Part shown: piece after piece, positions 1 through 64,000 of the stretch
How positions within the stretch are numbered: position 1 is the stretch's first letter
Layout of the letters: every line of letters starts with the position of its first letter
Assembly: GCF_947495665.1 (NCBI RefSeq)
Contig: NZ_CANLZV010000004.1
Span: 248,001-312,000, forward strand
Reading direction: 5' to 3'
From: an uncultured Sunxiuqinia sp.
Lineage (GTDB): Bacteria; Bacteroidota; Bacteroidia; Bacteroidales; Prolixibacteraceae
Length of the DNA stretch: 64,000 nt
Made by a program: the position numbers and the translations under genes
The notes under the pieces: generated by a model
The model's input: only the letters and a program-made list of their open reading frames with translations
The model's database searches: none
Told to the model about the DNA's origin: nothing

Positions 1-3000
1 TGCAGACGCATAAATTGTTCTTATCGAAGGAACTACCGGTGTAAGAAAACTCACTTCCTCGCCATAAGCAATGCCGACACTGTTTTCGGCATAAGCCCGG
101 ATATAATAAACCGTGTTGGGAGCCAGCTTCGTAAGCAGGTCGGTAAAGGAACCGGTAAAGTAACCGGTTGATGCTGTCCGGTTTTTAACAATGGTGTCCG
201 GTTCGAAATTGGGCTGGGTACACCACACCAACCCACGGGTAGTCACCAAAGCCCCTCCGTTGCTGGTAATGGTTCCGCCGCCATTAGCCGACGTTGAGGA
301 CAGCAGCGTAACCGGATCGGTAACAACCGTTGCCAAAACCGGAGGTTCGGTCGTGAAGCTCACTTCTTCGCCATAAGCTATTCCAACGGCATTCACCGCA
401 TAAGCCCGCACATAGTACGTCGTGCTTCCCATCAAGTCGGAGATGGTACTTGTAAAATCACCTGATCCTCCGCCATTCGTCGTATAGTTCTCGTCTTCGC
501 GAACCGGGTTGTGCGAGGTACTCCAGCAAACACCACTTTGCGTAACCGGACTGCCTCCATCTGAAATGATGCTTCCTCCGGCCAAGGCTGACGTGCTGGT
601 CACTGAGCTCTTTTCAATGTCAGTAGTTACTACAACCGGAATGTCTTTCGTGGTGAAACTCAGTTCCTCCTCGGCGTAAGAAGTTCCAATCCCATTCACC
701 ACATACGCCCGAACATAGTAAGTGGTGTTGGGCAATAAACCAGTCATGCGCGAGCTGAAACTTCCTGAAACACTTTCAGTGGTTCGGTTCACCAATACCG
801 TATCCGGAATAAAACCAGACTGGGTGCTCCAAACCAATCCTCCGGAAGTAATCAAAGTTCCTCCATTGCTGATGACCGTTCCACCGCTGGTTCCTTCCAC
901 CCCGTTGAGTTCACTCTTCGGCGTTACTGTTCGTACAATCGCAAATTCCGGAGGGCCGGAAATGAAACGCACCTCATTTCCGTAACTTACTCCAGCCTCA
1001 TTGATGGCATAAGCCCGAACATAGTAGGTGGTGTTGGCCATCAAATTGGTCATGGTATGAATAAATTCACCAATTCCCACTCCTTCGGTGGTCCGAGGAT
1101 TATATATTGTCGGGTTGCCGGTCGTGTTCCAGCAGATACCACTTTGGCTCACCTCCGAACCGCCATCATTACTAATGAAACCGCCACCAACAGCCGAAAC
1201 TCCGCTGATGTCCGACACTTCATTGGTGGTAATCGTGGCCAGAGTTGCGGTAACAAAACTCAACTCATCGCCATAAGCAATACCAATCCGGTTGATGGCG
1301 TAGGCCCTCACATAATAGGTTTCCCCCTTGGTCAACCCTGTAAGCTGCCCCGTAAACGATCCATCTCCGTTGCCACAAACCAGTCGGTTATCATCAATGG
1401 TTGTCATTTTCTCCGTGCTCCAGCAAATACCCCGCTCCGTAATGGGCTCTCCCCCATTATCGGCAATCGTTCCCTGAACAGAAGCTGAAGTTCCCTGAAC
1501 AGAAGTAACTCCATCGGTTACCACCCACGGCACTGTTGAGGTTGTCGTGACCAAACTATCCAGGTTACCGTAGGCCACTCCGGCACTATTGATAGCATAA
1601 GCACGCACGTAATATTTCGTACTTCCACTCAGCCCCGACAGCTGGCTCGAAAAAATACCGACATCTGAACCGTCAATGGTATAGCTGTCTTCCATGGCTG
1701 GATTGGGGAAAGTTGACCAACAAACCCCGCGGCTGGTTATGGTATCGCCACCGTCGCTGGTTATGGTTCCGCCACTTATTGCCCGGCTACTTCTTACATC
1801 CGAAGGTTTGGTTGTAATTAAGGTGGCCAGCTCATCGGTCTTAAACTGGTACGAATCGCCGTAGGCAATCCCCTTTTCATTTATCGCGTAGGCTCTTACA
1901 TAATAAGTTGTTCCCGGAGCCAGGCCAACGAGTTGAGTTGAGAAGCTTCCGGGCCCCATACCTACTTTTACCGTATCATTCAAAATGGTTGGATTATCCG
2001 ATAGGCTCCAGCAAAATCCGCGATCGGTAACATCCCAACCACCGGTGTTATTCACTCTACCCCGGGCTTCTGCATAAACACCGCCAATGTTGATCACATC
2101 AATGGTGACCACCTCCGGAACAGTTGCTTCCGGTGTAATGAAACTGTATTCATCTCCGTAGGACACCCCCGTTACGTTCATGGCATAAGCTCTGACGAAA
2201 TAAGTAGTGTCTGGCAGCAAGCCAGTCAGTGTGCTGCTGAAAGAACCCAGCCCCGTTCCTGTAAAAATATCCGAGAGTTTCGAATCCCGGTCAAAAGTCG
2301 GGTTTTCGGTGGTAGCCCAGCAAACTCCACGTTCAATAATTTCAGAATTTCCGGTATTGGAAACAATCCCGCCACTCTGCGCCGTATTTTGGGTAATATC
2401 GCTTGGCTCAGTGGTAAAGATTGAAGCAACTGACGCCGTAACAAAACTGGTTTCGCTGGTATAGCCGGTTCCTGCTGAGTTGGTAGCATAACCTTTCGCG
2501 TAGTAAGTTGTACCCGGTTCCAGCACAGCCAGTGTACTTTCAAAAATACCCACATCGGACAGGTTGATTGTTCCTGAAGGATAATACTCATAATTTACCC
2601 GGTCGGTACTCAGGCAAATCCCGCGCGCAGTAACTGGTGCTCCGCCGTTATTCAGAATCTCCATCGTTCCCAGTGCTGAGATATCTGTAATTTCAGAAAT
2701 CTGAATTGACGCCGAACTCAACTCCGGCACCACCGGTGGTAAAGAGGTAAACACGATCAGATTTCCATAGGAAGTCCCGGCTTTATTTACCGCATACGCC
2801 CGAACATAAAAAGTAGTGCTTCCCAGCAAGCCGGTCAGGCTACTGGGGAACTCCCCCACTCCTGATCCATCATCTGAAATGGTAGCTTCCGGATCATCCA
2901 GCGGATCACCAACCACGCTCCAGATAATTCCTCGCGCGGTAATCGGATAACCGCCATCGCTGGTGATATCACCTCCACTCTGTGCCGAAATACTGGTGAT

Positions 3001-5700
3001 GTTTGTGGGATCAAGGGTAATAATTTCCGGAGCATCCGGAATAATGGTGAAGGTTTTATTTTCGCCATAACCAACCCCCACCCAACTACGGGCATAGGCA
3101 CGAACGTGGTAAGTAACATTGGGCACCAAGCCGGTCAGGATACTGCTGTAAAGTCCCAGGCCGGTTCCGTCAGTTGTATGATTAGAGAAAATGGTTGGAT
3201 TTTCAGATGTGCTCCAGCAAACGCCGCGCGCTGTTACTTCTTCTCCTCCGGCATCCAAAACATTTCCACCTCCTACAGCAGTTGAGCTCATGAAAGAGGC
3301 AGTTGAAAGCGTAATAACCTGGGGGTAGAATAAGGTGGTCAAACTATCGAGGTTACCGTATGATGTTCCGGCTGCATTGACCGCATAAGCCCTCACATAA
3401 TAAGTAGTACCCGGCAGCAGGTCAGCCATGGCACTGGCAAAAGTTCCGGAGCCGTCGCCTGTAATGGCTTCGCTGGTTTTGCTTGGCAAATCAATGGTCG
3501 GATCTTTTTCTGTACTCCAGCAAATCCCCAAGGCGGTAATTTCCGAGTTTCCGACATCAGTAACGATCCCTCCACTCAATGCCTCGTTGCCGGTCACATT
3601 GGTGGGCTTTACTGTTACAAGCTGAACCAGGGAGGCCGTCACAAAACTGATTTCACTGGTGTAGGCGGTGCCAGCACTGTTGGTGGCATATCCTTTGGCG
3701 TAATAAAGGGTTCCGGGAGTCAGCCCGGTTAGTTGACTAATAAAAATTCCAATGTCTGTCGGGTTCACCGTTTCAGAAGGATAATAATGGTAGGTAATCC
3801 GATCCGTGCTGATACAGATTCCCCGATCAGTTATTGGTGCTCCCCCGTTATTCAGAATTTCCATGCGTCCCACCGCCGAAACATCGGTAATGTCGTACAC
3901 ACTGATATTGGCAGAACTGAGCTCAGCCAAAATTGGGTCAGGGGTTGTAAACTGAATCAGATTTCCATAGGCTGTTCCAGCTTTATTGACCGCATAGGCC
4001 CTCACATAATAAGTGGTGTTTCCAAGCAGGCTGGTCAGCAGACTTGGGAACCGCCCCACCCCCGAGCCATCGTTGGTAATGATGTGGGAAGGATCGTCCA
4101 GCGGATCGCCCTGCACGCTCCAGATAATTCCTCGTGCGGTAACCGGTTTTCCTCCATCGCTGGTAATATCACCCCCACTTTGAGCCGACATGCTGGTGAT
4201 AGCTGTGGCTTCCAGCGTCGTAATTTCAGGAATATCTGTAATGATTGTAAAAGTCTTTTCTTCACCATAGGCAATGCCGACACTGTTGCGTGCATAGGCC
4301 CGTACATAGTAGGTAACATTTTCAGCCAGCCCGGTCAAGTTGCTGGTGAAGTCACCCAACCCGCTTCCGTCAGAAGTATGGTAAGAATAAATCGTTGGAT
4401 TGGCACTTGTACTCCAGCACACGCCACGTTCAACAACTTCTGCGCCCCCATCAGAAATTACGGTTCCTCCGCCAACAGCTGTACTCCCGACAAAAACGGC
4501 CGGCGTCAGTGTTGTCACAACCGGGTAGTCTAAAGTTGTCAGGCTGTCCAGGTTCCCATAGGCTGTTCCGGCGGCATTAACTGCATAAGCGCGAACATAA
4601 TACTTGGTTCCCGGAAGCAGGTCAGTCATCGAACTTGGGAAAGTGCCCAATCCACCCCCGGAAATTGCTTCGCTGGTTTTGGTTGGCAAATCAGTTGTCG
4701 GGTACTTCTCGGTACTCCAGCAAATTCCCCGGGCCGTTATTGCCGAATTCTCCGAACTGGTAATCTCGCCTCCGCTTAAAGCCGTAAAGCCTGTAACATC
4801 GGAAGGTGGAATGGTAGTGATAATTACAGGAAATGCGGTGGTGAAAACAACTTGGTCGCTGTAACCGATTCCGGCTTCATTGGTTGCATACGCTTTCACA
4901 TAATACGTTGTTCCGGGCGACAAAACATCCAGCAAGGTTTGAAAGTCTCCAATTTCAGAACCGGTATCGTGGGTTGAAGGAAAATGGTTAAAGGTCACCC
5001 CATCGGTACTCCAGGCCACCCCGCGCTCGGAAATTTCAGCTCCTCCATTGTTGATAATCGTCGCGTTAATTTGTGCTGAAGTTCCGGTAATGTCATTCAC
5101 CGTGATCAATTTTTCCAGCAAAGGCGGCTCCGGACCAAGGGTGGTAAATTGTACAAGATTGCCATAAGCTGTTCCTTCACTATTGACGGCATAAGCCCGC
5201 ACATAGTAGGTGGTATTCCCCATTAAGTCGTTTAGCAAACTGGCATAAGTGCCAATTCCTGCTCCGTCTTCCGTGCGTAAGGCTTCGCTGTCATTCAGCG
5301 GGTCGCCCACGGCGCTCCAAATAACTCCCCGCAAGCTAACCGGGGCACCGCCGTCATTCATGATGTTTCCACCCGTTTCGGCTGACATGCTGGTAATATT
5401 GGAAGCCTCCAGGGTAATAATCGTAGGAATGGTTGTAGAAGTGGTAAAGGTCAGGTTTTCACCATAAACAACGCCTTCGGCATTCACGGCATAAGCCCGA
5501 ACATGGTAAGTGGTGTTGGGCAACAAGCCGGAAAGGTGACTAACAAAAGCACCCAGACCGTCTCCGGAGGTAATTTTCTGGCGGGTGCGGGTATTCAGGG
5601 TTGTATCGGGGTTGGCACTAAACCCCCAGCAAATTCCGACAACAGAAATGGCCGATCCTCCAGTGCTGGTTACCACACCTCCTCCGGTTCCGGAACCTCC
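1..5700. repeat. 19 tandem ~300-bp units with ~1.2-kb super-period
   Basis: The conserved AYAVN-type codons recur near 5495, 5195, 4895, 4595, 4300, 3995, 3695, 3395, 3100, 2795, 2490, 2185, 1885, 1595, 1295, 1000, 700, 395 and 90. Units four apart are more alike than neighbours. The group near 5195, 3995 and 2795 shares one signature, 4895, 3695 and 2490 a second (an altered AYAKG-type strand), and 5495, 4300 and 3100 a third. This suggests a block of four units was duplicated to give about three copies between roughly 5640 and 2050. Confidence 0.85.
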
Positions 5701-6381
5701 AATCAGGTCGGTAACCGGTGTTGTGGTTACTGCAGCTTCACAGGCTATGTTCAACCATACACTTCCATTGCAATAGCGGAAGGCTTTTTCAGCAATGCTG
5801 ATATACATATCTCCTTCGGCAGCTATTGGCGGGTCTTCGGAAAGCACCGGAAAACAACAGGTTTCAATCATCTCATCGGTGGAGAAGGCCGAGTTGCCCA
5901 AAAGTGTTTCGCCCCCCATATGATTCATTTTCACCCAACCGTTTCCGCCGGAAACCACCAGCGACTGATCGTTTGTGGAATAAAGAAAAGCTCCGGATGA
6001 AGGCGATGAAGGCAGTACCAACTTCTCCGGCAAATACGGAATTCCGTTTTTCACGGTAAAGTAGCTCTGTGCCGTAGCATCTTCATAAACCGCTGAGCAA
6101 AAGTCGACCCAGGCATTTCCGGTATACACCATCGGCTTTTCATCTTGCCGGCTATAAATCAGCATCCCGGTTCCGGGACTCACAATTTTCGCCGTATTGT
6201 CATAAACCGGGAGATGAGGAATGCCCTGTTCTACCCGGAAATAATCCTCTTGTGCGCCAACCAGAGCCGGCACCAACAGAAGAACCATTAAACAAAGCCA
6301 GCCCCAGGCCAGACTCCCTTTCGAGTTTAAAAGATGCATTCTCCGGAATGCACTTGCTGCGTTTTTGCTTTTATTTTCCAT
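1..6381 (-). CDS. Giant repetitive surface protein (3' end beyond window)
   Basis: Partial gene. It begins at the ATG whose first base is 6381 and stays open to base 1, so at least 2127 residues are visible and the C-terminus is missing. Residues 1 to about 43 form a charged leader plus hydrophobic segment ending in VGA-QE, read as a signal peptide. Residues about 45-200 hold two modules with GIPYLP and YTGNAW motifs. From about residue 215 there are 19 fibronectin-like units of about 100 residues, each with a GICWS-type strand and a TYYVRAYAVN strand followed by G-x-x-YG. Such units are common in secreted Bacteroidota proteins. A carbohydrate-binding, adhesin or stalk role is inference. Any type IX sorting domain would lie beyond the window. 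It is the last visible gene of the minus-strand fibre cluster. Confidence 0.85.
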   Translation of the reverse strand, partial: MENKSKNAASAFRRMHLLNSKGSLAWGWLCLMVLLLVPALVGAQEDYFRVEQGIPHLPVYDNTAKIVSPGTGMLIYSRQDEKPMVYTGNAWVDFCSAVYEDATAQSYFTVKNGIPYLPEKLVLPSSPSSGAFLYSTNDQSLVVSGGNGWVKMNHMGGETLLGNSAFSTDEMIETCCFPVLSEDPPIAAEGDMYISIAEKAFRYCNGSVWLNIACEAAVTTTPVTDLIGGSGTGGGVVTSTGGSAISVVGICWGFSANPDTTLNTRTRQKITSGDGLGAFVSHLSGLLPNTTYHVRAYAVNAEGVVYGENLTFTTSTTIPTIITLEASNITSMSAETGGNIMNDGGAPVSLRGVIWSAVGDPLNDSEALRTEDGAGIGTYASLLNDLMGNTTYYVRAYAVNSEGTAYGNLVQFTTLGPEPPLLEKLITVNDITGTSAQINATIINNGGAEISERGVAWSTDGVTFNHFPSTHDTGSEIGDFQTLLDVLSPGTTYYVKAYATNEAGIGYSDQVVFTTAFPVIITTIPPSDVTGFTALSGGEITSSENSAITARGICWSTEKYPTTDLPTKTSEAISGGGLGTFPSSMTDLLPGTKYYVRAYAVNAAGTAYGNLDSLTTLDYPVVTTLTPAVFVGSTAVGGGTVISDGGAEVVERGVCWSTSANPTIYSYHTSDGSGLGDFTSNLTGLAENVTYYVRAYARNSVGIAYGEEKTFTIITDIPEITTLEATAITSMSAQSGGDITSDGGKPVTARGIIWSVQGDPLDDPSHIITNDGSGVGRFPSLLTSLLGNTTYYVRAYAVNKAGTAYGNLIQFTTPDPILAELSSANISVYDITDVSAVGRMEILNNGGAPITDRGICISTDRITYHYYPSETVNPTDIGIFISQLTGLTPGTLYYAKGYATNSAGTAYTSEISFVTASLVQLVTVKPTNVTGNEALSGGIVTDVGNSEITALGICWSTEKDPTIDLPSKTSEAITGDGSGTFASAMADLLPGTTYYVRAYAVNAAGTSYGNLDSLTTLFYPQVITLSTASFMSSTAVGGGNVLDAGGEEVTARGVCWSTSENPTIFSNHTTDGTGLGLYSSILTGLVPNVTYHVRAYARSWVGVGYGENKTFTIIPDAPEIITLDPTNITSISAQSGGDITSDGGYPITARGIIWSVVGDPLDDPEATISDDGSGVGEFPSSLTGLLGSTTFYVRAYAVNKAGTSYGNLIVFTSLPPVVPELSSASIQISEITDISALGTMEILNNGGAPVTARGICLSTDRVNYEYYPSGTINLSDVGIFESTLAVLEPGTTYYAKGYATNSAGTGYTSETSFVTASVASIFTTEPSDITQNTAQSGGIVSNTGNSEIIERGVCWATTENPTFDRDSKLSDIFTGTGLGSFSSTLTGLLPDTTYFVRAYAMNVTGVSYGDEYSFITPEATVPEVVTIDVINIGGVYAEARGRVNNTGGWDVTDRGFCWSLSDNPTILNDTVKVGMGPGSFSTQLVGLAPGTTYYVRAYAINEKGIAYGDSYQFKTDELATLITTKPSDVRSSRAISGGTITSDGGDTITSRGVCWSTFPNPAMEDSYTIDGSDVGIFSSQLSGLSGSTKYYVRAYAINSAGVAYGNLDSLVTTTSTVPWVVTDGVTSVQGTSASVQGTIADNGGEPITERGICWSTEKMTTIDDNRLVCGNGDGSFTGQLTGLTKGETYYVRAYAINRIGIAYGDELSFVTATLATITTNEVSDISGVSAVGGGFISNDGGSEVSQSGICWNTTGNPTIYNPRTTEGVGIGEFIHTMTNLMANTTYYVRAYAINEAGVSYGNEVRFISGPPEFAIVRTVTPKSELNGVEGTSGGTVISNGGTLITSGGLVWSTQSGFIPDTVLVNRTTESVSGSFSSRMTGLLPNTTYYVRAYVVNGIGTSYAEEELSFTTKDIPVVVTTDIEKSSVTSTSALAGGSIISDGGSPVTQSGVCWSTSHNPVREDENYTTNGGGSGDFTSTISDLMGSTTYYVRAYAVNAVGIAYGEEVSFTTEPPVLATVVTDPVTLLSSTSANGGGTITSNGGALVTTRGLVWCTQPNFEPDTIVKNRTASTGYFTGSFTDLLTKLAPNTVYYIRAYAENSVGIAYGEEVSFLTPVVPSIRTIYASA

Positions 6382-6491
6382 GTTTGTTGCTTATTCCACT
6401 TCATTCCTTTGCATGGATGAAGCGCTTACCATATTGTTTTAAAACCCTTTATATTCTTTTTTCGGCCTTCTGAGACGGCCGTATAATCAAA

Positions 6492-6515
6492 GAGTTGACT
6501 AGTATTAGTCAACTC
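6492..6515 (-). terminator. Hairpin between the 133-aa gene and the giant gene
   Basis: GAGTTGACTA and TAGTCAACTC form a perfect 10-bp inverted repeat around a 4-base loop, 27 bases beyond the stop of the upstream minus-strand gene. The following T tract is weak (TTTGATTAT), so it may be a terminator, an attenuating hairpin or a processing site. Confidence 0.45.
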
Positions 6516-6541
6516 ACTGAATTTTATGCTTTTCGCTTTGC

Positions 6542-6943
6542 TCATTCCGAACCTGCGTATTTCACGAACTTTATTCCGTTCTGGTACTTAAATTCCAAAA
6601 ACAAGATGCTTCCCCATAACTTAAGTTCATAATCACTGATGGGGCTTTGGGTGGTGGACAGGTACCATACGGGAGGATTTGCTTCCCCTGAACATGATGT
6701 CACATGGTATTGCTCCTTCAGCCTTTGAAACACTTCATCTGAATAGGTTACCCGGATTTGCCGGGCATGATCGGAGGTACTGCATTCGATTAAAAAAGGA
6801 AAGTGCTCGAAATGCCGGATCAGCCACATGGCGCTTTTATTGTAGGAGCAATAATTAGCTCCATCTTTATAAACTTCAAGCATTTCGGGGGTGATTTCCG
6901 AAGCGGTTGTTGTCTGTAATTCAACAAAAGAAAAGTCTTTCAT
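6542..6943 (-). CDS. Hypothetical protein, 133 aa, inside the fibre cluster
   Basis: I do not recognise the family. The protein has no signal peptide and no membrane segment, so it should be cytoplasmic, unlike every other product of this cluster. It is rich in aromatic residues (Trp at three positions, many Tyr and Phe) and has two cysteines, suggesting a compact globular fold. It starts at ATG 6943 with no clear ribosome binding site, as is normal for this phylum. It lies 112 bases after the S74 fibre gene and is followed by a hairpin. It could be a regulator, a chaperone or an unrelated insertion; the sequence does not say which. Confidence 0.6.
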   Translation of the reverse strand: MKDFSFVELQTTTASEITPEMLEVYKDGANYCSYNKSAMWLIRHFEHFPFLIECSTSDHARQIRVTYSDEVFQRLKEQYHVTSCSGEANPPVWYLSTTQSPISDYELKLWGSILFLEFKYQNGIKFVKYAGSE

Positions 6944-7055
6944 ATCACAAGTTTGCTGTCATCCTATTCTGTTCCCTTATTCCAAGCTGTCCGAAATACC
7001 AGGCACTTACCCTTAAACCTGAATGAAAAATGAAAGGCCTTTGACATCCAGCCGC

Positions 7056-10000
7056 TTATTCCAGTTTCAATAAGATACTTTCCAGTTGTTGCTGCAGCTT
7101 ATCCACCTTGTTATTCAACTCTTCAATCTGTTGCTGCTGACTGGCTAATTTATGCTCCTGCTCTTTGACCGCCTGAATAAGAACAGCCGTAAGCTGGGTG
7201 TAATCGACTTTCAGAAAGCCATCGTCTCCGGTAGTAACCATGGATGGATAAACCTGTTGAAGTTCCTGAGCAATGACTCCGACTTTAGGGCCGCAGGCAT
7301 ATTTTTGCTGATCCCGGTATTCGAACTGAACACCACGCAGGCGATCAATCTTTTGCAAGACTCCGGACAAGGTTTCAATGCGTGTTTTCAATCGTTCATC
7401 CGAAGGGGTGTAGAAGTTTCCGTTCACAGTCACATCCTGACCAAAAGCAGCATTGCCATCAACATCAAAGGAGAGTCCCTCACCGGCATCGCCATCGTTG
7501 CTCAACGAAAAGTTGCTTAAGGCCAACGATTGGGTGGCTGTATGGTTTCCAAGGTTGTCATTGCCGGCATTGGCATCAACATAACCTTTGGTAGCCACCG
7601 TAGATGCATCATCTGTTTCCAGCGGGGTCGCCACATTCAGGATTTTGTAGTTCGTAACCCCGTCGCCAACCAACACATCAGCAGTCGCCGGTCCAAAGCC
7701 GCTAATTGAAATGTCAGCCTTGGCCACAGCTTCGGCCTGGTCAGAGGCATTTCCTCTAAAAAATGCACCGGAAGCCAACGCAAGCTTCTCGGCATCAATT
7801 ACCCGGCTATCCACATAATTTTTTGTCGCTGCATCCTGCCCCTCGGTCGGATCTTTCAAATTCGTCAGTTTGAAATTCGTAACACCATCTCCCATCAACA
7901 CATTGGCAGTTGCCACTCCGAAACCACTAATGGCGATGCTGCTTTTAGCCACACCTTCCGCTTTTCCTGATAAGTTTCCTACAAAAAGATATTCCGAAGC
8001 AAGTGCCAGTCCCAAGTCAGGGTTGGCCAGCAAATTGTCCAGGTAACTTTTATTAACAGCATCACCAACATCAACCGGAGTACCCAGGCTAACAATTCGG
8101 TTTCCTCCCAAAGAGATATCCGCTGCAGCCACGCCAAAATCACTGACTGGGATGGCATTTTTACCAACAGCCACGGCTTTATTGCTTAGGTCTCCAAGCA
8201 ACAACATGTCATTGTTCAGCGCAATATCAGCCGGGCTCACCACTTTCCCGTCTACATAAGCTTTGGTTGCCGCATCCGTCGGATCGTTAGGATTAGCCAA
8301 GTTCACAATGCGCTGATTATTCATTGAAAGGCTGGTGGTTGGATCGCCAAATCCACTTAAAGGGATGTTTATTTTGTCCAGCTTATTGTTGCTAACCGCC
8401 TGATCGGCAATGGCCAAACTTACATCCTGAAGCACGGCATTGTTTCCTCCGGTTACCACCAGTTCCGTAGAACTAAGCGCTCCTCCGGCTATGGTGCTTG
8501 CCTCAACCTCCAAGGCCCCTGAAGGGTTCTGTTTTAATCCGGTGCCCGCTACATCGCTATGAAGTTTGGCAGCCGTTACGGCATCGTTAGCCAGCGAAAG
8601 TGTTCCATCAGCAGCCAAACTAGCATCGCCCGAAAGCAAGACCTGCACCGCTTTTCCGGTGGCATCTCCCACAAATATTTTTCCGTTATCGAGTGAGGAA
8701 GAATAGGCTTTAATACTTTCATCCACATATTCCTTGGTCGCTGCATCTCTTTTGACTGAGGGATTGGCCAGGTTGGTTATTTTCCAGTTGATTATTCCAT
8801 CGCCCATGACCACATCGCTTAAGGCTGCTCCGAACCCACTGACAGGAATGTCTGACTTTTGCACGGCATCAGCCTGATTCAATTCATTCCCTTGAAGAAA
8901 ATATCCCGCTGCCAACGGAATTTTATCGGTACCAATCTCCCGGTTATCCACATAGTTTTTTGTTGTGGCATCCTGAGTATCAATTGGATCTTTCAGATTC
9001 GTGAGCCTGTAGTTAGTAGTGCCATCGCCCATCGCAACATCAGAGACAGGAACTCCAAAACCACTGATAGCAATGTTGGTTTTGGCTACACCTTCCGCTT
9101 TGCCGGATGCATTACCAACAAAAAGGAACTCCGATGCAAGGGCCAAGCCCAAATCAGGATTAGCCAACAAATTGTCCAAATAGCTTTTATTAACCGCATC
9201 GGCATTGTCAACCGGAGAACTCAGATTCGTAATTCGATTTCCTCCCAAAGAAACATTCGCTGCCGCCGTCCCAAAGTCACTTACCGGAATTGTGTTTTTA
9301 TCTACAGCGCCGGCCTTATCAGTTATATTCCCCAGCAGCAACATGCCATAGTTAAGCGAAATATCAATGGGATTGATTTTTTTATCATCCACATAAGCTT
9401 TGGTTACCGCATCGGCAGGACTGTTAGGAATTGCCAGGTTGGTTATTTTTTGATTATTCATGGAAAGGCTGGTGGTAGGATCACCAAAGCCACTTAAAGA
9501 AATACTGCCTTTAGGCATTTCTCCTGCCTTGTTGGCCACATTTCCAACGAAAAAAGAACCGGAAGTCAGCGAAAGGTAATCATCCGGATTGGTCAATCGG
9601 TTATCCACATAAGCTTTGGTGGCGGCATCATTATCATTCGTCGGCGTTTTCAGATTGACGATCTTATAATTCATAATCCCATTTCCCAGGCTCACATCCG
9701 CAGTTGCATTTCCAAATCCACTGATTGGAATATTGGCTTTATCCAACTTCGGATTGGTTACTGCAGCATTTGAAATGGTGAGTTTTCCGGTATTGTCAAT
9801 GGTTGCATCTCCGGACAGAGCCACCGAGTTTGCGGTACTATTGGCATCTCCCACAAAAATATGCCCATCTCCCAAACTGTTTCCCAAAGGAATCCAGGCA
9901 ACTCCGTTGTAAAAGTAAAGCTGATGTTCTGATCGATTGTAGAACAGCTGTCCGTCTTTAACGGTAATTGGTGATGGCTCCGGGTTTGAGATTCCGGATG

Positions 10001-10943
10001 GGGTTGACCCGTTGGTGGAAACTTCCACCCAATTGCTGTAAATGTCATACAGGTAAAGTACATTGTTGGCCGTATCGAAGAATAAATCTCCAGGGACCGG
10101 ATCATCAGGCAGCACCATGCCTTCTTCAACGCCACCTCCACCACTAATTTCAAGCCATTCAGGAGCTGAGCCATCTTCCGCTTTGGAGGACATCATAAAA
10201 AGCTTCTTTTGGGTTGTCAGGTAGAACAAATCTCCAAACTTAGCCATTGCGGGTAACTCCGTTACATCCGGAATAAGCACCCACTCAGTTCCTGTTGAAT
10301 GATAATACTTCTTGGGCATTAAAAGGTAAACAACCGAACCTTTTGCCATAAGCGGAACACTGGAGATATCAGAACTAAATTTGGGCGTTACGGTAGGCGA
10401 AATCATCTGCCAGGAAGAAGCGTTTAGCTTATAAAAATTTCCATCCACATACCTAACCATAGCCCCGTCACTAAAACTTGATTCCGGCAAGGCTATCCCT
10501 GAACTGTAGCTTGGCATATCCGAATTCATAGAAATCGTGGTGGTATTGAGCGCCGATGTTCGTATGGCATCCGATGTATTCTGCGTAACCAGCGGATAAC
10601 CTGACTTTGTAGGTCTAAAAATCATTCCTTTCCCCAATACGGGATTAATCCCATTTAAGGCAGCAACAAGAGCAATGACCTGACTCCCGCTTACTGAAGA
10701 AACTTCCGTAATTTCAAAGGAGTTTCCATTACCATCGATAATCTGATCACCCACCAAAATATTCGCTGCCCGATAGGTGGAGCTTACATCTGAAAACGAG
10801 GAAGTTACCTGATAAAGCGTATCCACCATCTTTACTCCCGAAATTGTGAAGGTTCCATTGAATTGACTTACAGTTTGTGACTTCCCCGTTAAGGAAATCA
10901 CAAACAGGATAATACCAATTAAATAATAACTGTAGTTTTTCAT
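7056..10943 (-). CDS. Secreted tail-fibre-like protein with C-terminal S74 chaperone domain
   Basis: 1295 residues. Residues 1-22 are a signal peptide (hydrophobic GIILFVISL, cleavage near GKSQ). The first 350 residues carry modules of the type G-x-LFYN-x-S-x-x-Q-LYFY-x-G-x-x-W. From about residue 360 to 1130 there are nine repeats ending in DAATKAYVD or a variant, each preceded by an SGFG and MGDG-type turn; this repeat is typical of phage tail fibres. The C-terminus is a peptidase S74 intramolecular chaperone domain, with SDERLK giving Ser1181 and Lys1186, the Ser/Lys pair used for self-cleavage in that family. It ends in a glutamine-rich coiled coil (about 1255-1295). The family folds as trimers, so I infer a trimeric extracellular fibre whose C-terminal piece is cut off after folding. 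Confidence 0.85.
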   Translation of the reverse strand: MKNYSYYLIGIILFVISLTGKSQTVSQFNGTFTISGVKMVDTLYQVTSSFSDVSSTYRAANILVGDQIIDGNGNSFEITEVSSVSGSQVIALVAALNGINPVLGKGMIFRPTKSGYPLVTQNTSDAIRTSALNTTTISMNSDMPSYSSGIALPESSFSDGAMVRYVDGNFYKLNASSWQMISPTVTPKFSSDISSVPLMAKGSVVYLLMPKKYYHSTGTEWVLIPDVTELPAMAKFGDLFYLTTQKKLFMMSSKAEDGSAPEWLEISGGGGVEEGMVLPDDPVPGDLFFDTANNVLYLYDIYSNWVEVSTNGSTPSGISNPEPSPITVKDGQLFYNRSEHQLYFYNGVAWIPLGNSLGDGHIFVGDANSTANSVALSGDATIDNTGKLTISNAAVTNPKLDKANIPISGFGNATADVSLGNGIMNYKIVNLKTPTNDNDAATKAYVDNRLTNPDDYLSLTSGSFFVGNVANKAGEMPKGSISLSGFGDPTTSLSMNNQKITNLAIPNSPADAVTKAYVDDKKINPIDISLNYGMLLLGNITDKAGAVDKNTIPVSDFGTAAANVSLGGNRITNLSSPVDNADAVNKSYLDNLLANPDLGLALASEFLFVGNASGKAEGVAKTNIAISGFGVPVSDVAMGDGTTNYRLTNLKDPIDTQDATTKNYVDNREIGTDKIPLAAGYFLQGNELNQADAVQKSDIPVSGFGAALSDVVMGDGIINWKITNLANPSVKRDAATKEYVDESIKAYSSSLDNGKIFVGDATGKAVQVLLSGDASLAADGTLSLANDAVTAAKLHSDVAGTGLKQNPSGALEVEASTIAGGALSSTELVVTGGNNAVLQDVSLAIADQAVSNNKLDKINIPLSGFGDPTTSLSMNNQRIVNLANPNDPTDAATKAYVDGKVVSPADIALNNDMLLLGDLSNKAVAVGKNAIPVSDFGVAAADISLGGNRIVSLGTPVDVGDAVNKSYLDNLLANPDLGLALASEYLFVGNLSGKAEGVAKSSIAISGFGVATANVLMGDGVTNFKLTNLKDPTEGQDAATKNYVDSRVIDAEKLALASGAFFRGNASDQAEAVAKADISISGFGPATADVLVGDGVTNYKILNVATPLETDDASTVATKGYVDANAGNDNLGNHTATQSLALSNFSLSNDGDAGEGLSFDVDGNAAFGQDVTVNGNFYTPSDERLKTRIETLSGVLQKIDRLRGVQFEYRDQQKYACGPKVGVIAQELQQVYPSMVTTGDDGFLKVDYTQLTAVLIQAVKEQEHKLASQQQQIEELNNKVDKLQQQLESILLKLE
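7600..8360 (-). repeat. Second copy of a ~760-bp internal duplication
   Basis: This part of the S74 fibre gene (residues about 862-1115) matches residues about 482-735 (bases 8740-9500) unit for unit. Shared strings such as PTTSLSMNNQ, DAVNKSYLDNLLANPD and GLALASE occur once in each, in the same order. The copies are about 1.14 kb apart, consistent with duplication of a four-repeat block. Confidence 0.75.
8740..9500 (-). repeat. First copy of a ~760-bp internal duplication
   Basis: This is the partner of the copy at 7600-8360. Both encode four consecutive fibre repeats. Synonymous and conservative differences are spread evenly, so the duplication is not very recent. Confidence 0.75.
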
Positions 10944-11035
10944 CGGTTAATCTTTTCAATCAAGATTTCATCGCTTTTTCGTCCACCATAGTCCCCGTCC
11001 TAAATTCAGCAGAATAATCTTAAGTCGTTAAAACA

Positions 11036-14000
11036 TTAAAAGTTAATTACAATGGACACACCTGGTCCATTTCCTGGTGTACCTCCCACACCATCTCCAA
11101 AACCGGGAGAAAAAATCTGCTGACCAAGAACCCCATCTCCAATATCATAGACCATAACATAACCAATATCCACTCGATAATAAACAGGGGTGTCTACAGT
11201 ACCATCAGGCAGAGAATTACTCAAAACCATTAGGGTCAGCTGCGGCAACATGAATGAGGAACTTGAATTATTCATGGTCTTATCGATATCTATAATTTTA
11301 AGTGCGAAAGTTTCGCTCTGCAACTGACTCAACACATCGGATGAAGTCACGTTAATCTGAAATGACTCCAGTTGGGTTCCTGTGGGGATCGTGATTACAA
11401 AACCTGCAGTAGTAGGACTTGCAGTCGCACTTACCTCACAGGAAATCAGATTTAAATCACCAAAACCTCTGGCCATAAATGAAAATCCGGGCTCAATCAC
11501 GCCCTCATAAATCTGTGGAGCCCCTCCACCTGAAGACGAAGCTGTTTTCCAAGTAGCTCCTGTTCCTGAGGCATTAGCCGTTAGTACTTTGTTGGCATCT
11601 GCCGCCCCGGCTAACGGAGCAATTTTATCCAGTTTGTCTTTATCGATGGCCGGCATAACTCCTGCATTTGTTGCAGTAGCTGCTGGTAAAGTGGCATCAT
11701 TCCCCGAGCTGCTCTCAACCGTTACTGTTGAAGCATCGGTAGTGTAAGAAAGATCAGTAACACTGCTTCCCTGCCAGGTAAAGCCCCCTGCTCCATTAGA
11801 AGTCAGTGATTGTCCGCTCGTGCCATTACCGGCAATGCCTGCAAGTTTCATGGCGGTGATTGCCTGGTTGGCCACATCTTCGGCCACAATGGTTCCGTTG
11901 GCAATTTTATCCGAGGTAACCGCATCTGCTGCCAGTTGTGTTGAAATGGTTCCCGATCCTGAACCGGTCACATCTCCTGTCAAACTAATGGATGAACCAC
12001 TTCCTCCGGCAGTCCATTCAGTGCCATTTCCGGCACTATTGATGGTTAATACTTTATTGGCATCTGCCGCCGTGTAACCAGGTACTTTAGTATCGACATA
12101 TGTTTTTACAGCTTGCTGCGTCGGAAAAAGAACATCTGAATTTGATGCCAAGGAGCCATCAGTACTTTTATTCGCGGTGTCTTCCTTGCCTTGCACGGTG
12201 GCGTTGGCACTTACCCGAGCATCTGTAAAATACAAGTTAGTTCCTTCCGCAACCATGGTGGTGGTATAATCACCAGTCTGAGGAGTGACTGCCCCTGTTC
12301 TGCCGTTAAAAGAACCAACTTCACTTCCTTTTGAAATTTGTGACCAGCTGCTACCATCCGACAACACCCAATCACCTACATCCAGTGTTAACCCATAGAT
12401 ATTATTTTCTCCAGCTTCAGAAGCAATGTAATAATAGCCCTTGCTTGAGGTAGGATCAGGCAATGCAGGCGTATTGGTCATGGCATCGTACGCTCCCTGA
12501 AAGAAAACATCTCCAACAATTGATGCAGGCAGATAGGCTTCATCAATTTGTCCACTGACATTCAGAGGAACGACTCCATTCGGGATTCCTTTTTCAGATA
12601 AATTGATTTTAGTATCCAAAGCACTTTGTGTAGCTGTGCTAATGGGTTTATTCAAATCGCTGGTGTTATCCACCAGATTCAAATTCATATTGGTTTTCAG
12701 GCTGGCTAAATCACTCACTCCTGTACCTCCGTTTGCTACGGGCAACACACCGGTCAAATTAGCAACAGACACATTTCCGTTGATATTTCCAGAAGTTGTG
12801 ATATCACCGGTAGTCGTAATACTGCCCGCTGAAATGCTACCGGTTGTAATTGAATTTGGCGTAATGTCTCCCAGGCTAAGCGTTATTTCAGGAGTTGTTG
12901 ACGCGTTGGCAACAGTCCCGCTAACACCATTGGCAGGTACCACCGACACATTGGTCACTGTTCCTGTTCCTCCACCCACGGCAGAAAGAACACCATCACC
13001 ATCAATGGTCAGGTTCGAACCAACTTTAATCCCTCCCAGGCTTGTTCCTGAAGCCTTGGGTAAAGAATAAGTAAAATTATTTGCCCCCGCTTCTATGCCA
13101 TCCAACTTCGCTTTGTCTTCAGCAGAAATAAGTCCCGGACTAGTCGGAGATGCTTCAGGAATGGCTGTTGTTATCGATCGATTTACCCATTTTGACCCTG
13201 TCGCATTCCATTGCAAGATATCGTTGTTGGTTTTTCCCGAAATTGATACATTGGATAAACCATCAATAGCATGGTTGTGTGAACTGCTAACATTGGCTGA
13301 TAGAATACCATCCACATCAATGGAAAGATTGGCTCCAATCCGAACACCTCCCACTTGGTCAACTGTTGCCACAGGCAAAGTGGGCGAAGCAGCTTCTGTC
13401 CACTCCACTCCTGTTTCATCTGCTTTTACTGCCAGCACTTTGCCACTATTTCCGGTTTTTACTGGCAACAACGCATTGATAGCCGATTCGGCATCAGTGG
13501 CTCCGGTACCTCCATGTGTTACCGGAATAGCTGTGCCGTTCCAGGTTCCGGAAGTAATTGTGCCTACTGTTGTCAGGTTGGTTGAACCTGTCCAGTTTGA
13601 AAGAGCGACATTCTCTACCTGACTTAAGTCCAGAATAGATTTCACAGCCGTTGCATCCAAAGCAGTTGGGGCAGCCGAAGCTCCCGAATTATTTCCAAGT
13701 AGCGTTTTGTTTGCAATAGCCGCCAGTTCCAACGTAATTTCACCGGAAGCACCACCTCCGGAAAGTCCGCTTCCTGCCGTGATTCCTGTAACATCTCCTC
13801 CGCCAATGGAAGAAAGATCAACAGTGCTACCTGTTCCTGAAATCGTTAAATTGTTGCCGGACAAACTCAAGGTCTGATCACCGGTGTTGGTTCCCGACAA
13901 GTTTGATCCGCTTACTGTTCCCGAAGCATCAACCGATGTAGGCGTCAACGCTCCGTCAATTGTTCCATCAACATAGTTTTTAGTGGCCGCATCGGTCAGA

Positions 14001-17000
14001 GCCAATGGCTCAGCAAGGTTGGTAATCCGCTGACTTCCCAGATCGAGGGCAGCCGCAGCTGCTCCAAAGCCACTCAAAGGAATTATATTTTTTGAGGTTG
14101 CCTCAGCCTTTCCTGCGGCATTTCCAACATAAAACTGTCCCAGCCCCAAGGATAAGCTTGAAGGATCGGCTGCTATCCCATCTGAAATATCCATCCATGA
14201 AAACGTGCCATCACCATTGGACTGGAGCACGCTGCCCGAGGAACCATTTTCCAGTGCAATGCTACCAGACCCCTTTAAGCCGCCAGCACCAATTGCGTTC
14301 GGTGCAATTTTCAGCGGACTCAAAGCCGTTCCGTTACCACTTAGCGTTTCATCGTGCGCAACCTCAGCAAGCACCTCCGTTTTCAGCGCATAAAGACTTA
14401 AGTCCTGATCGCCTGTATTCACATTACTTGTATTAGCCAGAATAGCCAGCTGCGCATCGGTAACATAACGCTTATCTGTTGATGATGCAATATCAGCTGT
14501 TGTCGCATCTTCACCGGCAGTTACCATGCCATTGGCATCGTATGTAATTTTTGTTTTAGTGGCACCAACAATGGCCGGATTTTTATCCAGCTTATTGTCC
14601 AAAGCTGTTTGAGTAGCTGTACTCACCGGCTTATCCATGTCGCTGGTGTTATCGACATTTGACAAACCGACATCAGCCTTTGTAATTCCTACCGGCGAAT
14701 TGATCACCGGGCTATCCAAGGTTTTATTCGTAAGGGTTTGTGTAGCCGTTTCACCAACCAGCTGCTCCAGAATTCCTTTTGCATCATAAACTGTTTTCAG
14801 CATATCGCCGCCACCAGCCGAGGCAATATTGTCATCCACATATTTTTTCGTTGCAGGCTCATAATCAGCCGAGGGCGTAAAAGCCGTGGTATTATTCAGA
14901 GTCAATACTTCAGTCTTCTTCGCATAGCCCGATAAATCCTGATCACCAGTATTGGTGCCACTGGTATTAGCAAGTGTCGCCAACTGCGCATCGGTCACAT
15001 AGCGTTTATCTGTTGATGAAGCAATATCAGCTGTTGTAGCATCCTCTCCTGCAGTTACCAAACCATTGGCATCGTAGGTAATCTTCGTTTTGGTAGCTCC
15101 AATAATGGCCGAATTCTTATCCAGCTTGCTGTCTAAAGCCGTTTGTGTAGCATTACTTACCGGCTTATTCAAGTCACTGGTATTATCAACCTGTCCCAAT
15201 CCTACATCGGCTTTACTTAGTTCCAGCATCGATTTGATAACTGTAGACGACAAAGCAACCGGGGTAGCCGAAGCGCCCGAGCTATTTCCCAGAATTGTTT
15301 TATCACCAACGGGCGCAAGACCTACTGTTAAATCTCCCGAAGCCCCTCCGCCGGTCAAGCCATTTTCAGTCGTTACAGAAGTAATGCTTCCGCCACCGCC
15401 CAAACCAGACAGGTCAACCGTATTGCCACCGGAAATACTTAAATTGGTTCCGCTGAGGCTCAGGCTTTGATCGCCTGAATTGGTTCCACTCATGTTGGTA
15501 ATCAGATTCAACTGTGTATCTGTCACATACCTTCTGTCCGTCGATGGAGCGATATCAGCCGTTGTGGCATCGGCCCCGGCAATCACCAAACCGTTATTAT
15601 CGTAAGTTATCTTAGTTTTTGTGTCTCCGGTAATAGCCGGATTTTTATCCAGTTTACCATCCAATGCCGTTTGAGTGGCATTGCTTATGGGTTTATTCAA
15701 ATCACTGGTGTTGTCCACCTGGTCCAGCCCCACATCAGCCTTTGCCAAAGCCAGCATTGACTTAACAACTGTCGAAGACAAAGGAACCGGAACGGCCGAA
15801 GCACCCGAGTTATTTCCTAAAATTGTTTGGTCACCAACCGAGGCTAGTCCTATGGTTAAATCTCCGGAAGCACCCCCACCGGTCAAGCCATTTTCGGTCG
15901 TTACAGAAGTAATGCTTCCGCCACCGCCCAAAGCAGACAGGTCAACCGTATTGCCATTCAATATACTTAAATTTGTTCCGGACAGAATCAGGCTTTGATC
16001 ACCCGTGTTGGTTCCGCTGATTCCATCAAGCTTCCCTTTATCCGAAGCGCTTAATAAACCATCATCCGTGGTTGTTGCACCGGGTATTGAGTTCAGCTGA
16101 TTATCCACATACTGCTTGGTGGCTGCATCAGTCGCATTGGCAGGAACCGCAAGATTCGTCAGGGTATGCCCTCCCATGGAAATGTTGCTGACCGGGGCAC
16201 CAAAACCACTTAACGGAATGGCACTTTTGCTGGTTGCCTCGGCTTTTCCTGCCGCATTACCAACATAGAACAAACCATTTCCCAAGGTCAAATCAGAAGG
16301 ATTAACCGACACGCCTGATGAGATGTCTTTCCAGGAAAAAGAACCATCGCCATTTGACTGCAGCACATGCCCATAAATGCCCGGCGACAGAGAACCGCCA
16401 CTTCCCTTGAGGCTTGAAGCCCCTACGGCACCGGAGGACAAGCCCAACGGGTTGGAATAAGTTCCATCGCCATGCAAGGTATTGTCATGAACAACATTGC
16501 TCAAGCCGCCATCGCCATTATTCAAAATAGCCGCTAAGTCAACATGACTTCCACGCGGACCTGAAATGGAAATAATCGTCCCATTCAAACTTAAAGATTG
16601 GTACAAATTAGCCAGGCTAATGGTGTTTCCTTCAGAGATTGTCAAATCCTGGTTCCCATCCAAGCTTAAGGTTTGCGGTTTGATGTACCGCTGCACCTGA
16701 CCATCCACGTATTCTTTATTTGCCGCATCCCGGTTTTCCGAAGGATTCGACAAATCAGTCATTCGGTAGCCCCCCATCGAAACATTGGATTGGGCATAGC
16801 CAAAACCACTCAAGGGAATATTACTTTTTTTGGTTGAAGTAGCCTTCCCCGAATCGTTACCAATGAAAAACTGACCGGAAGGAAGCGTAAGTTCAGAGGC
16901 ATCAACCGGCACTCCCTGAGAAAGATCCTTCCAGGAGAATGTTCCGTCGCCATTTGATTGCAAAACATTGCCCGGAGTTCCAGGAGTTAAAACAGTCCCT

Positions 17001-17839
17001 TGCCCTTTCAGGTTTGAAGTACCCACTGCACGACTGGCTAGCCCTAAGGGGTTTGAGCCAGAGCCATCGCCTTGTAATGAAGAATCGTGAATGACAGGCT
17101 TATCGTCTTCACTTAAAGCATTCTTCAGGTCAACCTGGCTTTGGGCGACACCCGAAATTGACAGGATAGTTCCATCCAAGCTCAGTGTTTGTGATTCCTG
17201 AGCTGCTTCATCAACATATTTCTTGGTTGCCGCATCTGATGCATCTACCGGGTCGGCCAGCTGGCTAATCCGGTTTCCGTCCATCAATAAATTCGTTTGA
17301 GCCGAGCCAAAATCCGTAAGCGGAATTGCGGTTTTGTCCACGCCTTTGGCTGTTCCGTCTACGCCTACCAACACCTGCCCATCTTCTAAACGAAGACCGC
17401 CATCCTCTGTTGGAAGGTTGTTGCCCACAGCAAGCCATTTACCATTGCTGTAGATCAGCAAATTATCATCCGAAGTGTTAAAAAACAACTGCCCTTCAGC
17501 AACATTGCCCGTCGGATTAGTTGTTCCAAGTTGAATGGCTGACAATTCACTTGAAATGGTATTCCAGCCAAGGCCACTCCAGAAATAGAACTGATTTTCC
17601 TGGCTATCGAACACCAACAGGCCTTTCGCCGACGAATCGTTTCCATTAAACATTCTTAAGCGCTGATCCGTGGTCAAGCGGGGAATTAGAAGTCCTTTGC
17701 TTTCGGAATATAATTCAAGAATTGCCTTTGAATTCGCAGGAACATTCCCTTTACCAATACTGACCCCTCCATCCTGAGCATTAACGCCCATGCATGTAAG
17801 TTGCAATATAACAATCAGCAAAACGTAAACATTTCTCAT
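11036..17839 (-). CDS. Giant secreted tail-fibre-like repeat protein, 2267 aa
   Basis: Residues 1-21 are a signal peptide (VLLIVILQLTCMGVNA-QD). Residues about 25-140 hold the Bacteroidota module with KGLLIPRLTTDQR and GLLVF-x-S-x-x-x-FYFW. The body is a mosaic of fibre motifs: DAATKKYVD repeats like those of the neighbouring S74 protein, KADVGLGQVDNTSDLNKP units, GSGTNTGDQ-type units, and one GTWNGTAIPVTHGGTG unit, all well known from phage tail fibres. Unlike its neighbour it has no S74 domain. The last 160 residues (from about 2105) form a non-repetitive beta-rich domain I do not recognise, ending in VSIVINF. No type IX sorting domain is visible, so the route beyond the periplasm is unknown. 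It lies 92 bases upstream of the S74 fibre gene. I infer a structural or adhesive fibre. Confidence 0.82.
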   Translation of the reverse strand: MRNVYVLLIVILQLTCMGVNAQDGGVSIGKGNVPANSKAILELYSESKGLLIPRLTTDQRLRMFNGNDSSAKGLLVFDSQENQFYFWSGLGWNTISSELSAIQLGTTNPTGNVAEGQLFFNTSDDNLLIYSNGKWLAVGNNLPTEDGGLRLEDGQVLVGVDGTAKGVDKTAIPLTDFGSAQTNLLMDGNRISQLADPVDASDAATKKYVDEAAQESQTLSLDGTILSISGVAQSQVDLKNALSEDDKPVIHDSSLQGDGSGSNPLGLASRAVGTSNLKGQGTVLTPGTPGNVLQSNGDGTFSWKDLSQGVPVDASELTLPSGQFFIGNDSGKATSTKKSNIPLSGFGYAQSNVSMGGYRMTDLSNPSENRDAANKEYVDGQVQRYIKPQTLSLDGNQDLTISEGNTISLANLYQSLSLNGTIISISGPRGSHVDLAAILNNGDGGLSNVVHDNTLHGDGTYSNPLGLSSGAVGASSLKGSGGSLSPGIYGHVLQSNGDGSFSWKDISSGVSVNPSDLTLGNGLFYVGNAAGKAEATSKSAIPLSGFGAPVSNISMGGHTLTNLAVPANATDAATKQYVDNQLNSIPGATTTDDGLLSASDKGKLDGISGTNTGDQSLILSGTNLSILNGNTVDLSALGGGGSITSVTTENGLTGGGASGDLTIGLASVGDQTILGNNSGASAVPVPLSSTVVKSMLALAKADVGLDQVDNTSDLNKPISNATQTALDGKLDKNPAITGDTKTKITYDNNGLVIAGADATTADIAPSTDRRYVTDTQLNLITNMSGTNSGDQSLSLSGTNLSISGGNTVDLSGLGGGGSITSVTTENGLTGGGASGDLTVGLAPVGDKTILGNSSGASATPVALSSTVIKSMLELSKADVGLGQVDNTSDLNKPVSNATQTALDSKLDKNSAIIGATKTKITYDANGLVTAGEDATTADIASSTDKRYVTDAQLATLANTSGTNTGDQDLSGYAKKTEVLTLNNTTAFTPSADYEPATKKYVDDNIASAGGGDMLKTVYDAKGILEQLVGETATQTLTNKTLDSPVINSPVGITKADVGLSNVDNTSDMDKPVSTATQTALDNKLDKNPAIVGATKTKITYDANGMVTAGEDATTADIASSTDKRYVTDAQLAILANTSNVNTGDQDLSLYALKTEVLAEVAHDETLSGNGTALSPLKIAPNAIGAGGLKGSGSIALENGSSGSVLQSNGDGTFSWMDISDGIAADPSSLSLGLGQFYVGNAAGKAEATSKNIIPLSGFGAAAAALDLGSQRITNLAEPLALTDAATKNYVDGTIDGALTPTSVDASGTVSGSNLSGTNTGDQTLSLSGNNLTISGTGSTVDLSSIGGGDVTGITAGSGLSGGGASGEITLELAAIANKTLLGNNSGASAAPTALDATAVKSILDLSQVENVALSNWTGSTNLTTVGTITSGTWNGTAIPVTHGGTGATDAESAINALLPVKTGNSGKVLAVKADETGVEWTEAASPTLPVATVDQVGGVRIGANLSIDVDGILSANVSSSHNHAIDGLSNVSISGKTNNDILQWNATGSKWVNRSITTAIPEASPTSPGLISAEDKAKLDGIEAGANNFTYSLPKASGTSLGGIKVGSNLTIDGDGVLSAVGGGTGTVTNVSVVPANGVSGTVANASTTPEITLSLGDITPNSITTGSISAGSITTTGDITTSGNINGNVSVANLTGVLPVANGGTGVSDLASLKTNMNLNLVDNTSDLNKPISTATQSALDTKINLSEKGIPNGVVPLNVSGQIDEAYLPASIVGDVFFQGAYDAMTNTPALPDPTSSKGYYYIASEAGENNIYGLTLDVGDWVLSDGSSWSQISKGSEVGSFNGRTGAVTPQTGDYTTTMVAEGTNLYFTDARVSANATVQGKEDTANKSTDGSLASNSDVLFPTQQAVKTYVDTKVPGYTAADANKVLTINSAGNGTEWTAGGSGSSISLTGDVTGSGSGTISTQLAADAVTSDKIANGTIVAEDVANQAITAMKLAGIAGNGTSGQSLTSNGAGGFTWQGSSVTDLSYTTDASTVTVESSSGNDATLPAATATNAGVMPAIDKDKLDKIAPLAGAADANKVLTANASGTGATWKTASSSGGGAPQIYEGVIEPGFSFMARGFGDLNLISCEVSATASPTTAGFVITIPTGTQLESFQINVTSSDVLSQLQSETFALKIIDIDKTMNNSSSSFMLPQLTLMVLSNSLPDGTVDTPVYYRVDIGYVMVYDIGDGVLGQQIFSPGFGDGVGGTPGNGPGVSIVINF
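14400..16030 (-). repeat. Tandem ~530-bp blocks within the 2267-aa fibre gene
   Basis: Near-identical stretches lie at about 15360-15480 and 15890-16010 (encoding VTTENGLTGGGASGDLT and a Gly-rich GLGGGGSIT turn). The KTKITYD, ATTADIA and RYVTDAQL segment recurs near 15550, 15010 and 14470. Two full blocks plus a shorter third one are present, spaced about 530-540 bp. Confidence 0.7.
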
Positions 17840-17950
17840 AAGCCTATCTAATTATCTTTTAATTTTCTGCACAAACACTTCTATTTCAAAAATTTACTTT
17901 CATTCCAAACGTCTGGATAAACCACACAATTTCAAGCACTAAGGCAACTG

Positions 17951-18949
17951 CTACCGGTATAGGTTATTCCGGTTGACTACCTCGCCTATCCGGTGCCGAA
18001 CAGCAGCTTTCCGCTGATAATTATACAGCACCGCTTTTTGACTGAAACTATAGGAAAGGTTCAGCCCGTGTGAACTGAACTGATTAACTCCTTTTCCAAC
18101 ACCATATTCGTAAGTATATCCCACCATCAGGTTTTTATTGACTTTTAGTGATAATGAAGTCGTTAAAGCCATATTCAAACGATAACTCAGGCCTGCCCAA
18201 ATCCGATCTTTGAATAAAAAGTTGACCGCCAGGTCGAAGACCGGAGCCGCATAGCCATTGGAAACCTCTCCTTCATTCACCTGCTGAGTAGCCCCCCGGT
18301 AGTACTTGACCACCAGATCGGGCCGGAAAAGAACATCCCGGTTGATTTGATACATGGCTCCCAGGATCAGGTCCCAACTGGGATAAATAACCAGTTCCTC
18401 ATTCCAGGTTTTATCAACAAGCATGTTGGCACTCAGCCCGGCAAACATAAAGTCGTTCATATAAAAGGCCCCCAACTTAGTTGTAAACCGATCGGTTCCC
18501 CATATTTCATGATCCAGCAGGTATTCATCATCATAAGAGGTTATGATGTCCTCGGTGCGGTAAGAAGTACTTTTTATACCGATGCCGTAACCAAAAGCCA
18601 AAAAGCCTTTAGGCGAAACTTTTACATTGCTCGACAAGCTAAGATCAAGCGAGTTGATTTTTCGGAGACCGATGTTTTCGCGCATCAAGGTTGCATTAAG
18701 GCCAAGACGTTTGAAACGAAAAGGGATGTAAACGTTGGTTCCAAAAACCTCGGGATGATAAGGCAAGCTCACCCATTGAAGCCGGCTGATCAGGTTGATC
18801 GAAATATAATCCTTGAAGGAATTATAGGCCGGATTAATGAACTCCTGCTTAACAACCGATTGCAAATGCATCATTTCCTGGGCGGTCGATTGCTGACTTT
18901 GCACAAGCAGCATCAGGCCTAAAACCATGTATCGAATTTTCCGGATCAT
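17951..18949 (-). CDS. PorP/SprF family outer-membrane protein
   Basis: 332 residues with a signal peptide (MVLGLMLLVQSQQSTAQ). The family hallmark FINPAYNSF follows the mature N-terminus, and the rest alternates as outer-membrane beta strands with basic and aromatic turns. In Flavobacterium, SprF-type proteins are needed for secretion and surface placement of a partner with a type-B C-terminal domain, and they often sit beside that partner. Here the start overlaps the stop of exactly such a gene in an ATGA junction (18946-18949), implying translational coupling. This is a second, locus-specific PorP/SprF, distinct from the core copy at 49089-50033. It probably serves the upstream cargo and perhaps anchors the fibres encoded downstream (inference). 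Confidence 0.88.
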   Translation of the reverse strand: MIRKIRYMVLGLMLLVQSQQSTAQEMMHLQSVVKQEFINPAYNSFKDYISINLISRLQWVSLPYHPEVFGTNVYIPFRFKRLGLNATLMRENIGLRKINSLDLSLSSNVKVSPKGFLAFGYGIGIKSTSYRTEDIITSYDDEYLLDHEIWGTDRFTTKLGAFYMNDFMFAGLSANMLVDKTWNEELVIYPSWDLILGAMYQINRDVLFRPDLVVKYYRGATQQVNEGEVSNGYAAPVFDLAVNFLFKDRIWAGLSYRLNMALTTSLSLKVNKNLMVGYTYEYGVGKGVNQFSSHGLNLSYSFSQKAVLYNYQRKAAVRHRIGEVVNRNNLYR

Positions 18950-20139
18950 TTGCTGCTTTTTACTTCAACCACATTTCGAACAACGAAAGGGGAATCTCCC
19001 GTCCACAAGGTCATTTGATAGTAGTAGGTTCCTGGGGTATAATGAGCAAAATCCAAGTCATTCTGATAGTTCTGATTTTTGTACACCATGGCTCCCCAGC
19101 GGTTGTAAACCTCCAGTTCAATTTGAGAATACCTGGAAATATTGGGTACTTCAAAAACAGAATAAGACATCCCGTCAAGAAGAATGAAATTGACCAGTTC
19201 CAAAACAGAAGCACAGGCCTGGCCATAAAAGCCGGATGAGTTTTTGGTGTTACCCAGCAAGTAGAAATCATTAACCCGCCGCGACTCATAATCAATCGAA
19301 TAATCCTTGAAAAGAAAATCATCGGCTCGGGCGTAAAGCATGCTGTAGTCGTCAACTCCTAAGATATTTTGAAACGCATCGAACATGGATTGCCCAACAA
19401 TAAACCTGTTCTGGGTAGAGCTTTCAGAGAACACCTGCCATCCCCAAGGCTCAATCTTGCGCACATTCGGATCATTAATCATACTTGCCGCATCGGCAAA
19501 AAGAGCTCCGTCAAACAACACATCAACCGTTCCGCCGTTTTTCACATCGCTGATAAACAACGGATGAAAAGCATAGTCATCACCTACCGGAAACCAGTAC
19601 GTATCGCCAGGTAATACTTCACGAATCAATTTCCCATCGACATAACTGGCATTGGTAGCCGAATTGGAGAAAATCACGGCATCGGCAGCTGCATTAACTA
19701 TTTTAAATAAACTTTCATTCGAAACATGGACCACTCCCGAAGTCAGAGCGAGTGAGTTATGAATAAACAGATCACCATTCAGAAAAACGTCTCCTTCTGG
19801 CTTATCCATTCTAAACGATCCTAAGCTGGAACCAAATCCGTCAAGATCAATATCGGAATTGCCTGCAAAGACAAAGCTGCCATCGCCCAGGTGCTTACCT
19901 GAAAAAGTAACCGTAGCCGGAGAGGTCGCATGAAAATAAACCGTTCCTTGGTTTGTAAGGCTGGCTGTTTCATCCAGAAGCACATCGCCGTCAAAGCAAA
20001 TTGAGCTTTCTTCAGCCACATAGAGATCCAACTCCTGAATCTTCACACCCCCCTTTTCTTCATTCAAATCCCCGGTATCTGCATAAACGCCAATGGTTAG
20101 CACAAGCAGTCCAGCGAGTAAAAAATTAAACAATCGCAT
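18946..20139 (-). CDS. Type IX secretion cargo with type-B gliding C-terminal domain
   Basis: 397 residues. Residues 1-20 are a signal peptide. Residues about 35-290 form a beta-rich passenger with SGVVHVSNESLFKI and a YVDGKLIREV...WFPVGDD segment, a pattern frequent in Bacteroidota surface proteins. The last 85 residues match the gliding-motility-associated (type B) sorting domain: FEVPNIS, EVYNRWGAMVYKN, then TPGTYYYQMTL and a final VVEVKSSK. This domain directs export through the type IX machine in partnership with SprF-like proteins. It is the first gene of the cluster and overlaps the SprF-like gene. The passenger's ligand is not evident. Confidence 0.88.
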   Translation of the reverse strand: MRLFNFLLAGLLVLTIGVYADTGDLNEEKGGVKIQELDLYVAEESSICFDGDVLLDETASLTNQGTVYFHATSPATVTFSGKHLGDGSFVFAGNSDIDLDGFGSSLGSFRMDKPEGDVFLNGDLFIHNSLALTSGVVHVSNESLFKIVNAAADAVIFSNSATNASYVDGKLIREVLPGDTYWFPVGDDYAFHPLFISDVKNGGTVDVLFDGALFADAASMINDPNVRKIEPWGWQVFSESSTQNRFIVGQSMFDAFQNILGVDDYSMLYARADDFLFKDYSIDYESRRVNDFYLLGNTKNSSGFYGQACASVLELVNFILLDGMSYSVFEVPNISRYSQIELEVYNRWGAMVYKNQNYQNDLDFAHYTPGTYYYQMTLWTGDSPFVVRNVVEVKSSK

Positions 20140-20586
20140 TCTTCATCCCTTTATTGAGCACAGGTCTGAAAAAAAGCGTCAAGCAAGCATTTCACCGAAT
20201 CCCGACAGCCCTTTTATATTGATTTCCAGACCCTAAAGCAATGACAAAGATAGAGTTGTGCATCAAGTAATACCTATTCTTAATTACACGAAAAACACGA
20301 AGCGGAATTTCTCAATCTAAACTGTCCTATTTTCGAATTAAAGCCGAATAATTACAATCATATGATCACATCTAAAGAAGGAATGCAGAAATACAGGATT
20401 GACAGAGAAGCAATTCCTCCGTAAAAGTCAATTCACGAAATGCGCTCTTATCATTCTTCTACCCATTCAACAAGGCATTGCACCACCTCCGGAAAGCCCG
20501 GCAACTTAAAAAAGGGACGGAATTTGTTTCCATCCTGACAATTATTAATTTTCTTTGAAGAATTGAATGTACGAAGAAACTTATAA
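20140..20586. other. Divergent intergenic region upstream of the fibre cluster
   Basis: 447 bases between divergent genes, AT-rich, with no supported ORF. It contains a good minus-strand -7 box (20245-20252). I found no convincing plus-strand promoter for the lipoprotein gene; a TTTTCTTTG near 20550 is only a partial match. Confidence 0.6.
20245..20252 (-). promoter_or_regulatory. Bacteroidota -7 box for the fibre cluster
   Basis: On the minus strand this reads TATCTTTG, an exact TAnnTTTG match. It lies about 106 bases upstream of the first start codon at 20139, leaving an untranslated leader of roughly 100 bases. No TTTG is seen at the expected -33 position. Confidence 0.5.
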
Positions 20587-21387
20587 ATGCATTTATCCAT
20601 GATTCTGAATCGAGTTTTTCTGATCACAGCCCTTGCCATCCTGTTGTTTTCCTGCGGAAAATCAGAAAAAGAACTGGCAGCTGAACGACTTTCATTTGCT
20701 GAGCGTTTGTACCAAAATGGAGATACAACCGAAGCCCTGCAGCAGTTGGACACCTTGCAATTGAAATACAAAGGAGCCATTCAGGCAATGGTGGAGGCCG
20801 ACAAATTCAGGAAGAAAATCTATGGTGACCTGTTTTATAAAAAACAAGATGAGATGGACTCCTTGAAAGTCACCCTGCAAGAACTGGAAAGTAAGTTTGT
20901 GACTGAAAAGACCGAGTTTGACCGCTATACGCAATACATCCATAAACGCCAGCAATTTAAGCGACGCTGGAACAAATCCTTTATCCAGGTTCATTTGGAT
21001 GAGCGGGGCGATTTATACATTTCAAGCAACTACTATGGAGAACAATGGCTTGAGCATACAGGACTACGGGTTTACGACAACGACATTCAGGCCAAAACGA
21101 AGAAAGTACCTTTGGACAATGTGCTCAATCATCGCAGTGATTTTATGGAAACAAAATGGGAGAAAGTCACCTACCGCGACGGGGCAGATAATGGTGTCAT
21201 TGCCTTTATTGCCGAACACGCCGATCGTAACTTAAAAGCGGTGTTCTTAGGCTCGCGCTATTACTACATCATTTTGGAGGACTATGACAAACAGGCCATT
21301 AAAGATGCCCTGGCCTTGTCAAAAGCGTTAAAACGGAAAGCCAAACTTGAAAAGGAAATTCAATCGCTTCAAAACAAGGTGGGCTAA
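20587..21387 (+). CDS. Hypothetical lipoprotein with coiled coil, 266 aa
   Basis: A hydrophobic leader ends in the lipobox LLFSC (Cys near residue 22), so the protein should be lipid-anchored. ATG 20599 (MILNRVF) gives a more typical signal peptide than ATG 20587. Residues about 30-70 look like one helical hairpin of the TPR type (ERLYQNGDTTEALQQLD). Residues 85-110 are charged and probably coiled. Residues about 125-235 contain a beta-rich segment (IQVHLDERGDLYISSNYYG), and a final helix is Lys/Glu-rich. Related lipoproteins are scattered in Bacteroidota without known function. It stands alone, convergent with the ppk fusion gene. Confidence 0.75.
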   Translation: MHLSMILNRVFLITALAILLFSCGKSEKELAAERLSFAERLYQNGDTTEALQQLDTLQLKYKGAIQAMVEADKFRKKIYGDLFYKKQDEMDSLKVTLQELESKFVTEKTEFDRYTQYIHKRQQFKRRWNKSFIQVHLDERGDLYISSNYYGEQWLEHTGLRVYDNDIQAKTKKVPLDNVLNHRSDFMETKWEKVTYRDGADNGVIAFIAEHADRNLKAVFLGSRYYYIILEDYDKQAIKDALALSKALKRKAKLEKEIQSLQNKVG

Positions 21388-21403
21388 CACCAGTTGAAGC
21401 GAA

Positions 21404-21454
21404 AGTCTTTTTCAGGCAGCTTTGCATTGATTCAAACCGTGCCTGAAAAAGACT
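21404..21454. terminator. 15-bp inverted repeat between convergent genes
   Basis: Bases 21404-21418 and 21440-21454 are perfect reverse complements (AGTCTTTTTCAGGCA), with a 21-base loop. The repeat lies between the stops of the lipoprotein gene and the ppk fusion, so it can serve as a bidirectional terminator even though the U-rich part is inside the stem. Confidence 0.6.
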
Positions 21455-21478
21455 ATTCTTACTTTAATCATCAACCGA

Positions 21479-23878
21479 TTAGCGGATTTTTTCAATCAAT
21501 TCGGGAGGCTGAGCCAAAATTGCCTTACGCCCGTTAATAACAATTGGTCGATGCAGCAATTGCGGATTTTTGGATAGAATTTCGATCCACTCTTCATCCG
21601 AAATCGTTTTCCCCTTGTATTCTTGTTTATACAAACTTTCATGGGTTCTGACCAGCTCAAAAGGCGTCATGCCCGACTTGGACAGAATCGCCTTAATTTC
21701 CTCGGGACTAATACCCTCTTTCAGGTAATTTTTCACATCAATCTGATAGCCGTTTTCTTCCAGGTATTTCAACCCGGCTCGGCTCTTCGAGCATCTTGGA
21801 TTATGGTAGATTCTCATGACTACTTGGTGTTTTTCTTTAATGTATTGATAATAATCTTCCTGTGCGCGAAACCGTCCTTCCATATCCTGCCGATTATAAG
21901 TATTGGTCAGATCATTATCCAGAATCCGGGACTTGGTATTATCACGCAGCTGTATTTTAAGCATTTCCCGCAGTTCTGCTTTCAGATCCGGATCGTAAAT
22001 TGGGCAAGCCACTTCAATTCTTCGGTTTAAGTTTCGTGGCATCCAATCGGCTGATGAAATAAAGACTTGCTCATCACCACCATTTCCGAACAAGAAAATC
22101 CGGGAGTGCTCAAGGTATTTATCAACAATACTGATAGCCTCAATGTTTTCATGCACATCATTCAGCTCGGTCAGCAGTCCGAAAATGCCGCGAACAATCA
22201 ACCGAACTTTAACCCCCGCACGCGCAGCCTCATACAATTTATCCATCATTTCCGGATCAATCAGGCTATTCATTTTAAGCAGCATGTACCCTCGTTTTCC
22301 CGATTTGGCAAGGGCTATTTCACGATCAATCTTATCGGTAAAAAAACTACGCATTGAAAATGGGCTTACCACCAAATGCTTGTAGTTGCTGATGCGGTAA
22401 TTATGCTTAAAAAAGCTAAACAAACGAGCAACTTCATCAGCAATCCTGGGATCAGCCGTCATTAACCCATCATCTCCATACACCCGCGCCGTGCCTTCAT
22501 GGAAGTTACCGGTTCCCACATAAGCATAATTCCGGAAGGCGTTTTTCTCCCTTCGTCGAATCCAAGCCACCTTACTGTGCACCTTCAATCCAGGCACTCC
22601 GTTCACCACATGGGCTCCTTCTTCCTGCAGTTTGTTTGACCAGTAAATATTGGCTTCTTCATCAAACCGGGCCTGCAATTCAATAACCACCGTCACTTTT
22701 TTCCCATTTCGAATGGCGTTCAGCAAGGCATTAACCACTCGTGAGTTGCTGGCAACCCGGTAAATGGTTATTCCAATTTCTTTAACTTTTGGGTCAATTG
22801 CGGCTTCGCGAAGCAAGTCCAAAAAGTGCGTGAAACTTTGATAAGGATAATGCAGCATGATATCCTTGCGCCTCAGCTTTTTCAAAATGCTCTCGTGCTG
22901 CTTCAGGGACTTATGCCGAATTGGGGTTAGCCGTTTGTAATAGTGCTCGGGTTTCCCAATCTCCGGGAAATCCATAAAGTCTTTATGGTTATGATATTTT
23001 CCGCCAGGCACTTGGTTGTCCGGATCAAGCTTCATTTTTTTAATAATGAAACTGAGCAGGTCCTCCGGAATCTCCTTATCGTACAACAAGCGAACAGGCG
23101 TTCCCACCTTCCGCTTTTTCAAGCTGGCTTCCATCTTTTCAACAAAGCTTTTGGAAATATCATCGTCCAGATCCAGCTCGGCATCGCGCGTCACCTTGAT
23201 GGTGTAAGCTTCAAAGTGATCGTAATTAAACAAGGGGAAAATATCGGGCAGGCTGAACCGGATGACATCGTCCAGCAGGATAACATATTTTCTTCCGTTT
23301 TTTTCCGGCAGCACCAAAAAACGCGACATGGAAATATTAGGCACGCGAATCAGAGCATAAGCAAACTTCTCCGGACGCTCTTTCCGCGAAAGCTTAATTG
23401 CCAGGTAAACCGAGCGGTCGCGCAGGTACGGAAACTTATTTTCCTTGCTCAGCATGATCGGAATCAGGTTGGGCAGCACCTTTTCTTTGAAGTAATTTTT
23501 GACAAAAAGGACCTGTTCTGGCTCCAAATCATTTTCATCAATCAGCAAAATATTCTCCTGCCTCAGCTCCTGAATGATTTTACGGAAAATTTCCTGCGAT
23601 CTTTTTTGGTGAGAAACCACAATCTCCATAATCTTTTCATGCAATTCTTCCGGTTTGATGTCACCAAGCAAGGTTTCATCATTGCCAAAGTCAACCATTC
23701 GCCGAACGGAAGCTACCCGCACGCGAAAAAACTCATCCAGGTTGTTTGAAAAAATTCCAATGAAGCGAATACGCTCTAAAAGCGGAACCGTGGGATCCTC
23801 TGCTTCCTGCAAAACACGCGCATTAAATGAGAGCCAGCTAATTTCGCGATTAATGTATGGGTTGTCAATTTTCGTCAT
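21479..23878 (-). CDS. ppk1: Polyphosphate kinase 1 fused to an ArsC-like domain
   Basis: 799 residues. Residues 1-687 are a full-length PPK1, the enzyme that reversibly polymerises ATP gamma-phosphate into polyphosphate. It has NREISWLSFN at the start, His434 in LKVHSKVAW (the family's phosphorylated histidine) and the GTGNFHEGTARVYGD loop. Residues 688-799 are a complete ArsC/Spx-like reductase fold of 112 residues: HNPRCSKSR with Cys696, LVRTHE and HRPIVINGRKAIL carry the cysteine and arginines of that family. The joint has no linker. The ArsC part starts with its own ATG (21817), and removing one base from the A5 tract at 21830-21834 would end the kinase at a TAG two bases before that ATG. 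Either a natural fusion or a one-base change or error is possible. Confidence 0.88.
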   Translation of the reverse strand: MTKIDNPYINREISWLSFNARVLQEAEDPTVPLLERIRFIGIFSNNLDEFFRVRVASVRRMVDFGNDETLLGDIKPEELHEKIMEIVVSHQKRSQEIFRKIIQELRQENILLIDENDLEPEQVLFVKNYFKEKVLPNLIPIMLSKENKFPYLRDRSVYLAIKLSRKERPEKFAYALIRVPNISMSRFLVLPEKNGRKYVILLDDVIRFSLPDIFPLFNYDHFEAYTIKVTRDAELDLDDDISKSFVEKMEASLKKRKVGTPVRLLYDKEIPEDLLSFIIKKMKLDPDNQVPGGKYHNHKDFMDFPEIGKPEHYYKRLTPIRHKSLKQHESILKKLRRKDIMLHYPYQSFTHFLDLLREAAIDPKVKEIGITIYRVASNSRVVNALLNAIRNGKKVTVVIELQARFDEEANIYWSNKLQEEGAHVVNGVPGLKVHSKVAWIRRREKNAFRNYAYVGTGNFHEGTARVYGDDGLMTADPRIADEVARLFSFFKHNYRISNYKHLVVSPFSMRSFFTDKIDREIALAKSGKRGYMLLKMNSLIDPEMMDKLYEAARAGVKVRLIVRGIFGLLTELNDVHENIEAISIVDKYLEHSRIFLFGNGGDEQVFISSADWMPRNLNRRIEVACPIYDPDLKAELREMLKIQLRDNTKSRILDNDLTNTYNRQDMEGRFRAQEDYYQYIKEKHQVVMRIYHNPRCSKSRAGLKYLEENGYQIDVKNYLKEGISPEEIKAILSKSGMTPFELVRTHESLYKQEYKGKTISDEEWIEILSKNPQLLHRPIVINGRKAILAQPPELIEKIR

Positions 23879-24232
23879 AGTCTTTCTGTTTTAGAAAAAT
23901 CGCCTGCAAGGACGAAGGCGTAAAACGATCTTTTCCTAAAGATGCAAAAAACTTTCTGCTTTTGCACCTCTTGCATCCGTTCAAATGAAGATTTAGCAGC
24001 AGAATTTCGCTCCTGATTTTACCGACAAAGAATCTTGATTTTTGAAAAGATCACTCGTTTTCTTCCGGGCAGTTGCCCCTTTACTGGCCTAGCCTGCAAC
24101 TAATCGAATAACGCCCTAAACCTGCATCATGTTCACGTAGCCTGCTAATCCAACAAGCGCAAAAATGCAAACCCCTATGCATTACCAATAAAGCAGACGC
24201 ATTCTAAAATTCCAAAGGATTTGAAAGAAGGT
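23879..24232. other. Intergenic region upstream of ppk1
   Basis: 354 bases with no supported ORF or RNA. It should hold the ppk1 promoter, but I see no exact TAnnTTTG box on the minus strand; CAAAGAAT near 24024 is the closest partial match. Confidence 0.5.
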
Positions 24233-24270
24233 GTTAAAAAAAGGCGGAGGCCGAAAGAAGGTCTCCGCCT
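24233..24270 (-). terminator. Rho-independent terminator of prfB
   Basis: AGGCGGAG (24242-24249) pairs with CTCCGCCT (24263-24270). On the minus strand the stem is followed by seven T. It lies about 20 bases after the prfB stop. Confidence 0.85.
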
Positions 24271-24288
24271 GTAAAGTCATAGCCGGAA

Positions 24289-25378
24289 TTAGTCTTTACT
24301 AAATTCCATCAGGAAGGCTTTTATAAAGCCGTCGATCTCCCCATCCAAAACAGCCTGCACATTGCCTGTTTCATAATTGGTTCGGGTATCTTTCACCATT
24401 TTATAGGGTTGTAAAACGTACGACCGAATTTGTGATCCCCACTCAATTTTTTTCTTGGTTGACTCAAGCTGCATCTCGGCTTCCCGCAGTTTTCGAAGCT
24501 CCAGTTCATACAGTTGCGACTTCAGCAAACGCATGGCGTTCTCTTTGTTGGCTAACTGAGAACGGCTTTCGGTGTTTTCAATAACAATGCCGGTAGGAGC
24601 ATGTCGCAAGCGCACTCCGGTTTCGACTTTGTTTACATTCTGCCCTCCGGCTCCTCCCGAACGGAAGGTGTCCCAACTGATGTCTGCCGGACTAATTTCG
24701 ATTTCTATCGAATCGTCTACCAATGGCGCTACAAAGACCGAAGTGAAAGAGGTCATTCGCTTATTCTGGGCATTGAAGGGTGACAAGCGCACCAGCCGGT
24801 GAACACCGTTTTCACTTTTCAGGTAGCCATAAGCATAATCGCCTTCAAACTCAATGGTACAGTTCTTAACGCCAACTTCATCGCCCGCATTAAATTCTGA
24901 CACCGTGACCTTATAGCCTTCCTTTTCGCCCCAGCGCATGTACATACGCATCAACATATCGGCCCAGTCATTACTTTCGGTACCGCCGGCGCCAGCATTT
25001 ATACGCAAAATAGCTCCCAGCTTATCCTCTTCTTTGCGGAGCATGTTGCGGGTTTCCAGGTCTTCAATCACTTGAAGTGTTTTTTGGTATTGCCCCTCAA
25101 TTTCTTCTTCGCTCGCCTCGTCGGCTTCAAAAAATTCATACAGAACCTGCAAATCATCCAGCGCCCGATCCACCTTTTCAAAACCTTCGGTCCACACCTT
25201 GATGGATCTGATGGCCTTCATTTGCGCCTCTGCTTCTTTGGGGTTATTCCAGAATTCCGGATCTTGTGTTTTAAGCTCTTCTTCTTTGAGTTGAATTAAT
25301 TTTGCATCGTAGTCAAAGATGCCTCCTCAGAGCATCTCTGCGCTCTGCAAGCTCTTTAAGCTGCTCTTTTTGAATCAT
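24289..25378 (-). CDS. prfB: Peptide chain release factor 2, programmed +1 frameshift
   Basis: RF2 ends translation at UGA and UAA codons. The gene starts at ATG 25378 and reads 21 codons to an in-frame TGA at 25313-25315. The ribosome must then slip +1 at CTT TGA C (bases 25318-25312) to continue from TAC at 25311. An AGGAGG three bases upstream of the CTT is the usual stimulator. The joined product is about 361 residues, normal for RF2. It contains the SPF stop-codon anticodon motif (in VRLSPFNAQ) and the GGQ peptidyl-release loop ([10 protein letters not shown]). Autoregulation follows from known biology: low RF2 lets the TGA stall and favours slippage. It is monocistronic, with its own terminator. 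Confidence 0.95.
25309..25327 (-). promoter_or_regulatory. prfB recoding site (CTT TGA C with internal Shine-Dalgarno)
   Basis: On the minus strand, AGGAGG is followed by CAT, then CTT TGA C and TAC. This is the canonical RF2 frameshift signal with the stimulatory Shine-Dalgarno at standard spacing. Confidence 0.93.
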
Positions 25379-25433
25379 GATATATCTGTTTTGATTGATC
25401 ACAAAAGTAGAAAAACACCACGGATTAATCAAT

Positions 25434-25468
25434 AAAAAAACGAGCAGCCCTTTTCAGGATGCTGCCCG
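25434..25468 (-). terminator. Terminator of the 238-aa lipoprotein gene
   Basis: On the minus strand, CGGGCAGC pairs with GCTGCTCG (one G-U pair), followed by seven T. It lies about 25 bases after the stop codon at 25494. Confidence 0.85.
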
Positions 25469-25493
25469 TTTTGAAAATAGATATGTTGTGTTT

Positions 25494-26210
25494 TTACTCG
25501 TTCCAAACAACAGCTTTCGTATTGATTGTTTTGGCTTGCAGATTAACACCTACTTTGCCTGGCTCATACTTAAAAGCGTGTAGCTCTACGATGAAGTTAT
25601 CATCCAGTTCCGGAGTGAAATCGGCCTTCCAGCCAGCTCCTGAACCTTTAACCACAAACTCTTTCGTGTCGCCTTTTTGAGTTTGAGACTGATAAACTTG
25701 AGTTTGATCCTCGTCATTCTCAAACATCTTAACAATCACGTAGTCTGCACCTTCAATTTCAGTCCAGCTCAAGGTCATGCTCACCTCTTCGGCATCAAAA
25801 GTCGAAACAATTCCGTCAGTTGGATAAATCATATCCTCAGTCAGGTTATCCACCGCCTTCTCGGTTTCAGCTGATTCAGCCAGAATATCAAAGCTGTATG
25901 ATCCTACCAATGGCTTCTCTGTTGAGAACTCACTCTCGGGAGTTTCGTAGTAGAAATCTAAACTATAGCCTTGAAAAGCCTCTAAAGTATATTCTGTTTG
26001 ATCTTCAGCTGTTACTGCTGCACTTTTAATCGGCTTGTTGGCAAAAACGTGCAACGCTAATCCATAAAGTGTATCCACTTCATTTTCTGTCTCTACTGTT
26101 TTGGAAATCACAAACACATCAGATGAAGAATCAAATGCTACTTCTTCTGACTCACATGCAACGAATCCAAACATCATCGCAATTGCCGCAATAGGAATAA
26201 ATTTTTTCAT
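25494..26210 (-). CDS. Hypothetical lipoprotein, 238 aa
   Basis: The leader MKKFIPIAAIAMMFGFVAC ends in a lipobox with Cys19, followed by an acidic stretch (ESEEVAFDSSSD) typical of Bacteroidota surface-lipoprotein export signals. The body is acidic and beta-rich; residues about 140-185 (MTLSWTEIEGADYVIVKMF) resemble a fibronectin type III strand pattern. I cannot name a function. It is a single gene with its own terminator, divergent from rpsP. A role in cell-surface binding is a guess only. Confidence 0.8.
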   Translation of the reverse strand: MKKFIPIAAIAMMFGFVACESEEVAFDSSSDVFVISKTVETENEVDTLYGLALHVFANKPIKSAAVTAEDQTEYTLEAFQGYSLDFYYETPESEFSTEKPLVGSYSFDILAESAETEKAVDNLTEDMIYPTDGIVSTFDAEEVSMTLSWTEIEGADYVIVKMFENDEDQTQVYQSQTQKGDTKEFVVKGSGAGWKADFTPELDDNFIVELHAFKYEPGKVGVNLQAKTINTKAVVWNE

Positions 26211-26912
26211 AGTGTTCTAAATTCTATAAATTTTGTTTTAATGTCTCCAATAGATGCTTCAAGCAGCAAAAGGTTGCGGAGGAAAATTATTTTTTTTGAA
26301 AAACATCGCTAATCCCTCCTTTCAAACAAACTTCAGCCGCATTAGTACCTGCATCCACCACCCTTATCTTAAACGACAAAAGGAGTCTATGCGTATTATT
26401 TCAGTCTGAAAAAAAAATAATATTGGCACTTTCACTTTTCAGCTCCCTTCCTCAACTTTTTCAGGTGCCCCTCAGGTTTAAACACACAAGCACGCTATAT
26501 ATTTTGAAAAGTTAATCATCAAACTGTCTTCGAAACACATCTTATTTTTAAGAACAAGCCTTATGCCGGCTTTGTTGCATACAGCCAGTTTGTCTTTTGC
26601 TTGAGCTACAGCGATTATGACTCAATATTTCTTTCTCAGATTTGACGCCGGAAATCCATCCTCCTTTTGATTAAATGCAGCATGGCCGTCAAGAGGCTCT
26701 TTTCCTTCCACCAGTTGCAATTAACATCCCTTTGAATTCCTGAACCGGACTTTATCCCTACCAAAGCAAGCAGCCAGAGTAGTATTATTCCTGATGTTTC
26801 CAGACTACCAGCTCATTGTCAGCAATTCATAAACCACTTCAGACCGAGCCCCTTTCTTGCAATTTTGGCTTCTCTATCGGGCAGTTATCTTTTAAAACTC
26901 AAGAAAAGAATG
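26211..26912. other. Long non-coding stretch upstream of rpsP
   Basis: About 700 bases with no supported gene. The reading frame of rpsP is open back to 26816, but the extra 56 residues look non-coding (no family match, no start signal) and the promoter lies inside that extension. I see no tRNA, riboswitch or strong hairpin here. Confidence 0.55.
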
Positions 26913-26943
26913 TTTCATTTAAAAAAATAAAAGTATATCTTTG
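26913..26943 (+). promoter_or_regulatory. rpsP promoter
   Basis: The -7 box TATCTTTG (26936-26943) is an exact TAnnTTTG match, preceded after 19 bases by TTTC (26913-26916), one base off the -33 TTTG. It lies 41 bases before the rpsP ATG and inside the apparent upstream extension of the frame, which argues for the downstream start. Confidence 0.7.
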
Positions 26944-26983
26944 CGCCACAATTAGAAATTGTTATCAATTAAAATTAATTCAC

Positions 26984-27580
26984 ATGCCAGCAAAAATCAG
27001 ATTGCAGCGACATGGTCGCAAACGTTTAGCATTCTACCACATTGTGGTAGCTGATAGCAGGGCACCACGAGATGGTCGTTTAATTGAAAGGATTGGATCT
27101 TATGACCCAAATACAAATCCTGCTACGATCGATCTTGATTTTGATAAAGCTTTAGACTGGCTTACAAAAGGTGCTCAGCCAACAGACACTGTAAGAGCTA
27201 TTTTATCTTACAAAGGAGTATTGTACAAGAAACACCTTATGGGTGGTGTTGCCAAAGGTGCTTTCGACGAAGCAGAAGCAGAACGTCGTTTTAACGCTTG
27301 GTTAGCTGACAAAGAAGCTAAAATTCAAGCAAAAAAAGATCGTCTGAACCAAGATGCTGATTCGTTAAAAGCCAAACAATTGGAAGCTGAAGCAAAAGTG
27401 AACGCCGACCGGGCTGCCGCAATTGCAAAGCGTGATGCCGAACTGGCAGCCGAAGCTGAAGCAGCTAACGCTCCTGAAGAAGCAGAAGAAGAAGTTGTAG
27501 CTGAAGAAACTGCTGCAGAGGAAGCTCCTCAAGCAGAAGCACCTGCTACTGACGAAACAGAAGAGAAAAAAGCTGAGTAA
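26984..27580 (+). CDS. rpsP: 30S ribosomal protein S16 with acidic C-terminal tail
   Basis: 198 residues from ATG 26984. Residues 1 to about 85 are the S16 core that binds 16S rRNA during small-subunit assembly ([13 protein letters not shown], then [15 protein letters not shown] and IGSYDPN). Residues about 85-135 are a charged helix rich in Lys, Ala and Glu. The last 55 residues are almost only Ala, Glu, Pro and Thr, so they should be disordered and strongly acidic. Typical S16 is 80-90 residues; extended forms are common in Bacteroidota. I chose this start because the S16 core begins here and the promoter lies just upstream. Confidence 0.95.
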
Positions 27581-27625
27581 GCATTTTTTTCCCTGGTCTG
27601 AAAAAGACAAAACAATTCCCAAATA

Positions 27626-27661
27626 AAAAGGGGCTCAACTGAAATAAGTTGAGCCCCTTTT
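27626..27661. terminator. Bidirectional terminator between rpsP and trxA
   Basis: AAAAGGGGCTCAACT and its reverse complement flank the 6-base loop GAAATA, giving a 15-bp stem with A and T tracts at the two ends. It serves both convergent genes. Confidence 0.9.
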
Positions 27662-27686
27662 CTATGTTATCGATTTCTTTGTTGTC

Positions 27687-28004
27687 TTAAAGAATCGCAT
27701 CAACCTTAGATGCCAAAGCGGCTTTTGGTGCTGCACCAACGTGCTTGTCTACAATCTCTCCACCTTTGAAAAACAAAATTGTAGGAATGTTGCGGATACC
27801 AAATTTCATGGCTGTTTCCGGGTTGCTGTCTACATCAACTTTTGTAACCAACAATTTTCCTTCATAATCCTGCGACAATTCTTCAACCACAGGAGCAACC
27901 ATGCGGCAAGGGCCACACCATTCTGCCCAAAAATCAACTAAAACCGGTTTGTCTGACTGAAGAACAATTTCTTCAAAGTTTGCATCATTTACTTCTTGTG
28001 CCAT
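27687..28004 (-). CDS. trxA: Thioredoxin
   Basis: 105 residues from ATG 28004; the frame also opens two codons earlier at a TTG, which I reject. The active site is WCGPC with Cys30 and Cys33, and the cis-proline lies in RNIPTILFF. It is a cytoplasmic dithiol reductant for ribonucleotide reductase, peroxiredoxins and similar partners. The gene follows dnaE on the same strand with 43 bases between, but probably has its own promoter inside the dnaE end. Confidence 0.95.
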   Translation of the reverse strand: MAQEVNDANFEEIVLQSDKPVLVDFWAEWCGPCRMVAPVVEELSQDYEGKLLVTKVDVDSNPETAMKFGIRNIPTILFFKGGEIVDKHVGAAPKAALASKVDAIL

Positions 28005-28042
28005 AATCAATATTTTTTAATCTATTATTCTATTTAAGCCTG

Positions 28043-28050
28043 CAAAGCTA
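28043..28050 (-). promoter_or_regulatory. Candidate -7 box for trxA
   Basis: TAGCTTTG on the minus strand matches TAnnTTTG and lies 39 bases before the trxA ATG, overlapping the dnaE stop codon. No -33 TTTG is seen at the usual distance. Confidence 0.4.
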
Positions 28051-31000
28051 ATTTATTTTAAAAGTTAACGAATCATGCTTCCGGAAAAAATCTTCCAGCT
28101 CATGCGTCATTTCCACGCGAGTATTTCTAGAAAACAGGTTGACCATACTTTTTGTTTCTGCATCCCAGATATTAAATCGCAACAAGGCTTTCCCCTTGTT
28201 CTTAATGCTGATGTTTTCAATCTCCTGAATCAAATCCGGGGTAACTTTCTGCAAGGGCAACTGCAAGGTCACCGACTTGATGTTGTTCTTTCGGATTTCT
28301 GACAACAGCTCGATGGTTCGAATTTTGAATTCCAGCATATCGGAGTTAAAACGTGGCTGAACCTGCCCCTTCACCATCAGGAAAAGCCCTGTTTTGCAGT
28401 ATTTCGAAAATTCCACATAGTTCTTTCCAAAAAAGAAAAAGGTATAAGAATCAGTATAATCTGCCAGGGTCATGGTGCTAAATGGTTTGCCGGTCTTACC
28501 AACTGCTTCGCGGCTTTCGGTCACCATTCCGGCAAAAGTTAGCTCCTTCCCTCTCAGCGCTTCAATGTTGTTATTCAGATCCTTCAAGGAGAATTCGTTG
28601 CTGGTAAAATTATCAACCTCCAGCCTGAAGTCATCCAAGGGATGGGCCGAAAGGTAAATCCCAATCAAGGCTTTTTCCTTCTCCAGCAGAACGATTTTGG
28701 GCCATTCGGGAACGTCTGGAATATCGGGGGTTTTTACAGCTTGTGCCGACATAATTTCACCAAACAGCGACTGCTGAGCATTGTTGCTTTCCAGCTGCAT
28801 TTGTTGTCCGTAGCGGGTCAGCCGCTCCAGAAAAGTGGGTTCATTCTCGGCCATGCTGGCAAAAAACTGACTGCGTTTTAGCCCAAAACTATCAAAAGCA
28901 CCGGCCATGGCTAAGCCTTCAATATTCTTTTTATTAACGGTATGCAGGTTAACGCGCTCCACAAAGTCGAACACCGAGGTAAACAAGCCGCCTTCGCGGG
29001 CTTTTACGATGTCGAACACAGCACCTGCTCCTACCCCTTTAATGGCGGCCATTCCGAAACGAACATCGCCTTCGGGGTTTACCATAAACTTATTGAAACT
29101 CTCATTCACATCAGGCCCCAACACATTTATACCCATCCGTTTTGACTCCTCCATGAGTTTGGTAATATCCACAATATTACTCAGATTTCGACTCATGTTC
29201 GCCGCCATAAACTCAGCCGGGAAGTGCGCTTTGAGGTAACCGGTTTGGTATGCAATATGTGCATAACACACCGAGTGCGACTTGTTAAAGGCATAGGATG
29301 CAAAGGCCTCCCAGTCTTTCCAAATCTTTTCAATAATCACTTCGGGCTCCTTGTTCATTTCCTCACAGCCCTCAACAAACTTCGCGTTTGCTTTACAGCC
29401 ATCGATAAACTTCACTTTCAGCTTATCCATCATGGCCTTAATCTTCTTACCCATTGCCTTACGCAGTGAATCTGAGTCACCGCGCGTAAAGTTAGCCAAG
29501 TGTCGCGACAGTAACATCACCTGCTCCTGGAACACCGTAATTCCATAGGTATCCTTCAGGTATTTCTCCATCATCGGATGGTCATATTGCACTTGCTTGC
29601 GACCGTGTTTCCGATCAATGAAATCGGGGATGTATTCCATGGGACCCGGACGATAGAGGGCGTTCATGGCCACCAAATCCTCAAAACGGTTGGGCTTCAG
29701 GTTACGCAAGTGCTTTTTCATCCCGGGGGATTCAAACTGGAAAATGGCTGTCGTATCGCCCCGGCTAAAAAGCTCAAAGGTCTTTTCATCATCGCCTGGA
29801 ATGGCATCAATATCCACCTCCAACTTGCGCGACAAGCGGATATTCTCCAGGGTTTCCTTGATAATGGACAGGGTTTTCAGCCCCAAAAAGTCCATCTTCA
29901 GCAAACCAATATCTTCTACATAACGTCCGTCATACTGGGTCGTGTATAAATCTTCCTCTTTGGTGGGCATCAAGGGAATGTGCTCATCCAGCGGATCACG
30001 TCCAATCAAAATCCCACAGGCATGCACCCCGGTCTGCCGAACCGAGCCTTCAAGCGTTTCGGCAAATTTTAGGGTTGAAGCGATCAGGGGGTTATCCGAT
30101 TTCTTTTCATTCCGAAGTTCCGGACTTTCCTTATACGCCTTGACAAAACTCATTTTAGGAGCCTCAGGCACCAACTTCGCCAGGCGATCGGCCTCGGGCA
30201 AGGGCAGCTTCAGCACGCGCGACACATCACGAATCGCCAGCTTCGTGGCCATTGTTCCAAAGGTACAGATATGCGCTACGCGGTCGCGGCCATATTTTTC
30301 GGTCACCCAATCGAGCACCAGCTGTCGGCCGTCATCATCAAAGTCAATATCCACATCGGGCATTGAAATCCGGTCGGGGTTCAGGAAACGCTCAAACAGC
30401 AGGTCGTGCTTAATGGGGTCAATGTTGGTGATTCCGACACAGAACGAAACGGCGGCACCCGCAGCCGACCCCCGTCCAGGTCCCACCAAAACCCCCATCT
30501 CCCGCGCGGCGTTGATAAAATCCTGGGTAATCAAGAAGTAGCCCGGAAAACCCATCGTTTTAATGGTTTCCAACTCGAAATCAAGGCGTTCCTTCACATC
30601 TGCCGGAATAGGGTTTCCATAGCGGTAATCCTCCTGAGCCCCCAAATAGGCCAAGTGTTTCAGGTATTCGGCCTCCAACTTAATCCGAAGAACACTTTTA
30701 TATCCTCCCAAGCGCTCAAAAGCACCGTCCTTAAACTCTTCTTTTAATTGTTCCTCTGTATATTTTTGCGCATACTCTTCTTCGGTTCCAAACTCTTCCG
30801 GAATCGGAAACTCCGGCATAATGGGCGATGAGTTCAGCTCGTACTCTTCAATTTTATCGGCAATTTCCTGGGTGTTCACCAACGATTCCGGCACATCGGC
30901 AAACAGCTGGTTCATCTCAGCCGTGGTTTTAAACCATTCCTGCTTGGTATAGCGCATCCGCGTGGGGTCGTCAATATCCTTACCCGTATTCAGGCAGATC

Positions 31001-31689
31001 AGCAGGTCGTGCGCGTCGGCATCCTCTGCATTGATAAAGTGCACATCGTTGGTGGCAATCACCTTAACCTGGTACTTTTCGGCCAGCTCCAGAATTACCT
31101 TATTGACCAAAACCTGGTTTTTATACACATCCTCATTGCGTTGCGGATCATCCGATTGATGGCGCTGCAGCTCAAGGTAATAATCGTCGCCAAAAACCGA
31201 CTTGTACCATTTAATGGTTTCTTCGGCATCCTCGATCGATGATTTCATGATGTGCTGCGCTACCTCTCCCCCCAAACAAGCCGAGGAAACAACTAGTCCT
31301 TCGCTGTATTTCTCCAGAATGTTTTTATCAATACGTGGCTTGTAATAAAAGCCCTCATTACTGGCAATGGATATCAACTTGATCAGGTTGTGGTAACCTT
31401 TCAGGTTTTTCGCCAACAAAATAAGGTGGTCTCCCGACCGGTCAACCTTATCGCTTTTATCCTGAATCGTGCGAGTAGCCACGTAGGTTTCGCATCCCAA
31501 AATGGGTTTAACACCTTCCCGCCTGCACACATCATAAAATTCCTTAATCCCAAACATCATCCCGTGATCGGTCAGGGCAAGTGCCTTCATGCCATCGGCC
31601 TTGGCTTTGGCCACAAGTCCTTTTACGCTTGCGGCTCCATCTAATATTGAATATTGTGAGTGTACGTGTAAATGTGTGAAAGGAATCAT
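28048..31689 (-). CDS. dnaE: DNA polymerase III alpha subunit
   Basis: 1213 residues from ATG 31689 (a TTG two codons earlier is rejected). It is the catalytic chain of the replicative polymerase. Residues 1-200 are a PHP domain beginning FTHLHVHSQYS. The polymerase core includes GPGRGSAAGA and the PDVDIDFDDDGR motif with catalytic aspartates. Helix-hairpin-helix and OB-fold regions (KELTFAGMVTESRE) occupy the C-terminal third. The length is slightly above the 1160 of Escherichia coli. It is transcribed ahead of trxA. Confidence 0.96.
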   Translation of the reverse strand: MIPFTHLHVHSQYSILDGAASVKGLVAKAKADGMKALALTDHGMMFGIKEFYDVCRREGVKPILGCETYVATRTIQDKSDKVDRSGDHLILLAKNLKGYHNLIKLISIASNEGFYYKPRIDKNILEKYSEGLVVSSACLGGEVAQHIMKSSIEDAEETIKWYKSVFGDDYYLELQRHQSDDPQRNEDVYKNQVLVNKVILELAEKYQVKVIATNDVHFINAEDADAHDLLICLNTGKDIDDPTRMRYTKQEWFKTTAEMNQLFADVPESLVNTQEIADKIEEYELNSSPIMPEFPIPEEFGTEEEYAQKYTEEQLKEEFKDGAFERLGGYKSVLRIKLEAEYLKHLAYLGAQEDYRYGNPIPADVKERLDFELETIKTMGFPGYFLITQDFINAAREMGVLVGPGRGSAAGAAVSFCVGITNIDPIKHDLLFERFLNPDRISMPDVDIDFDDDGRQLVLDWVTEKYGRDRVAHICTFGTMATKLAIRDVSRVLKLPLPEADRLAKLVPEAPKMSFVKAYKESPELRNEKKSDNPLIASTLKFAETLEGSVRQTGVHACGILIGRDPLDEHIPLMPTKEEDLYTTQYDGRYVEDIGLLKMDFLGLKTLSIIKETLENIRLSRKLEVDIDAIPGDDEKTFELFSRGDTTAIFQFESPGMKKHLRNLKPNRFEDLVAMNALYRPGPMEYIPDFIDRKHGRKQVQYDHPMMEKYLKDTYGITVFQEQVMLLSRHLANFTRGDSDSLRKAMGKKIKAMMDKLKVKFIDGCKANAKFVEGCEEMNKEPEVIIEKIWKDWEAFASYAFNKSHSVCYAHIAYQTGYLKAHFPAEFMAANMSRNLSNIVDITKLMEESKRMGINVLGPDVNESFNKFMVNPEGDVRFGMAAIKGVGAGAVFDIVKAREGGLFTSVFDFVERVNLHTVNKKNIEGLAMAGAFDSFGLKRSQFFASMAENEPTFLERLTRYGQQMQLESNNAQQSLFGEIMSAQAVKTPDIPDVPEWPKIVLLEKEKALIGIYLSAHPLDDFRLEVDNFTSNEFSLKDLNNNIEALRGKELTFAGMVTESREAVGKTGKPFSTMTLADYTDSYTFFFFGKNYVEFSKYCKTGLFLMVKGQVQPRFNSDMLEFKIRTIELLSEIRKNNIKSVTLQLPLQKVTPDLIQEIENISIKNKGKALLRFNIWDAETKSMVNLFSRNTRVEMTHELEDFFRKHDSLTFKIN

Positions 31690-31848
31690 TGTCAATTCGT
31701 TTTATCTGTCTTCAAGTTCGTGGCCCCTAAAAAAATTGAAGGGCTAAAAATACGGTTTTCATTTTGCTCCTGAAACTTCTGTCCTTAAAACATCCAAAAA
31801 GGAAGATCGTGTTCAGTCTGAAAGGAACGGGCCAGCCAGCCTTTTGGT

Positions 31849-32322
31849 TTAGCTTTCCCTTAACAAATGGTCCACTGCCGGAAAAATAAAATCCGGCTCA
31901 AAGCCCCGGCCCTGTGCAAAACGAATCAATTTGGCTTTCCGGTCGTAATCGGTCGCCGCCTTTACGCTTTTGTTCTTTTCCCTCAACAAATCCAAGAGCT
32001 GCTCCTGGTAGGCCGCTTCATCAATCTCCTCCAGCGCCGCGTCAATGATCCCGGCATCCACTTGCTTGGCCCGTAGCTGAAAGCTGATCTTCACCCTTCC
32101 CCATCGGTTAAAGCGAAATTTATCCTTCACAAAACTTCGGGCAAAACGCTCATCATCAATGTATTTCTCCTCAATCAATAAATGGATGATTTCTGTTGTT
32201 TCTTCCATTTCGAGCCCCCAATCCTGTAGTTTCTTGCGGATATCGCCCGTGCATTTTTCCGCGCGGCTGCAAAGAGCCGCTGCCCGGTGCCAGGCTTCTT
32301 TTTGTTGCTGATTCAGCGCCAT
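31849..32322 (-). CDS. recX: Regulatory protein RecX
   Basis: 157 residues of a basic and acidic three-helix repeat protein. The RecX signature IDDERFARSFVKDK lies at about residues 54-67, followed by GRVKISFQLRAK. RecX binds inside the RecA filament groove and limits strand exchange. It lies 160 bases upstream of dnaE on the same strand and could be co-transcribed with it. recA is not in the window. Confidence 0.9.
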   Translation of the reverse strand: MALNQQQKEAWHRAAALCSRAEKCTGDIRKKLQDWGLEMEETTEIIHLLIEEKYIDDERFARSFVKDKFRFNRWGRVKISFQLRAKQVDAGIIDAALEEIDEAAYQEQLLDLLREKNKSVKAATDYDRKAKLIRFAQGRGFEPDFIFPAVDHLLRES

Positions 32323-32860
32323 CGTTCTTTTCTTTATGCAATTCCTTTTCTGTTACTTTCGGTCAAACCTCCTCAAGCTTAACGCCTTGCAACGTGTTGA
32401 TCAAGCCAGGGGTTTCTGTAAAAAATCAAAGATAGGGAATCTGCCGGACGAATGAATCAAGAAGAAAGGAAACCGGAAAAAGCAGCAAGAAGGAAGAAGG
32501 CATACAGCCAGAAGGATGAAGGAATGATTAATTATGTTGAAAAACATATTATATTTCCGGGATATCTTTTTTAATTTAGATTGATGATTAACAATAACCC
32601 GTCAGGCATCAGCCTGATTCATCAATTCCCCAAGAAAGAACCATATCCGGCGTGAGCAACAACTCCTGCCGGATGCCTCTGACTCACTAATGGCAAGCAG
32701 CTTTAACCCACCCCGCTTCTGCTCCATTTTTATTCGCACAACCAACTGGAAGCAATCCGGGCTAAAACGATCATTTTAAAACAAAAGCCCTGCTTCAGCG
32801 CTCAAAACTCCCAAGCCCTCTTCATTGATCAATTTGTTTAATTTTTAAAAAGGAATAACC
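32323..32860. other. Intergenic region between recX and the HU-like gene
   Basis: 538 bases between divergent genes. A 40-codon ORF (32452-32574, Lys/Glu/Arg-rich) has no start signal and is probably chance. A TATCTTTT at 32563-32570 is a near -7 box but would leave a 290-base leader. An AAAAAGGA precedes the HU-like ATG by a few bases. Confidence 0.5.
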
Positions 32861-33256
32861 ATGTCAATAGATTATACGGTAATAGAAAAAGGCCAGCCCG
32901 GAGTGGTGGGTGGTGGCGAAAAGAAGTACTATGCACACATTCAATTCGGTAAAGAAGCCGGCATTGATGAGCTGGTTAAAGACATTGAAAAGTTCAGTGC
33001 CCTGTCGGAAGCCGATATCCGGGGGGTTATTTATGCTCTGGAGAATGTGATTCAGGATAAACTGGCGCAAAGCCGGATTGTAAGGCTCGAAAAACTGGGC
33101 AGTCTCTACCCGGCCATCAGCAGCAAGGGGGAACTTCTGAAAACAAATGTTACTGCTGAATCGATTAAAAAAGTAAGTGTAAATTACCGGCCCGGCAAGC
33201 GCATTTTGGCGGCCATCGAGGATGCCGGATTCAACAAAATCAAAAAAACGACCTAG
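32861..33256 (+). CDS. HU-like DNA-binding protein
   Basis: 131 residues, belonging to the Bacteroidota HU-like family. Residues 1-45 carry an N-terminal strand extension (IDYTVIEKGQPGVVGGGEKKYYAH). Residues about 46-125 form the HU/IHF fold: a helical part (ADIRGVIYALENVIQDKLAQSR), then IVRLEKLGSLYPAISSKG and VSVNYRPGKRI. It is expected to bend or coat DNA in the nucleoid. It stands alone, and four regularly spaced near-palindromes follow its stop codon by 18 bases. Confidence 0.88.
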   Translation: MSIDYTVIEKGQPGVVGGGEKKYYAHIQFGKEAGIDELVKDIEKFSALSEADIRGVIYALENVIQDKLAQSRIVRLEKLGSLYPAISSKGELLKTNVTAESIKKVSVNYRPGKRILAAIEDAGFNKIKKTT

Positions 33257-33274
33257 CACATTGACCGGCTCAAA

Positions 33275-33358
33275 AAAGTCACGCGTGGTTTTACCTAAAG
33301 TCACACGTGATTTCGATCAAAGTCACACGTGGTTTTAACCAAAGTCACACGTGACTTT
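33275..33358. repeat. Four 18-bp near-palindromes at exact 22-bp period
   Basis: Copies begin at 33275, 33297, 33319 and 33341. The consensus is AAAGTCACACGTGGTTTT, with a CACGTG-like centre. The fourth copy is a nearly perfect palindrome (AAAGTCAC, AC, GTGACTTT) followed by Ts. The spacing is exactly 22 bases each time, about two helical turns, so all copies present the same DNA face. Spacers differ (TACC, GATC, AACC). This looks like a protein-binding array or an intergenic repeat. The last copy could also act as a terminator. Confidence 0.85.
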
Positions 33359-33594
33359 TTTCAACAGCAGCCGCACATCTTATACAACAGAGGGTTTCTG
33401 GGGTTTTGCACAACAAGGAGGGTCTGGCTAAATGTCAGGCCCTCGTAGGTAAAACACCTCCCTTAACCGCCAATTGCAGGCTCAATGAGCATCACAACTC
33501 TATCGAGGACAGAAGTGCAATCACACACCATAATTAACCCCGGCATTTCTACCAGGGTTAACCATGATTCGCAAAGGCTTCGGGTTCATTTCGG
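33359..33594. other. Non-coding remainder between the repeat array and tonB
   Basis: About 235 bases with no supported ORF. With the array it forms the 338-base gap between the convergent HU-like and tonB genes. I see no further repeat copy in it. Confidence 0.5.
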
Positions 33595-34290
33595 CTATTG
33601 CAACACAAAGCTAATGGGTACGCTGAAAGCCACTTTCACAGGCTCGCCGCGCTGTTTGCCCGGTTTCCAAATCGGCAGGCTGTTCACAACGCGTAAAGCT
33701 TCCTTATCCAGCGCCGGGTCAACACTGCGGATGATTTTGGCATCGGTAACCCGTCCGTCCTTGCCCACAACAAATGACACATAGACTTTGCCCTGAACGC
33801 CATTTTCCTGGGCAACAACCGGATATTTAATGGCATCAGCAATGTATTTACGCAAGGCCAATTCGCCACCCGGAAACTCCGGCATCTCTTCCACAATGTA
33901 AAACACCTGCTCCTCTTCCTTTTCGCGTTCCTCTTGCGCATAATCAACAACAATCGGACTGACATCAATCTCTGTCTCCTCATCCGCTTCACTGTCCATA
34001 ATTTCCAGTTCATCTTCAATCTCAACATCGTTGGCTACGATGTTAAGCACTTCCACAACCTTGGGCGGAGGTGGTGGTTCAGGCGGCTTCACGGCTTCCT
34101 GCCTGGTTATCGGAATAATTTCGGTTTCAACTTCCTGCACCGCTAAGGTTCCTGTAAACTCAGCTTTCGTAACATTGGTTTTAAACTCAAAAGCAAGCAA
34201 CACAATCCCCAGAGCGATGACCAAGCCGATCTCAATCAACAAATTCCGATAACAATTCAAATCACAAGATGGATATTTCTTGACTTCCAT
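33595..34290 (-). CDS. tonB: Energy transducer TonB
   Basis: 231 residues. A cytoplasmic N-terminus is followed by one membrane helix (about 18-36, LIEIGLVIALGIVLLAF). Next come a proline run (PPEPPPPPK at about 71-79), an acidic periplasmic linker, and a C-terminal TonB domain from about residue 140: YPVVAQENGVQGKVYVSF, VGKDGRVTD and SLPIWKPGKQRGEPVKV. It passes proton-motive force from ExbB/ExbD to outer-membrane receptors. exbB and exbD are not adjacent, so this is one of several TonB proteins expected in such a genome. Confidence 0.92.
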   Translation of the reverse strand: MEVKKYPSCDLNCYRNLLIEIGLVIALGIVLLAFEFKTNVTKAEFTGTLAVQEVETEIIPITRQEAVKPPEPPPPPKVVEVLNIVANDVEIEDELEIMDSEADEETEIDVSPIVVDYAQEEREKEEEQVFYIVEEMPEFPGGELALRKYIADAIKYPVVAQENGVQGKVYVSFVVGKDGRVTDAKIIRSVDPALDKEALRVVNSLPIWKPGKQRGEPVKVAFSVPISFVLQ

Positions 34291-34601
34291 AACTTTTGGT
34301 TTTTATTTGCGATCATAAAATCGAAACATGTAAAGAGTAACTCAAGCGGAAGATGTTAGCGCATCCTTCAAGGAAGAAGGAAATGAACACGGTTCATGAC
34401 ACCAGGCTTTTAGCCTTCGGGGCACAACGAACTTTCAATAATATATACGAACACAAATGAGGCTTGGTTCTAGTTAAAAGAAAACAGAATCAGAAGTAAA
34501 CGATGGAGTTAAAAAGAAAGACGAAACTACGCCCGGTAGTCCATGAAAAGGGAAGCAGTAAGCTTGAACAAAACAAGCTTGAAGAGCAAAGAAAAGTGCA
34601 T
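34291..34601. other. Intergenic region between tonB and the tRNA terminator
   Basis: About 310 bases with no supported gene. AAGCTTG and CAAGCTT form a short inverted repeat around 34560-34580. No tonB promoter box could be found. Confidence 0.45.
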
Positions 34602-34632
34602 AAAAAAAGGAGAACCAATTTCTTGATTCTCC
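34602..34632 (-). terminator. Terminator of tRNA-fMet
   Basis: GGAGAA and TTCTCC pair across a 12-base loop, followed on the minus strand by seven T, eight bases after the tRNA end. Confidence 0.8.
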
Positions 34633-34640
34633 TTTCGGTG

Positions 34641-34713
<73 letters not shown>

Positions 34714-34782
34714 ATATATTTTGAATGTTTTTTGTCTGTTTTGAACGTACATTCTCGGTAATTACTTCCTCAAATGCGGTTG

Positions 34783-34813
34783 CAAATATAGAGTATGTTT
34801 TTGAAATAACAAA
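34783..34813 (-). promoter_or_regulatory. tRNA-fMet promoter
   Basis: On the minus strand, TTTG (34813-34810), exactly 19 bases, then TATATTTG (34790-34783). This is a full match to the Bacteroidota TTTG-N19-TAnnTTTG promoter, about 70 bases upstream of the tRNA. Confidence 0.85.
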
Positions 34814-34906
34814 ACATTCTTCACTTTTTTATTTTTTCACCATCTTTAAATCCGTTAAAAAGTATTAATTTCAATGCGCTTCAATAGGCATTCATCGAAT
34901 TGTTGC

Positions 34907-34914
34907 TAATTTTG
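34907..34914 (+). promoter_or_regulatory. Candidate -7 box for the M23-dxr-rseP operon
   Basis: TAATTTTG matches TAnnTTTG and lies 19 bases before the ATG at 34934, so the leader would be very short. No -33 TTTG is seen at the usual spacing. Confidence 0.4.
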
Positions 34915-34933
34915 TTGCTCCCAAAATCTTACA

Positions 34934-35797
34934 ATGGTTAAAAAGAAAAAGAAGAAAAATTTAATTGAAAAGCTCAAAAACCGTTACCGGTTGATCATTT
35001 ACAACGATTCGACCTACCAAACCGTTTGGAGCATGCAACTTACCCGGATCAAGGTGTTTACCCTGGCAGGCTTTGGGAGCTTAATTCTGATATTGCTGAC
35101 CGTTGTGATTATTGCCTACACCCCCATCCGCGAATTTATTCCGGGTTATCCGTCAGCCGAAGTTCGGCAAATGATTGTGCACAACGCCACGCTGGTTGAT
35201 TCGCTGGAAGAGCAACTTCAAATTCGGGATAATTATTTTGAAAAAATTCGTTTACTAATTGAAGGCGAAGTTCCGCACGACCCGGATTATATTGCAGACA
35301 CCACCATCCCATCCAATCAGATTGAGATCAATCATTACAACCACGACTCCATTTTCAAACAAAAAATACTGGAAGAGCAACTCAGTCTTTCCATTCAGCA
35401 AGAAAATTCGAAGCCGACCAACATTGCCAGCCTTCATTTTTTCAGTCCGCTAAAAGGTGTTATCACCAACCGGTTTGACCAACAAAATGACCATGTTGCG
35501 ATTGATGTGGTAGGTTTACCCAACTCCCGGATTTCTTCGGTTATGGACGGAACGGTAATTTTTGCCGGATGGACCGTTGATACCGGCTACATCATTTACC
35601 TGCAACATGAGCACGATTTAGTTTCGGTGTATAAACACAATGCCGAGTTGCTAAAAAAAGTAAACGACAAGGTGAAAGCCGGCGAAGCAATTGCCATCAT
35701 GGGAAACACAGGAGAGCTGACAACCGGCCCGCATCTGCACTTTGAACTGTGGCACCAGGGAATTGCGCTTGATCCGGAGAAATACATTGATTTTTAA
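34934..35797 (+). CDS. M23 family peptidase, membrane-anchored
   Basis: 287 residues. A lysine-rich N-terminus (VKKKKKKN) is followed by one membrane helix at about 44-64, so the rest is periplasmic. A helical linker lies at about 70-165. The LytM/M23 peptidoglycan endopeptidase domain covers about 170-287, with HLHFE near the end. The first metal motif reads HVAIDVVG where the family has H-x-G-x-D, so the His and Asp remain but Gly is Ala. GNTGELTTGPHLHFELW is otherwise standard. It is the first gene of an apparent operon with dxr (8-base gap) and rseP. It trims the cell wall or regulates another hydrolase. Confidence 0.87.
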   Translation: MVKKKKKKNLIEKLKNRYRLIIYNDSTYQTVWSMQLTRIKVFTLAGFGSLILILLTVVIIAYTPIREFIPGYPSAEVRQMIVHNATLVDSLEEQLQIRDNYFEKIRLLIEGEVPHDPDYIADTTIPSNQIEINHYNHDSIFKQKILEEQLSLSIQQENSKPTNIASLHFFSPLKGVITNRFDQQNDHVAIDVVGLPNSRISSVMDGTVIFAGWTVDTGYIIYLQHEHDLVSVYKHNAELLKKVNDKVKAGEAIAIMGNTGELTTGPHLHFELWHQGIALDPEKYIDF

Positions 35798-35805
35798 AAT
35801 TTGCT

Positions 35806-36984
35806 ATGAAAAAACGAATAGCCATTCTTGGGTCTACCGGATCAATAGGTACGCAAACACTGGAAGTAATTGCCCAAAACCCCGATCATTTCGAGGTGGA
35901 AGTACTTACGGCCAATAACAACATCGACCTTTTGGTTCAGCAGGCCAAACAGTTTCAGCCCAACATGGTGGTGGTAGCCAACCATTGCCGCTACAATACG
36001 CTGGTAGAGGCGCTGAAACATGAGCCCATTAAAATATTTGCAGGCAAGGAAGCGCTGGAGCAGGTTGTTCAGCTTGAAACAGTTGACGTGGTAGTTACTG
36101 CCATGGTGGGCTATTCAGGCTTAATTCCGACCATCCGGGCCATCGAAGCCGGGAAGCACATTGCCCTGGCCAACAAGGAAACCCTGGTGGTTGCCGGCGA
36201 AATTATCATGCGCAAAGCCGTTCAGAACAAAGTCAACATTTACCCCGTTGACTCCGAACACTCCGCCATTTTCCAGTGTTTGGCCGGAGAACACATGAAT
36301 GAAATCGAAAAGATTTACCTCACAGCTTCCGGAGGGCCTTTCAGAAACCTGACAGAAGCACAGCTGGAGAAAGTAACTCGCGAGGATGCCCTGAAACATC
36401 CCAACTGGGAAATGGGTGCTAAAATCACCATCGACTCGGCCAGCATGATGAATAAAGGCTTTGAAGTAATTGAAGCCAAGTGGTTGTTCGACCTGAAAGC
36501 ATCGCAGATTGATGTGATTGTCCACCCGCAAAGCATTATCCACTCCATTGTTCAGTTTCGCGACGGATCGATGAAGGCCCAAATGGGACTTCCGGACATG
36601 AAATTACCCATTCAGTATGCGCTGAATTTCCCGCAGCGGTTACCGTCTAACTTTGCACGGTTCAACTTCCTGGACTATCCAACGCTAAGCTTTGAACAAC
36701 CGAATACAAAAAAATTTCGTAACCTTGCACTCGCTTTTGAAGCTTTGGAAAAGGGAGGTAACCTTCCCTGCATTCTGAATGCAGCCAATGAAGTGGTCGT
36801 TCAGGCATTTTTGAAAGAAAAAATTCGATTTGTCGACATGCCCGCCCTCATTGAAGAAAGCATGCAAAAAGTAACAAACCTAAAAAATCCGGTTTTGGAC
36901 GATTATATTCAAACCGATAAAGAGACCCGATTGTTAACAACTTCATTAATTAAACAACGAAGTAAAATTAAGACGATAAAATAG
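35806..36984 (+). CDS. dxr: 1-deoxy-D-xylulose-5-phosphate reductoisomerase
   Basis: 392 residues of normal length. The enzyme converts DXP to 2-C-methyl-D-erythritol 4-phosphate with NADPH, the first committed step of the MEP isoprenoid pathway. The NADPH loop ILGSTGSIG lies at 7-15. NKETLV, DSEHSAIFQCL and ASGGPF are the substrate and metal sites, and MNKGFEVIEA follows. It sits between the M23 gene and rseP with gaps of 8 and 1 bases. Confidence 0.96.
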   Translation: MKKRIAILGSTGSIGTQTLEVIAQNPDHFEVEVLTANNNIDLLVQQAKQFQPNMVVVANHCRYNTLVEALKHEPIKIFAGKEALEQVVQLETVDVVVTAMVGYSGLIPTIRAIEAGKHIALANKETLVVAGEIIMRKAVQNKVNIYPVDSEHSAIFQCLAGEHMNEIEKIYLTASGGPFRNLTEAQLEKVTREDALKHPNWEMGAKITIDSASMMNKGFEVIEAKWLFDLKASQIDVIVHPQSIIHSIVQFRDGSMKAQMGLPDMKLPIQYALNFPQRLPSNFARFNFLDYPTLSFEQPNTKKFRNLALAFEALEKGGNLPCILNAANEVVVQAFLKEKIRFVDMPALIEESMQKVTNLKNPVLDDYIQTDKETRLLTTSLIKQRSKIKTIK

Positions 36985-36985
36985 C

Positions 36986-38320
36986 ATGGAACAAGTAATT
37001 ATAAAAGCAGCTCAATTAATTCTCAGCTTATCCATATTAGTCGTGCTCCACGAGTTCGGACACTTTGCCTTTGCCCGGCTTTTTAAAACCCGGGTCGAAA
37101 AGTTTTACCTGTTTTTTGACCCTTGGTTTGCCCTGTTCAAAACCAAGCGCGGCGAAACAGAATACGGAATTGGCTGGTTGCCACTGGGTGGCTATGTAAA
37201 AATCTCGGGCATGATTGATGAATCCATGGACAAAGAGGCCATGCAACTGCCTCCACAACCCCATGAGTTCCGTTCCAAGAAGGCTTACCAGCGCTTGCTG
37301 ATTATGCTTGGCGGGGTAATGATGAACTTCATTTTTGCCTTCGTGATATACGCCGGTGTATTATATTTCTGGGGAACCCAGTATTTACCAACTGAGAATG
37401 CGACCATTGGAATCATGGTTTCGGAAACCGGCGAACAAATTGGGCTGCAAAACGGCGATAAAGTGTTGTCGGTCGATCAGGAATACATTAGCGAGTTTAA
37501 TAAAATTATTCCGACCGTCATTCTGGACAATGCCCATTCCATTCAGGTGTTGCGCGATGGCAAAGAAGTGAATGTAGAGGTTTCGGACGAAGACCTTGCC
37601 CTGCTCATTAAGAGCCGCAGCGTGATGAATCCTCGTGGGTACTTTCATGTGGAAGTGGCCAAAGTTGAAAAAGATTATCCGGCAGAAGCAGCCGGGCTGA
37701 TGGCCGGAGACGTTTTTGAAGGCGTTGATGGTAAAAGCTTTCAGTTTTACGATGAGTTTTTAAGCTATATCAAAGCACATAAAAACGAAACCATTGAATT
37801 GAATGTGCTTCGCAATGGACAGGCCTTAAGTCTTCCGGTGAATGTTCCCGAAGATGGGATCACCGGTTTTCAGGCAAAACCGCAAAAAGAAGCATACGAT
37901 TACCTCCAGTTCGAAACCATTGAATACGGCTTTTGGGAGTCGATCCCGGCCGGTATCAACCGGGGAATATCTACCATTAAAGATTACCTGAAGCAGTTTA
38001 AACTGATCTTCTCTCCCAAAACGAAAGCCTACGAATCGCTGGGTGGATTCATTGCCATTGGAAACATCTTCCCGGGGGCATGGGACTGGTATTCTTTTTG
38101 GAGTATGACGGCCTTCCTGTCCATTATTTTGGCAGTCATGAACCTGCTTCCAATCCCGGCGCTGGATGGTGGTCACGTCACCTTCCTGCTTTATGAGATT
38201 GTTTCGGGCCGTAAACCAGGAGAAAAATTCTTAGAGTACGCACAAATCAGCGGGATGATTATTCTGCTTACCTTGGTACTTTATGCGAATGCAAACGATA
38301 TTATCAAGCTTTTTACTTAA
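36986..38320 (+). CDS. rseP: Site-2 intramembrane metalloprotease RseP
   Basis: 444 residues. The zinc motif HEFGH at 22-26 lies in the first membrane helix, and the third ligand motif NLLPIPALDGGH is in a late helix. Further helices lie around 105-130 and at the C-terminal end. Two PDZ-like segments (around 135-200 and 205-285) occupy the periplasmic loop. The family cleaves membrane-bound anti-sigma factors and leftover signal peptides. It follows dxr by one base, the dxr-rseP order common in bacteria. The target here is unknown. Confidence 0.94.
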   Translation: MEQVIIKAAQLILSLSILVVLHEFGHFAFARLFKTRVEKFYLFFDPWFALFKTKRGETEYGIGWLPLGGYVKISGMIDESMDKEAMQLPPQPHEFRSKKAYQRLLIMLGGVMMNFIFAFVIYAGVLYFWGTQYLPTENATIGIMVSETGEQIGLQNGDKVLSVDQEYISEFNKIIPTVILDNAHSIQVLRDGKEVNVEVSDEDLALLIKSRSVMNPRGYFHVEVAKVEKDYPAEAAGLMAGDVFEGVDGKSFQFYDEFLSYIKAHKNETIELNVLRNGQALSLPVNVPEDGITGFQAKPQKEAYDYLQFETIEYGFWESIPAGINRGISTIKDYLKQFKLIFSPKTKAYESLGGFIAIGNIFPGAWDWYSFWSMTAFLSIILAVMNLLPIPALDGGHVTFLLYEIVSGRKPGEKFLEYAQISGMIILLTLVLYANANDIIKLFT

Positions 38321-38339
38321 GAAGCGATTAATTTTTTTC

Positions 38340-38347
38340 TATTTTTG
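38340..38347 (+). promoter_or_regulatory. Candidate -7 box for tatA
   Basis: TATTTTTG matches TAnnTTTG and lies 20 bases after the rseP stop and 23 before the tatA ATG. No clear -33 box is present. Confidence 0.4.
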
Positions 38348-38370
38348 TAGAAACCATTAAACTTTGGACT

Positions 38371-38577
38371 ATGTACTTATCGATTATTTGCGGCATGTTT
38401 GGCCCACAAGAGATCATCATCATATTAGTCATTGTACTACTCTTGTTTGGCGGGCGTAAAATTCCTGAGCTGATGAAGGGATTGGGAAAAGGAATGAAGG
38501 AATTCAAGAAAGCCACCAACGAAGATGATGACGATCAACCAAGTGAAAAAAAAGACACTGAAAAAATTAATAAATAA
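38371..38577 (+). CDS. tatA: Twin-arginine translocase subunit TatA/TatE
   Basis: 68 residues; ATG 38395 (MFGPQEII) is an equally plausible start and gives 60. A single membrane helix ([14 protein letters not shown]) is followed by the [20 protein letters not shown] amphipathic helix, the TatA/E signature, and an acidic, lysine-ending tail. TatA assembles the pore that moves folded proteins across the inner membrane. tatC is not in this window. Confidence 0.92.
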
Positions 38578-38599
38578 TCAGTTTAGCTTGAACCAAAAC

Positions 38600-38623
38600 C
38601 CCGTCCACAAGGCGGGTTTTTTT
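38600..38623 (+). terminator. Terminator of tatA
   Basis: CCCG(T)CC pairs with GGCGGG around ACAA, with one bulged T, followed by seven T. It lies about 23 bases after the stop. Confidence 0.8.
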
Positions 38624-38673
38624 GTGGTAAGATTTTTGTTATTCATACATCACAAACCAGATCTCCTTAAATT

Positions 38674-39711
38674 ATGAAACAAATACTGACTTCAAGCTTA
38701 ATGTTGGTTGCTCTGCTTTTTGCACTGAGCTCGTGCCAGGACAGCAACACCAACATGCGTAAAAAAATTACCGGAAAAGCCGGCGAATTGGTTGTTGTAG
38801 TTCCCGATGCTACCTGGGAAGGAGCCACCGGGAAACGCTTCCGTGAAGTAATGGCTCAGCCTCAATTGGGCCTGCCCCAGGACGAACCCATTTTTGACCT
38901 GATTAATGTTCCACCCTCTGCTTTCAAGGAAATCTTCCGAACAAGCCGAAACATCATCCGGTTGAAAATCTCAAATTCAGTCGACAGTTCCAGGGTTGAA
39001 TTCAAGAAAGACATTTGGGCCTGGCCGCAGTCTGTGGTCAACATCTATGCAAAATCGACCGAAGAATTCAACAGCCTGTTTGACCAAAATTCAGACCGGA
39101 TTGTAGGCTACATGCTAAGAGCTGAACGCGACCGGCTACAAATGAACTACAAAAACTACCACGACGTAGCCACTAAAAACACCATTCGCGACAAGTTTAA
39201 GATTGAACTCAACGTTCCGCCGGGATTCAAAGTCAGCAAACAAACCGATGATTTTGCCTGGATTCGCTACGAAACACCCGACATCAGCCAAGGAATTATT
39301 ATTCATACTTTTCCCTACACTTCCGATAGTACCTTTACGGCAAACTACCTTTTAAACAAGCGCGATTCGCTACTGAAGGCCCAAGTGCCAGGCCCAACGG
39401 AAGGCAGCTACATGACTACCGAGCACCAGGTAGAGCCGGTATTCAATGTATTTGAGCTGAGAAAAAACTATGCGGCCGAGATGCGTGGCCTTTGGCGCGT
39501 AGAAGGTGATTTCATGGGTGGCCCCTATGTCAACCTTTCGGTATTGGATGCTGCCAACAACCGCATTGTTATGCTGGATGGTTTTGTTTACGCTCCCCGA
39601 TTTGACAAGCGAAACCTGCTTCGCCAGGTAGAAGCAATGATTCTCTCGTTGGAGCTGCCTGATCAGAAAAAGAATGACAAGATCAATAGCCAGATTAAAA
39701 TGGGCAATTAG
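38674..39711 (+). CDS. DUF4837 family lipoprotein
   Basis: 345 residues. The leader MLVALLFALSSC carries a lipobox. The body begins GKAGELVVVVPDATWEG and continues with LPQDEPIFDLINVPPSAFKEIF, the pattern of the Bacteroidota DUF4837 family, whose function is unknown. Expected location is the periplasmic face or the outer membrane. It is convergent with the DUF3332-like gene, and a large perfect palindrome lies between them. Confidence 0.85.
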   Translation: MKQILTSSLMLVALLFALSSCQDSNTNMRKKITGKAGELVVVVPDATWEGATGKRFREVMAQPQLGLPQDEPIFDLINVPPSAFKEIFRTSRNIIRLKISNSVDSSRVEFKKDIWAWPQSVVNIYAKSTEEFNSLFDQNSDRIVGYMLRAERDRLQMNYKNYHDVATKNTIRDKFKIELNVPPGFKVSKQTDDFAWIRYETPDISQGIIIHTFPYTSDSTFTANYLLNKRDSLLKAQVPGPTEGSYMTTEHQVEPVFNVFELRKNYAAEMRGLWRVEGDFMGGPYVNLSVLDAANNRIVMLDGFVYAPRFDKRNLLRQVEAMILSLELPDQKKNDKINSQIKMGN

Positions 39712-39725
39712 CCCTGTATAAAACG

Positions 39726-39771
39726 AAATGAAAAATGGGATTGTAGTCGACTACAATCCCATTTTTCATTT
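39726..39771. terminator. Bidirectional terminator, 46-bp perfect palindrome
   Basis: Bases 39726-39748 are the exact reverse complement of 39749-39771 with no loop; the centre is GTCGAC. The stem ends in A and T tracts, so it can stop transcripts of both convergent genes. Confidence 0.85.
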
Positions 39772-39793
39772 ATTTATTGCACGAAGTTTCTGA

Positions 39794-40354
39794 TTACTGA
39801 AGCGCAACCTGGCGTGCAAAGTCCAGACCGTCTTTCAATGCCAAACGATCAAAGCCACTTTGAATCGTCATTTCACCCTCAGGAAGAACAACTTTGTAAG
39901 CAGTTTCGCCTAACTCAACTTCAACCAGCTTTTGGTATTTGTTTCCTTTTTTCATATACCAGCTTTGGTCCTCATCACGGTAAACCAATTCTGTTTTTTC
40001 GTTGTTTTCGCCCAACTCCTGAATGGTCATCTTGTATTTCTCAGAAGTCAACTGATACGATTTTCCATCAATTTCAACAATCTTTTCACTTTTATCGCCC
40101 TCTTTCATTGCCATCGGATTTTCATTGGTCCAAAACTCAATCGAGTTCAACACCACCGCATCAACAAAAACAGAGATTCCGTAAACAGGAACAATGTTCA
40201 ACGCCAAAAACACCAACTCATTGACAAATTTATCACCAACAGATTTGTTCCAATCATAAACACTGCGTGTCAAGTTAAAACTACCGATACAACTACTCAA
40301 CATCATTACGGCTGACAACAGCACAACAAAAGAAGTCTTCTTCATTTTTTTCAT
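39794..40354 (-). CDS. DUF3332-like lipoprotein
   Basis: 186 residues; ATG 40345 is a possible alternative start three codons in. The lipobox is MLSSC. The following SFNLTRSVYDWNK, FVNELVFLALNI, VPVYGISVFVDAVVLNSIEFW is the DUF3332 pattern and includes one likely membrane-associated helix. The last 90 residues are beta-rich. Function is unknown. It is transcribed alone and is convergent with the DUF4837 gene. Confidence 0.82.
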   Translation of the reverse strand: MKKMKKTSFVVLLSAVMMLSSCIGSFNLTRSVYDWNKSVGDKFVNELVFLALNIVPVYGISVFVDAVVLNSIEFWTNENPMAMKEGDKSEKIVEIDGKSYQLTSEKYKMTIQELGENNEKTELVYRDEDQSWYMKKGNKYQKLVEVELGETAYKVVLPEGEMTIQSGFDRLALKDGLDFARQVALQ

Positions 40355-40459
40355 AACCTATTAATTAAAATTTATAATATTCAACTAAACGACATAATCC
40401 CTAATTTAGCATATAAAAACAACGAATAACCGATTTGTTTCACATCAATCTTTTTATTC

Positions 40460-40467
40460 TATTTTTG
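40460..40467 (+). promoter_or_regulatory. Candidate promoter of aguA-aguB
   Basis: TATTTTTG matches TAnnTTTG. A TTTG lies 22 bases upstream (40434-40437), three bases farther than the optimum. The leader to the aguA ATG would be about 130 bases. Confidence 0.45.
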
Positions 40468-40605
40468 CCTTTTTAAAAATAAGGCGTATCTATTTCTTTT
40501 CCAAGGACGTCACCGAAATCATTTTTTTTCTTTTTAGAAGAAATAAATTCGGGAAATGACTTCCTTTAACCGAAAAGAATCGCCGCAAGCAGCCAAATAT
40601 ATCAG

Positions 40606-41634
40606 ATGAAACAACAAACGTCCTTTTTCCCTGCCGAGTGGCACCAACAAAGTGGTGTTCAACTCACCTGGCCAGACGAACACACCGACTGGGCTTATAT
40701 GTTGGATGAGGTCATTCCGGTGTACGAGCGAATTGCCAAAGAGATATTAGCTCGCGAAAAGCTGCTGGTTGTCTGCCGAGTCAAAAGCAAACTGCCGTCC
40801 TTTCTGCAAGAAGAGAATGACCGGCTTATCATTCGCGAAATGCCTGTGAATGACACTTGGGCCCGCGACCATGCTGCCATTACAATCTTCGATGAGGGGA
40901 AACCCACCTTGCTAAACTTTCGGTTTAATGGCTGGGGAATGAAGTTTGCCGCAAATTACGACAATCAGATCACTCCCAAGCTCATTCGCCAACAAAGTTT
41001 CTCAAAAGAGGTATTGATGCAAGATCTGTCCTACTTTACTCTGGAAGGCGGAGCCATTGAAAGCAACGGCGAAGGCTGTATTTTAACGACCAGCGAATGC
41101 CTGCTTTCGAAAAACCGAAACGAGCATCTGAGTCAAACAGCCATTGAGTTTTTCCTCAAAAAAACCTTGCATGCTGAAAAAATTCTGTGGCTAAATCATG
41201 GCTTTCTGAAAGGCGATGACACCGACAGCCACATTGATACGCTGGCCCGCTTCTGCAGTGCTGACACCATTGCCTACGTACAACCCCCAGCAGCAGATGA
41301 CCCGCATTTTGATGCCTTACAGAAAATGGAAGCAGAATTAAAGGAGCTAACCGACTTGAACGGCAACCCGTTTAATCTGGTTGCGCTGCCTTTCCCTGAT
41401 GCTGTTTTTGATGAGGACGGTGAACGTTTGCCTGCCACCTATGCCAATTTCCTGATTTTGAACAAGGCTGTTCTACTTCCTGTTTATGACGTAAAACAAG
41501 ATGCAGAAGCACTGGAAGTGATGAAACAACTCTTTCCAAACCTGGAAATTATTCCCATCAACAGCCGTCCGCTAATCAAGCAGCATGGCTCTATTCATTG
41601 CATCAGCATGCAATTTCCTGAAGGTGTTTTGTAA
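40606..41634 (+). CDS. aguA: Agmatine deiminase
   Basis: 342 residues of the peptidyl-arginine deiminase fold. The enzyme turns agmatine into N-carbamoylputrescine and ammonia. NDTWARDHA at 82-90, LEGGAIESNGEG, and DSHIDTLARF carry the substrate and catalytic acid/His residues. The nucleophile is Cys332 in GSIHCISMQ. It is followed after 19 bases by aguB, completing the route to putrescine. Confidence 0.92.
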   Translation: MKQQTSFFPAEWHQQSGVQLTWPDEHTDWAYMLDEVIPVYERIAKEILAREKLLVVCRVKSKLPSFLQEENDRLIIREMPVNDTWARDHAAITIFDEGKPTLLNFRFNGWGMKFAANYDNQITPKLIRQQSFSKEVLMQDLSYFTLEGGAIESNGEGCILTTSECLLSKNRNEHLSQTAIEFFLKKTLHAEKILWLNHGFLKGDDTDSHIDTLARFCSADTIAYVQPPAADDPHFDALQKMEAELKELTDLNGNPFNLVALPFPDAVFDEDGERLPATYANFLILNKAVLLPVYDVKQDAEALEVMKQLFPNLEIIPINSRPLIKQHGSIHCISMQFPEGVL

Positions 41635-41653
41635 ATTACATAAATGAACAAGC

Positions 41654-42547
41654 ATGACAACAAATAAATTAACCGTTGGCCTGATCCAACAAAGCAATAC
41701 CGAAAACACAGAGCAGAACATGCAAAAGCTGGCCGCCAACATTGCTCAATGTGCCGAGCAAGGCGCCAAACTGGTGGTTCTGCAGGAACTACATAACAGT
41801 CTCTATTTTTGCCAAACCGAAGATGTTGATGTGTTTGACCTGGCTGAGCCCATTCCCGGACCATCGACAACATTTTATGGCGAATTGGCCAAAAAACACA
41901 ACCTGGTACTGGTAACTTCGCTGTTTGAAAAACGGGCCAGTGGCCTTTACCACAACACCGCTGTGGTGTTTGAAACCGATGGCAGCATGGCCGGAAGATA
42001 CCGCAAGATGCATATTCCGGATGATCCGGGTTTCTACGAAAAATTTTACTTTACACCCGGCGACCTTGGTTTTCAACCCATTCAAACATCGGTGGGCAAA
42101 CTCGGTGTATTGGTTTGCTGGGATCAGTGGTATCCCGAAGCAGCGCGCCTGATGGCCATGGCCGGAGCTGAACTTCTGATTTACCCCACAGCCATTGGCT
42201 GGGATCCGCGTGATGACCAAGCAGAACAAGAACGTCAGCGCCATGCCTGGATCACCATCCAGCGCTCGCATGCTGTAGCCAACGGTGTGCCTGTTATCAG
42301 CGTCAACCGGGTGGGACATGAAGCTGATCCGTCAGCGCTTTCCGAAGGGATTCAGTTTTGGGGAAACAGTTTTGTATGTGGTCCTCAAGGGGAATTTCTG
42401 GAGCAGGCATCCACCGACCAGGAACAAAACCTGCTGGTGGAGGTTGACTTAACCCGTTCAGAAGATGTACGCCGGATTTGGCCCTTCTTCCGCGACCGAC
42501 GGATTGGAAGCTACAGCGACATTACCAAACGCTTTTTAAACGACTAA
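41654..42547 (+). CDS. aguB: N-carbamoylputrescine amidase
   Basis: 297 residues of the nitrilase family. It hydrolyses N-carbamoylputrescine to putrescine, CO2 and ammonia. The catalytic triad is visible: Glu45 (VVLQELHN), Lys118 (YRKMHIP) and Cys155 (VLVCWDQWYPE). Its position directly behind aguA fixes the substrate better than sequence alone. Polyamine made here would be used in growth and envelope physiology. Confidence 0.93.
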   Translation: MTTNKLTVGLIQQSNTENTEQNMQKLAANIAQCAEQGAKLVVLQELHNSLYFCQTEDVDVFDLAEPIPGPSTTFYGELAKKHNLVLVTSLFEKRASGLYHNTAVVFETDGSMAGRYRKMHIPDDPGFYEKFYFTPGDLGFQPIQTSVGKLGVLVCWDQWYPEAARLMAMAGAELLIYPTAIGWDPRDDQAEQERQRHAWITIQRSHAVANGVPVISVNRVGHEADPSALSEGIQFWGNSFVCGPQGEFLEQASTDQEQNLLVEVDLTRSEDVRRIWPFFRDRRIGSYSDITKRFLND

Positions 42548-42554
42548 AAACCAT

Positions 42555-42605
42555 AAAAAAAAAAAAAAAACCTGCGCTCATGGCTGACCATAGGCGCAGG
42601 TTTTT
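42555..42605. terminator. Bidirectional terminator with A16 tract
   Basis: CCTGCGC (42571-42577) pairs with GCGCAGG (42594-42600), with an inner ATGG/CCAT stem. Sixteen A lie on one side (42555-42570) and five T on the other. It terminates aguB and, in the other direction, the penicillin-binding protein gene. Confidence 0.9.
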
Positions 42606-42682
42606 ACTATTTCAGGCTATCTTTTTCAACTTCATGGGCGAGCCACCGCCGCTCAACTGGCATCCCCATCTCTTTCAAAAGT

Positions 42683-45025
42683 TTAAAAGAAATCTTCGAA
42701 CTCAGCCGGTTTCTGCTGAACATCATTTTCCTCGTCACAGTCCAGATTCATAATAAAGTTCATGGGCTTTTCAAACTCATGATCCGGCGTATATTCCAGG
42801 GTCTTATCGGCATACACCTTACGCATAAACCGTCCCCAAATCGGCAAAGCCATATTCGCGCCCTGTCCTGTGCGAATGTCATCAAAGTGAATACTCCGAA
42901 GGTCAGCGCCGGTCCACACACCGCCCACCAACTGGGGAGTTATTCCCATAAACCACCCATCGGAATGGTTTTGCGTCGTTCCGGTTTTTCCGGCAACCGG
43001 TCCTTTAATCTGACCATAAACCGGATGCCAACGCACCCTTCCTCCGGACCCTCTGTCAACTACACCGCGCAGCAAATTGATCATCAGGTAGGCCGTTTGC
43101 TCATCAATGGCATCATGACGTTCGGGTCGGAAACGGGCAATCACATTACCATGCTTATCTTCAATATGCGTAACAAAAATAGGCTGCGTAAATACGCCCT
43201 TATTGGCAAAGGTTCCATAGGCACCCACCATTTCATACAAGGTGATATCTGAAGTCCCGAGGAACATGGATGGAACCGGATCAACGTAACTGTAAATGCC
43301 CATTTTATGCATGACGTCCACCACCGACTGTGGATTAAACTGTTTCATCACCCAGGCAGAAATCTGGTTCACGGAGTTGGCCAATCCCCATTTCAGAGTA
43401 ACCATCTCCCCTTCGCGGGCACGTCCCGAGTTTTTTGCTTCCCAAATGGTTCCATCAGGCATCACAAACTGCTGCCGCACATTGGGCACCTTGGTGCAAG
43501 GCGATAAACCATTCTGCATAGCCAAAGTATAGAGGAAGGGTTTCACGGTAGAACCCACTTGGCGCTTACCCCCTTTAACCATATCATACATGAAGTGCTT
43601 ATAGTTAGGACCTCCGACATAAGCCCGTACCTGCCCCGTTGCCAGGTCCATGCTCATAAACGAAGAGCGGATGTACCCCAGGTAATGCCTGATTGAATCC
43701 AAAGGAGTCATAATAGTATCCCGGTCGCCCGCCCAGGTAAAGACCTCCATTTCTGTTGGCTCCTCAAAAATTTTCCGAATTTGCTTGAAGTTTTTTCCCT
43801 GAAGACGCAACACCCGGTAGCGCTCACTCTGACGGATGGCCCGGTTCAGCAAACCGTCTACATCTTCATCACTCATATCGCCCGAAAAAGGTGGATTTTC
43901 TAGCCGCTTTAAGTGCCTGTTAAAATCAGGCTGCAAGTCCAGTTTTAAGTGATCCTCAACTGCCTCTTCGGCATATTTCTGCATGCGCGAGTCAATGGTA
44001 GTGTATATTTTTAAGCCATCTTCATAGAGATCATAGTTGGTGCCATCAGGTTTAAAATTCTTTTTACACCAGCCAAACAAAGGGTTTGTAGCCCACTCCA
44101 CCGAGTCTTCTTCAAATTTAACCTGCTGCCACGAAGCGTACTTACTCCGCTCAGGCTTGGAAGCCCCCATGGTAATCCTCAGGTACTCCCGAAAGTAAGG
44201 AGCCAGGCCACGCTTAAAATCTTCTTTTTGAAAATCCAGTCCAAGGGGCATCACTCGCACCGAATCATACGTGTGCTGGTTGATATAGCCATATTTCTTC
44301 ATCTGCTCCAGTACCACGTTGCGGCGCTGTTTGGTCAACTCCGGACGACGAACCGGGTTGTACAGTGATGAGTTCTTTGCCATGCCGACAAACATAGCCG
44401 CCTGATGCAACTGCAAGGAATCAGGCTCTATATTAAAATAAATACGCGAAGCTGATTTAACCCCCACGGCCAAATTCAGGAAATCGTACTTATTTAAATA
44501 CATGGTAATAATTTCCTCTTTGGTATAGCTTCGCTCCAGTTTAACGGCAATTACCCACTCTTTAAACTTGCGAAAGACCAACTGCAAATTATTCTCAAAC
44601 TCCTGTCGCGGGAATAACATTTTAGCCAATTGCTGAGTGATCGTACTTCCACCACCTGAGCTTTTATCGCCCATCACCACTCCTTTTACCACACGCAGCA
44701 AGCCACGCAGATCAATTCCGGAGTGACTGTAAAACCGGACATCTTCGGTTGCAATCAAGGCATCGATGAGCTCCTGGGGCAATTTTTCGTAAGCCACATA
44801 GCTCCGGTTTTCCCGAAAGTAACGGCCCATAACCACATGGTCGCGCGATATAACATCGGAAGCCAATAGGCTTTGCGGGTTTTCCAGTTCACTGAAGGTT
44901 GGCATTTCGCCCAGTTTACCTTTAGCGATAAAAAAGAAAAACGCAACTACCGCCAGTACACCAGTAAAATAAAGGGACCAAAACAGGTAAGAATATTTCT
45001 TGAAATTATTTTTTTTCTTTTCCAT
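42683..45025 (-). CDS. mrcA: Class A penicillin-binding protein (PBP1A type)
   Basis: 780 residues from ATG 45025; the TTG three codons upstream is rejected. One membrane helix near the N-terminus (about 15-37) is followed by a glycosyltransferase 51 domain (EDVRFYSHSGID, GGGSTITQQLAKMLF, KEEIITMYLNKYDF). A transpeptidase domain follows with STVK, SVN and KTGTTQ motifs. It polymerises and crosslinks peptidoglycan. It is divergent from topA and sits alone. Confidence 0.95.
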   Translation of the reverse strand: MEKKKNNFKKYSYLFWSLYFTGVLAVVAFFFFIAKGKLGEMPTFSELENPQSLLASDVISRDHVVMGRYFRENRSYVAYEKLPQELIDALIATEDVRFYSHSGIDLRGLLRVVKGVVMGDKSSGGGSTITQQLAKMLFPRQEFENNLQLVFRKFKEWVIAVKLERSYTKEEIITMYLNKYDFLNLAVGVKSASRIYFNIEPDSLQLHQAAMFVGMAKNSSLYNPVRRPELTKQRRNVVLEQMKKYGYINQHTYDSVRVMPLGLDFQKEDFKRGLAPYFREYLRITMGASKPERSKYASWQQVKFEEDSVEWATNPLFGWCKKNFKPDGTNYDLYEDGLKIYTTIDSRMQKYAEEAVEDHLKLDLQPDFNRHLKRLENPPFSGDMSDEDVDGLLNRAIRQSERYRVLRLQGKNFKQIRKIFEEPTEMEVFTWAGDRDTIMTPLDSIRHYLGYIRSSFMSMDLATGQVRAYVGGPNYKHFMYDMVKGGKRQVGSTVKPFLYTLAMQNGLSPCTKVPNVRQQFVMPDGTIWEAKNSGRAREGEMVTLKWGLANSVNQISAWVMKQFNPQSVVDVMHKMGIYSYVDPVPSMFLGTSDITLYEMVGAYGTFANKGVFTQPIFVTHIEDKHGNVIARFRPERHDAIDEQTAYLMINLLRGVVDRGSGGRVRWHPVYGQIKGPVAGKTGTTQNHSDGWFMGITPQLVGGVWTGADLRSIHFDDIRTGQGANMALPIWGRFMRKVYADKTLEYTPDHEFEKPMNFIMNLDCDEENDVQQKPAEFEDFF

Positions 45026-45048
45026 GCGATGCAATAAAAAGTTTGCGG

Positions 45049-45056
45049 CAAATATA
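45049..45056 (-). promoter_or_regulatory. Candidate -7 box for mrcA
   Basis: TATATTTG on the minus strand matches TAnnTTTG, 24 bases before the start codon. The -33 position does not match. Confidence 0.45.
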
Positions 45057-45315
45057 ACGAAAGGAATAAGAATATTATTTTTTGCAGCAGAAAACAGGCT
45101 GCGCTTAAAAGTTCGCCTTCACAACATTAAACAAAAAAAGCAGGCCCGAAATGATTCCCCACTTTCCCCTGTCCGATTTCGACTCAGCAAGCTATCAATG
45201 AGCACAAAGACACAATAAAATAATCATTATCAAACAAATATGAAACCAAAAATATTGGAGTAAAATTTGAAGATGGTCAAGCATTTTCTTTTATTTGCAG
45301 AAATTTTTAGAAAAC

Positions 45316-45321
45316 AGGAGG
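45316..45321 (+). promoter_or_regulatory. Strong Shine-Dalgarno that fixes the topA start
   Basis: AGGAGG lies five bases before ATG 45327. Such a strong site is rare in this window, and it excludes the upstream in-frame TTG and ATG codons. Confidence 0.8.
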
Positions 45322-45326
45322 TTTTT

Positions 45327-47651
45327 ATGCACGAGAATCTGGTTATCGTCGAGTCCCCGGCAAAAGCCAAAACAATCGAACGATTTTTAGGGAAAGATTA
45401 TTTTGTAACATCAAGCATGGGGCATATCAGAGACCTCGAGAAAAAAGACTTTGGGATTGATATGGAGAACAATTATCAACCCAAATACATTGTTTCGCCT
45501 GATAAGAAGAAAATCGTTACGGAGCTTAAGAAATTAGCCAAGGAAGCCAAGATGGTTTGGATCGCATCCGATGAGGACCGCGAGGGGGAAGCCATTGCCT
45601 GGCACTTGAAAGAAGTGCTGAAGCTAAAACCTGAAAAAACGCGGCGGATTGTTTTTCATGAGATTACCAAAGAAGCAATACTGAAAGCAATTGCGAATCC
45701 ACGCCCAATTGACGAAAACCTGGTGAATGCCCAGCAGGCACGTCGGGTTCTTGATCGCATTGTAGGATTTGAAGTATCTCCCGTGCTCTGGAAAAAGGTT
45801 AAACCCTCACTTTCAGCCGGAAGAGTACAATCTGTAGCCGTTCGATTAATTGTCGAGCGCGAACGTGAAATCATCAATTTCGAAAGTAATTCCAACTTTC
45901 GAATCACAGCCGTTTTCCTCGTCCCCGACAAAAACGGCAATGTCGTTGAATTAAAGGCCGACCTGAAAAAGCGCTTCGAAACAAAAGAAGAAGCCCATGC
46001 TTTTCTGGAAAAATGCAAAACAGCCGAATTCAACATTGCTGATATCGTAACCAAACCGGCGAAACGTACCCCGGCGGCCCCGTTTACCACATCAACCTTG
46101 CAACAGGAAGCCAGCCGCAAGCTTGGTTTCTCCGTGTCGCAAACCATGTCGGTTGCCCAAAAGCTTTACGAAGCAGGTAAGATTACCTACATGCGTACCG
46201 ATTCGGTAAACCTTTCATCGCTGGCCGTAAACACAGCCAAAGAAAAAATCATCCAAACGCTGGGTGAGAAATACCATAAAGTACGTCAGTACAAAACCAA
46301 GTCGAAAGGAGCACAAGAAGCTCACGAAGCTATCCGTCCAACCTATATTGATCAGGAAGAAGTAAGTGGTTCAAACCAGGAAAAACGACTTTACGAACTG
46401 ATTTGGAAACGTACCATCGCCTCGCAAATGGCTGATGCCGAATTAGAGCGTACAACCATTAACATTGCGGTTTCAAACAGTCCCGAGCTGTTTCAGGCTA
46501 CCGGAGAAGTGATCAAATTTGATGGTTTTCTGCGCGTTTACCTCGAATCGACCGATAACGAAGACGAGGGAGACGAAGCTGCCAGCTTGCTTCCTCCGGT
46601 AAAAGAAAAGCAGGTTTTACGTGCTGAAACAATTGAAGCCACTCAACGATTCACTCAAAAGCCACCGCGCTACACCGAGGCCAGTCTGGTGAAAAAACTG
46701 GAAGAACAAGGCATCGGTCGTCCGTCAACTTATGCCCCAACCATTACAACCGTACAAAACCGGGGCTATGTGGTCAAGGAAGATCGGCCGGGCGTGGAAC
46801 GCCAGTTCATTCATATGAGCCTGGTGAATAACGAATTGAAAGAAACCGTTAAAACTGAGATTACCGGCGCCGAGCGGTCCAAACTGTTCCCAACAGACAT
46901 TGGCATGGTGGTGAATGATTTCTTAATCAAATACTTTACTCAAATCATGGATCTGCGCTTTACCGCCAACGTAGAGGTTGAATTTGATGAAGTTGCTGAT
47001 GGAAAACGCATTTGGAATGAAGTGATTGACCAGTTTTACCAGCCTTTCCATAAAAGTGTGGAGAATGCTCTGGAAGTTTCCGAACGCACCAATGGTGAGC
47101 GCATTTTAGGAGATGACCCCAAAACCGGCAAGCCGGTGTCGGTAAAAATTGGACGCTACGGTCCTTTGGCCCAGTTGGGCGAAACCACCGAAGAAGGTGA
47201 AAAACCACAGTTTGCGTCTCTAAGAACAGGCCAGCATCTGGAAACCATCACTTTGGAAGAAGCCTTAGACCTGTTTAAACTTCCTCGTGATTTGGGTGAA
47301 TACGAAGAGAAAAAAGTGTCCGTAGCCATTGGCCGCTTTGGCCCTTATGTGCGCCACGACAACAAATTTGTTTCGCTTGAGAAGAATGTGGATGATCCAT
47401 ATACCATTGAACTTGACCGGGCCATTGAGCTGATTGAGGCCAAGCGCGAAAAGGATCGGAAAGCACTGATCAAAGTCTTTGATGAGGAGCCCGAGTTGCG
47501 CATTCTGAATGGCCGGTGGGGACCTTACATTTCATTCAAGAAGAAAAACTACAAGATCCCGAAGGATACGGAGGCCGAAAAGCTAAGCCTTGAAGACTGT
47601 ATGAAAATTATAGAAGAAGGCCCCAAGCCCAAGCGAAAAAAGAAAAAATAA
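45327..47651 (+). CDS. topA: DNA topoisomerase I
   Basis: 774 residues from ATG 45327. It relaxes negative supercoils by single-strand passage. The Toprim domain opens with NLVIVESPAKAKTIE and holds SDEDREGE at 81-88. The active tyrosine is Tyr288 in KITYMRTDS. GRPSTYAPTI and the decatenation region follow. The C-terminus lacks the cysteine zinc fingers of Escherichia coli and instead has two topoisomerase C-terminal repeats (VSIGRFGPYV-like and RWGPYISFKKK) and a lysine-rich tail. It is followed by a terminator and then the ureohydrolase-like gene of the type IX hub. Confidence 0.96.
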   Translation: MHENLVIVESPAKAKTIERFLGKDYFVTSSMGHIRDLEKKDFGIDMENNYQPKYIVSPDKKKIVTELKKLAKEAKMVWIASDEDREGEAIAWHLKEVLKLKPEKTRRIVFHEITKEAILKAIANPRPIDENLVNAQQARRVLDRIVGFEVSPVLWKKVKPSLSAGRVQSVAVRLIVEREREIINFESNSNFRITAVFLVPDKNGNVVELKADLKKRFETKEEAHAFLEKCKTAEFNIADIVTKPAKRTPAAPFTTSTLQQEASRKLGFSVSQTMSVAQKLYEAGKITYMRTDSVNLSSLAVNTAKEKIIQTLGEKYHKVRQYKTKSKGAQEAHEAIRPTYIDQEEVSGSNQEKRLYELIWKRTIASQMADAELERTTINIAVSNSPELFQATGEVIKFDGFLRVYLESTDNEDEGDEAASLLPPVKEKQVLRAETIEATQRFTQKPPRYTEASLVKKLEEQGIGRPSTYAPTITTVQNRGYVVKEDRPGVERQFIHMSLVNNELKETVKTEITGAERSKLFPTDIGMVVNDFLIKYFTQIMDLRFTANVEVEFDEVADGKRIWNEVIDQFYQPFHKSVENALEVSERTNGERILGDDPKTGKPVSVKIGRYGPLAQLGETTEEGEKPQFASLRTGQHLETITLEEALDLFKLPRDLGEYEEKKVSVAIGRFGPYVRHDNKFVSLEKNVDDPYTIELDRAIELIEAKREKDRKALIKVFDEEPELRILNGRWGPYISFKKKNYKIPKDTEAEKLSLEDCMKIIEEGPKPKRKKKK

Positions 47652-47660
47652 TATCAACTT

Positions 47661-47690
47661 AAGGCAAACGTGAAAATGTTTGCCTTTTTT
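47661..47690 (+). terminator. Terminator of topA
   Basis: AAGGCAAAC and GTTTGCCTT pair around an 8-base loop, followed by a T run, 10 bases after the stop. Confidence 0.88.
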
Positions 47691-47815
47691 ATTTATTTTC
47701 ATTGTCTGAAAAAGAATGATTGTATGAGTCGGCCTAGTTTACAGCTCCAGACGGCAAATAGCAATCAGACCAGAGCACATAGAGTACACGGGCGCAAAAA
47801 ATTACAGTAGAAAAT

Positions 47816-48982
47816 ATGAGTGAGACCAATATCAAGCTTTATCTGAAACCAGTTGATTTTTCAAAATGGAAGCCGGCATCATGGGTGCAATCCAAGTTCA
47901 GCCTGGGGAAACTTCTTGAAAAAAATCAAACGAAGCTCCCATTGGAGAAAGCCGATATTGTTTTGCTTGGCATGGAAGAAGACCGAAATGCCGTGGTAAA
48001 AGGAAGTGCAAAAGCGCCCAATAAAATTCGCCAACACCTCTACAACTTGAACCGTATATCGCCCCGGTTTAAAATTCTGGATCTGGGGAACATCCGGATC
48101 GGCAAAACTGTCAACGACAGCTACTATGCTCTTCGCGACGTTTGTAGCAACCTGGTCGAGCAAGGCAAAACAGTTGTTTTGCTTGGAGGCAGCCAGGATC
48201 TGACATTTGGGATTACCAAAGCCTTTGAAGCCAATCCATTTAACCTGGTCAACATCGACCCCAAGTTTGACTTCAAAAAAGGAATTAAATCCATCAATTC
48301 GGAGACCTACCTGAACTTCATTATTGAAAGACAGCCCAACCTGTATGCGCAAACTATTTTAGGCTACCAAAATTATTTTGTTGATAGCTTGGAGTTGGAT
48401 TACAGCCACGAGTTAGGCTCTGAACTAAAACGACTCGGAGAAATTCGATACGACATGTCCAACATCGAACCCTATATGCGCGATGCGGATGTTTTAAGTT
48501 TTGACATTAGCGCCATTCGTTTGCTGGAAGCACCCGCTCAATATTTTGGTTCGCCCAATGGTCTGTATGCAGAAGAAGCCTGCCAGATTGGCCATTATGC
48601 CGGCATGGCCGACCAACTCAAAGTTGCCGGATTTTTCAACCTTGTTCCTCGCCTGGATCACGATGATCTGAGCAGCAAGCTTTTTGCCCAGGTTGTTTGG
48701 CATTTTCTGGAAGGGGCTTATTACCGAAAAGTAGAAACACCCAGCAAGAAAACCGATGAATTTAACGAGTTCTTGCTCGAGATTGATGATATTGACTTAC
48801 CACTAACATTTTATCAAAGTCAAAAAACAGGCCGCTGGTGGATGAAAATCTCGGACGAAGAAGACACCCGGGAACATATCATTGCCTGCACAGAAGATGA
48901 TTATCGCCTGGCTGCACAAAACGAAATACCAGATCGTTGGTGGAAAAATATTCGTAAATTAAACCGAATGCAAAATAAATAA
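47816..48982 (+). CDS. Ureohydrolase-fold protein with lost metal ligands
   Basis: 388 residues, likely annotated elsewhere as formimidoylglutamase or arginase family. The fold is recognisable, but the manganese motifs are altered. GGSQDLT at 124-130 has Gln127 where the family has His. NIDPKFD at 147-152 replaces D-A-H-x-D, with Lys150 in the His place. SFDISAIR at 229-235 has Ser232 where the second Asp of S-F-D-x-D belongs. Binuclear metal catalysis is therefore unlikely, and I infer a binding or structural role. The family member sits just upstream of porP and gldKLMN. I believe this neighbour relationship recurs in Bacteroidota, but that needs a synteny check. The last 75 residues are an added charged and Trp-rich tail. 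Confidence 0.82.
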   Translation: MSETNIKLYLKPVDFSKWKPASWVQSKFSLGKLLEKNQTKLPLEKADIVLLGMEEDRNAVVKGSAKAPNKIRQHLYNLNRISPRFKILDLGNIRIGKTVNDSYYALRDVCSNLVEQGKTVVLLGGSQDLTFGITKAFEANPFNLVNIDPKFDFKKGIKSINSETYLNFIIERQPNLYAQTILGYQNYFVDSLELDYSHELGSELKRLGEIRYDMSNIEPYMRDADVLSFDISAIRLLEAPAQYFGSPNGLYAEEACQIGHYAGMADQLKVAGFFNLVPRLDHDDLSSKLFAQVVWHFLEGAYYRKVETPSKKTDEFNEFLLEIDDIDLPLTFYQSQKTGRWWMKISDEEDTREHIIACTEDDYRLAAQNEIPDRWWKNIRKLNRMQNK

Positions 48983-49088
48983 TCTCTTATTTCGTTGAAA
49001 AATTTGGTAGCGCGTCGAATAGAAACATCTGAAAGAATTATTATTTTCACTTACTTTGGCTCAGAATAACGGCAGTAACAGCCAGTTT

Positions 49089-50033
49089 ATGAAAAAAATA
49101 TTTTACTTTTTATTTTTATCAATATTCGTTAACTTAGCCGCATACGGACAGCAGGATCCCCAATTTAGTTTCAATCGGGAAACTCAATTAGCAGTAAACC
49201 CGGGATTCGCTGGAAGTAATGAAGCAATAACTGGACTAATATTGAACAGATACCAATGGAGCGGGTTTGATGGCGCTCCAAAAACACTGTTATTCAGCGT
49301 GGAAACTACTGCTAACATATTTGGCGGAACAAGTGGGGTAGGACTAAATATCATCAGTGATGAACTGGGATATGAAAAAAACGTTTTCGTAAACTTGAAC
49401 TATGCTTACCATACAACAACCAGTATCGGCGATCTCGGTATTGGTACTTCCTTTGGTATATTTAACAAAGCCATCAATGGCGATTGGACAATACCAGAAA
49501 CCGGGTACACCACGGCTCCCGGATCTGACGACTTCATCCCCAAGGGAGAATCCAGCCAATTGGCCCTTGATCTTGGCTTTGGTGTATTTTTAAAATCAAA
49601 TGATTATTTTGCGGGCATTTCGGTAACCCATTTAAACGAAGCAAAAATCAATTTTGCAGATCGGGCTTACACTTTTTTCACCCGACACTACTATTTATCA
49701 GGGGGATACAATATAAGCCTGTCGAATCCGTTATTTGAGTTGCGACCAGCCGTATTTGCTAAATCAGACCTCCGGAGTACGCAGGTTGATTTCACGCTTG
49801 GCTTGGTTTACAACGAACGGGTTTCAGGCGGATTAAGTTATCGTATAGATGATGCTGTCGCCATTTTACTTGGCATTGAAATGCTCAATGGTTTAAACAT
49901 TGGCTTGGCCTATGATATCACAACCTCTGCTCTGGGGAGATATGGATACGGATCGCAGGAAATTTACCTGCGTTATGCTGTTGATTTTGGGAAGGGCAGA
50001 TTAAAAAAATATAAAAGTATCCGATTTTTGTAA
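49089..50033 (+). CDS. porP: Type IX secretion membrane protein PorP/SprF
   Basis: 314 residues from ATG 49089 (MKKIFYFLFL); an upstream in-frame codon at 49056 would put 11 polar residues before the signal peptide and is rejected. Signal peptide cleavage is near AAYGQQ. The mature start DPQFSFNRETQLAVNPGFAG is the PorP/SprF hallmark, and the remainder reads as outer-membrane beta strands. It is an outer-membrane component that helps cargo placement and, in Porphyromonas, modification. It precedes gldK by 9 bases, so it belongs to the core operon. Confidence 0.93.
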   Translation: MKKIFYFLFLSIFVNLAAYGQQDPQFSFNRETQLAVNPGFAGSNEAITGLILNRYQWSGFDGAPKTLLFSVETTANIFGGTSGVGLNIISDELGYEKNVFVNLNYAYHTTTSIGDLGIGTSFGIFNKAINGDWTIPETGYTTAPGSDDFIPKGESSQLALDLGFGVFLKSNDYFAGISVTHLNEAKINFADRAYTFFTRHYYLSGGYNISLSNPLFELRPAVFAKSDLRSTQVDFTLGLVYNERVSGGLSYRIDDAVAILLGIEMLNGLNIGLAYDITTSALGRYGYGSQEIYLRYAVDFGKGRLKKYKSIRFL

Positions 50034-50042
50034 GCTAATCTT

Positions 50043-51401
50043 ATGAAAGCAATACGCGTAGTTATGAAAGACATATTTTCGAAAGGTTTAATCATCGCAA
50101 CTGTTTTACTTATGTCCAGTTGCGGCAAATCCGGCAATGGCGAGCTAACCGGTGTTCAAGGAAGGGGTAAGTGGTTTGAGCCAGCGCCATACGGAATGAC
50201 CTTTATAAACCGTGGAAGCGTCAATATTGGACCTAACGATCAGGATCCAACCTGGTCTTCGACTCCCACTAAAACGGTTTCTGTCGACGCTTTTTGGATG
50301 GACGACACCGAAATTACCAACAATGAGTATCGCCAGTTTGTCAACTGGGTTCGTGATTCCATTGCCCGCACACTGGTAGGTGAACAGTATCCGGAATTTA
50401 TGGTTAGTGAAGACCGGGATGGCAATATCATCGATCCGCCGCGCATCAATTGGGATGAGCGTCTGGAATGGGATAATCCGGACTTCATGGATGCCCTTGA
50501 ACCAATGTACATTCCAAGCAATGAGCGTTTCTTCGGGAAAAAAGAAATTGATTCCAGAAAGCTTTTCTATACTTACTATTGGATTGACTATAAACAGGCT
50601 GCCAAAGGAACCAACCGGTACAACTATGAAACCCAAAGCTACGAAGGTACTGTAATTGACGCCAACGGAGAAGAACGCCCCATTGAAAACCGCTCCTCGT
50701 TTATTTTCAGCGAAACAGCAAATGTTTATCCCGACACCTTGGTCTGGATCAGAGATTATACCTATGCCTATAACGAACCCTGGACGACCAAATACTTTTG
50801 GCATCCCGGATTTGATGACTACCCGGTTGTTGGGGTAACCTGGCAACAAGCCAAAGCATTTTGCCACTGGAGAACCAAGCTGCACAATGATTACCTGACC
50901 AGCCACGGAGAGCCTGAGATTCAGGATTACCGCTTGCCTACAGAGGTGGAATGGGAATATGCGGCCCGCGGAGATAAAGAAATTTCCATGTACCCATGGG
51001 GTGGCTATTATACCCGCAACGAGAAAGGAAAATTCCTGGCCAACTTTAAGCCACTGCGGGGAAATTATGTTGAAGATGATGGTTTGGCTACTTTACGAGT
51101 AGGCCACTATGAGCCGAACCATTTCGGCCTTTACGACATGGCTGGTAACGTGGCCGAATGGACCATTACAGCTTTCGATGAGTCAGCTTACATGTACGTC
51201 AATGACTTCAATCCGAACTTTGAGTACAATGCGCGCCCAAATGATGCACCAGTTATGAAACGCAAAGTTATCCGCGGAGGTTCCTGGAAAGACATTTCGG
51301 CATTTCTACAAGTTTCAACGCGGAGTTTTGAATACCAAGATACTGCTAAATCATATATAGGATTTCGTTGTGTAAGATCCTCTTTTGGGAATGAATTTTA
51401 G
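50043..51401 (+). CDS. gldK: Type IX secretion lipoprotein GldK/PorK
   Basis: 452 residues; ATG 50064 (MKDIFSK) is a possible shorter start. The lipobox is LLMSSC. The rest is a formylglycine-generating-enzyme-like (SUMF1) domain: FWMDDTEITNNEYRQF, then RLPTEVEWEYAARG, then YDMAGNVAEWT and VIRGGSWKD. GldK forms the periplasmic ring with GldN on the outer membrane. Enzyme activity is not expected in this family. It is followed by gldL after 23 bases. Confidence 0.95.
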   Translation: MKAIRVVMKDIFSKGLIIATVLLMSSCGKSGNGELTGVQGRGKWFEPAPYGMTFINRGSVNIGPNDQDPTWSSTPTKTVSVDAFWMDDTEITNNEYRQFVNWVRDSIARTLVGEQYPEFMVSEDRDGNIIDPPRINWDERLEWDNPDFMDALEPMYIPSNERFFGKKEIDSRKLFYTYYWIDYKQAAKGTNRYNYETQSYEGTVIDANGEERPIENRSSFIFSETANVYPDTLVWIRDYTYAYNEPWTTKYFWHPGFDDYPVVGVTWQQAKAFCHWRTKLHNDYLTSHGEPEIQDYRLPTEVEWEYAARGDKEISMYPWGGYYTRNEKGKFLANFKPLRGNYVEDDGLATLRVGHYEPNHFGLYDMAGNVAEWTITAFDESAYMYVNDFNPNFEYNARPNDAPVMKRKVIRGGSWKDISAFLQVSTRSFEYQDTAKSYIGFRCVRSSFGNEF

Positions 51402-51424
51402 TCAAACCTTAATTCTGAAAAAAA

Positions 51425-52396
51425 ATGAACATTGGAGAAATAATACAAAGTAAACGTTGGAAGATATTTTCGGGCTATGTTTATAACTTGGGTGCCTCAA
51501 TCGTATTATTAGGTGCATTGTTTAAACTACAACACTGGCCCTACTCCGGCTTGCTACTGATCGTTGGTCTTTGTACTGAAGCCTTTATTTTTGTCATCTC
51601 GGCATTCGAGCCTCCTATGGAAATGCCGGAATGGTCAAAAGTTTATCCACAGCTGAAAGAAGACTTTGTGCTGGATGACGATCAATATCCGGAAGAATCG
51701 AAAAACGGTTTTGGCGACCTGTTCCAAAAAGCCGACATTTCTCCGGAAATACTGGATAAAGTAACCAAAGGGCTGACGGACCTGAGCAACACAGCATCAA
51801 GCATCAGCGACATCAGTACGGCAACACTGGCCACCGACATGTATGTTAAAAACTTAACATCTGCTTCGGAATCGATGAACAGCCTTTCGGAAATCAACAC
51901 CCAGGCGAATCATCAGATTAATGAATCAGTAACTCAATTGGTTAATTCTTATTCTTCAACGGCCCGTAACCTTACTGAAAACGGAGACCAATTGCTGAAC
52001 AAGTTGGCCACTTCAGGAGAAGAATTTACCAACCAGCTCAGCCAGGCCAGCAGCAAACTGGCCAGTTCATACCAAAAAGTGGCAGGTTCATTTGACTCAG
52101 GCATCGAAGAACTCAGTAAAAGTTCGGCCAATTACAGCGATAACCTGAACAAGTTGAACAAGAACCTGGAGTCTCTGAATTCCTCCTACGAAAGTCAACT
52201 AAAAGAAACGAACGAGCAGCTCCAATCTTCTCAAAATTTCTTCAAGGAAATGGCGCAAATGAATCAAATGATTGCCCAGTCCACCGAAGAAATCAAGAAG
52301 TATAAAACGAACGCTGAAGAACTGAATAAACACCTGGAAGCCTTAAATTCAATTTATGGCAATATGCTGGGAGCCATGAATTATAAGAATAAGTAA
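51425..52396 (+). CDS. gldL: Type IX secretion motor subunit GldL/PorL
   Basis: 323 residues. Two membrane helices lie at about 13-35 and 42-61. Lys34 (ALFKLQHWP) and Glu52 (LCTEAFIF) match the charged pair that conducts protons in the Flavobacterium GldLM motor. From about residue 95 the protein is a long Ser/Asn/Leu-rich helical coiled coil in the cytoplasm, as in PorL rather than the shorter Flavobacterium form. With GldM it converts proton flow into rotation that powers export. Confidence 0.95.
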   Translation: MNIGEIIQSKRWKIFSGYVYNLGASIVLLGALFKLQHWPYSGLLLIVGLCTEAFIFVISAFEPPMEMPEWSKVYPQLKEDFVLDDDQYPEESKNGFGDLFQKADISPEILDKVTKGLTDLSNTASSISDISTATLATDMYVKNLTSASESMNSLSEINTQANHQINESVTQLVNSYSSTARNLTENGDQLLNKLATSGEEFTNQLSQASSKLASSYQKVAGSFDSGIEELSKSSANYSDNLNKLNKNLESLNSSYESQLKETNEQLQSSQNFFKEMAQMNQMIAQSTEEIKKYKTNAEELNKHLEALNSIYGNMLGAMNYKNK

Positions 52397-52418
52397 AAAC
52401 CGATAAGCTCACTAGCAT

Positions 52419-54023
52419 ATGGGAACTAAGAATTGTCCGGAAACTCCACGGCAGAAGATGATCAACATGATGTACTTAGTGCTGCTCGCAATGATGGCAC
52501 TAAACGTTGCATCAGAGGTTTTGGATGCCTTTCGCGTGGTTGATTCGAGTTTAATGCAAACACTCAAAAGTGTCGACTCGAAAAACAACCAGCTTTATGC
52601 ATCTTTTGACCTGGCCTATCAAGAAAACCCCGCAAAAGTACAAGAGTGGAAAGATAAAGCAGACCGGGTTAAATCACTCACGAACGCTTTAACGACCAAA
52701 ATTACTGACTTAAAAGAAGAGATGATCCTCAAGGCTGGTGGCTCGGCAAAAGAGCCGGATGAAAGCCTGAGCCGGAAGTCATGGATGATCAACTCCAAAG
52801 GCGACACCATTGTTATCAAAAAAGATGATGAGCTCAATGTCCCTTCTGAGGTGATGCTTACCATGAAAAGAGGTGTAGACCTGAAAAGCGATATTGTTGA
52901 ATTGAAAGAAGCCTTTCTTTCATTTCTGGATGAAGATTCACCAATCCGGGCAACGATTGAGCAGGAGCTGGATACCTCAGACCCTAAGATCAGACTTAAG
53001 GATGGAGGTGAAAGGAAAACATGGGAAGTTGAACTTTTTGACAGTAAACCAATCATCGCGGTCATAGCCTTACTATCGAAAATTCAGATTGACATTCAGA
53101 ATGCAGAATCAAACATCCTGACCTATTTGTACAGCCAGATTGACGCCAGTTCGTTTAAATTCAACAAACTGGGGGCACGTGTTTTTGCCAAGTCATCTTA
53201 TGTGCTTGAAGGCGATGTTTATAAAGCAGAAGTATTCTTAGCCGCTGAGGATACCACTCAACAACCCATTATTCTGATTAACGATGAACCGCTGGAAGTG
53301 GTGGATGGCAAAGGAATTTACGAAGTTCCTGCAACAGCTCCAGGCACCTATAAATGGGGAGGGATCATAAAATACCGGACACCTGAAGGTGGGTATAACT
53401 CCTACCCTTTTGAAGAAGAATACATCGTTAGCAAACCTTCTGTGACGATTTCACCCACCAAAATGAATGTCTTCTACATGGGCGTTCCTAACCCGGTGAG
53501 TATTTCAGTACCTGGAGTTCCTTCCGAAGATTTGCTGGTTTCGGTTACCAATGGCCGGATTGCAAAAGACGGAAACAACTACCTGGTATATCCAACGGCA
53601 GAAGACATCAATGGCCGAAAAACAAAAGTATCGGTCAATGCCGACTTTGATGGCATGCAGCGCTTTATGGGTTCGATGGATTTCCGCGTAAAAAAAGTTC
53701 CGGATCCGGTTGCCACCATTGCCGGACAAACCAGCGGTGTGCTTCGAAAAGAAGACTTGTTGGCTGAAGATGGTATTTTTGCAGCCCTCATTGACTTTGA
53801 CTTTGACTTAAAATTCACCATCACCCAGTTTGATATTACCTTCACAGGAGCTGGTGGCTACAGCAACACTTGGTCATCCAAATCAAATCGGTTTACCAAC
53901 GATCAACGAACTCAGTTTAATGCCCTGGCACCAGGAAGCATTATATACATTGATAACATTTTGGCGCACGGAGACGATGGTAGCGACAGACAGTTATCGC
54001 CAATTAGTTTTAAAATAAGATAG
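52419..54023 (+). CDS. gldM: Type IX secretion motor subunit GldM/PorM
   Basis: 534 residues. The N-terminus PETPRQKMINMMYLV leads into one membrane helix (about 13-33, LVLLAMMALNVASEVLDAF). The rest is periplasmic: a helical D1 domain followed by three beta domains, as in known GldM structures. It spans the periplasm and links the GldL motor to the GldKN ring. The gene is 22 bases after gldL and ends 2 bases before gldN. Confidence 0.95.
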   Translation: MGTKNCPETPRQKMINMMYLVLLAMMALNVASEVLDAFRVVDSSLMQTLKSVDSKNNQLYASFDLAYQENPAKVQEWKDKADRVKSLTNALTTKITDLKEEMILKAGGSAKEPDESLSRKSWMINSKGDTIVIKKDDELNVPSEVMLTMKRGVDLKSDIVELKEAFLSFLDEDSPIRATIEQELDTSDPKIRLKDGGERKTWEVELFDSKPIIAVIALLSKIQIDIQNAESNILTYLYSQIDASSFKFNKLGARVFAKSSYVLEGDVYKAEVFLAAEDTTQQPIILINDEPLEVVDGKGIYEVPATAPGTYKWGGIIKYRTPEGGYNSYPFEEEYIVSKPSVTISPTKMNVFYMGVPNPVSISVPGVPSEDLLVSVTNGRIAKDGNNYLVYPTAEDINGRKTKVSVNADFDGMQRFMGSMDFRVKKVPDPVATIAGQTSGVLRKEDLLAEDGIFAALIDFDFDLKFTITQFDITFTGAGGYSNTWSSKSNRFTNDQRTQFNALAPGSIIYIDNILAHGDDGSDRQLSPISFKIR

Positions 54024-54025
54024 AC

Positions 54026-54880
54026 ATGAAAAAGTTTTTCATAGCCATAGGAATTGCTTGTTGTGCGGTCGGCTTCTCAACGCAGGACACCCAAGCGCAG
54101 ATTATAGATGGTGCTTTCAAACGCACCAACATTGAGAACCGGAAACCCATGGCTCTGGCTCCTATTCGGGAAGCCGATGTGATGTGGTCAAAGAAGATAT
54201 GGCGCATTATCGACCTGAGAGAAAAAATGAATCAGGTACTTTACTTTCCAACCATCAACATGGATGGTCGGACTAACCTGATCAACCTGCTGCTACAAGG
54301 CATCGAGAATGCTCAACTTACAGCCTATGATGCCCGAACAGATGACGAATTCAAAGTTCCGATGACCTTCCCTCAAGTGAAGGAAGCATTTGGGGCAACA
54401 ACACGGACCCGCCAAGTGCGCAACCTGGAAACCGGGGAAATGGAAGAGCGTATTATTGTTGGTGAAATTCGTCCGGAAGAAGTGAAGCAATTCATGGTGA
54501 AGGAAGAATGGTTTTTTGACAAACAGACCTCAACCATGAATGTCCGGATCATTGGCATTTGCCCGATTCAGGAATACTACCGTGATGAAGACATCAATCA
54601 GGAGAATGTTCAACGACGCCAGGTATTCTGGATTTATTATCCCGAAGCCCGCGACTTACTGGCTACTCATGCGGTCATTAATCCCAACAACACCGCGGTG
54701 GGCATGTCTTTTGATGACCTGCTGATCAAGCGTAAATTCAACAGCTATATTGTCAAAGAGTCCAACGTTTATAACAACCGGGCCATCAGCCAATACCTCA
54801 GTGGACGCGACGCCATGTTAGAGTCACGGAAAATTGAAGCTGAAATTTTTGATTACGAACAGGACCTATGGGAATATTAG
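54026..54880 (+). CDS. gldN: Type IX secretion ring protein GldN/PorN
   Basis: 284 residues with a signal peptide (IGIACCAVGFSTQDTQA). The motif RTNIENRKPMALAPIREADVMW, broken here between its two halves, and IWRIIDLREKMN are the family signature. The YYRDED and QVFWIYYPEAR segments complete it. GldN pairs with GldK to form the outer-membrane-associated ring. It is the last gene of the core operon and a clear terminator follows. Confidence 0.94.
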   Translation: MKKFFIAIGIACCAVGFSTQDTQAQIIDGAFKRTNIENRKPMALAPIREADVMWSKKIWRIIDLREKMNQVLYFPTINMDGRTNLINLLLQGIENAQLTAYDARTDDEFKVPMTFPQVKEAFGATTRTRQVRNLETGEMEERIIVGEIRPEEVKQFMVKEEWFFDKQTSTMNVRIIGICPIQEYYRDEDINQENVQRRQVFWIYYPEARDLLATHAVINPNNTAVGMSFDDLLIKRKFNSYIVKESNVYNNRAISQYLSGRDAMLESRKIEAEIFDYEQDLWEY

Positions 54881-54904
54881 AAAACTAAGAATATGCGAAC
54901 AAAT

Positions 54905-54935
54905 GCCTTATGAGCCATTCTCATAAGGCTTTTTT
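54905..54935 (+). terminator. Terminator after gldN
   Basis: GCCTTATGAG and CTCATAAGGC pair around CCATT, followed by six T. It separates the core operon from the second gldK-like gene. Confidence 0.92.
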
Positions 54936-55005
54936 CGATTTCTACAACACAATATTAATTTTTAAAGCAGCGTTTGTTCTAGGCATATCATCGGAGTAAC
55001 AACGA

Positions 55006-56352
55006 ATGAACAAAACTTCCTTCATATACGGATCGCTCGCCTTGTTGCTTTTCGCTTCATGCAAAAAGGACCAGACCCTCAATTACCTTTATCCGGAAGA
55101 CTCCAAACCCTTTTTTGAGCCAGCACCTTTCGGAATGACTTACATTGAGCGCGGAAGTTATGTGATGGGAGCTGAAGATGACGAACTTCAGAACTTCAAC
55201 TCAACCACCAAACGGGTCTCTGTTGAAGCCTTTTGGATGGACAATACGGAGATCACGAACAATGAATACCGACAATTCGTCTATTGGGTACGTGACTCGC
55301 TGGCCCGGACCCTGCTGGCCGAAACCTTTCCCGAATACATGATGACAGAAGATAATCGGGGCAACCTATACGAAAATCCCTACCTGAATTGGCACATCCC
55401 TATTGAATGGAGAAACCCGGATTTTCAAATTGCCCTGGAAGAGCTATACATTCCGGAAGAAGAACGCACCTACTTCAGAAAATCCATCGATACCCGAAAG
55501 TTCATCTACAGCTACGAGTGGATCGATTTTAAGCAAGCTGCAAAGCGAAAAAACCGGTACAATTTCGATTCTCAAAGCTATGAGGGAACCGTAATCAATG
55601 CCGACGGCCAGGAAGTGCCCATTGAAAACAGGTCGTCATTCATCTTTAAAGAAAGTGTTCCGGTATACCCCGACACCCTTTGCTGGATTCGGGATTACAC
55701 CTACTCGTACAATGAACCGTTGACCAAAAAATACTTTTCCCATGTTGGGTTTGACGACTACCCGGTTATTGGTGTTAATTGGCATCAAGCCAAAGCTTTT
55801 TGCCATTGGCGAACCGAACTGATGAACAAGTACCAGACCCAGATGTCGGCGCCAGAAGTTCATGCCTACCGTTTGCCTACTGAGGCCGAGTGGGAATACG
55901 CTTCGCGCGGCGGTCATGAACGAACGCTCTACAGCTGGGGAAGCTACTATACCCGTAACCTTCCCGGCTGCTTTAAAGCTAATTTTAAACCACGCAGGGG
56001 GAACTATGTGGCCGATAGCGAATCGAGCACAACAACAATGAAGGTGGGCAGCTTTGATCCCAATGATTATGGCCTTTACGACATGGGCGGTAATGTGGCG
56101 GAATGGACCAGTTCGGCCTTTAACGAGGCAGCATACGAAAACCTCAATGATTTCAACCCGACTTATGAGTATAACTCAGCCCCCGATGATGCACCAGCAA
56201 TGAAGCGTAAAGTTATTCGCGGTGGTTCCTGGAAAGATGTAGCTTACTACATGCGTAACTCCACCCGAAGCTTCGAATACGAAGATACTACCAAATCATA
56301 CATCGGATTCCGTTGTGTTCGTACCTCTTTCAAAGATGAGTTCAGGCAATAA
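55006..56352 (+). CDS. Second GldK-like lipoprotein
   Basis: 448 residues with a lipobox (LLLFASC). The SUMF1-like domain is collinear with gldK along its whole length: FEPAPFGMTYIERGS, FWMDNTEITNNEYRQF, QSYEGTVI, ENRSSFIFKE, RLPTEAEWEYASRGG, YDMGGNVAEWTSSAF, VIRGGSWKD. It is therefore a tandem paralogue of the ring protein rather than the more distant GldJ, though GldJ also has this fold and cannot be fully excluded. It has its own terminators on both sides, so it can be expressed apart from the core operon. It could replace or decorate GldK in the ring. Confidence 0.88.
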   Translation: MNKTSFIYGSLALLLFASCKKDQTLNYLYPEDSKPFFEPAPFGMTYIERGSYVMGAEDDELQNFNSTTKRVSVEAFWMDNTEITNNEYRQFVYWVRDSLARTLLAETFPEYMMTEDNRGNLYENPYLNWHIPIEWRNPDFQIALEELYIPEEERTYFRKSIDTRKFIYSYEWIDFKQAAKRKNRYNFDSQSYEGTVINADGQEVPIENRSSFIFKESVPVYPDTLCWIRDYTYSYNEPLTKKYFSHVGFDDYPVIGVNWHQAKAFCHWRTELMNKYQTQMSAPEVHAYRLPTEAEWEYASRGGHERTLYSWGSYYTRNLPGCFKANFKPRRGNYVADSESSTTTMKVGSFDPNDYGLYDMGGNVAEWTSSAFNEAAYENLNDFNPTYEYNSAPDDAPAMKRKVIRGGSWKDVAYYMRNSTRSFEYEDTTKSYIGFRCVRTSFKDEFRQ

Positions 56353-56384
56353 AAAAAGCTTCTTCACCTGGTGAAAAAGCTTTT
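56351..56384 (+). terminator. Terminator after the second gldK-like gene
   Basis: AAAAGCTT and AAGCTTTT with TTCACC and GGTGAA form a long stem with one mismatch around a small loop. It directly overlaps the stop region. A and T tracts at the two ends suit both directions. Confidence 0.75.
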
Positions 56385-56468
56385 CGCTATTTAGCTCCAA
56401 TACTTTACGTCATTTCCCCTGACCTGAATCTTCTACACACATTAAGTTAGGAAACTGCCGAAGATCAT

Positions 56469-57557
56469 TTAGACGAATTCAGGTCCTTTAACCATCTGTA
56501 CATCACTTACAAAGTGTCGTATCTGCTGTTCATCTTCCTTTTTGCAGATCAGCAAAGTATTGTCGGACTCAACAACAATATAGCCTTCCAGCCCTTGTAG
56601 CACAACCACTTTATCCTTGGGAACATTCACAATGCAGTTTTTGGTTTGGTAGGTAAACACCTGCCCTCCCTTGATGGAATTATTGGAGTCGTCCTTAGAA
56701 CTGTTCTCGTACAAGGAGCCCCAGGTTCCCAAATCGCTCCAGCCAAAGTCGGCACAAAGCACATAAACATTCTCCGCTTTTTCCATGATTCCATAGTCCA
56801 AGGAAATATTCTGGCATTCGGAATAGGTCTTGGCAATAAAATGGACCTCATCCTCTGTTCCATAAAGTTTTTCGCCTTTTTTAAACAAACTTGACACATC
56901 ATCCAGATGTTGATCGAAAGCCGCCAAAATGCTCTTTAAAGACCAAATAAAGATGCCCGAGTTCCAGAAGAATTCACCACTGGACACAAATATTTTAGCC
57001 ATTTCCAGGTTGGGCTTCTCGGTAAATGTTTTCACCTGAAATAAATTGCCAAAGTTTTTATATTCCGACTTAGCGTCAACCTGAATATAGCCATAGCCTG
57101 TTTCGGGACGACTGGGAGTAATTCCTAAAGTCACCAACACATCGTTGTTTTGCGCAAAATCAATTCCTTTTTCGATTTCGGCAATAAATTGTTCTTCTTT
57201 CATGATTAGGTGATCAGAAGGAGCAACGATAATATTGGCCTCAGGATTAATGCTTTTGATTTTGTAGCTGGCATAAGCCACGCACGGTGCCGTATTTCGA
57301 CGCAAAGGTTCAAGTAAAACCTGATCATCGCTCAACTCCGGGAGCTGTTGCAACACCAAATCTTTATAATCGACACTGGTTACCACGAAAATATTTTCAG
57401 GGGGACATACTTTGGTGAAACGATCGTATGTCATTTGGATAAACGTGCGTCCGGTTCCTAAAATATCCAGAAATTGTTTAGGCATTGAGCTTTTACTCAT
57501 CGGCCAGAAGCGGCTTCCAATTCCGCCAGCCATTATAATACAAAAATTGTTGTTCAT
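56469..57557 (-). CDS. manC: Mannose-1-phosphate guanylyltransferase
   Basis: 362 residues from ATG 57557 (a TTG one codon upstream is rejected). It makes GDP-mannose from GTP and mannose 1-phosphate, the donor for surface polysaccharides and glycoproteins. The nucleotide loop AGGIGSRFWPMS lies near residue 10. The PSDHLI, TEKP and FFWNSGIFIW motifs follow in family order. It lacks the C-terminal isomerase domain of bifunctional forms. It is monocistronic. GDP-mannose may feed the A-LPS-like sugars that anchor type IX cargo in related bacteria (inference). Confidence 0.93.
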   Translation of the reverse strand: MNNNFCIIMAGGIGSRFWPMSKSSMPKQFLDILGTGRTFIQMTYDRFTKVCPPENIFVVTSVDYKDLVLQQLPELSDDQVLLEPLRRNTAPCVAYASYKIKSINPEANIIVAPSDHLIMKEEQFIAEIEKGIDFAQNNDVLVTLGITPSRPETGYGYIQVDAKSEYKNFGNLFQVKTFTEKPNLEMAKIFVSSGEFFWNSGIFIWSLKSILAAFDQHLDDVSSLFKKGEKLYGTEDEVHFIAKTYSECQNISLDYGIMEKAENVYVLCADFGWSDLGTWGSLYENSSKDDSNNSIKGGQVFTYQTKNCIVNVPKDKVVVLQGLEGYIVVESDNTLLICKKEDEQQIRHFVSDVQMVKGPEFV

Positions 57558-57858
57558 CAATCTAGTTTTTGAAGTCCAATATCAAATATACCTATTTTAG
57601 CCCTAAAGTAACGAGTAATTTCCGGCATTCCTCCTTCAAAGGGCTTATTGCATATATATGTCAACGGACAAAAAGCAGTTTTCATATGTTGAACGCAAAC
57701 ATCAGAAATAATTAACGCCAGACAAGCTTATTCACTACCACCCTCTTAACCTGGACCCTGTTTTAGTAAGCATCACTATTTCTCCATCATCAGCAGAAAC
57801 TTTTTCACACAACTCGTTTGGTTGACTATTATTTGTAACTTTATGCTAAAGTATTGTT
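57558..57858. other. Divergent intergenic region manC/mlaE
   Basis: 301 bases with no supported ORF. A minus-strand -7 box lies at 57583-57590. On the plus strand TATTATTTG near 57828 is one base too long for a consensus box. Confidence 0.5.
57583..57590 (-). promoter_or_regulatory. Candidate -7 box for manC
   Basis: TATATTTG on the minus strand matches TAnnTTTG, 26 bases before the start codon. The -33 site is not recognisable. Confidence 0.45.
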
Positions 57859-58596
57859 ATGAATTTTTTTTACCATATAGGACGCTATTTTTCCTTGCTT
57901 GCCCGTGCTTTTTCACGCCCAGAGAAACACCGCATTTACCTGCGGAAACTCTTGGTTGAAATTGAGCAACTGGGCTTAAACTCCGTTGGCATTGTGGTTA
58001 TTATCTCCCTCTTTATGGGCGGTATTATTACGCTGCAGGTTGCCTACAACATGTCCAACCCACTGTTTCCCAAATACCTCATTGGCTTGGGAAACCGGGA
58101 TACCTTGATTTTAGAATTTTCATCCACGATTATGGGGTTGATCATGGCCGGTAAAATTGGCTCCAATATCACCTCGGAGATTGGCAGCATGCGGGTAACC
58201 GAACAAATCGATTCCCTGGAAATTATGGGGATCAACTCGGCCAGTTACCTGATTATGCCCAAAACGCTGGCCGTTGTCTTCATTTTCCCTTTTCTCTTTG
58301 TGCTGAGCGTGTTTTTTGGCTTGATTGGAGGATTAATTGTTGGGCCTTCTGTTGGTGCCGTCACAGCTCCCGATTACATCAATGGGATACAATATTTATT
58401 CACGCCTTACTATGTCACCTTCTCCATGATTAAATCGCTCTTTTTTGGGTTTCTGGTAGCCACTGTTCCGGCCTATTTTGGTTACTTTGTTGAAGGAGGA
58501 GCATTTGAAGTAGGAGCAGCCAGTACGCGTGCGGTGGTTAACACTAACATCCTGATCCTCGTGTTTGATTTGATTTTAACGCAACTCTTATTCTAA
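57859..58596 (+). CDS. mlaE: MlaE family lipid ABC transporter permease
   Basis: 245 residues with five or six hydrophobic helices and the MlaE signature (MGLIMAGKIGSNITSEIGSM, then EQIDSLEIMGIN). It is the permease of the system that moves phospholipids between the two membranes and so keeps the outer leaflet asymmetric. Its stop overlaps the mlaF start by one base (TAATG), so they are translationally coupled. The MCE protein usually found with it (MlaD) is not adjacent. Confidence 0.93.
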   Translation: MNFFYHIGRYFSLLARAFSRPEKHRIYLRKLLVEIEQLGLNSVGIVVIISLFMGGIITLQVAYNMSNPLFPKYLIGLGNRDTLILEFSSTIMGLIMAGKIGSNITSEIGSMRVTEQIDSLEIMGINSASYLIMPKTLAVVFIFPFLFVLSVFFGLIGGLIVGPSVGAVTAPDYINGIQYLFTPYYVTFSMIKSLFFGFLVATVPAYFGYFVEGGAFEVGAASTRAVVNTNILILVFDLILTQLLF

Positions 58597-59363
58597 TGAT
58601 TACAATCCAGAACATCAGCAAATCATTCGAGAACAAACAGGTGCTGAACGAGGTATCCACGGTGTTTGAACCCGGAAAAACCAACTTGATTATTGGCCGC
58701 AGTGGTAGTGGAAAAACCGTTCTGCTAAAGTCGATTGTTGGCCTACATGAAGTTGATTCAGGTGAAATTTATTACGACGACCGCAACTTCACCAAGATGA
58801 ACCACAAATTGCGCAAACAGCTGCGCCAGGAAATGGGCATGGTGTTTCAGGGAGGTGCATTGTTCGATTCGTTTTCAGTAGAAGAAAATGTTCGTTTCCC
58901 CTTAGACATGTTTACCAACCAGTCGCTCAAGGAGAAACAAAAGCGGGTGGATTTTTGCCTGGATCGGGTGAACATCGAAAAAGCCCATAAGCTATTCCCC
59001 GCTGAGATATCCGGAGGGATGCAAAAACGGGTGGCTATTGCCCGGGCCATCGCGATGAACCCCAAATACCTGTTTTGTGATGAACCCAACTCAGGCTTGG
59101 ACCCGGAAACCTCGCTGGTTATTGATGAATTGGTGCATGAACTGACCCTTGATTTTAACATGACCACCGTAATCAACACCCACGATATGAATTCGGTGAT
59201 GGAAATTGGCGACAAAATCCTGTTCATCAGTGAAGGGGTAAAAACCTGGGAAGGAACCAAAGAAGAAATCCTTCAGGCCGAAAACCAAAAGCTGCAGGAA
59301 TTTGTATTCGCCAATAAAACTTACCGCCAGATTCGCGATGTAAAAATCGAAAAAAACAGCTAA
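58596..59363 (+). CDS. mlaF: MlaF family lipid ABC transporter ATPase
   Basis: 255 residues. The Walker A loop is GRSGSGKTVLLKS, the signature EISGGMQKRVAIARA, Walker B YLFCDEPNSGLDP, and the switch His is in VINTHDMNSV. It powers lipid transport with MlaE. The stop codon overlaps the stop of convergent porX by three to four bases (59360-59363), so there is no room for a terminator between them. Confidence 0.94.
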   Translation: MITIQNISKSFENKQVLNEVSTVFEPGKTNLIIGRSGSGKTVLLKSIVGLHEVDSGEIYYDDRNFTKMNHKLRKQLRQEMGMVFQGGALFDSFSVEENVRFPLDMFTNQSLKEKQKRVDFCLDRVNIEKAHKLFPAEISGGMQKRVAIARAIAMNPKYLFCDEPNSGLDPETSLVIDELVHELTLDFNMTTVINTHDMNSVMEIGDKILFISEGVKTWEGTKEEILQAENQKLQEFVFANKTYRQIRDVKIEKNS

Positions 59364-60916
59364 GACCTAGGGGTCAGCGTAATCACCGGAATAACCATTT
59401 CTTCCAGCGAAATACCGCCATGCTGATAGGTATCGCGGTAATACTGAACGTAATGGTTGTAATTATTCGGGTAGGCAAAAAAGTCATCATTCATCGCAAA
59501 GATAAAGCTTGAACTCACATTCCGACCAGGCAGGAAAGCCTTCTCTGGATTCGTAATTTCAAACACCTGCTTGGGATTGTAATTGAGATTGCGTCCCAGC
59601 TTGTAGCGTAAATTCGTGTTGGTTTCCCGGTCTCCAATAACTTTGAGCGGATTATCCACCCGGATGGTTCCATGGTCCGTGGTCAGAATCACCTTCACCT
59701 TATTTTCAGCCAATGATTTCAGCAATTCGAAAAGGGTGGAATGATTAAACCAGCTGAGGGTCAACGACCGATAGGCCTTTTCATCACTGGCCAGTTCCTT
59801 CATCATGTCCATCTCGGTCCGGGCGTGCGACATGACATCGACAAAATTAAACACCATCACCGACAGGTCATTCTGCATAATATTGCCCAGGCTGTCACTC
59901 AGTTTCTTCCCCGACCGCCAATTGGTAATCTTTTCAAAATTGAGTTTTTCGTTTCGCCCATAGCGCTTCAACTGGGTTTGCATCAGCTCATGCTCATGGA
60001 TATTCTTATTGCCCTCGTTGTCATCCTCCTCCCAGTAGTTGGGATATAAGCGGGCAATTTCAGAAGGCATCAAGCCAGCAAAAATAGCGTTTCGGGCATA
60101 CATGGTGGCTGTTGGCAAAATGCTGTAGTAAAGGTCTTCTTCTTCCGTCAGAAAGTAAGGATTAATGGCTGAGTTCAATACCCGAAACTGATCGTAACGC
60201 AAATTGTCAATCACCAAAACAAGAACTTTGTGTCCCTTATCCAGCTGGGGGAAAACCTTGCGCTTAAACACATCGGGCGAAAGCAAGGGCCGTTCATCAG
60301 TACCTTTATCAAACCAAGTCAGATAGTTGCTTTTAATGTAACGGCTAAAGGCCTTATTAGCTTCCGACTTTTGCATTTTCAGCACTTCATCCATCGTGCT
60401 GTCCTGGGAAGCGCTAAGCTCCAATTCCCAAAAAACCAGCTTACGGTATACCTCACTCCAGTCTTTCCAATCCAGCCGCTCATTAAGCCGCATGCCAATT
60501 TTTGCAAATTCACTCTGGTAGGCTGAAGTAGTTTTTCGGGTCACCAGCTCTTCCTGTCCCACATTCTTTTTGATGGAAAGCAGGATTTGCTTGGGATTAA
60601 CCGGTTTGATCAGATAATCGGCCATTTTCGATCCAATCGCCTGATCCATGATATCCTCTTCTTCACTTTTGGTAATCATTACCACCGGAACGTTCGGATT
60701 AATTTCCTTGATTTTATCCAGTGTTTCAAGGCCGGTAAGGCCGGGCATATTCTCATCCAGAAAGATGATATCGAAATGATTTTCACTTACCAATTCAATG
60801 GCATCTGCCCCATTGTTAGCAGTTGTTACCGCATAACCTTTCTCTTCCAGAAAAATAATGTGGGCTCGCAGCAAATCTATCTCATCATCGGTCCAAAGTA
60901 TACGTATGGTTTTCAT
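59360..60916 (-). CDS. porX: Type IX secretion response regulator PorX (receiver + PglZ)
   Basis: 518 residues. Residues 1-120 are a receiver domain with Asp10/Asp11, phospho-acceptor Asp54 (IIFLDENMPG), Thr82 and Lys104. Residues about 205-518 are a PglZ domain of the alkaline-phosphatase superfamily, with DNLRYDQF, the nucleophile region LPTATMYARNA and TTDHGTIRV. In Porphyromonas gingivalis PorX, with PorY and sigma factor SigP, controls type IX gene expression. There is no DNA-binding domain. The gene is next to sprE/porW and about 3 kb from the gldK-like gene, so regulator and machine are clustered. Confidence 0.94.
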   Translation of the reverse strand: MKTIRILWTDDEIDLLRAHIIFLEEKGYAVTTANNGADAIELVSENHFDIIFLDENMPGLTGLETLDKIKEINPNVPVVMITKSEEEDIMDQAIGSKMADYLIKPVNPKQILLSIKKNVGQEELVTRKTTSAYQSEFAKIGMRLNERLDWKDWSEVYRKLVFWELELSASQDSTMDEVLKMQKSEANKAFSRYIKSNYLTWFDKGTDERPLLSPDVFKRKVFPQLDKGHKVLVLVIDNLRYDQFRVLNSAINPYFLTEEEDLYYSILPTATMYARNAIFAGLMPSEIARLYPNYWEEDDNEGNKNIHEHELMQTQLKRYGRNEKLNFEKITNWRSGKKLSDSLGNIMQNDLSVMVFNFVDVMSHARTEMDMMKELASDEKAYRSLTLSWFNHSTLFELLKSLAENKVKVILTTDHGTIRVDNPLKVIGDRETNTNLRYKLGRNLNYNPKQVFEITNPEKAFLPGRNVSSSFIFAMNDDFFAYPNNYNHYVQYYRDTYQHGGISLEEMVIPVITLTPRS

Positions 60917-60935
60917 GTTTTCTGTTTTTATTTTT

Positions 60936-60943
60936 CAAAGCTA
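60936..60943 (-). promoter_or_regulatory. Candidate -7 box for porX
   Basis: TAGCTTTG on the minus strand matches TAnnTTTG, 20 bases before the start codon. No -33 TTTG lies at 19 bases. Confidence 0.45.
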
Positions 60944-61001
60944 CAGCTATACAAACAAAAAAAGCCGCGAAGTAGTATGCCCTTAACAAAGTTTAACGCC
61001 A

Positions 61002-64000
61002 CTAGCGACCCAAATAAAAGACTTTGTAAAAATCAAGATAAGCTTCCAGGTTCTTTTGGTTCATCAACCTATCGTAGTTGTTGGGTGTAATTACAAAGTT
61101 GCGGTAGCTCAAGGTACTCAAGGGTTCATAGATCTGCTGGTTTCGCACCAAACTGCGAAGGTAATTCATCCCCGAATCCTGGTCATTTATGCCCGAAACT
61201 TTCAACAGCCGGGTATCCGAATCAAAATCCGCCACCTCAAGCTGCAGGTTCATGGTCGGGAAATTCTGTTGATTATGATTGGCAATGGCTGTTTCAATTT
61301 GCGCTTGCTCCACCCCTGCCTTCGGAATCAGCAAAATGAAAAACTGTTTCCCTTCCACCAGAGGATTGAATGGCCCCTCATAGGCCGGTTTTTGGGTCTG
61401 GGCAGGCGTTGGCTCCACCACCGGGGTCTCCGGCTGGCTGACGGCTGCTTGCCCGCTTCCTTGCGCCGATCCGGGTTTAAATGCCCCACTGATATAATAG
61501 TCGCGGAAAAACTCAATGTAGTCGGCAATGGTGCTTTCCTTTTTCAGTTTCTCCAGGTTCGAATCCGAAATGATAAAATTACGATAGCCCCGTGTTTCCA
61601 GACTCTCATACAGCGTTCGGTTAGCCACCACTTTACTGAAATAATTCATGGCTTCCTGGGCATCTTGCAGAGATTGAACAACCATCAACTGATAATCGCC
61701 AAACTTCTGCTGCTCAATGGTCAGTTTCAGATCGGCAAATTGCGACTGGTTATACCGGTTAAACCCAGGTTCCAATGCCCGCAAATCAAAGGTCGGATCG
61801 TTCACGGCAATCACAAAATTTTGCGGTGCATCATACTGCCGGTCAAAAAGCCCTTGCGTTTCGTCGGCTTTCACCACCACAAAAGAACCTTTCTCTTCCA
61901 GACGCTCTTCATCGGCCTGCAAGCGGGCCATCAATTCCTCCGGATCTTCAAGCGAGTCGGCCGGAAAGTCGTTGCTCACAAAACGGCTGTAGTTTTTCAC
62001 AAAAAACTTCAAATACTCCAGGTAGCTCCTGTCCGATTTGATTTCGCGGTAGTTGTAGGACGAAGCCACAAAATTCACATACTGAATATCGCCTAAGGCC
62101 TGGAATACAGCACGCTCACGAATAATCGACCGGAAGTAAATCAGACTTTGCTCCTTATCCGGCAAAGCGCGGACAACCACCAAGACGATCTCACTATTCA
62201 GGTTTTCTGTTTCCAGGTCAAAGTCCATACGGGTATAATGATCAATGTTGTAGTTGGCAATGTCAAATTTCAACCGGTTCAAATCGACCTCAGCCGAACG
62301 CGGGAAAGCAATCACAAAGTAGTGGAGCAAATCCTCATCGTATGAAAACTTACCCCCAAATTCATCCTGATCCGCTTGATTTTCCGGCAACAGCTCTTCG
62401 TTTTCAATCTGGTCGTTCAAATAGCCAATGGCCACCAGCTTCTGATAATCAGCCAGCGTACTGTCTTCAATCAGTTTTAGCACCTGCTGTGCCAAGGCAA
62501 CCGTTCCGCTGGACGGATAAGTTTGAATGTGTTGATTGAGCAATTTTCCAAACTGAGTCCAATCGGTTTGAACGCCTTCGGCAATGGTTTCAATAAATGA
62601 AATCTTGGGTAGCAGCAAGGTATCCGGATCCAGTCGTTTGACTTGCTGAACGTAGTCCTCGGCAACACTATAGTTTCCTTGCTTATAGTTATAAAAAGCC
62701 TGTTGGTAAAGATTATTCACACTGTCCTGGCGGGCTTCCAACTCAATAAAGAAGTTCGGATTCACCAGGTATTTGGCATATTTGCTATCCGGGTAGTTGG
62801 CCACAATCCGATTCTTGTAGTAGTCCGAGCGTTCCTGATTTCCAGCGATCCGGTAAAGATCCCATAATTCGAAATAACTGGACAATTGGTATGAACTTGA
62901 AGGATACCTGCGCAACAGTTCTTCAAACTCCTGAATAGCCCGGTCATAGTTGTCAAAATCCTGTTTAAAAATTCGCCCGGCATTGAACAGGGCATCCCGA
63001 ATTTGCTGATGCGAACGGGCTAGTTCTTCTTCAGTCTGCGGCACATCCTGCAAGTAGTAAGCCCGCTCCATCGGATCTTCCACCCTTAAATTACTGCTGT
63101 CAACCGCAGCCTGAGCATCCAGCTGTTCCATTTCAAATTCTGACGCCGAGTTTTTATTGCTCCGCCGCCAGTCATCTTCCAGTTTGCGTTCGCCCCAAAT
63201 CTGCTGGAATTCTACTTTTCCGTAAGCCACCGTTGTTGGGTTGTAGAAGTACCAGCCGCTCCCCTGCTGCTGCCGGTTCAGCCCCATTCGTGTTTGGTTC
63301 ATCCGGAAAAAGTTACGTTCAGCCATTTCCTCATTGGCCAGCTGCCGCTGACGTTGCTCTTCCTCGCGCGCCGTGTTGATCCACTGCGTCACCAAGGCAT
63401 TCCGCTCCGATTCGCTCATGGCAGCAATGCGTTGCAAGCTGTCTTCGCGCACAACGGTGTACAGATTATCGGTCAGCCGGGTTAAGCTGTTGTAGCGTTC
63501 AACAATATCGTCGTATTTCGGATAGGTGTTGTCGATCACCACCATGGCACTATCGTAATAGCTTTGTGCATCCTCATAATTCTTTTCTTCGAAGTAAATA
63601 TCAGCCAGGGTCAGACAAGACAAAGCACGTTGAAATACATTGACACTGCTGGCAGCGGCCGAACGAATGTAGTTATCAACGGCAACCGTCTGATTTCCTT
63701 CGGTCATAAAAATGGACCCCAAGGCAAAGTAAATCTGGTCCCGGAATTCGTAGTTCTTCGAGTCACGCAACATTTTTCGCAATTCCTTTTTCAGTCGATC
63801 CACATCGCCCTCTCCGGTAAACGATCCTGCAGCATTGATACGCGCATTGAAAGCCATTTCATAGGGCGGGTTCATCTTCGCCACTTCCCGAAAGGTTTTT
63901 GTTGCCAGCTCATGCTGACCAGACTCTTGGTAAAGCTGCGCCAAAATGTAGGTTAAACGCACCTTATTTTTACGTCTGGACGTTTCATCAATAGCATGTT
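61002..64000 (-). CDS. sprE: SprE/PorW-like type IX lipoprotein (5' end beyond window)
   Basis: Partial gene: the frame stays open past base 63998, so the signal peptide and lipobox are outside the window and the GTG at 63962 is not the true start. At least 999 residues are visible. The first 130 are TPR helices (RLTYILAQLYQESGQHELATKTF). Around 190-260 is a Gln/Arg-rich segment with GWYFYNPTTVAYGK, shared by SprE/PorW. More TPRs follow (FEELLRRYPSSSYQLSSYFELWDLYRI, in two pieces). The last 450 residues hold three related modules with RNFVI/YVNFV and ADYIEFFRDYY-type endings. SprE/PorW is needed for type IX secretion and links the motor ring to the translocon. porX follows on the same strand after 85 bases. 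Confidence 0.88.
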   Translation of the reverse strand, partial: HAIDETSRRKNKVRLTYILAQLYQESGQHELATKTFREVAKMNPPYEMAFNARINAAGSFTGEGDVDRLKKELRKMLRDSKNYEFRDQIYFALGSIFMTEGNQTVAVDNYIRSAAASSVNVFQRALSCLTLADIYFEEKNYEDAQSYYDSAMVVIDNTYPKYDDIVERYNSLTRLTDNLYTVVREDSLQRIAAMSESERNALVTQWINTAREEEQRQRQLANEEMAERNFFRMNQTRMGLNRQQQGSGWYFYNPTTVAYGKVEFQQIWGERKLEDDWRRSNKNSASEFEMEQLDAQAAVDSSNLRVEDPMERAYYLQDVPQTEEELARSHQQIRDALFNAGRIFKQDFDNYDRAIQEFEELLRRYPSSSYQLSSYFELWDLYRIAGNQERSDYYKNRIVANYPDSKYAKYLVNPNFFIELEARQDSVNNLYQQAFYNYKQGNYSVAEDYVQQVKRLDPDTLLLPKISFIETIAEGVQTDWTQFGKLLNQHIQTYPSSGTVALAQQVLKLIEDSTLADYQKLVAIGYLNDQIENEELLPENQADQDEFGGKFSYDEDLLHYFVIAFPRSAEVDLNRLKFDIANYNIDHYTRMDFDLETENLNSEIVLVVVRALPDKEQSLIYFRSIIRERAVFQALGDIQYVNFVASSYNYREIKSDRSYLEYLKFFVKNYSRFVSNDFPADSLEDPEELMARLQADEERLEEKGSFVVVKADETQGLFDRQYDAPQNFVIAVNDPTFDLRALEPGFNRYNQSQFADLKLTIEQQKFGDYQLMVVQSLQDAQEAMNYFSKVVANRTLYESLETRGYRNFIISDSNLEKLKKESTIADYIEFFRDYYISGAFKPGSAQGSGQAAVSQPETPVVEPTPAQTQKPAYEGPFNPLVEGKQFFILLIPKAGVEQAQIETAIANHNQQNFPTMNLQLEVADFDSDTRLLKVSGINDQDSGMNYLRSLVRNQQIYEPLSTLSYRNFVITPNNYDRLMNQKNLEAYLDFYKVFYLGR

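What the first reader, a model, noticed from the sequence alone, without database searches (positions are those of the whole stretch)
1..20139. Candidate surface-fibre system: type-B cargo, SprF partner, two tail-fibre-like giants and a fibronectin-like giant
Six co-directional genes combine a type IX cargo with a type-B sorting domain, its SprF-like partner (ATGA-coupled), two Sec-exported proteins built from phage-tail-fibre repeats, an orphan cytoplasmic protein and a giant repeat protein. The families are each known; I know of no described system with this combination. Only one visible product carries a type IX signal, so the fibres may be held by the SprF/cargo pair. That is inference.
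Basis: partly seen in the sequence, partly recalled or inferred. Interest (0 to 1): 0.75.

Follow-up and report, generated by a model that had tools for sequence, protein, structure and literature searches.

The report
Island-borne surface-fibre module beside secretion shuttle
A Bacteroidota genome carries a block of genes, inserted at one exact spot, that pairs a known outer-membrane anchoring pair with giant phage-tail-like and lectin-tipped proteins; the core of the set recurs in a few relatives, so it is probably a transferable kit for building sticky surface fibres.

Summary
Six minus-strand genes (cargo, SprF, fibre1, S74 fibre, orphan, giant) are followed, off-window, by a thioredoxin-like and a LytTR gene. 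The giant, completed off-window, has 5573 aa: Fn3-like repeats, then eight FISUMP domains, no T9SS sorting domain. The block is a ~33 kb insertion: five congeneric genomes have the flanks adjacent, and a short direct repeat marks both ends in the two genomes that carry it here. Cargo-SprF-fibre1 recurs at seven loci in six genomes (an eighth is cut by its contig end). In 140 family genomes the six best fibre1 N-terminal matches are exactly the six cargo loci. Fibre1's first ~100 residues are conserved (44-74% in 21 of 21 pairs); its far end mostly is not: fixed base, exchangeable tip, as in phage fibres. The T9SS core porPKLMN lies in the window. SprF lacks the CxC tail used for gliding. Best reading: a static adhesion appendage whose fibres dock on the cargo-SprF pair. 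Docking, outer-membrane crossing and adhesion are inferred, not shown. It is a new variant of the known type-B cargo/shuttle operon.

The parts
18946..20139 (-). Type-B T9SS cargo, 397 aa: signal-like N-terminus (by eye), predicted mostly-strand body, C-terminal CHU_C sorting domain (about 19006-19158)
   Evidence: PF13585 43.3 bits over cut-off 27; AlphaFold2 model mean pLDDT 81.5, pTM 0.71; no PDB fold match at E<=0.001
17951..18949 (-). PorP/SprF-family outer-membrane shuttle, ATGA-overlapped with the cargo; no cysteine at all, so no CxC track-linking tail
   Evidence: TIGR03519 120.8 bits over 90.55; cysteine count and tails; overlap
11036..17839 (-). Fibre1, 2267 aa, signal-like N-terminus (by eye), phage-tail-fibre repeats, no T9SS sorting domain; its last 150 residues are strongly alike only in G006 among the module loci compared
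   Evidence: PHROG tail-fibre/minor-tail profiles; no CTD in Pfam/NCBIfam; pairwise comparison
17540..17839 (-). Conserved N-terminal ~100 residues of fibre1 (GGVSIGKG..PA....ILEL.S.SKG.L.PR.T), proposed base/docking region
   Evidence: Alignment A5; family-wide search; leave-one-out; residues 22-30 predicted with pLDDT<50
7056..10943 (-). S74 fibre, 1295 aa, tail-fibre repeats and C-terminal Peptidase_S74 chaperone domain (about 7236-7403) followed by a coiled-coil-like end (by eye)
   Evidence: PF13884 51.2 bits over 22; PHROG tail fibre profiles; PDB relatives 8jov and 7dc3 at E 0.00035 and 0.00059
6542..6943 (-). Orphan 133-aa protein without a signal-like segment (by eye), function unknown
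   Evidence: No family; relatives in 2 of 60 other genomes searched, one of them (G008) in a region without the cluster
1..6381 (-). 5' part of the 5573-aa giant (Fn3-like repeats); the gene continues off-window to G000:C4:237660 and ends in 8 FISUMP domains
20520..20537 (-). Right-end copy of the direct repeat CAGGATGGAAACAAATTC (4 bases before, and the start of, the SpoU-like methyltransferase gene) that flanks the island; the other copy lies off-window at the intact gene
6492..6515 (.). 10-bp perfect inverted repeat with 4-base loop between orphan and giant; possible terminator, so the giant may be a separate transcript
   Evidence: the same gap of G006 holds a different, loop-less palindrome (GAAAGAGCTCTTTC, read by eye), so this stem is not conserved
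49056..54880 (+). T9SS core genes porP-porK-porL-porM-porN of the same genome (not part of the island)
   Evidence: TIGR03519, TIGR03525, TIGR03513, TIGR03517, TIGR03523 all over cut-off

Best explanation
The block is a site-specifically inserted gene island encoding a static, surface-anchored adhesion appendage. Inferred working: the cargo is Sec-exported, leaves through the T9SS and stays clamped by its sorting domain to its own SprF shuttle in the outer membrane (as others showed for PG1035-PorP and SprB-SprF). Fibre1, made without a sorting domain, docks by its conserved N-terminus on this cargo-SprF platform and projects a variable distal part. The S74 fibre trimerises with its chaperone domain. 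The giant forms a long Fn3-like shaft ending in eight cysteine-rich FISUMP (C-type-lectin-like, recalled) domains that would bind a ligand, folded with the help of the neighbouring thioredoxin-like protein. A LytTR protein may regulate the set. Shown here: gene content, insertion, conservation, linkage, absence of recognised sorting domains and of the gliding cysteines. Not shown: surface location, docking, how fibres cross the outer membrane, what they bind.
For: Cargo-SprF-fibre1 is seen in 7 of 8 loci found; the 8th contig (L054) ends inside SprF; fibre1 is the next gene in 6 of the 7, one gene away in G290 C71. Cargo profile: 5 of 140 family genomes, 6 loci; fibre1 N-term profile: the same 6 loci at 136-163 bits, next best 80; leave-one-out 87-122 bits against at most 68 for the generic fibres. 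In 247 genomes of the order only G250 besides the own one has an SprF near this clade (326 bits; next 115). N-terminus conserved in 21 of 21 pairs; last 150 residues strongly alike in 1 of 15 informative pairs. A protein matching the giant and a thioredoxin-like gene accompany the set in G000, G006, G290 C6 and G312, and probably G001 on another contig. Four conserved Cys in 16 of 16 FISUMP repeats of two giants; CSHC motif in the thioredoxin-like protein. T9SS core present. No CxC tail in 7 of 7 full-length module SprFs, against a gliding role; one relative has an OmpA+LysM protein between SprF and fibre1, like the PorE-type wall anchors described in PMC9143113 and PMC12618676 (passages).
Against: None of the giant proteins has a recognised T9SS sorting signal, so their way out is unexplained. 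No interaction, localisation or expression data. A weaker form of the fibre1 N-terminus occurs in fibres elsewhere: 32 of 140 genomes match at E<=1e-5, 27 of them without a cargo match, and none of 25 such loci has SprF or cargo in its short flanks, so the domain as such does not need the pair. No match to the giant or the thioredoxin-like protein was seen in about 18 kb past fibre1 in G250 or about 29 kb in G290 C71. SprF tails are not conserved between loci.
Confidence: 0.5

Rival explanations
1. The island is a bundle of separate surface adhesins inherited together: cargo-SprF is one adhesin, while fibres and giant reach the surface or medium by an unrelated route and do not touch the cargo-SprF pair.
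For: No sorting signal in the fibres; related fibre N-termini occur away from the pair; downstream content varies between loci.
Against: Fibre1 with the strong form of the N-terminus sits beside this cargo-SprF clade in 7 of 7 readable loci, most at different genomic places; 28 of 28 other SprF loci of the order show no such fibre in the flank held (about 1.4 kb; about 0.2 kb in L077).
Confidence: 0.3
2. The fibres are direct T9SS substrates with an unrecognised signal (an N-terminal or type-C-like one), exported independently of the cargo; the cargo is only a co-inherited adhesin.
For: TANFOR proteins, mostly with a signal peptide and found beside T9SS genes, were hypothesised to be T9SS substrates (PMC7073777, passages); the conserved segment of fibre1 is N-terminal.
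Against: C-termini of fibre1 are mostly not alike between loci, so a shared C-terminal signal is unlikely; no case of N-terminal T9SS targeting is known to me (recall).
Confidence: 0.12
3. A gliding-adhesin system like SprB-SprF, moving on the GldK track.
For: Same cargo-SprF gene pair logic; giant repeat protein; T9SS core present.
Against: The CxC tail that links SprF to GldK (PMC12635249, passages) is absent from 7 of 7 full-length module SprFs and from 7 of 7 SprFs of this genome, the module one counted in both.
Confidence: 0.05
4. A prophage or contractile-injection remnant whose tail fibres were mistaken for cell-surface proteins.
For: PHROG tail-fibre profiles hit fibre1 and the S74 protein.
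Against: Signal-like N-termini (by eye); no capsid, sheath, tube, terminase or integrase recognised on reading the long ORFs of the island; shuttle and, in most loci, giant-like and thioredoxin-like partners recur with the fibre.
Confidence: 0.02

Closest known systems
SprB-SprF of Flavobacterium johnsoniae (type-B gliding adhesin and its shuttle)
   Same: Type-B cargo gene directly followed by its own PorP/SprF-family gene; T9SS-dependent surface anchoring (PMC12618676, PMC9143113, passages).
   Different: No CxC C-tail in SprF; here the giants are separate proteins without a recognised sorting domain, and the cargo is small (397 aa). SprC and SprD of that operon could not be compared (paper not held).
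PorE-PorP-PG1035 complex of Porphyromonas gingivalis and PorE-containing operons of F. johnsoniae
   Same: Anchoring of a small type-B protein by a PorP-like barrel; one relative (G290 C71) has an OmpA+LysM protein next to SprF.
   Different: No PorE-like gene in the window island; fibre1 takes the third position.
TANFOR polymorphic toxins beside T9SS substrates (PMC7073777, outline and passages)
   Same: Large proteins, mostly with a signal peptide, with constant N-terminus and changing C-terminus, encoded near T9SS cargo.
   Different: No TANFOR hit in fibre1, S74 fibre or the 3' part of the giant; distal parts are fibre and FISUMP domains, no toxin or immunity gene recognised.
Grappling-hook protein GhpA of Aureispira (ixotrophy)
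   Same: A T9SS-secreted protein forming heptameric hooks that catch prey (PMC11205867, passage); very large size is recalled and implied by residue numbers in PDB titles.
   Different: No sequence match of the 3' part of the giant to any PDB chain at E<=0.001; GhpA appeared in the fold search of the cargo only as a weak match (E 0.37).
Phage tail fibres with Peptidase_S74 chaperone
   Same: Repeat type and chaperone domain; constant base and variable tip.
   Different: Signal-like N-termini and a secretion shuttle beside them; no virion genes recognised.

Membership tests
Type-B T9SS substrate | C-terminal CHU_C / Bac_Flav_CTERM sorting domain | tested here: met
   PF13585 43.3 bits over cut-off 27; TIGR04131 only 21.7 bits, under its cut-off of 35: met by Pfam, not by NCBIfam
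Type-B T9SS substrate | Own PorP/SprF gene directly downstream | tested here: met
   ATGA overlap; TIGR03519 over cut-off
Type-B T9SS substrate | Host has the T9SS core | tested here: met
   porP-K-L-M-N at window 49056-54880; translocon SprA was not searched
Type-B T9SS substrate | Sec signal peptide | not tested
   Read by eye only; no predictor was used
Track-linked gliding adhesin/shuttle (SprB-SprF) | Cys-X-Cys in the SprF C-tail | tested here: not met
   0 of 7 full-length module SprFs; 0 of 7 SprFs of the own genome
PorE-anchored static type-B complex | PorE-like peptidoglycan-binding gene beside the shuttle | tested here: not met
   None recognised in the window island; an OmpA+LysM gene beside SprF in 1 of 7 module loci
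Trimeric phage-like fibre with S74 chaperone | Peptidase_S74 domain with SDxRLK motif (motif recalled) | tested here: met
   PF13884 over cut-off; motif visible in 4 of 4 module S74 ends printed; trimer and self-cleavage not tested
TANFOR polymorphic toxin | N-terminal TANFOR domain | tested here: not met
   No such NCBIfam hit in fibre1, S74 fibre or the 3' part of the giant; the 5' part of the giant was not run against NCBIfam
Prophage / contractile injection system | Virion or tail-tube/sheath genes beside the fibres | tested here: not met
   None recognised on reading the long ORFs of the island and its flanks; PHROGs run on 6 proteins only
Diversity-generating retroelement target | Codon positions 1-2 vary, position 3 constant | tested here: not met
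   Third positions vary most (36 and 37 of 39 columns) between FISUMP repeats, 7 of 8 repeats of each giant compared; a reverse transcriptase was not searched for
Integrative genomic island | Direct repeats at both ends and single copy in empty sites | tested here: met
   18 bp (own) and 23 bp (G006) identical repeats; single copy in 5 of 5 empty sites; no integrase recognised in the island

The most novel reading that the evidence does not exclude
A two-part T9SS appendage: fibre proteins with no sorting signal of their own are captured in trans, through a conserved N-terminal segment, by a dedicated type-B cargo-SprF pair that carries or holds them at the surface, so that tips can be exchanged freely as in phage fibres. 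It would be a further use of SprF shuttles, beside gliding and PorE-type static anchoring, and it travels as a site-specific island.
Probability: 0.3. Interest if true: 0.85.

Novelty: new variant of a known kind. Interest (0 to 1): 0.6.

Why it matters
Type-B cargo/SprF pairs are common in Bacteroidota; the passages I read propose movement on the gliding track or static (PorE-type) anchoring for them. A recurring partner with a conserved base and changing tip suggests that shuttles can also serve as mounts for separate fibres, and asks a clear question: how do giant exported proteins without a sorting domain reach the surface? TANFOR toxins raise the same puzzle. Sunxiuqinia elliptica CGMCC 1.9156, a named strain, carries the set, so it can be tested.

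Tried and rejected
Rejected: a hidden sorting domain at the end of the giant (it ends in FISUMP repeats). Rejected: diversity-generating retroelement target. Rejected: gliding role. Rejected: foreign base composition as a sign of transfer (the six window genes 43-50% GC, window 45%). Not useful: promoter scans. The Bacteroidota-type -7 pattern (recalled consensus) is no commoner than in shuffles (54 found, 54 expected), though one copy lies 106 bp before the cargo; sigma-70-type sites were at chance level (22 against 23.1) and terminator-like sites a little above it (21 against 14.2, sd 4.0). Led nowhere: PDB sequence searches with SprF, fibre1 and the 3' part of the giant; fold search of the cargo model (nothing at E<=0.001). 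Flanking repeats at other module loci: none of 16 bp or more in G290 C6, G312 and G290 C71; two AT-rich 16-mers in G250, taken as chance (1 of 20 shuffles of another locus gave one); G001's and L054's module loci were not examined. The class-wide cargo search found only the own genome in 395. The structure of the fibre1 N-terminus is weak (mean pLDDT 73.7, pTM 0.51) and is used only to say that the invariant stretch is not confidently folded alone. The SprF tree of 42 sequences puts the 8 module SprFs together (support 0.983) next to one very long branch (L077) that may be a wrong ORF; G001 pairs with G250 (1.000) though they belong to different families, which suggests transfer, or misbinning, since both are metagenome bins.
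Full report
What is there. The window is G000:C4:248001-312000 of a 4.73 Mb draft genome. The congener G006 has a contig of the same length as, and the same locus as, the record Sunxiuqinia elliptica CGMCC 1.9156, so the host is taken to be a Sunxiuqinia (Prolixibacteraceae; inference). The cargo has a CHU_C domain over Pfam's cut-off but under NCBI's for TIGR04131. Its gene overlaps sprF by ATGA. Fibre1 (2267 aa) and the S74 fibre (1295 aa) match phage tail-fibre profiles. The giant runs off the window; with the own-genome stretch it has 5573 residues and no internal stop. It carries Fn3-like repeats, then eight FISUMP domains about 308 residues apart, and ends on the last of them without a sorting domain. 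Two more genes follow off-window: a thioredoxin-like protein with a CSHC motif and a LytTR protein. Signal peptides were read by eye.

It is an island. In G001-G005, five of the six other genomes that the tool calls the same genus, the SpoU-like methyltransferase gene and the lipoprotein gene at window 20587 stand side by side with no ORF of 100 aa or more between. In G000 and G006 the whole set lies between them. Both ends carry the first bases of the methyltransferase gene: 18 identical bp in G000 and 23 in G006, while the five empty sites have one copy. This is what site-specific insertion leaves. No integrase was recognised among its ORFs. Island proteins of G000 and G006 are 45-70% identical; the nearest flanking genes range from 71 to 90%, and some further flanks are as low as 45%, so divergence alone proves little.

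It recurs. Cargo-SprF followed by fibre1 is seen in G000, G006, G001, G250, G290 (two loci) and G312, seven loci; an eighth (L054, a Marinifilaceae bin) ends inside SprF. Fibre1 is the next gene in six; in G290 C71 one gene lies between, an OmpA+LysM protein. In G006 the order is cargo, SprF, fibre1, fibre2, a 634-aa protein, a 356-aa S74 protein, orphan, giant, thioredoxin-like, LytTR. G290 C6 and G312 have proteins that match the FISUMP part of the giant (BLAST E 1e-14 to 1e-10; Pfam's FISUMP model at 26 bits, under its cut-off of 33.9, in the G312 protein tested) and thioredoxin-like genes. G001 has, on another contig, an S74 end, a protein with Ig-type repeats that matches the giant (37% over 188 residues; no FISUMP call by Pfam) and a thioredoxin-like gene; joining that contig to the cargo contig is inference. 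G250 has cargo, SprF and a 3179-aa fibre with S74, and no match to the giant or the thioredoxin-like protein in about 18 kb beyond; G290 C71 none in about 29 kb. LytTR genes lie in or near the set in G000, G006 and G290 C6. The orphan is not tied to the set: G008 has one without it.

Linkage test. In 140 genomes of the family the cargo profile matches 5 genomes and 6 loci at E<=1e-25; in 395 genomes drawn from the class only G000 itself at E<=1e-20. In 247 genomes of the order an SprF profile finds one other close SprF, that of G250 (326 bits; next 115). A profile of the first 100 residues of fibre1 matches 32 of the 140 family genomes at E<=1e-5, but its six best matches (136-163 bits) are exactly the six cargo loci, with the next at 80 bits. 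Because those sequences built the profile, each was left out in turn: they still score 87-122 bits against at most 68 for the best of 25 generic loci. As a control, 28 SprF loci of the order outside this clade show no such fibre in the flank held (about 1.4 kb, about 0.2 kb in L077); 18 of the 28 have a cargo-like sorting domain beside them.

Base and tip. Residues 22-100 of fibre1 are 44-74% identical in 21 of 21 pairs of loci. Beyond residue 110 the G000-G006 pair is alike throughout (53% over 1218), other pairs share only local, repeat-type stretches or nothing. The last 150 residues are strongly alike only in the G000-G006 pair (1 of 15 pairs, after setting aside the 6 pairs with G001, whose gene is cut by its contig end); three of the other fourteen showed weak or marginal matches. 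Conserved base and changing tip is how phage fibres are built (general knowledge). The invariant stretch GVSIGKG (residues 25-31) lies in or next to residues predicted with low confidence (22-30 below 50), as expected of a segment that folds on a partner, though a weak model can look the same.

How it may work. The T9SS core porP-K-L-M-N is in this very window. Others showed that type-B cargo binds its PorP/SprF shuttle for surface anchoring (PMC9143113 and PMC12618676, passages read), that SprF of F. johnsoniae is tied to the gliding track by a CxC tail (PMC12635249, outline and passages), and proposed that static ones are held by PorE. Here no SprF with a readable tail has CxC (0 of 7 in the modules, 0 of 7 in the own genome), and one relative has a PorE-like neighbour. 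So a static mount is the better reading. That fibre1 docks on it is inferred from linkage and from the constant base. The thioredoxin-like protein is a likely helper for the four conserved cysteines in each of 16 of 16 FISUMP repeats in two giants. How proteins without a sorting domain cross the outer membrane is open; the TANFOR toxins pose the same question (PMC7073777, outline and passages).

Other evidence. The cargo model is fairly confident (mean pLDDT 81.5) and mostly strand but has no close PDB fold. The FISUMP binding segment differs between the two species and looks homogenised within each; third codon positions vary most, so it is not a diversity-generating retroelement target.

Is it in print? 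Searches of CC-licensed PMC papers for T9SS, SprF or PorP with tail fibre, S74, FISUMP or partner-export terms returned no description of this set in the listings; only listings were read except for the papers named here. Subscription papers and preprints were not searchable, and the sprC/sprD operon paper was not held, so a resemblance of SprC or SprD to these fibres cannot be excluded.

Verdict. The mechanism rests on genomic inference.

Noticed in passing
window 21479-23878 (-): A polyphosphate-kinase-like gene (by eye) whose C-terminus reads like an ArsC/Spx-type domain (MRIYHNPRCSKSRAGLKYLEENGY...); G006's homologue has 800 aa. Seen in the translation, not searched.
   Followed up: no
G000:C4 giant (L008 7660-18000) and G006 giant (L045-L046): The FISUMP repeats of each species resemble each other in the putative binding segment more than the counterparts in the other species (by eye), suggesting gene conversion.
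   Followed up: partly
window 50043-51398 (+): GldK also matches EgtB/SenA-type families, and the giant's FISUMP part gave a weak EgtB hit, so ring protein and lectin-like tips may share a fold class.
   Followed up: no
L104 7496-9649 (G290 C71): OmpA+LysM protein between SprF and fibre1: a possible peptidoglycan anchor inside the module.
   Followed up: partly
L049/L053 and L052: SprF of two metagenome bins from different families (PL24a_bin.47 = G001, PL25a_bin.72 = G250) are sisters in the tree, and each fibre1 N-terminus is the other's best match (69%): transfer or misbinning.
   Followed up: partly
L106-L107 (G290 C6), between fibre1 and the FISUMP-like protein: Proteins of 239, 321 and 1165 aa with signal-like starts, the last fibre-like, otherwise of unknown function.
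   Followed up: no
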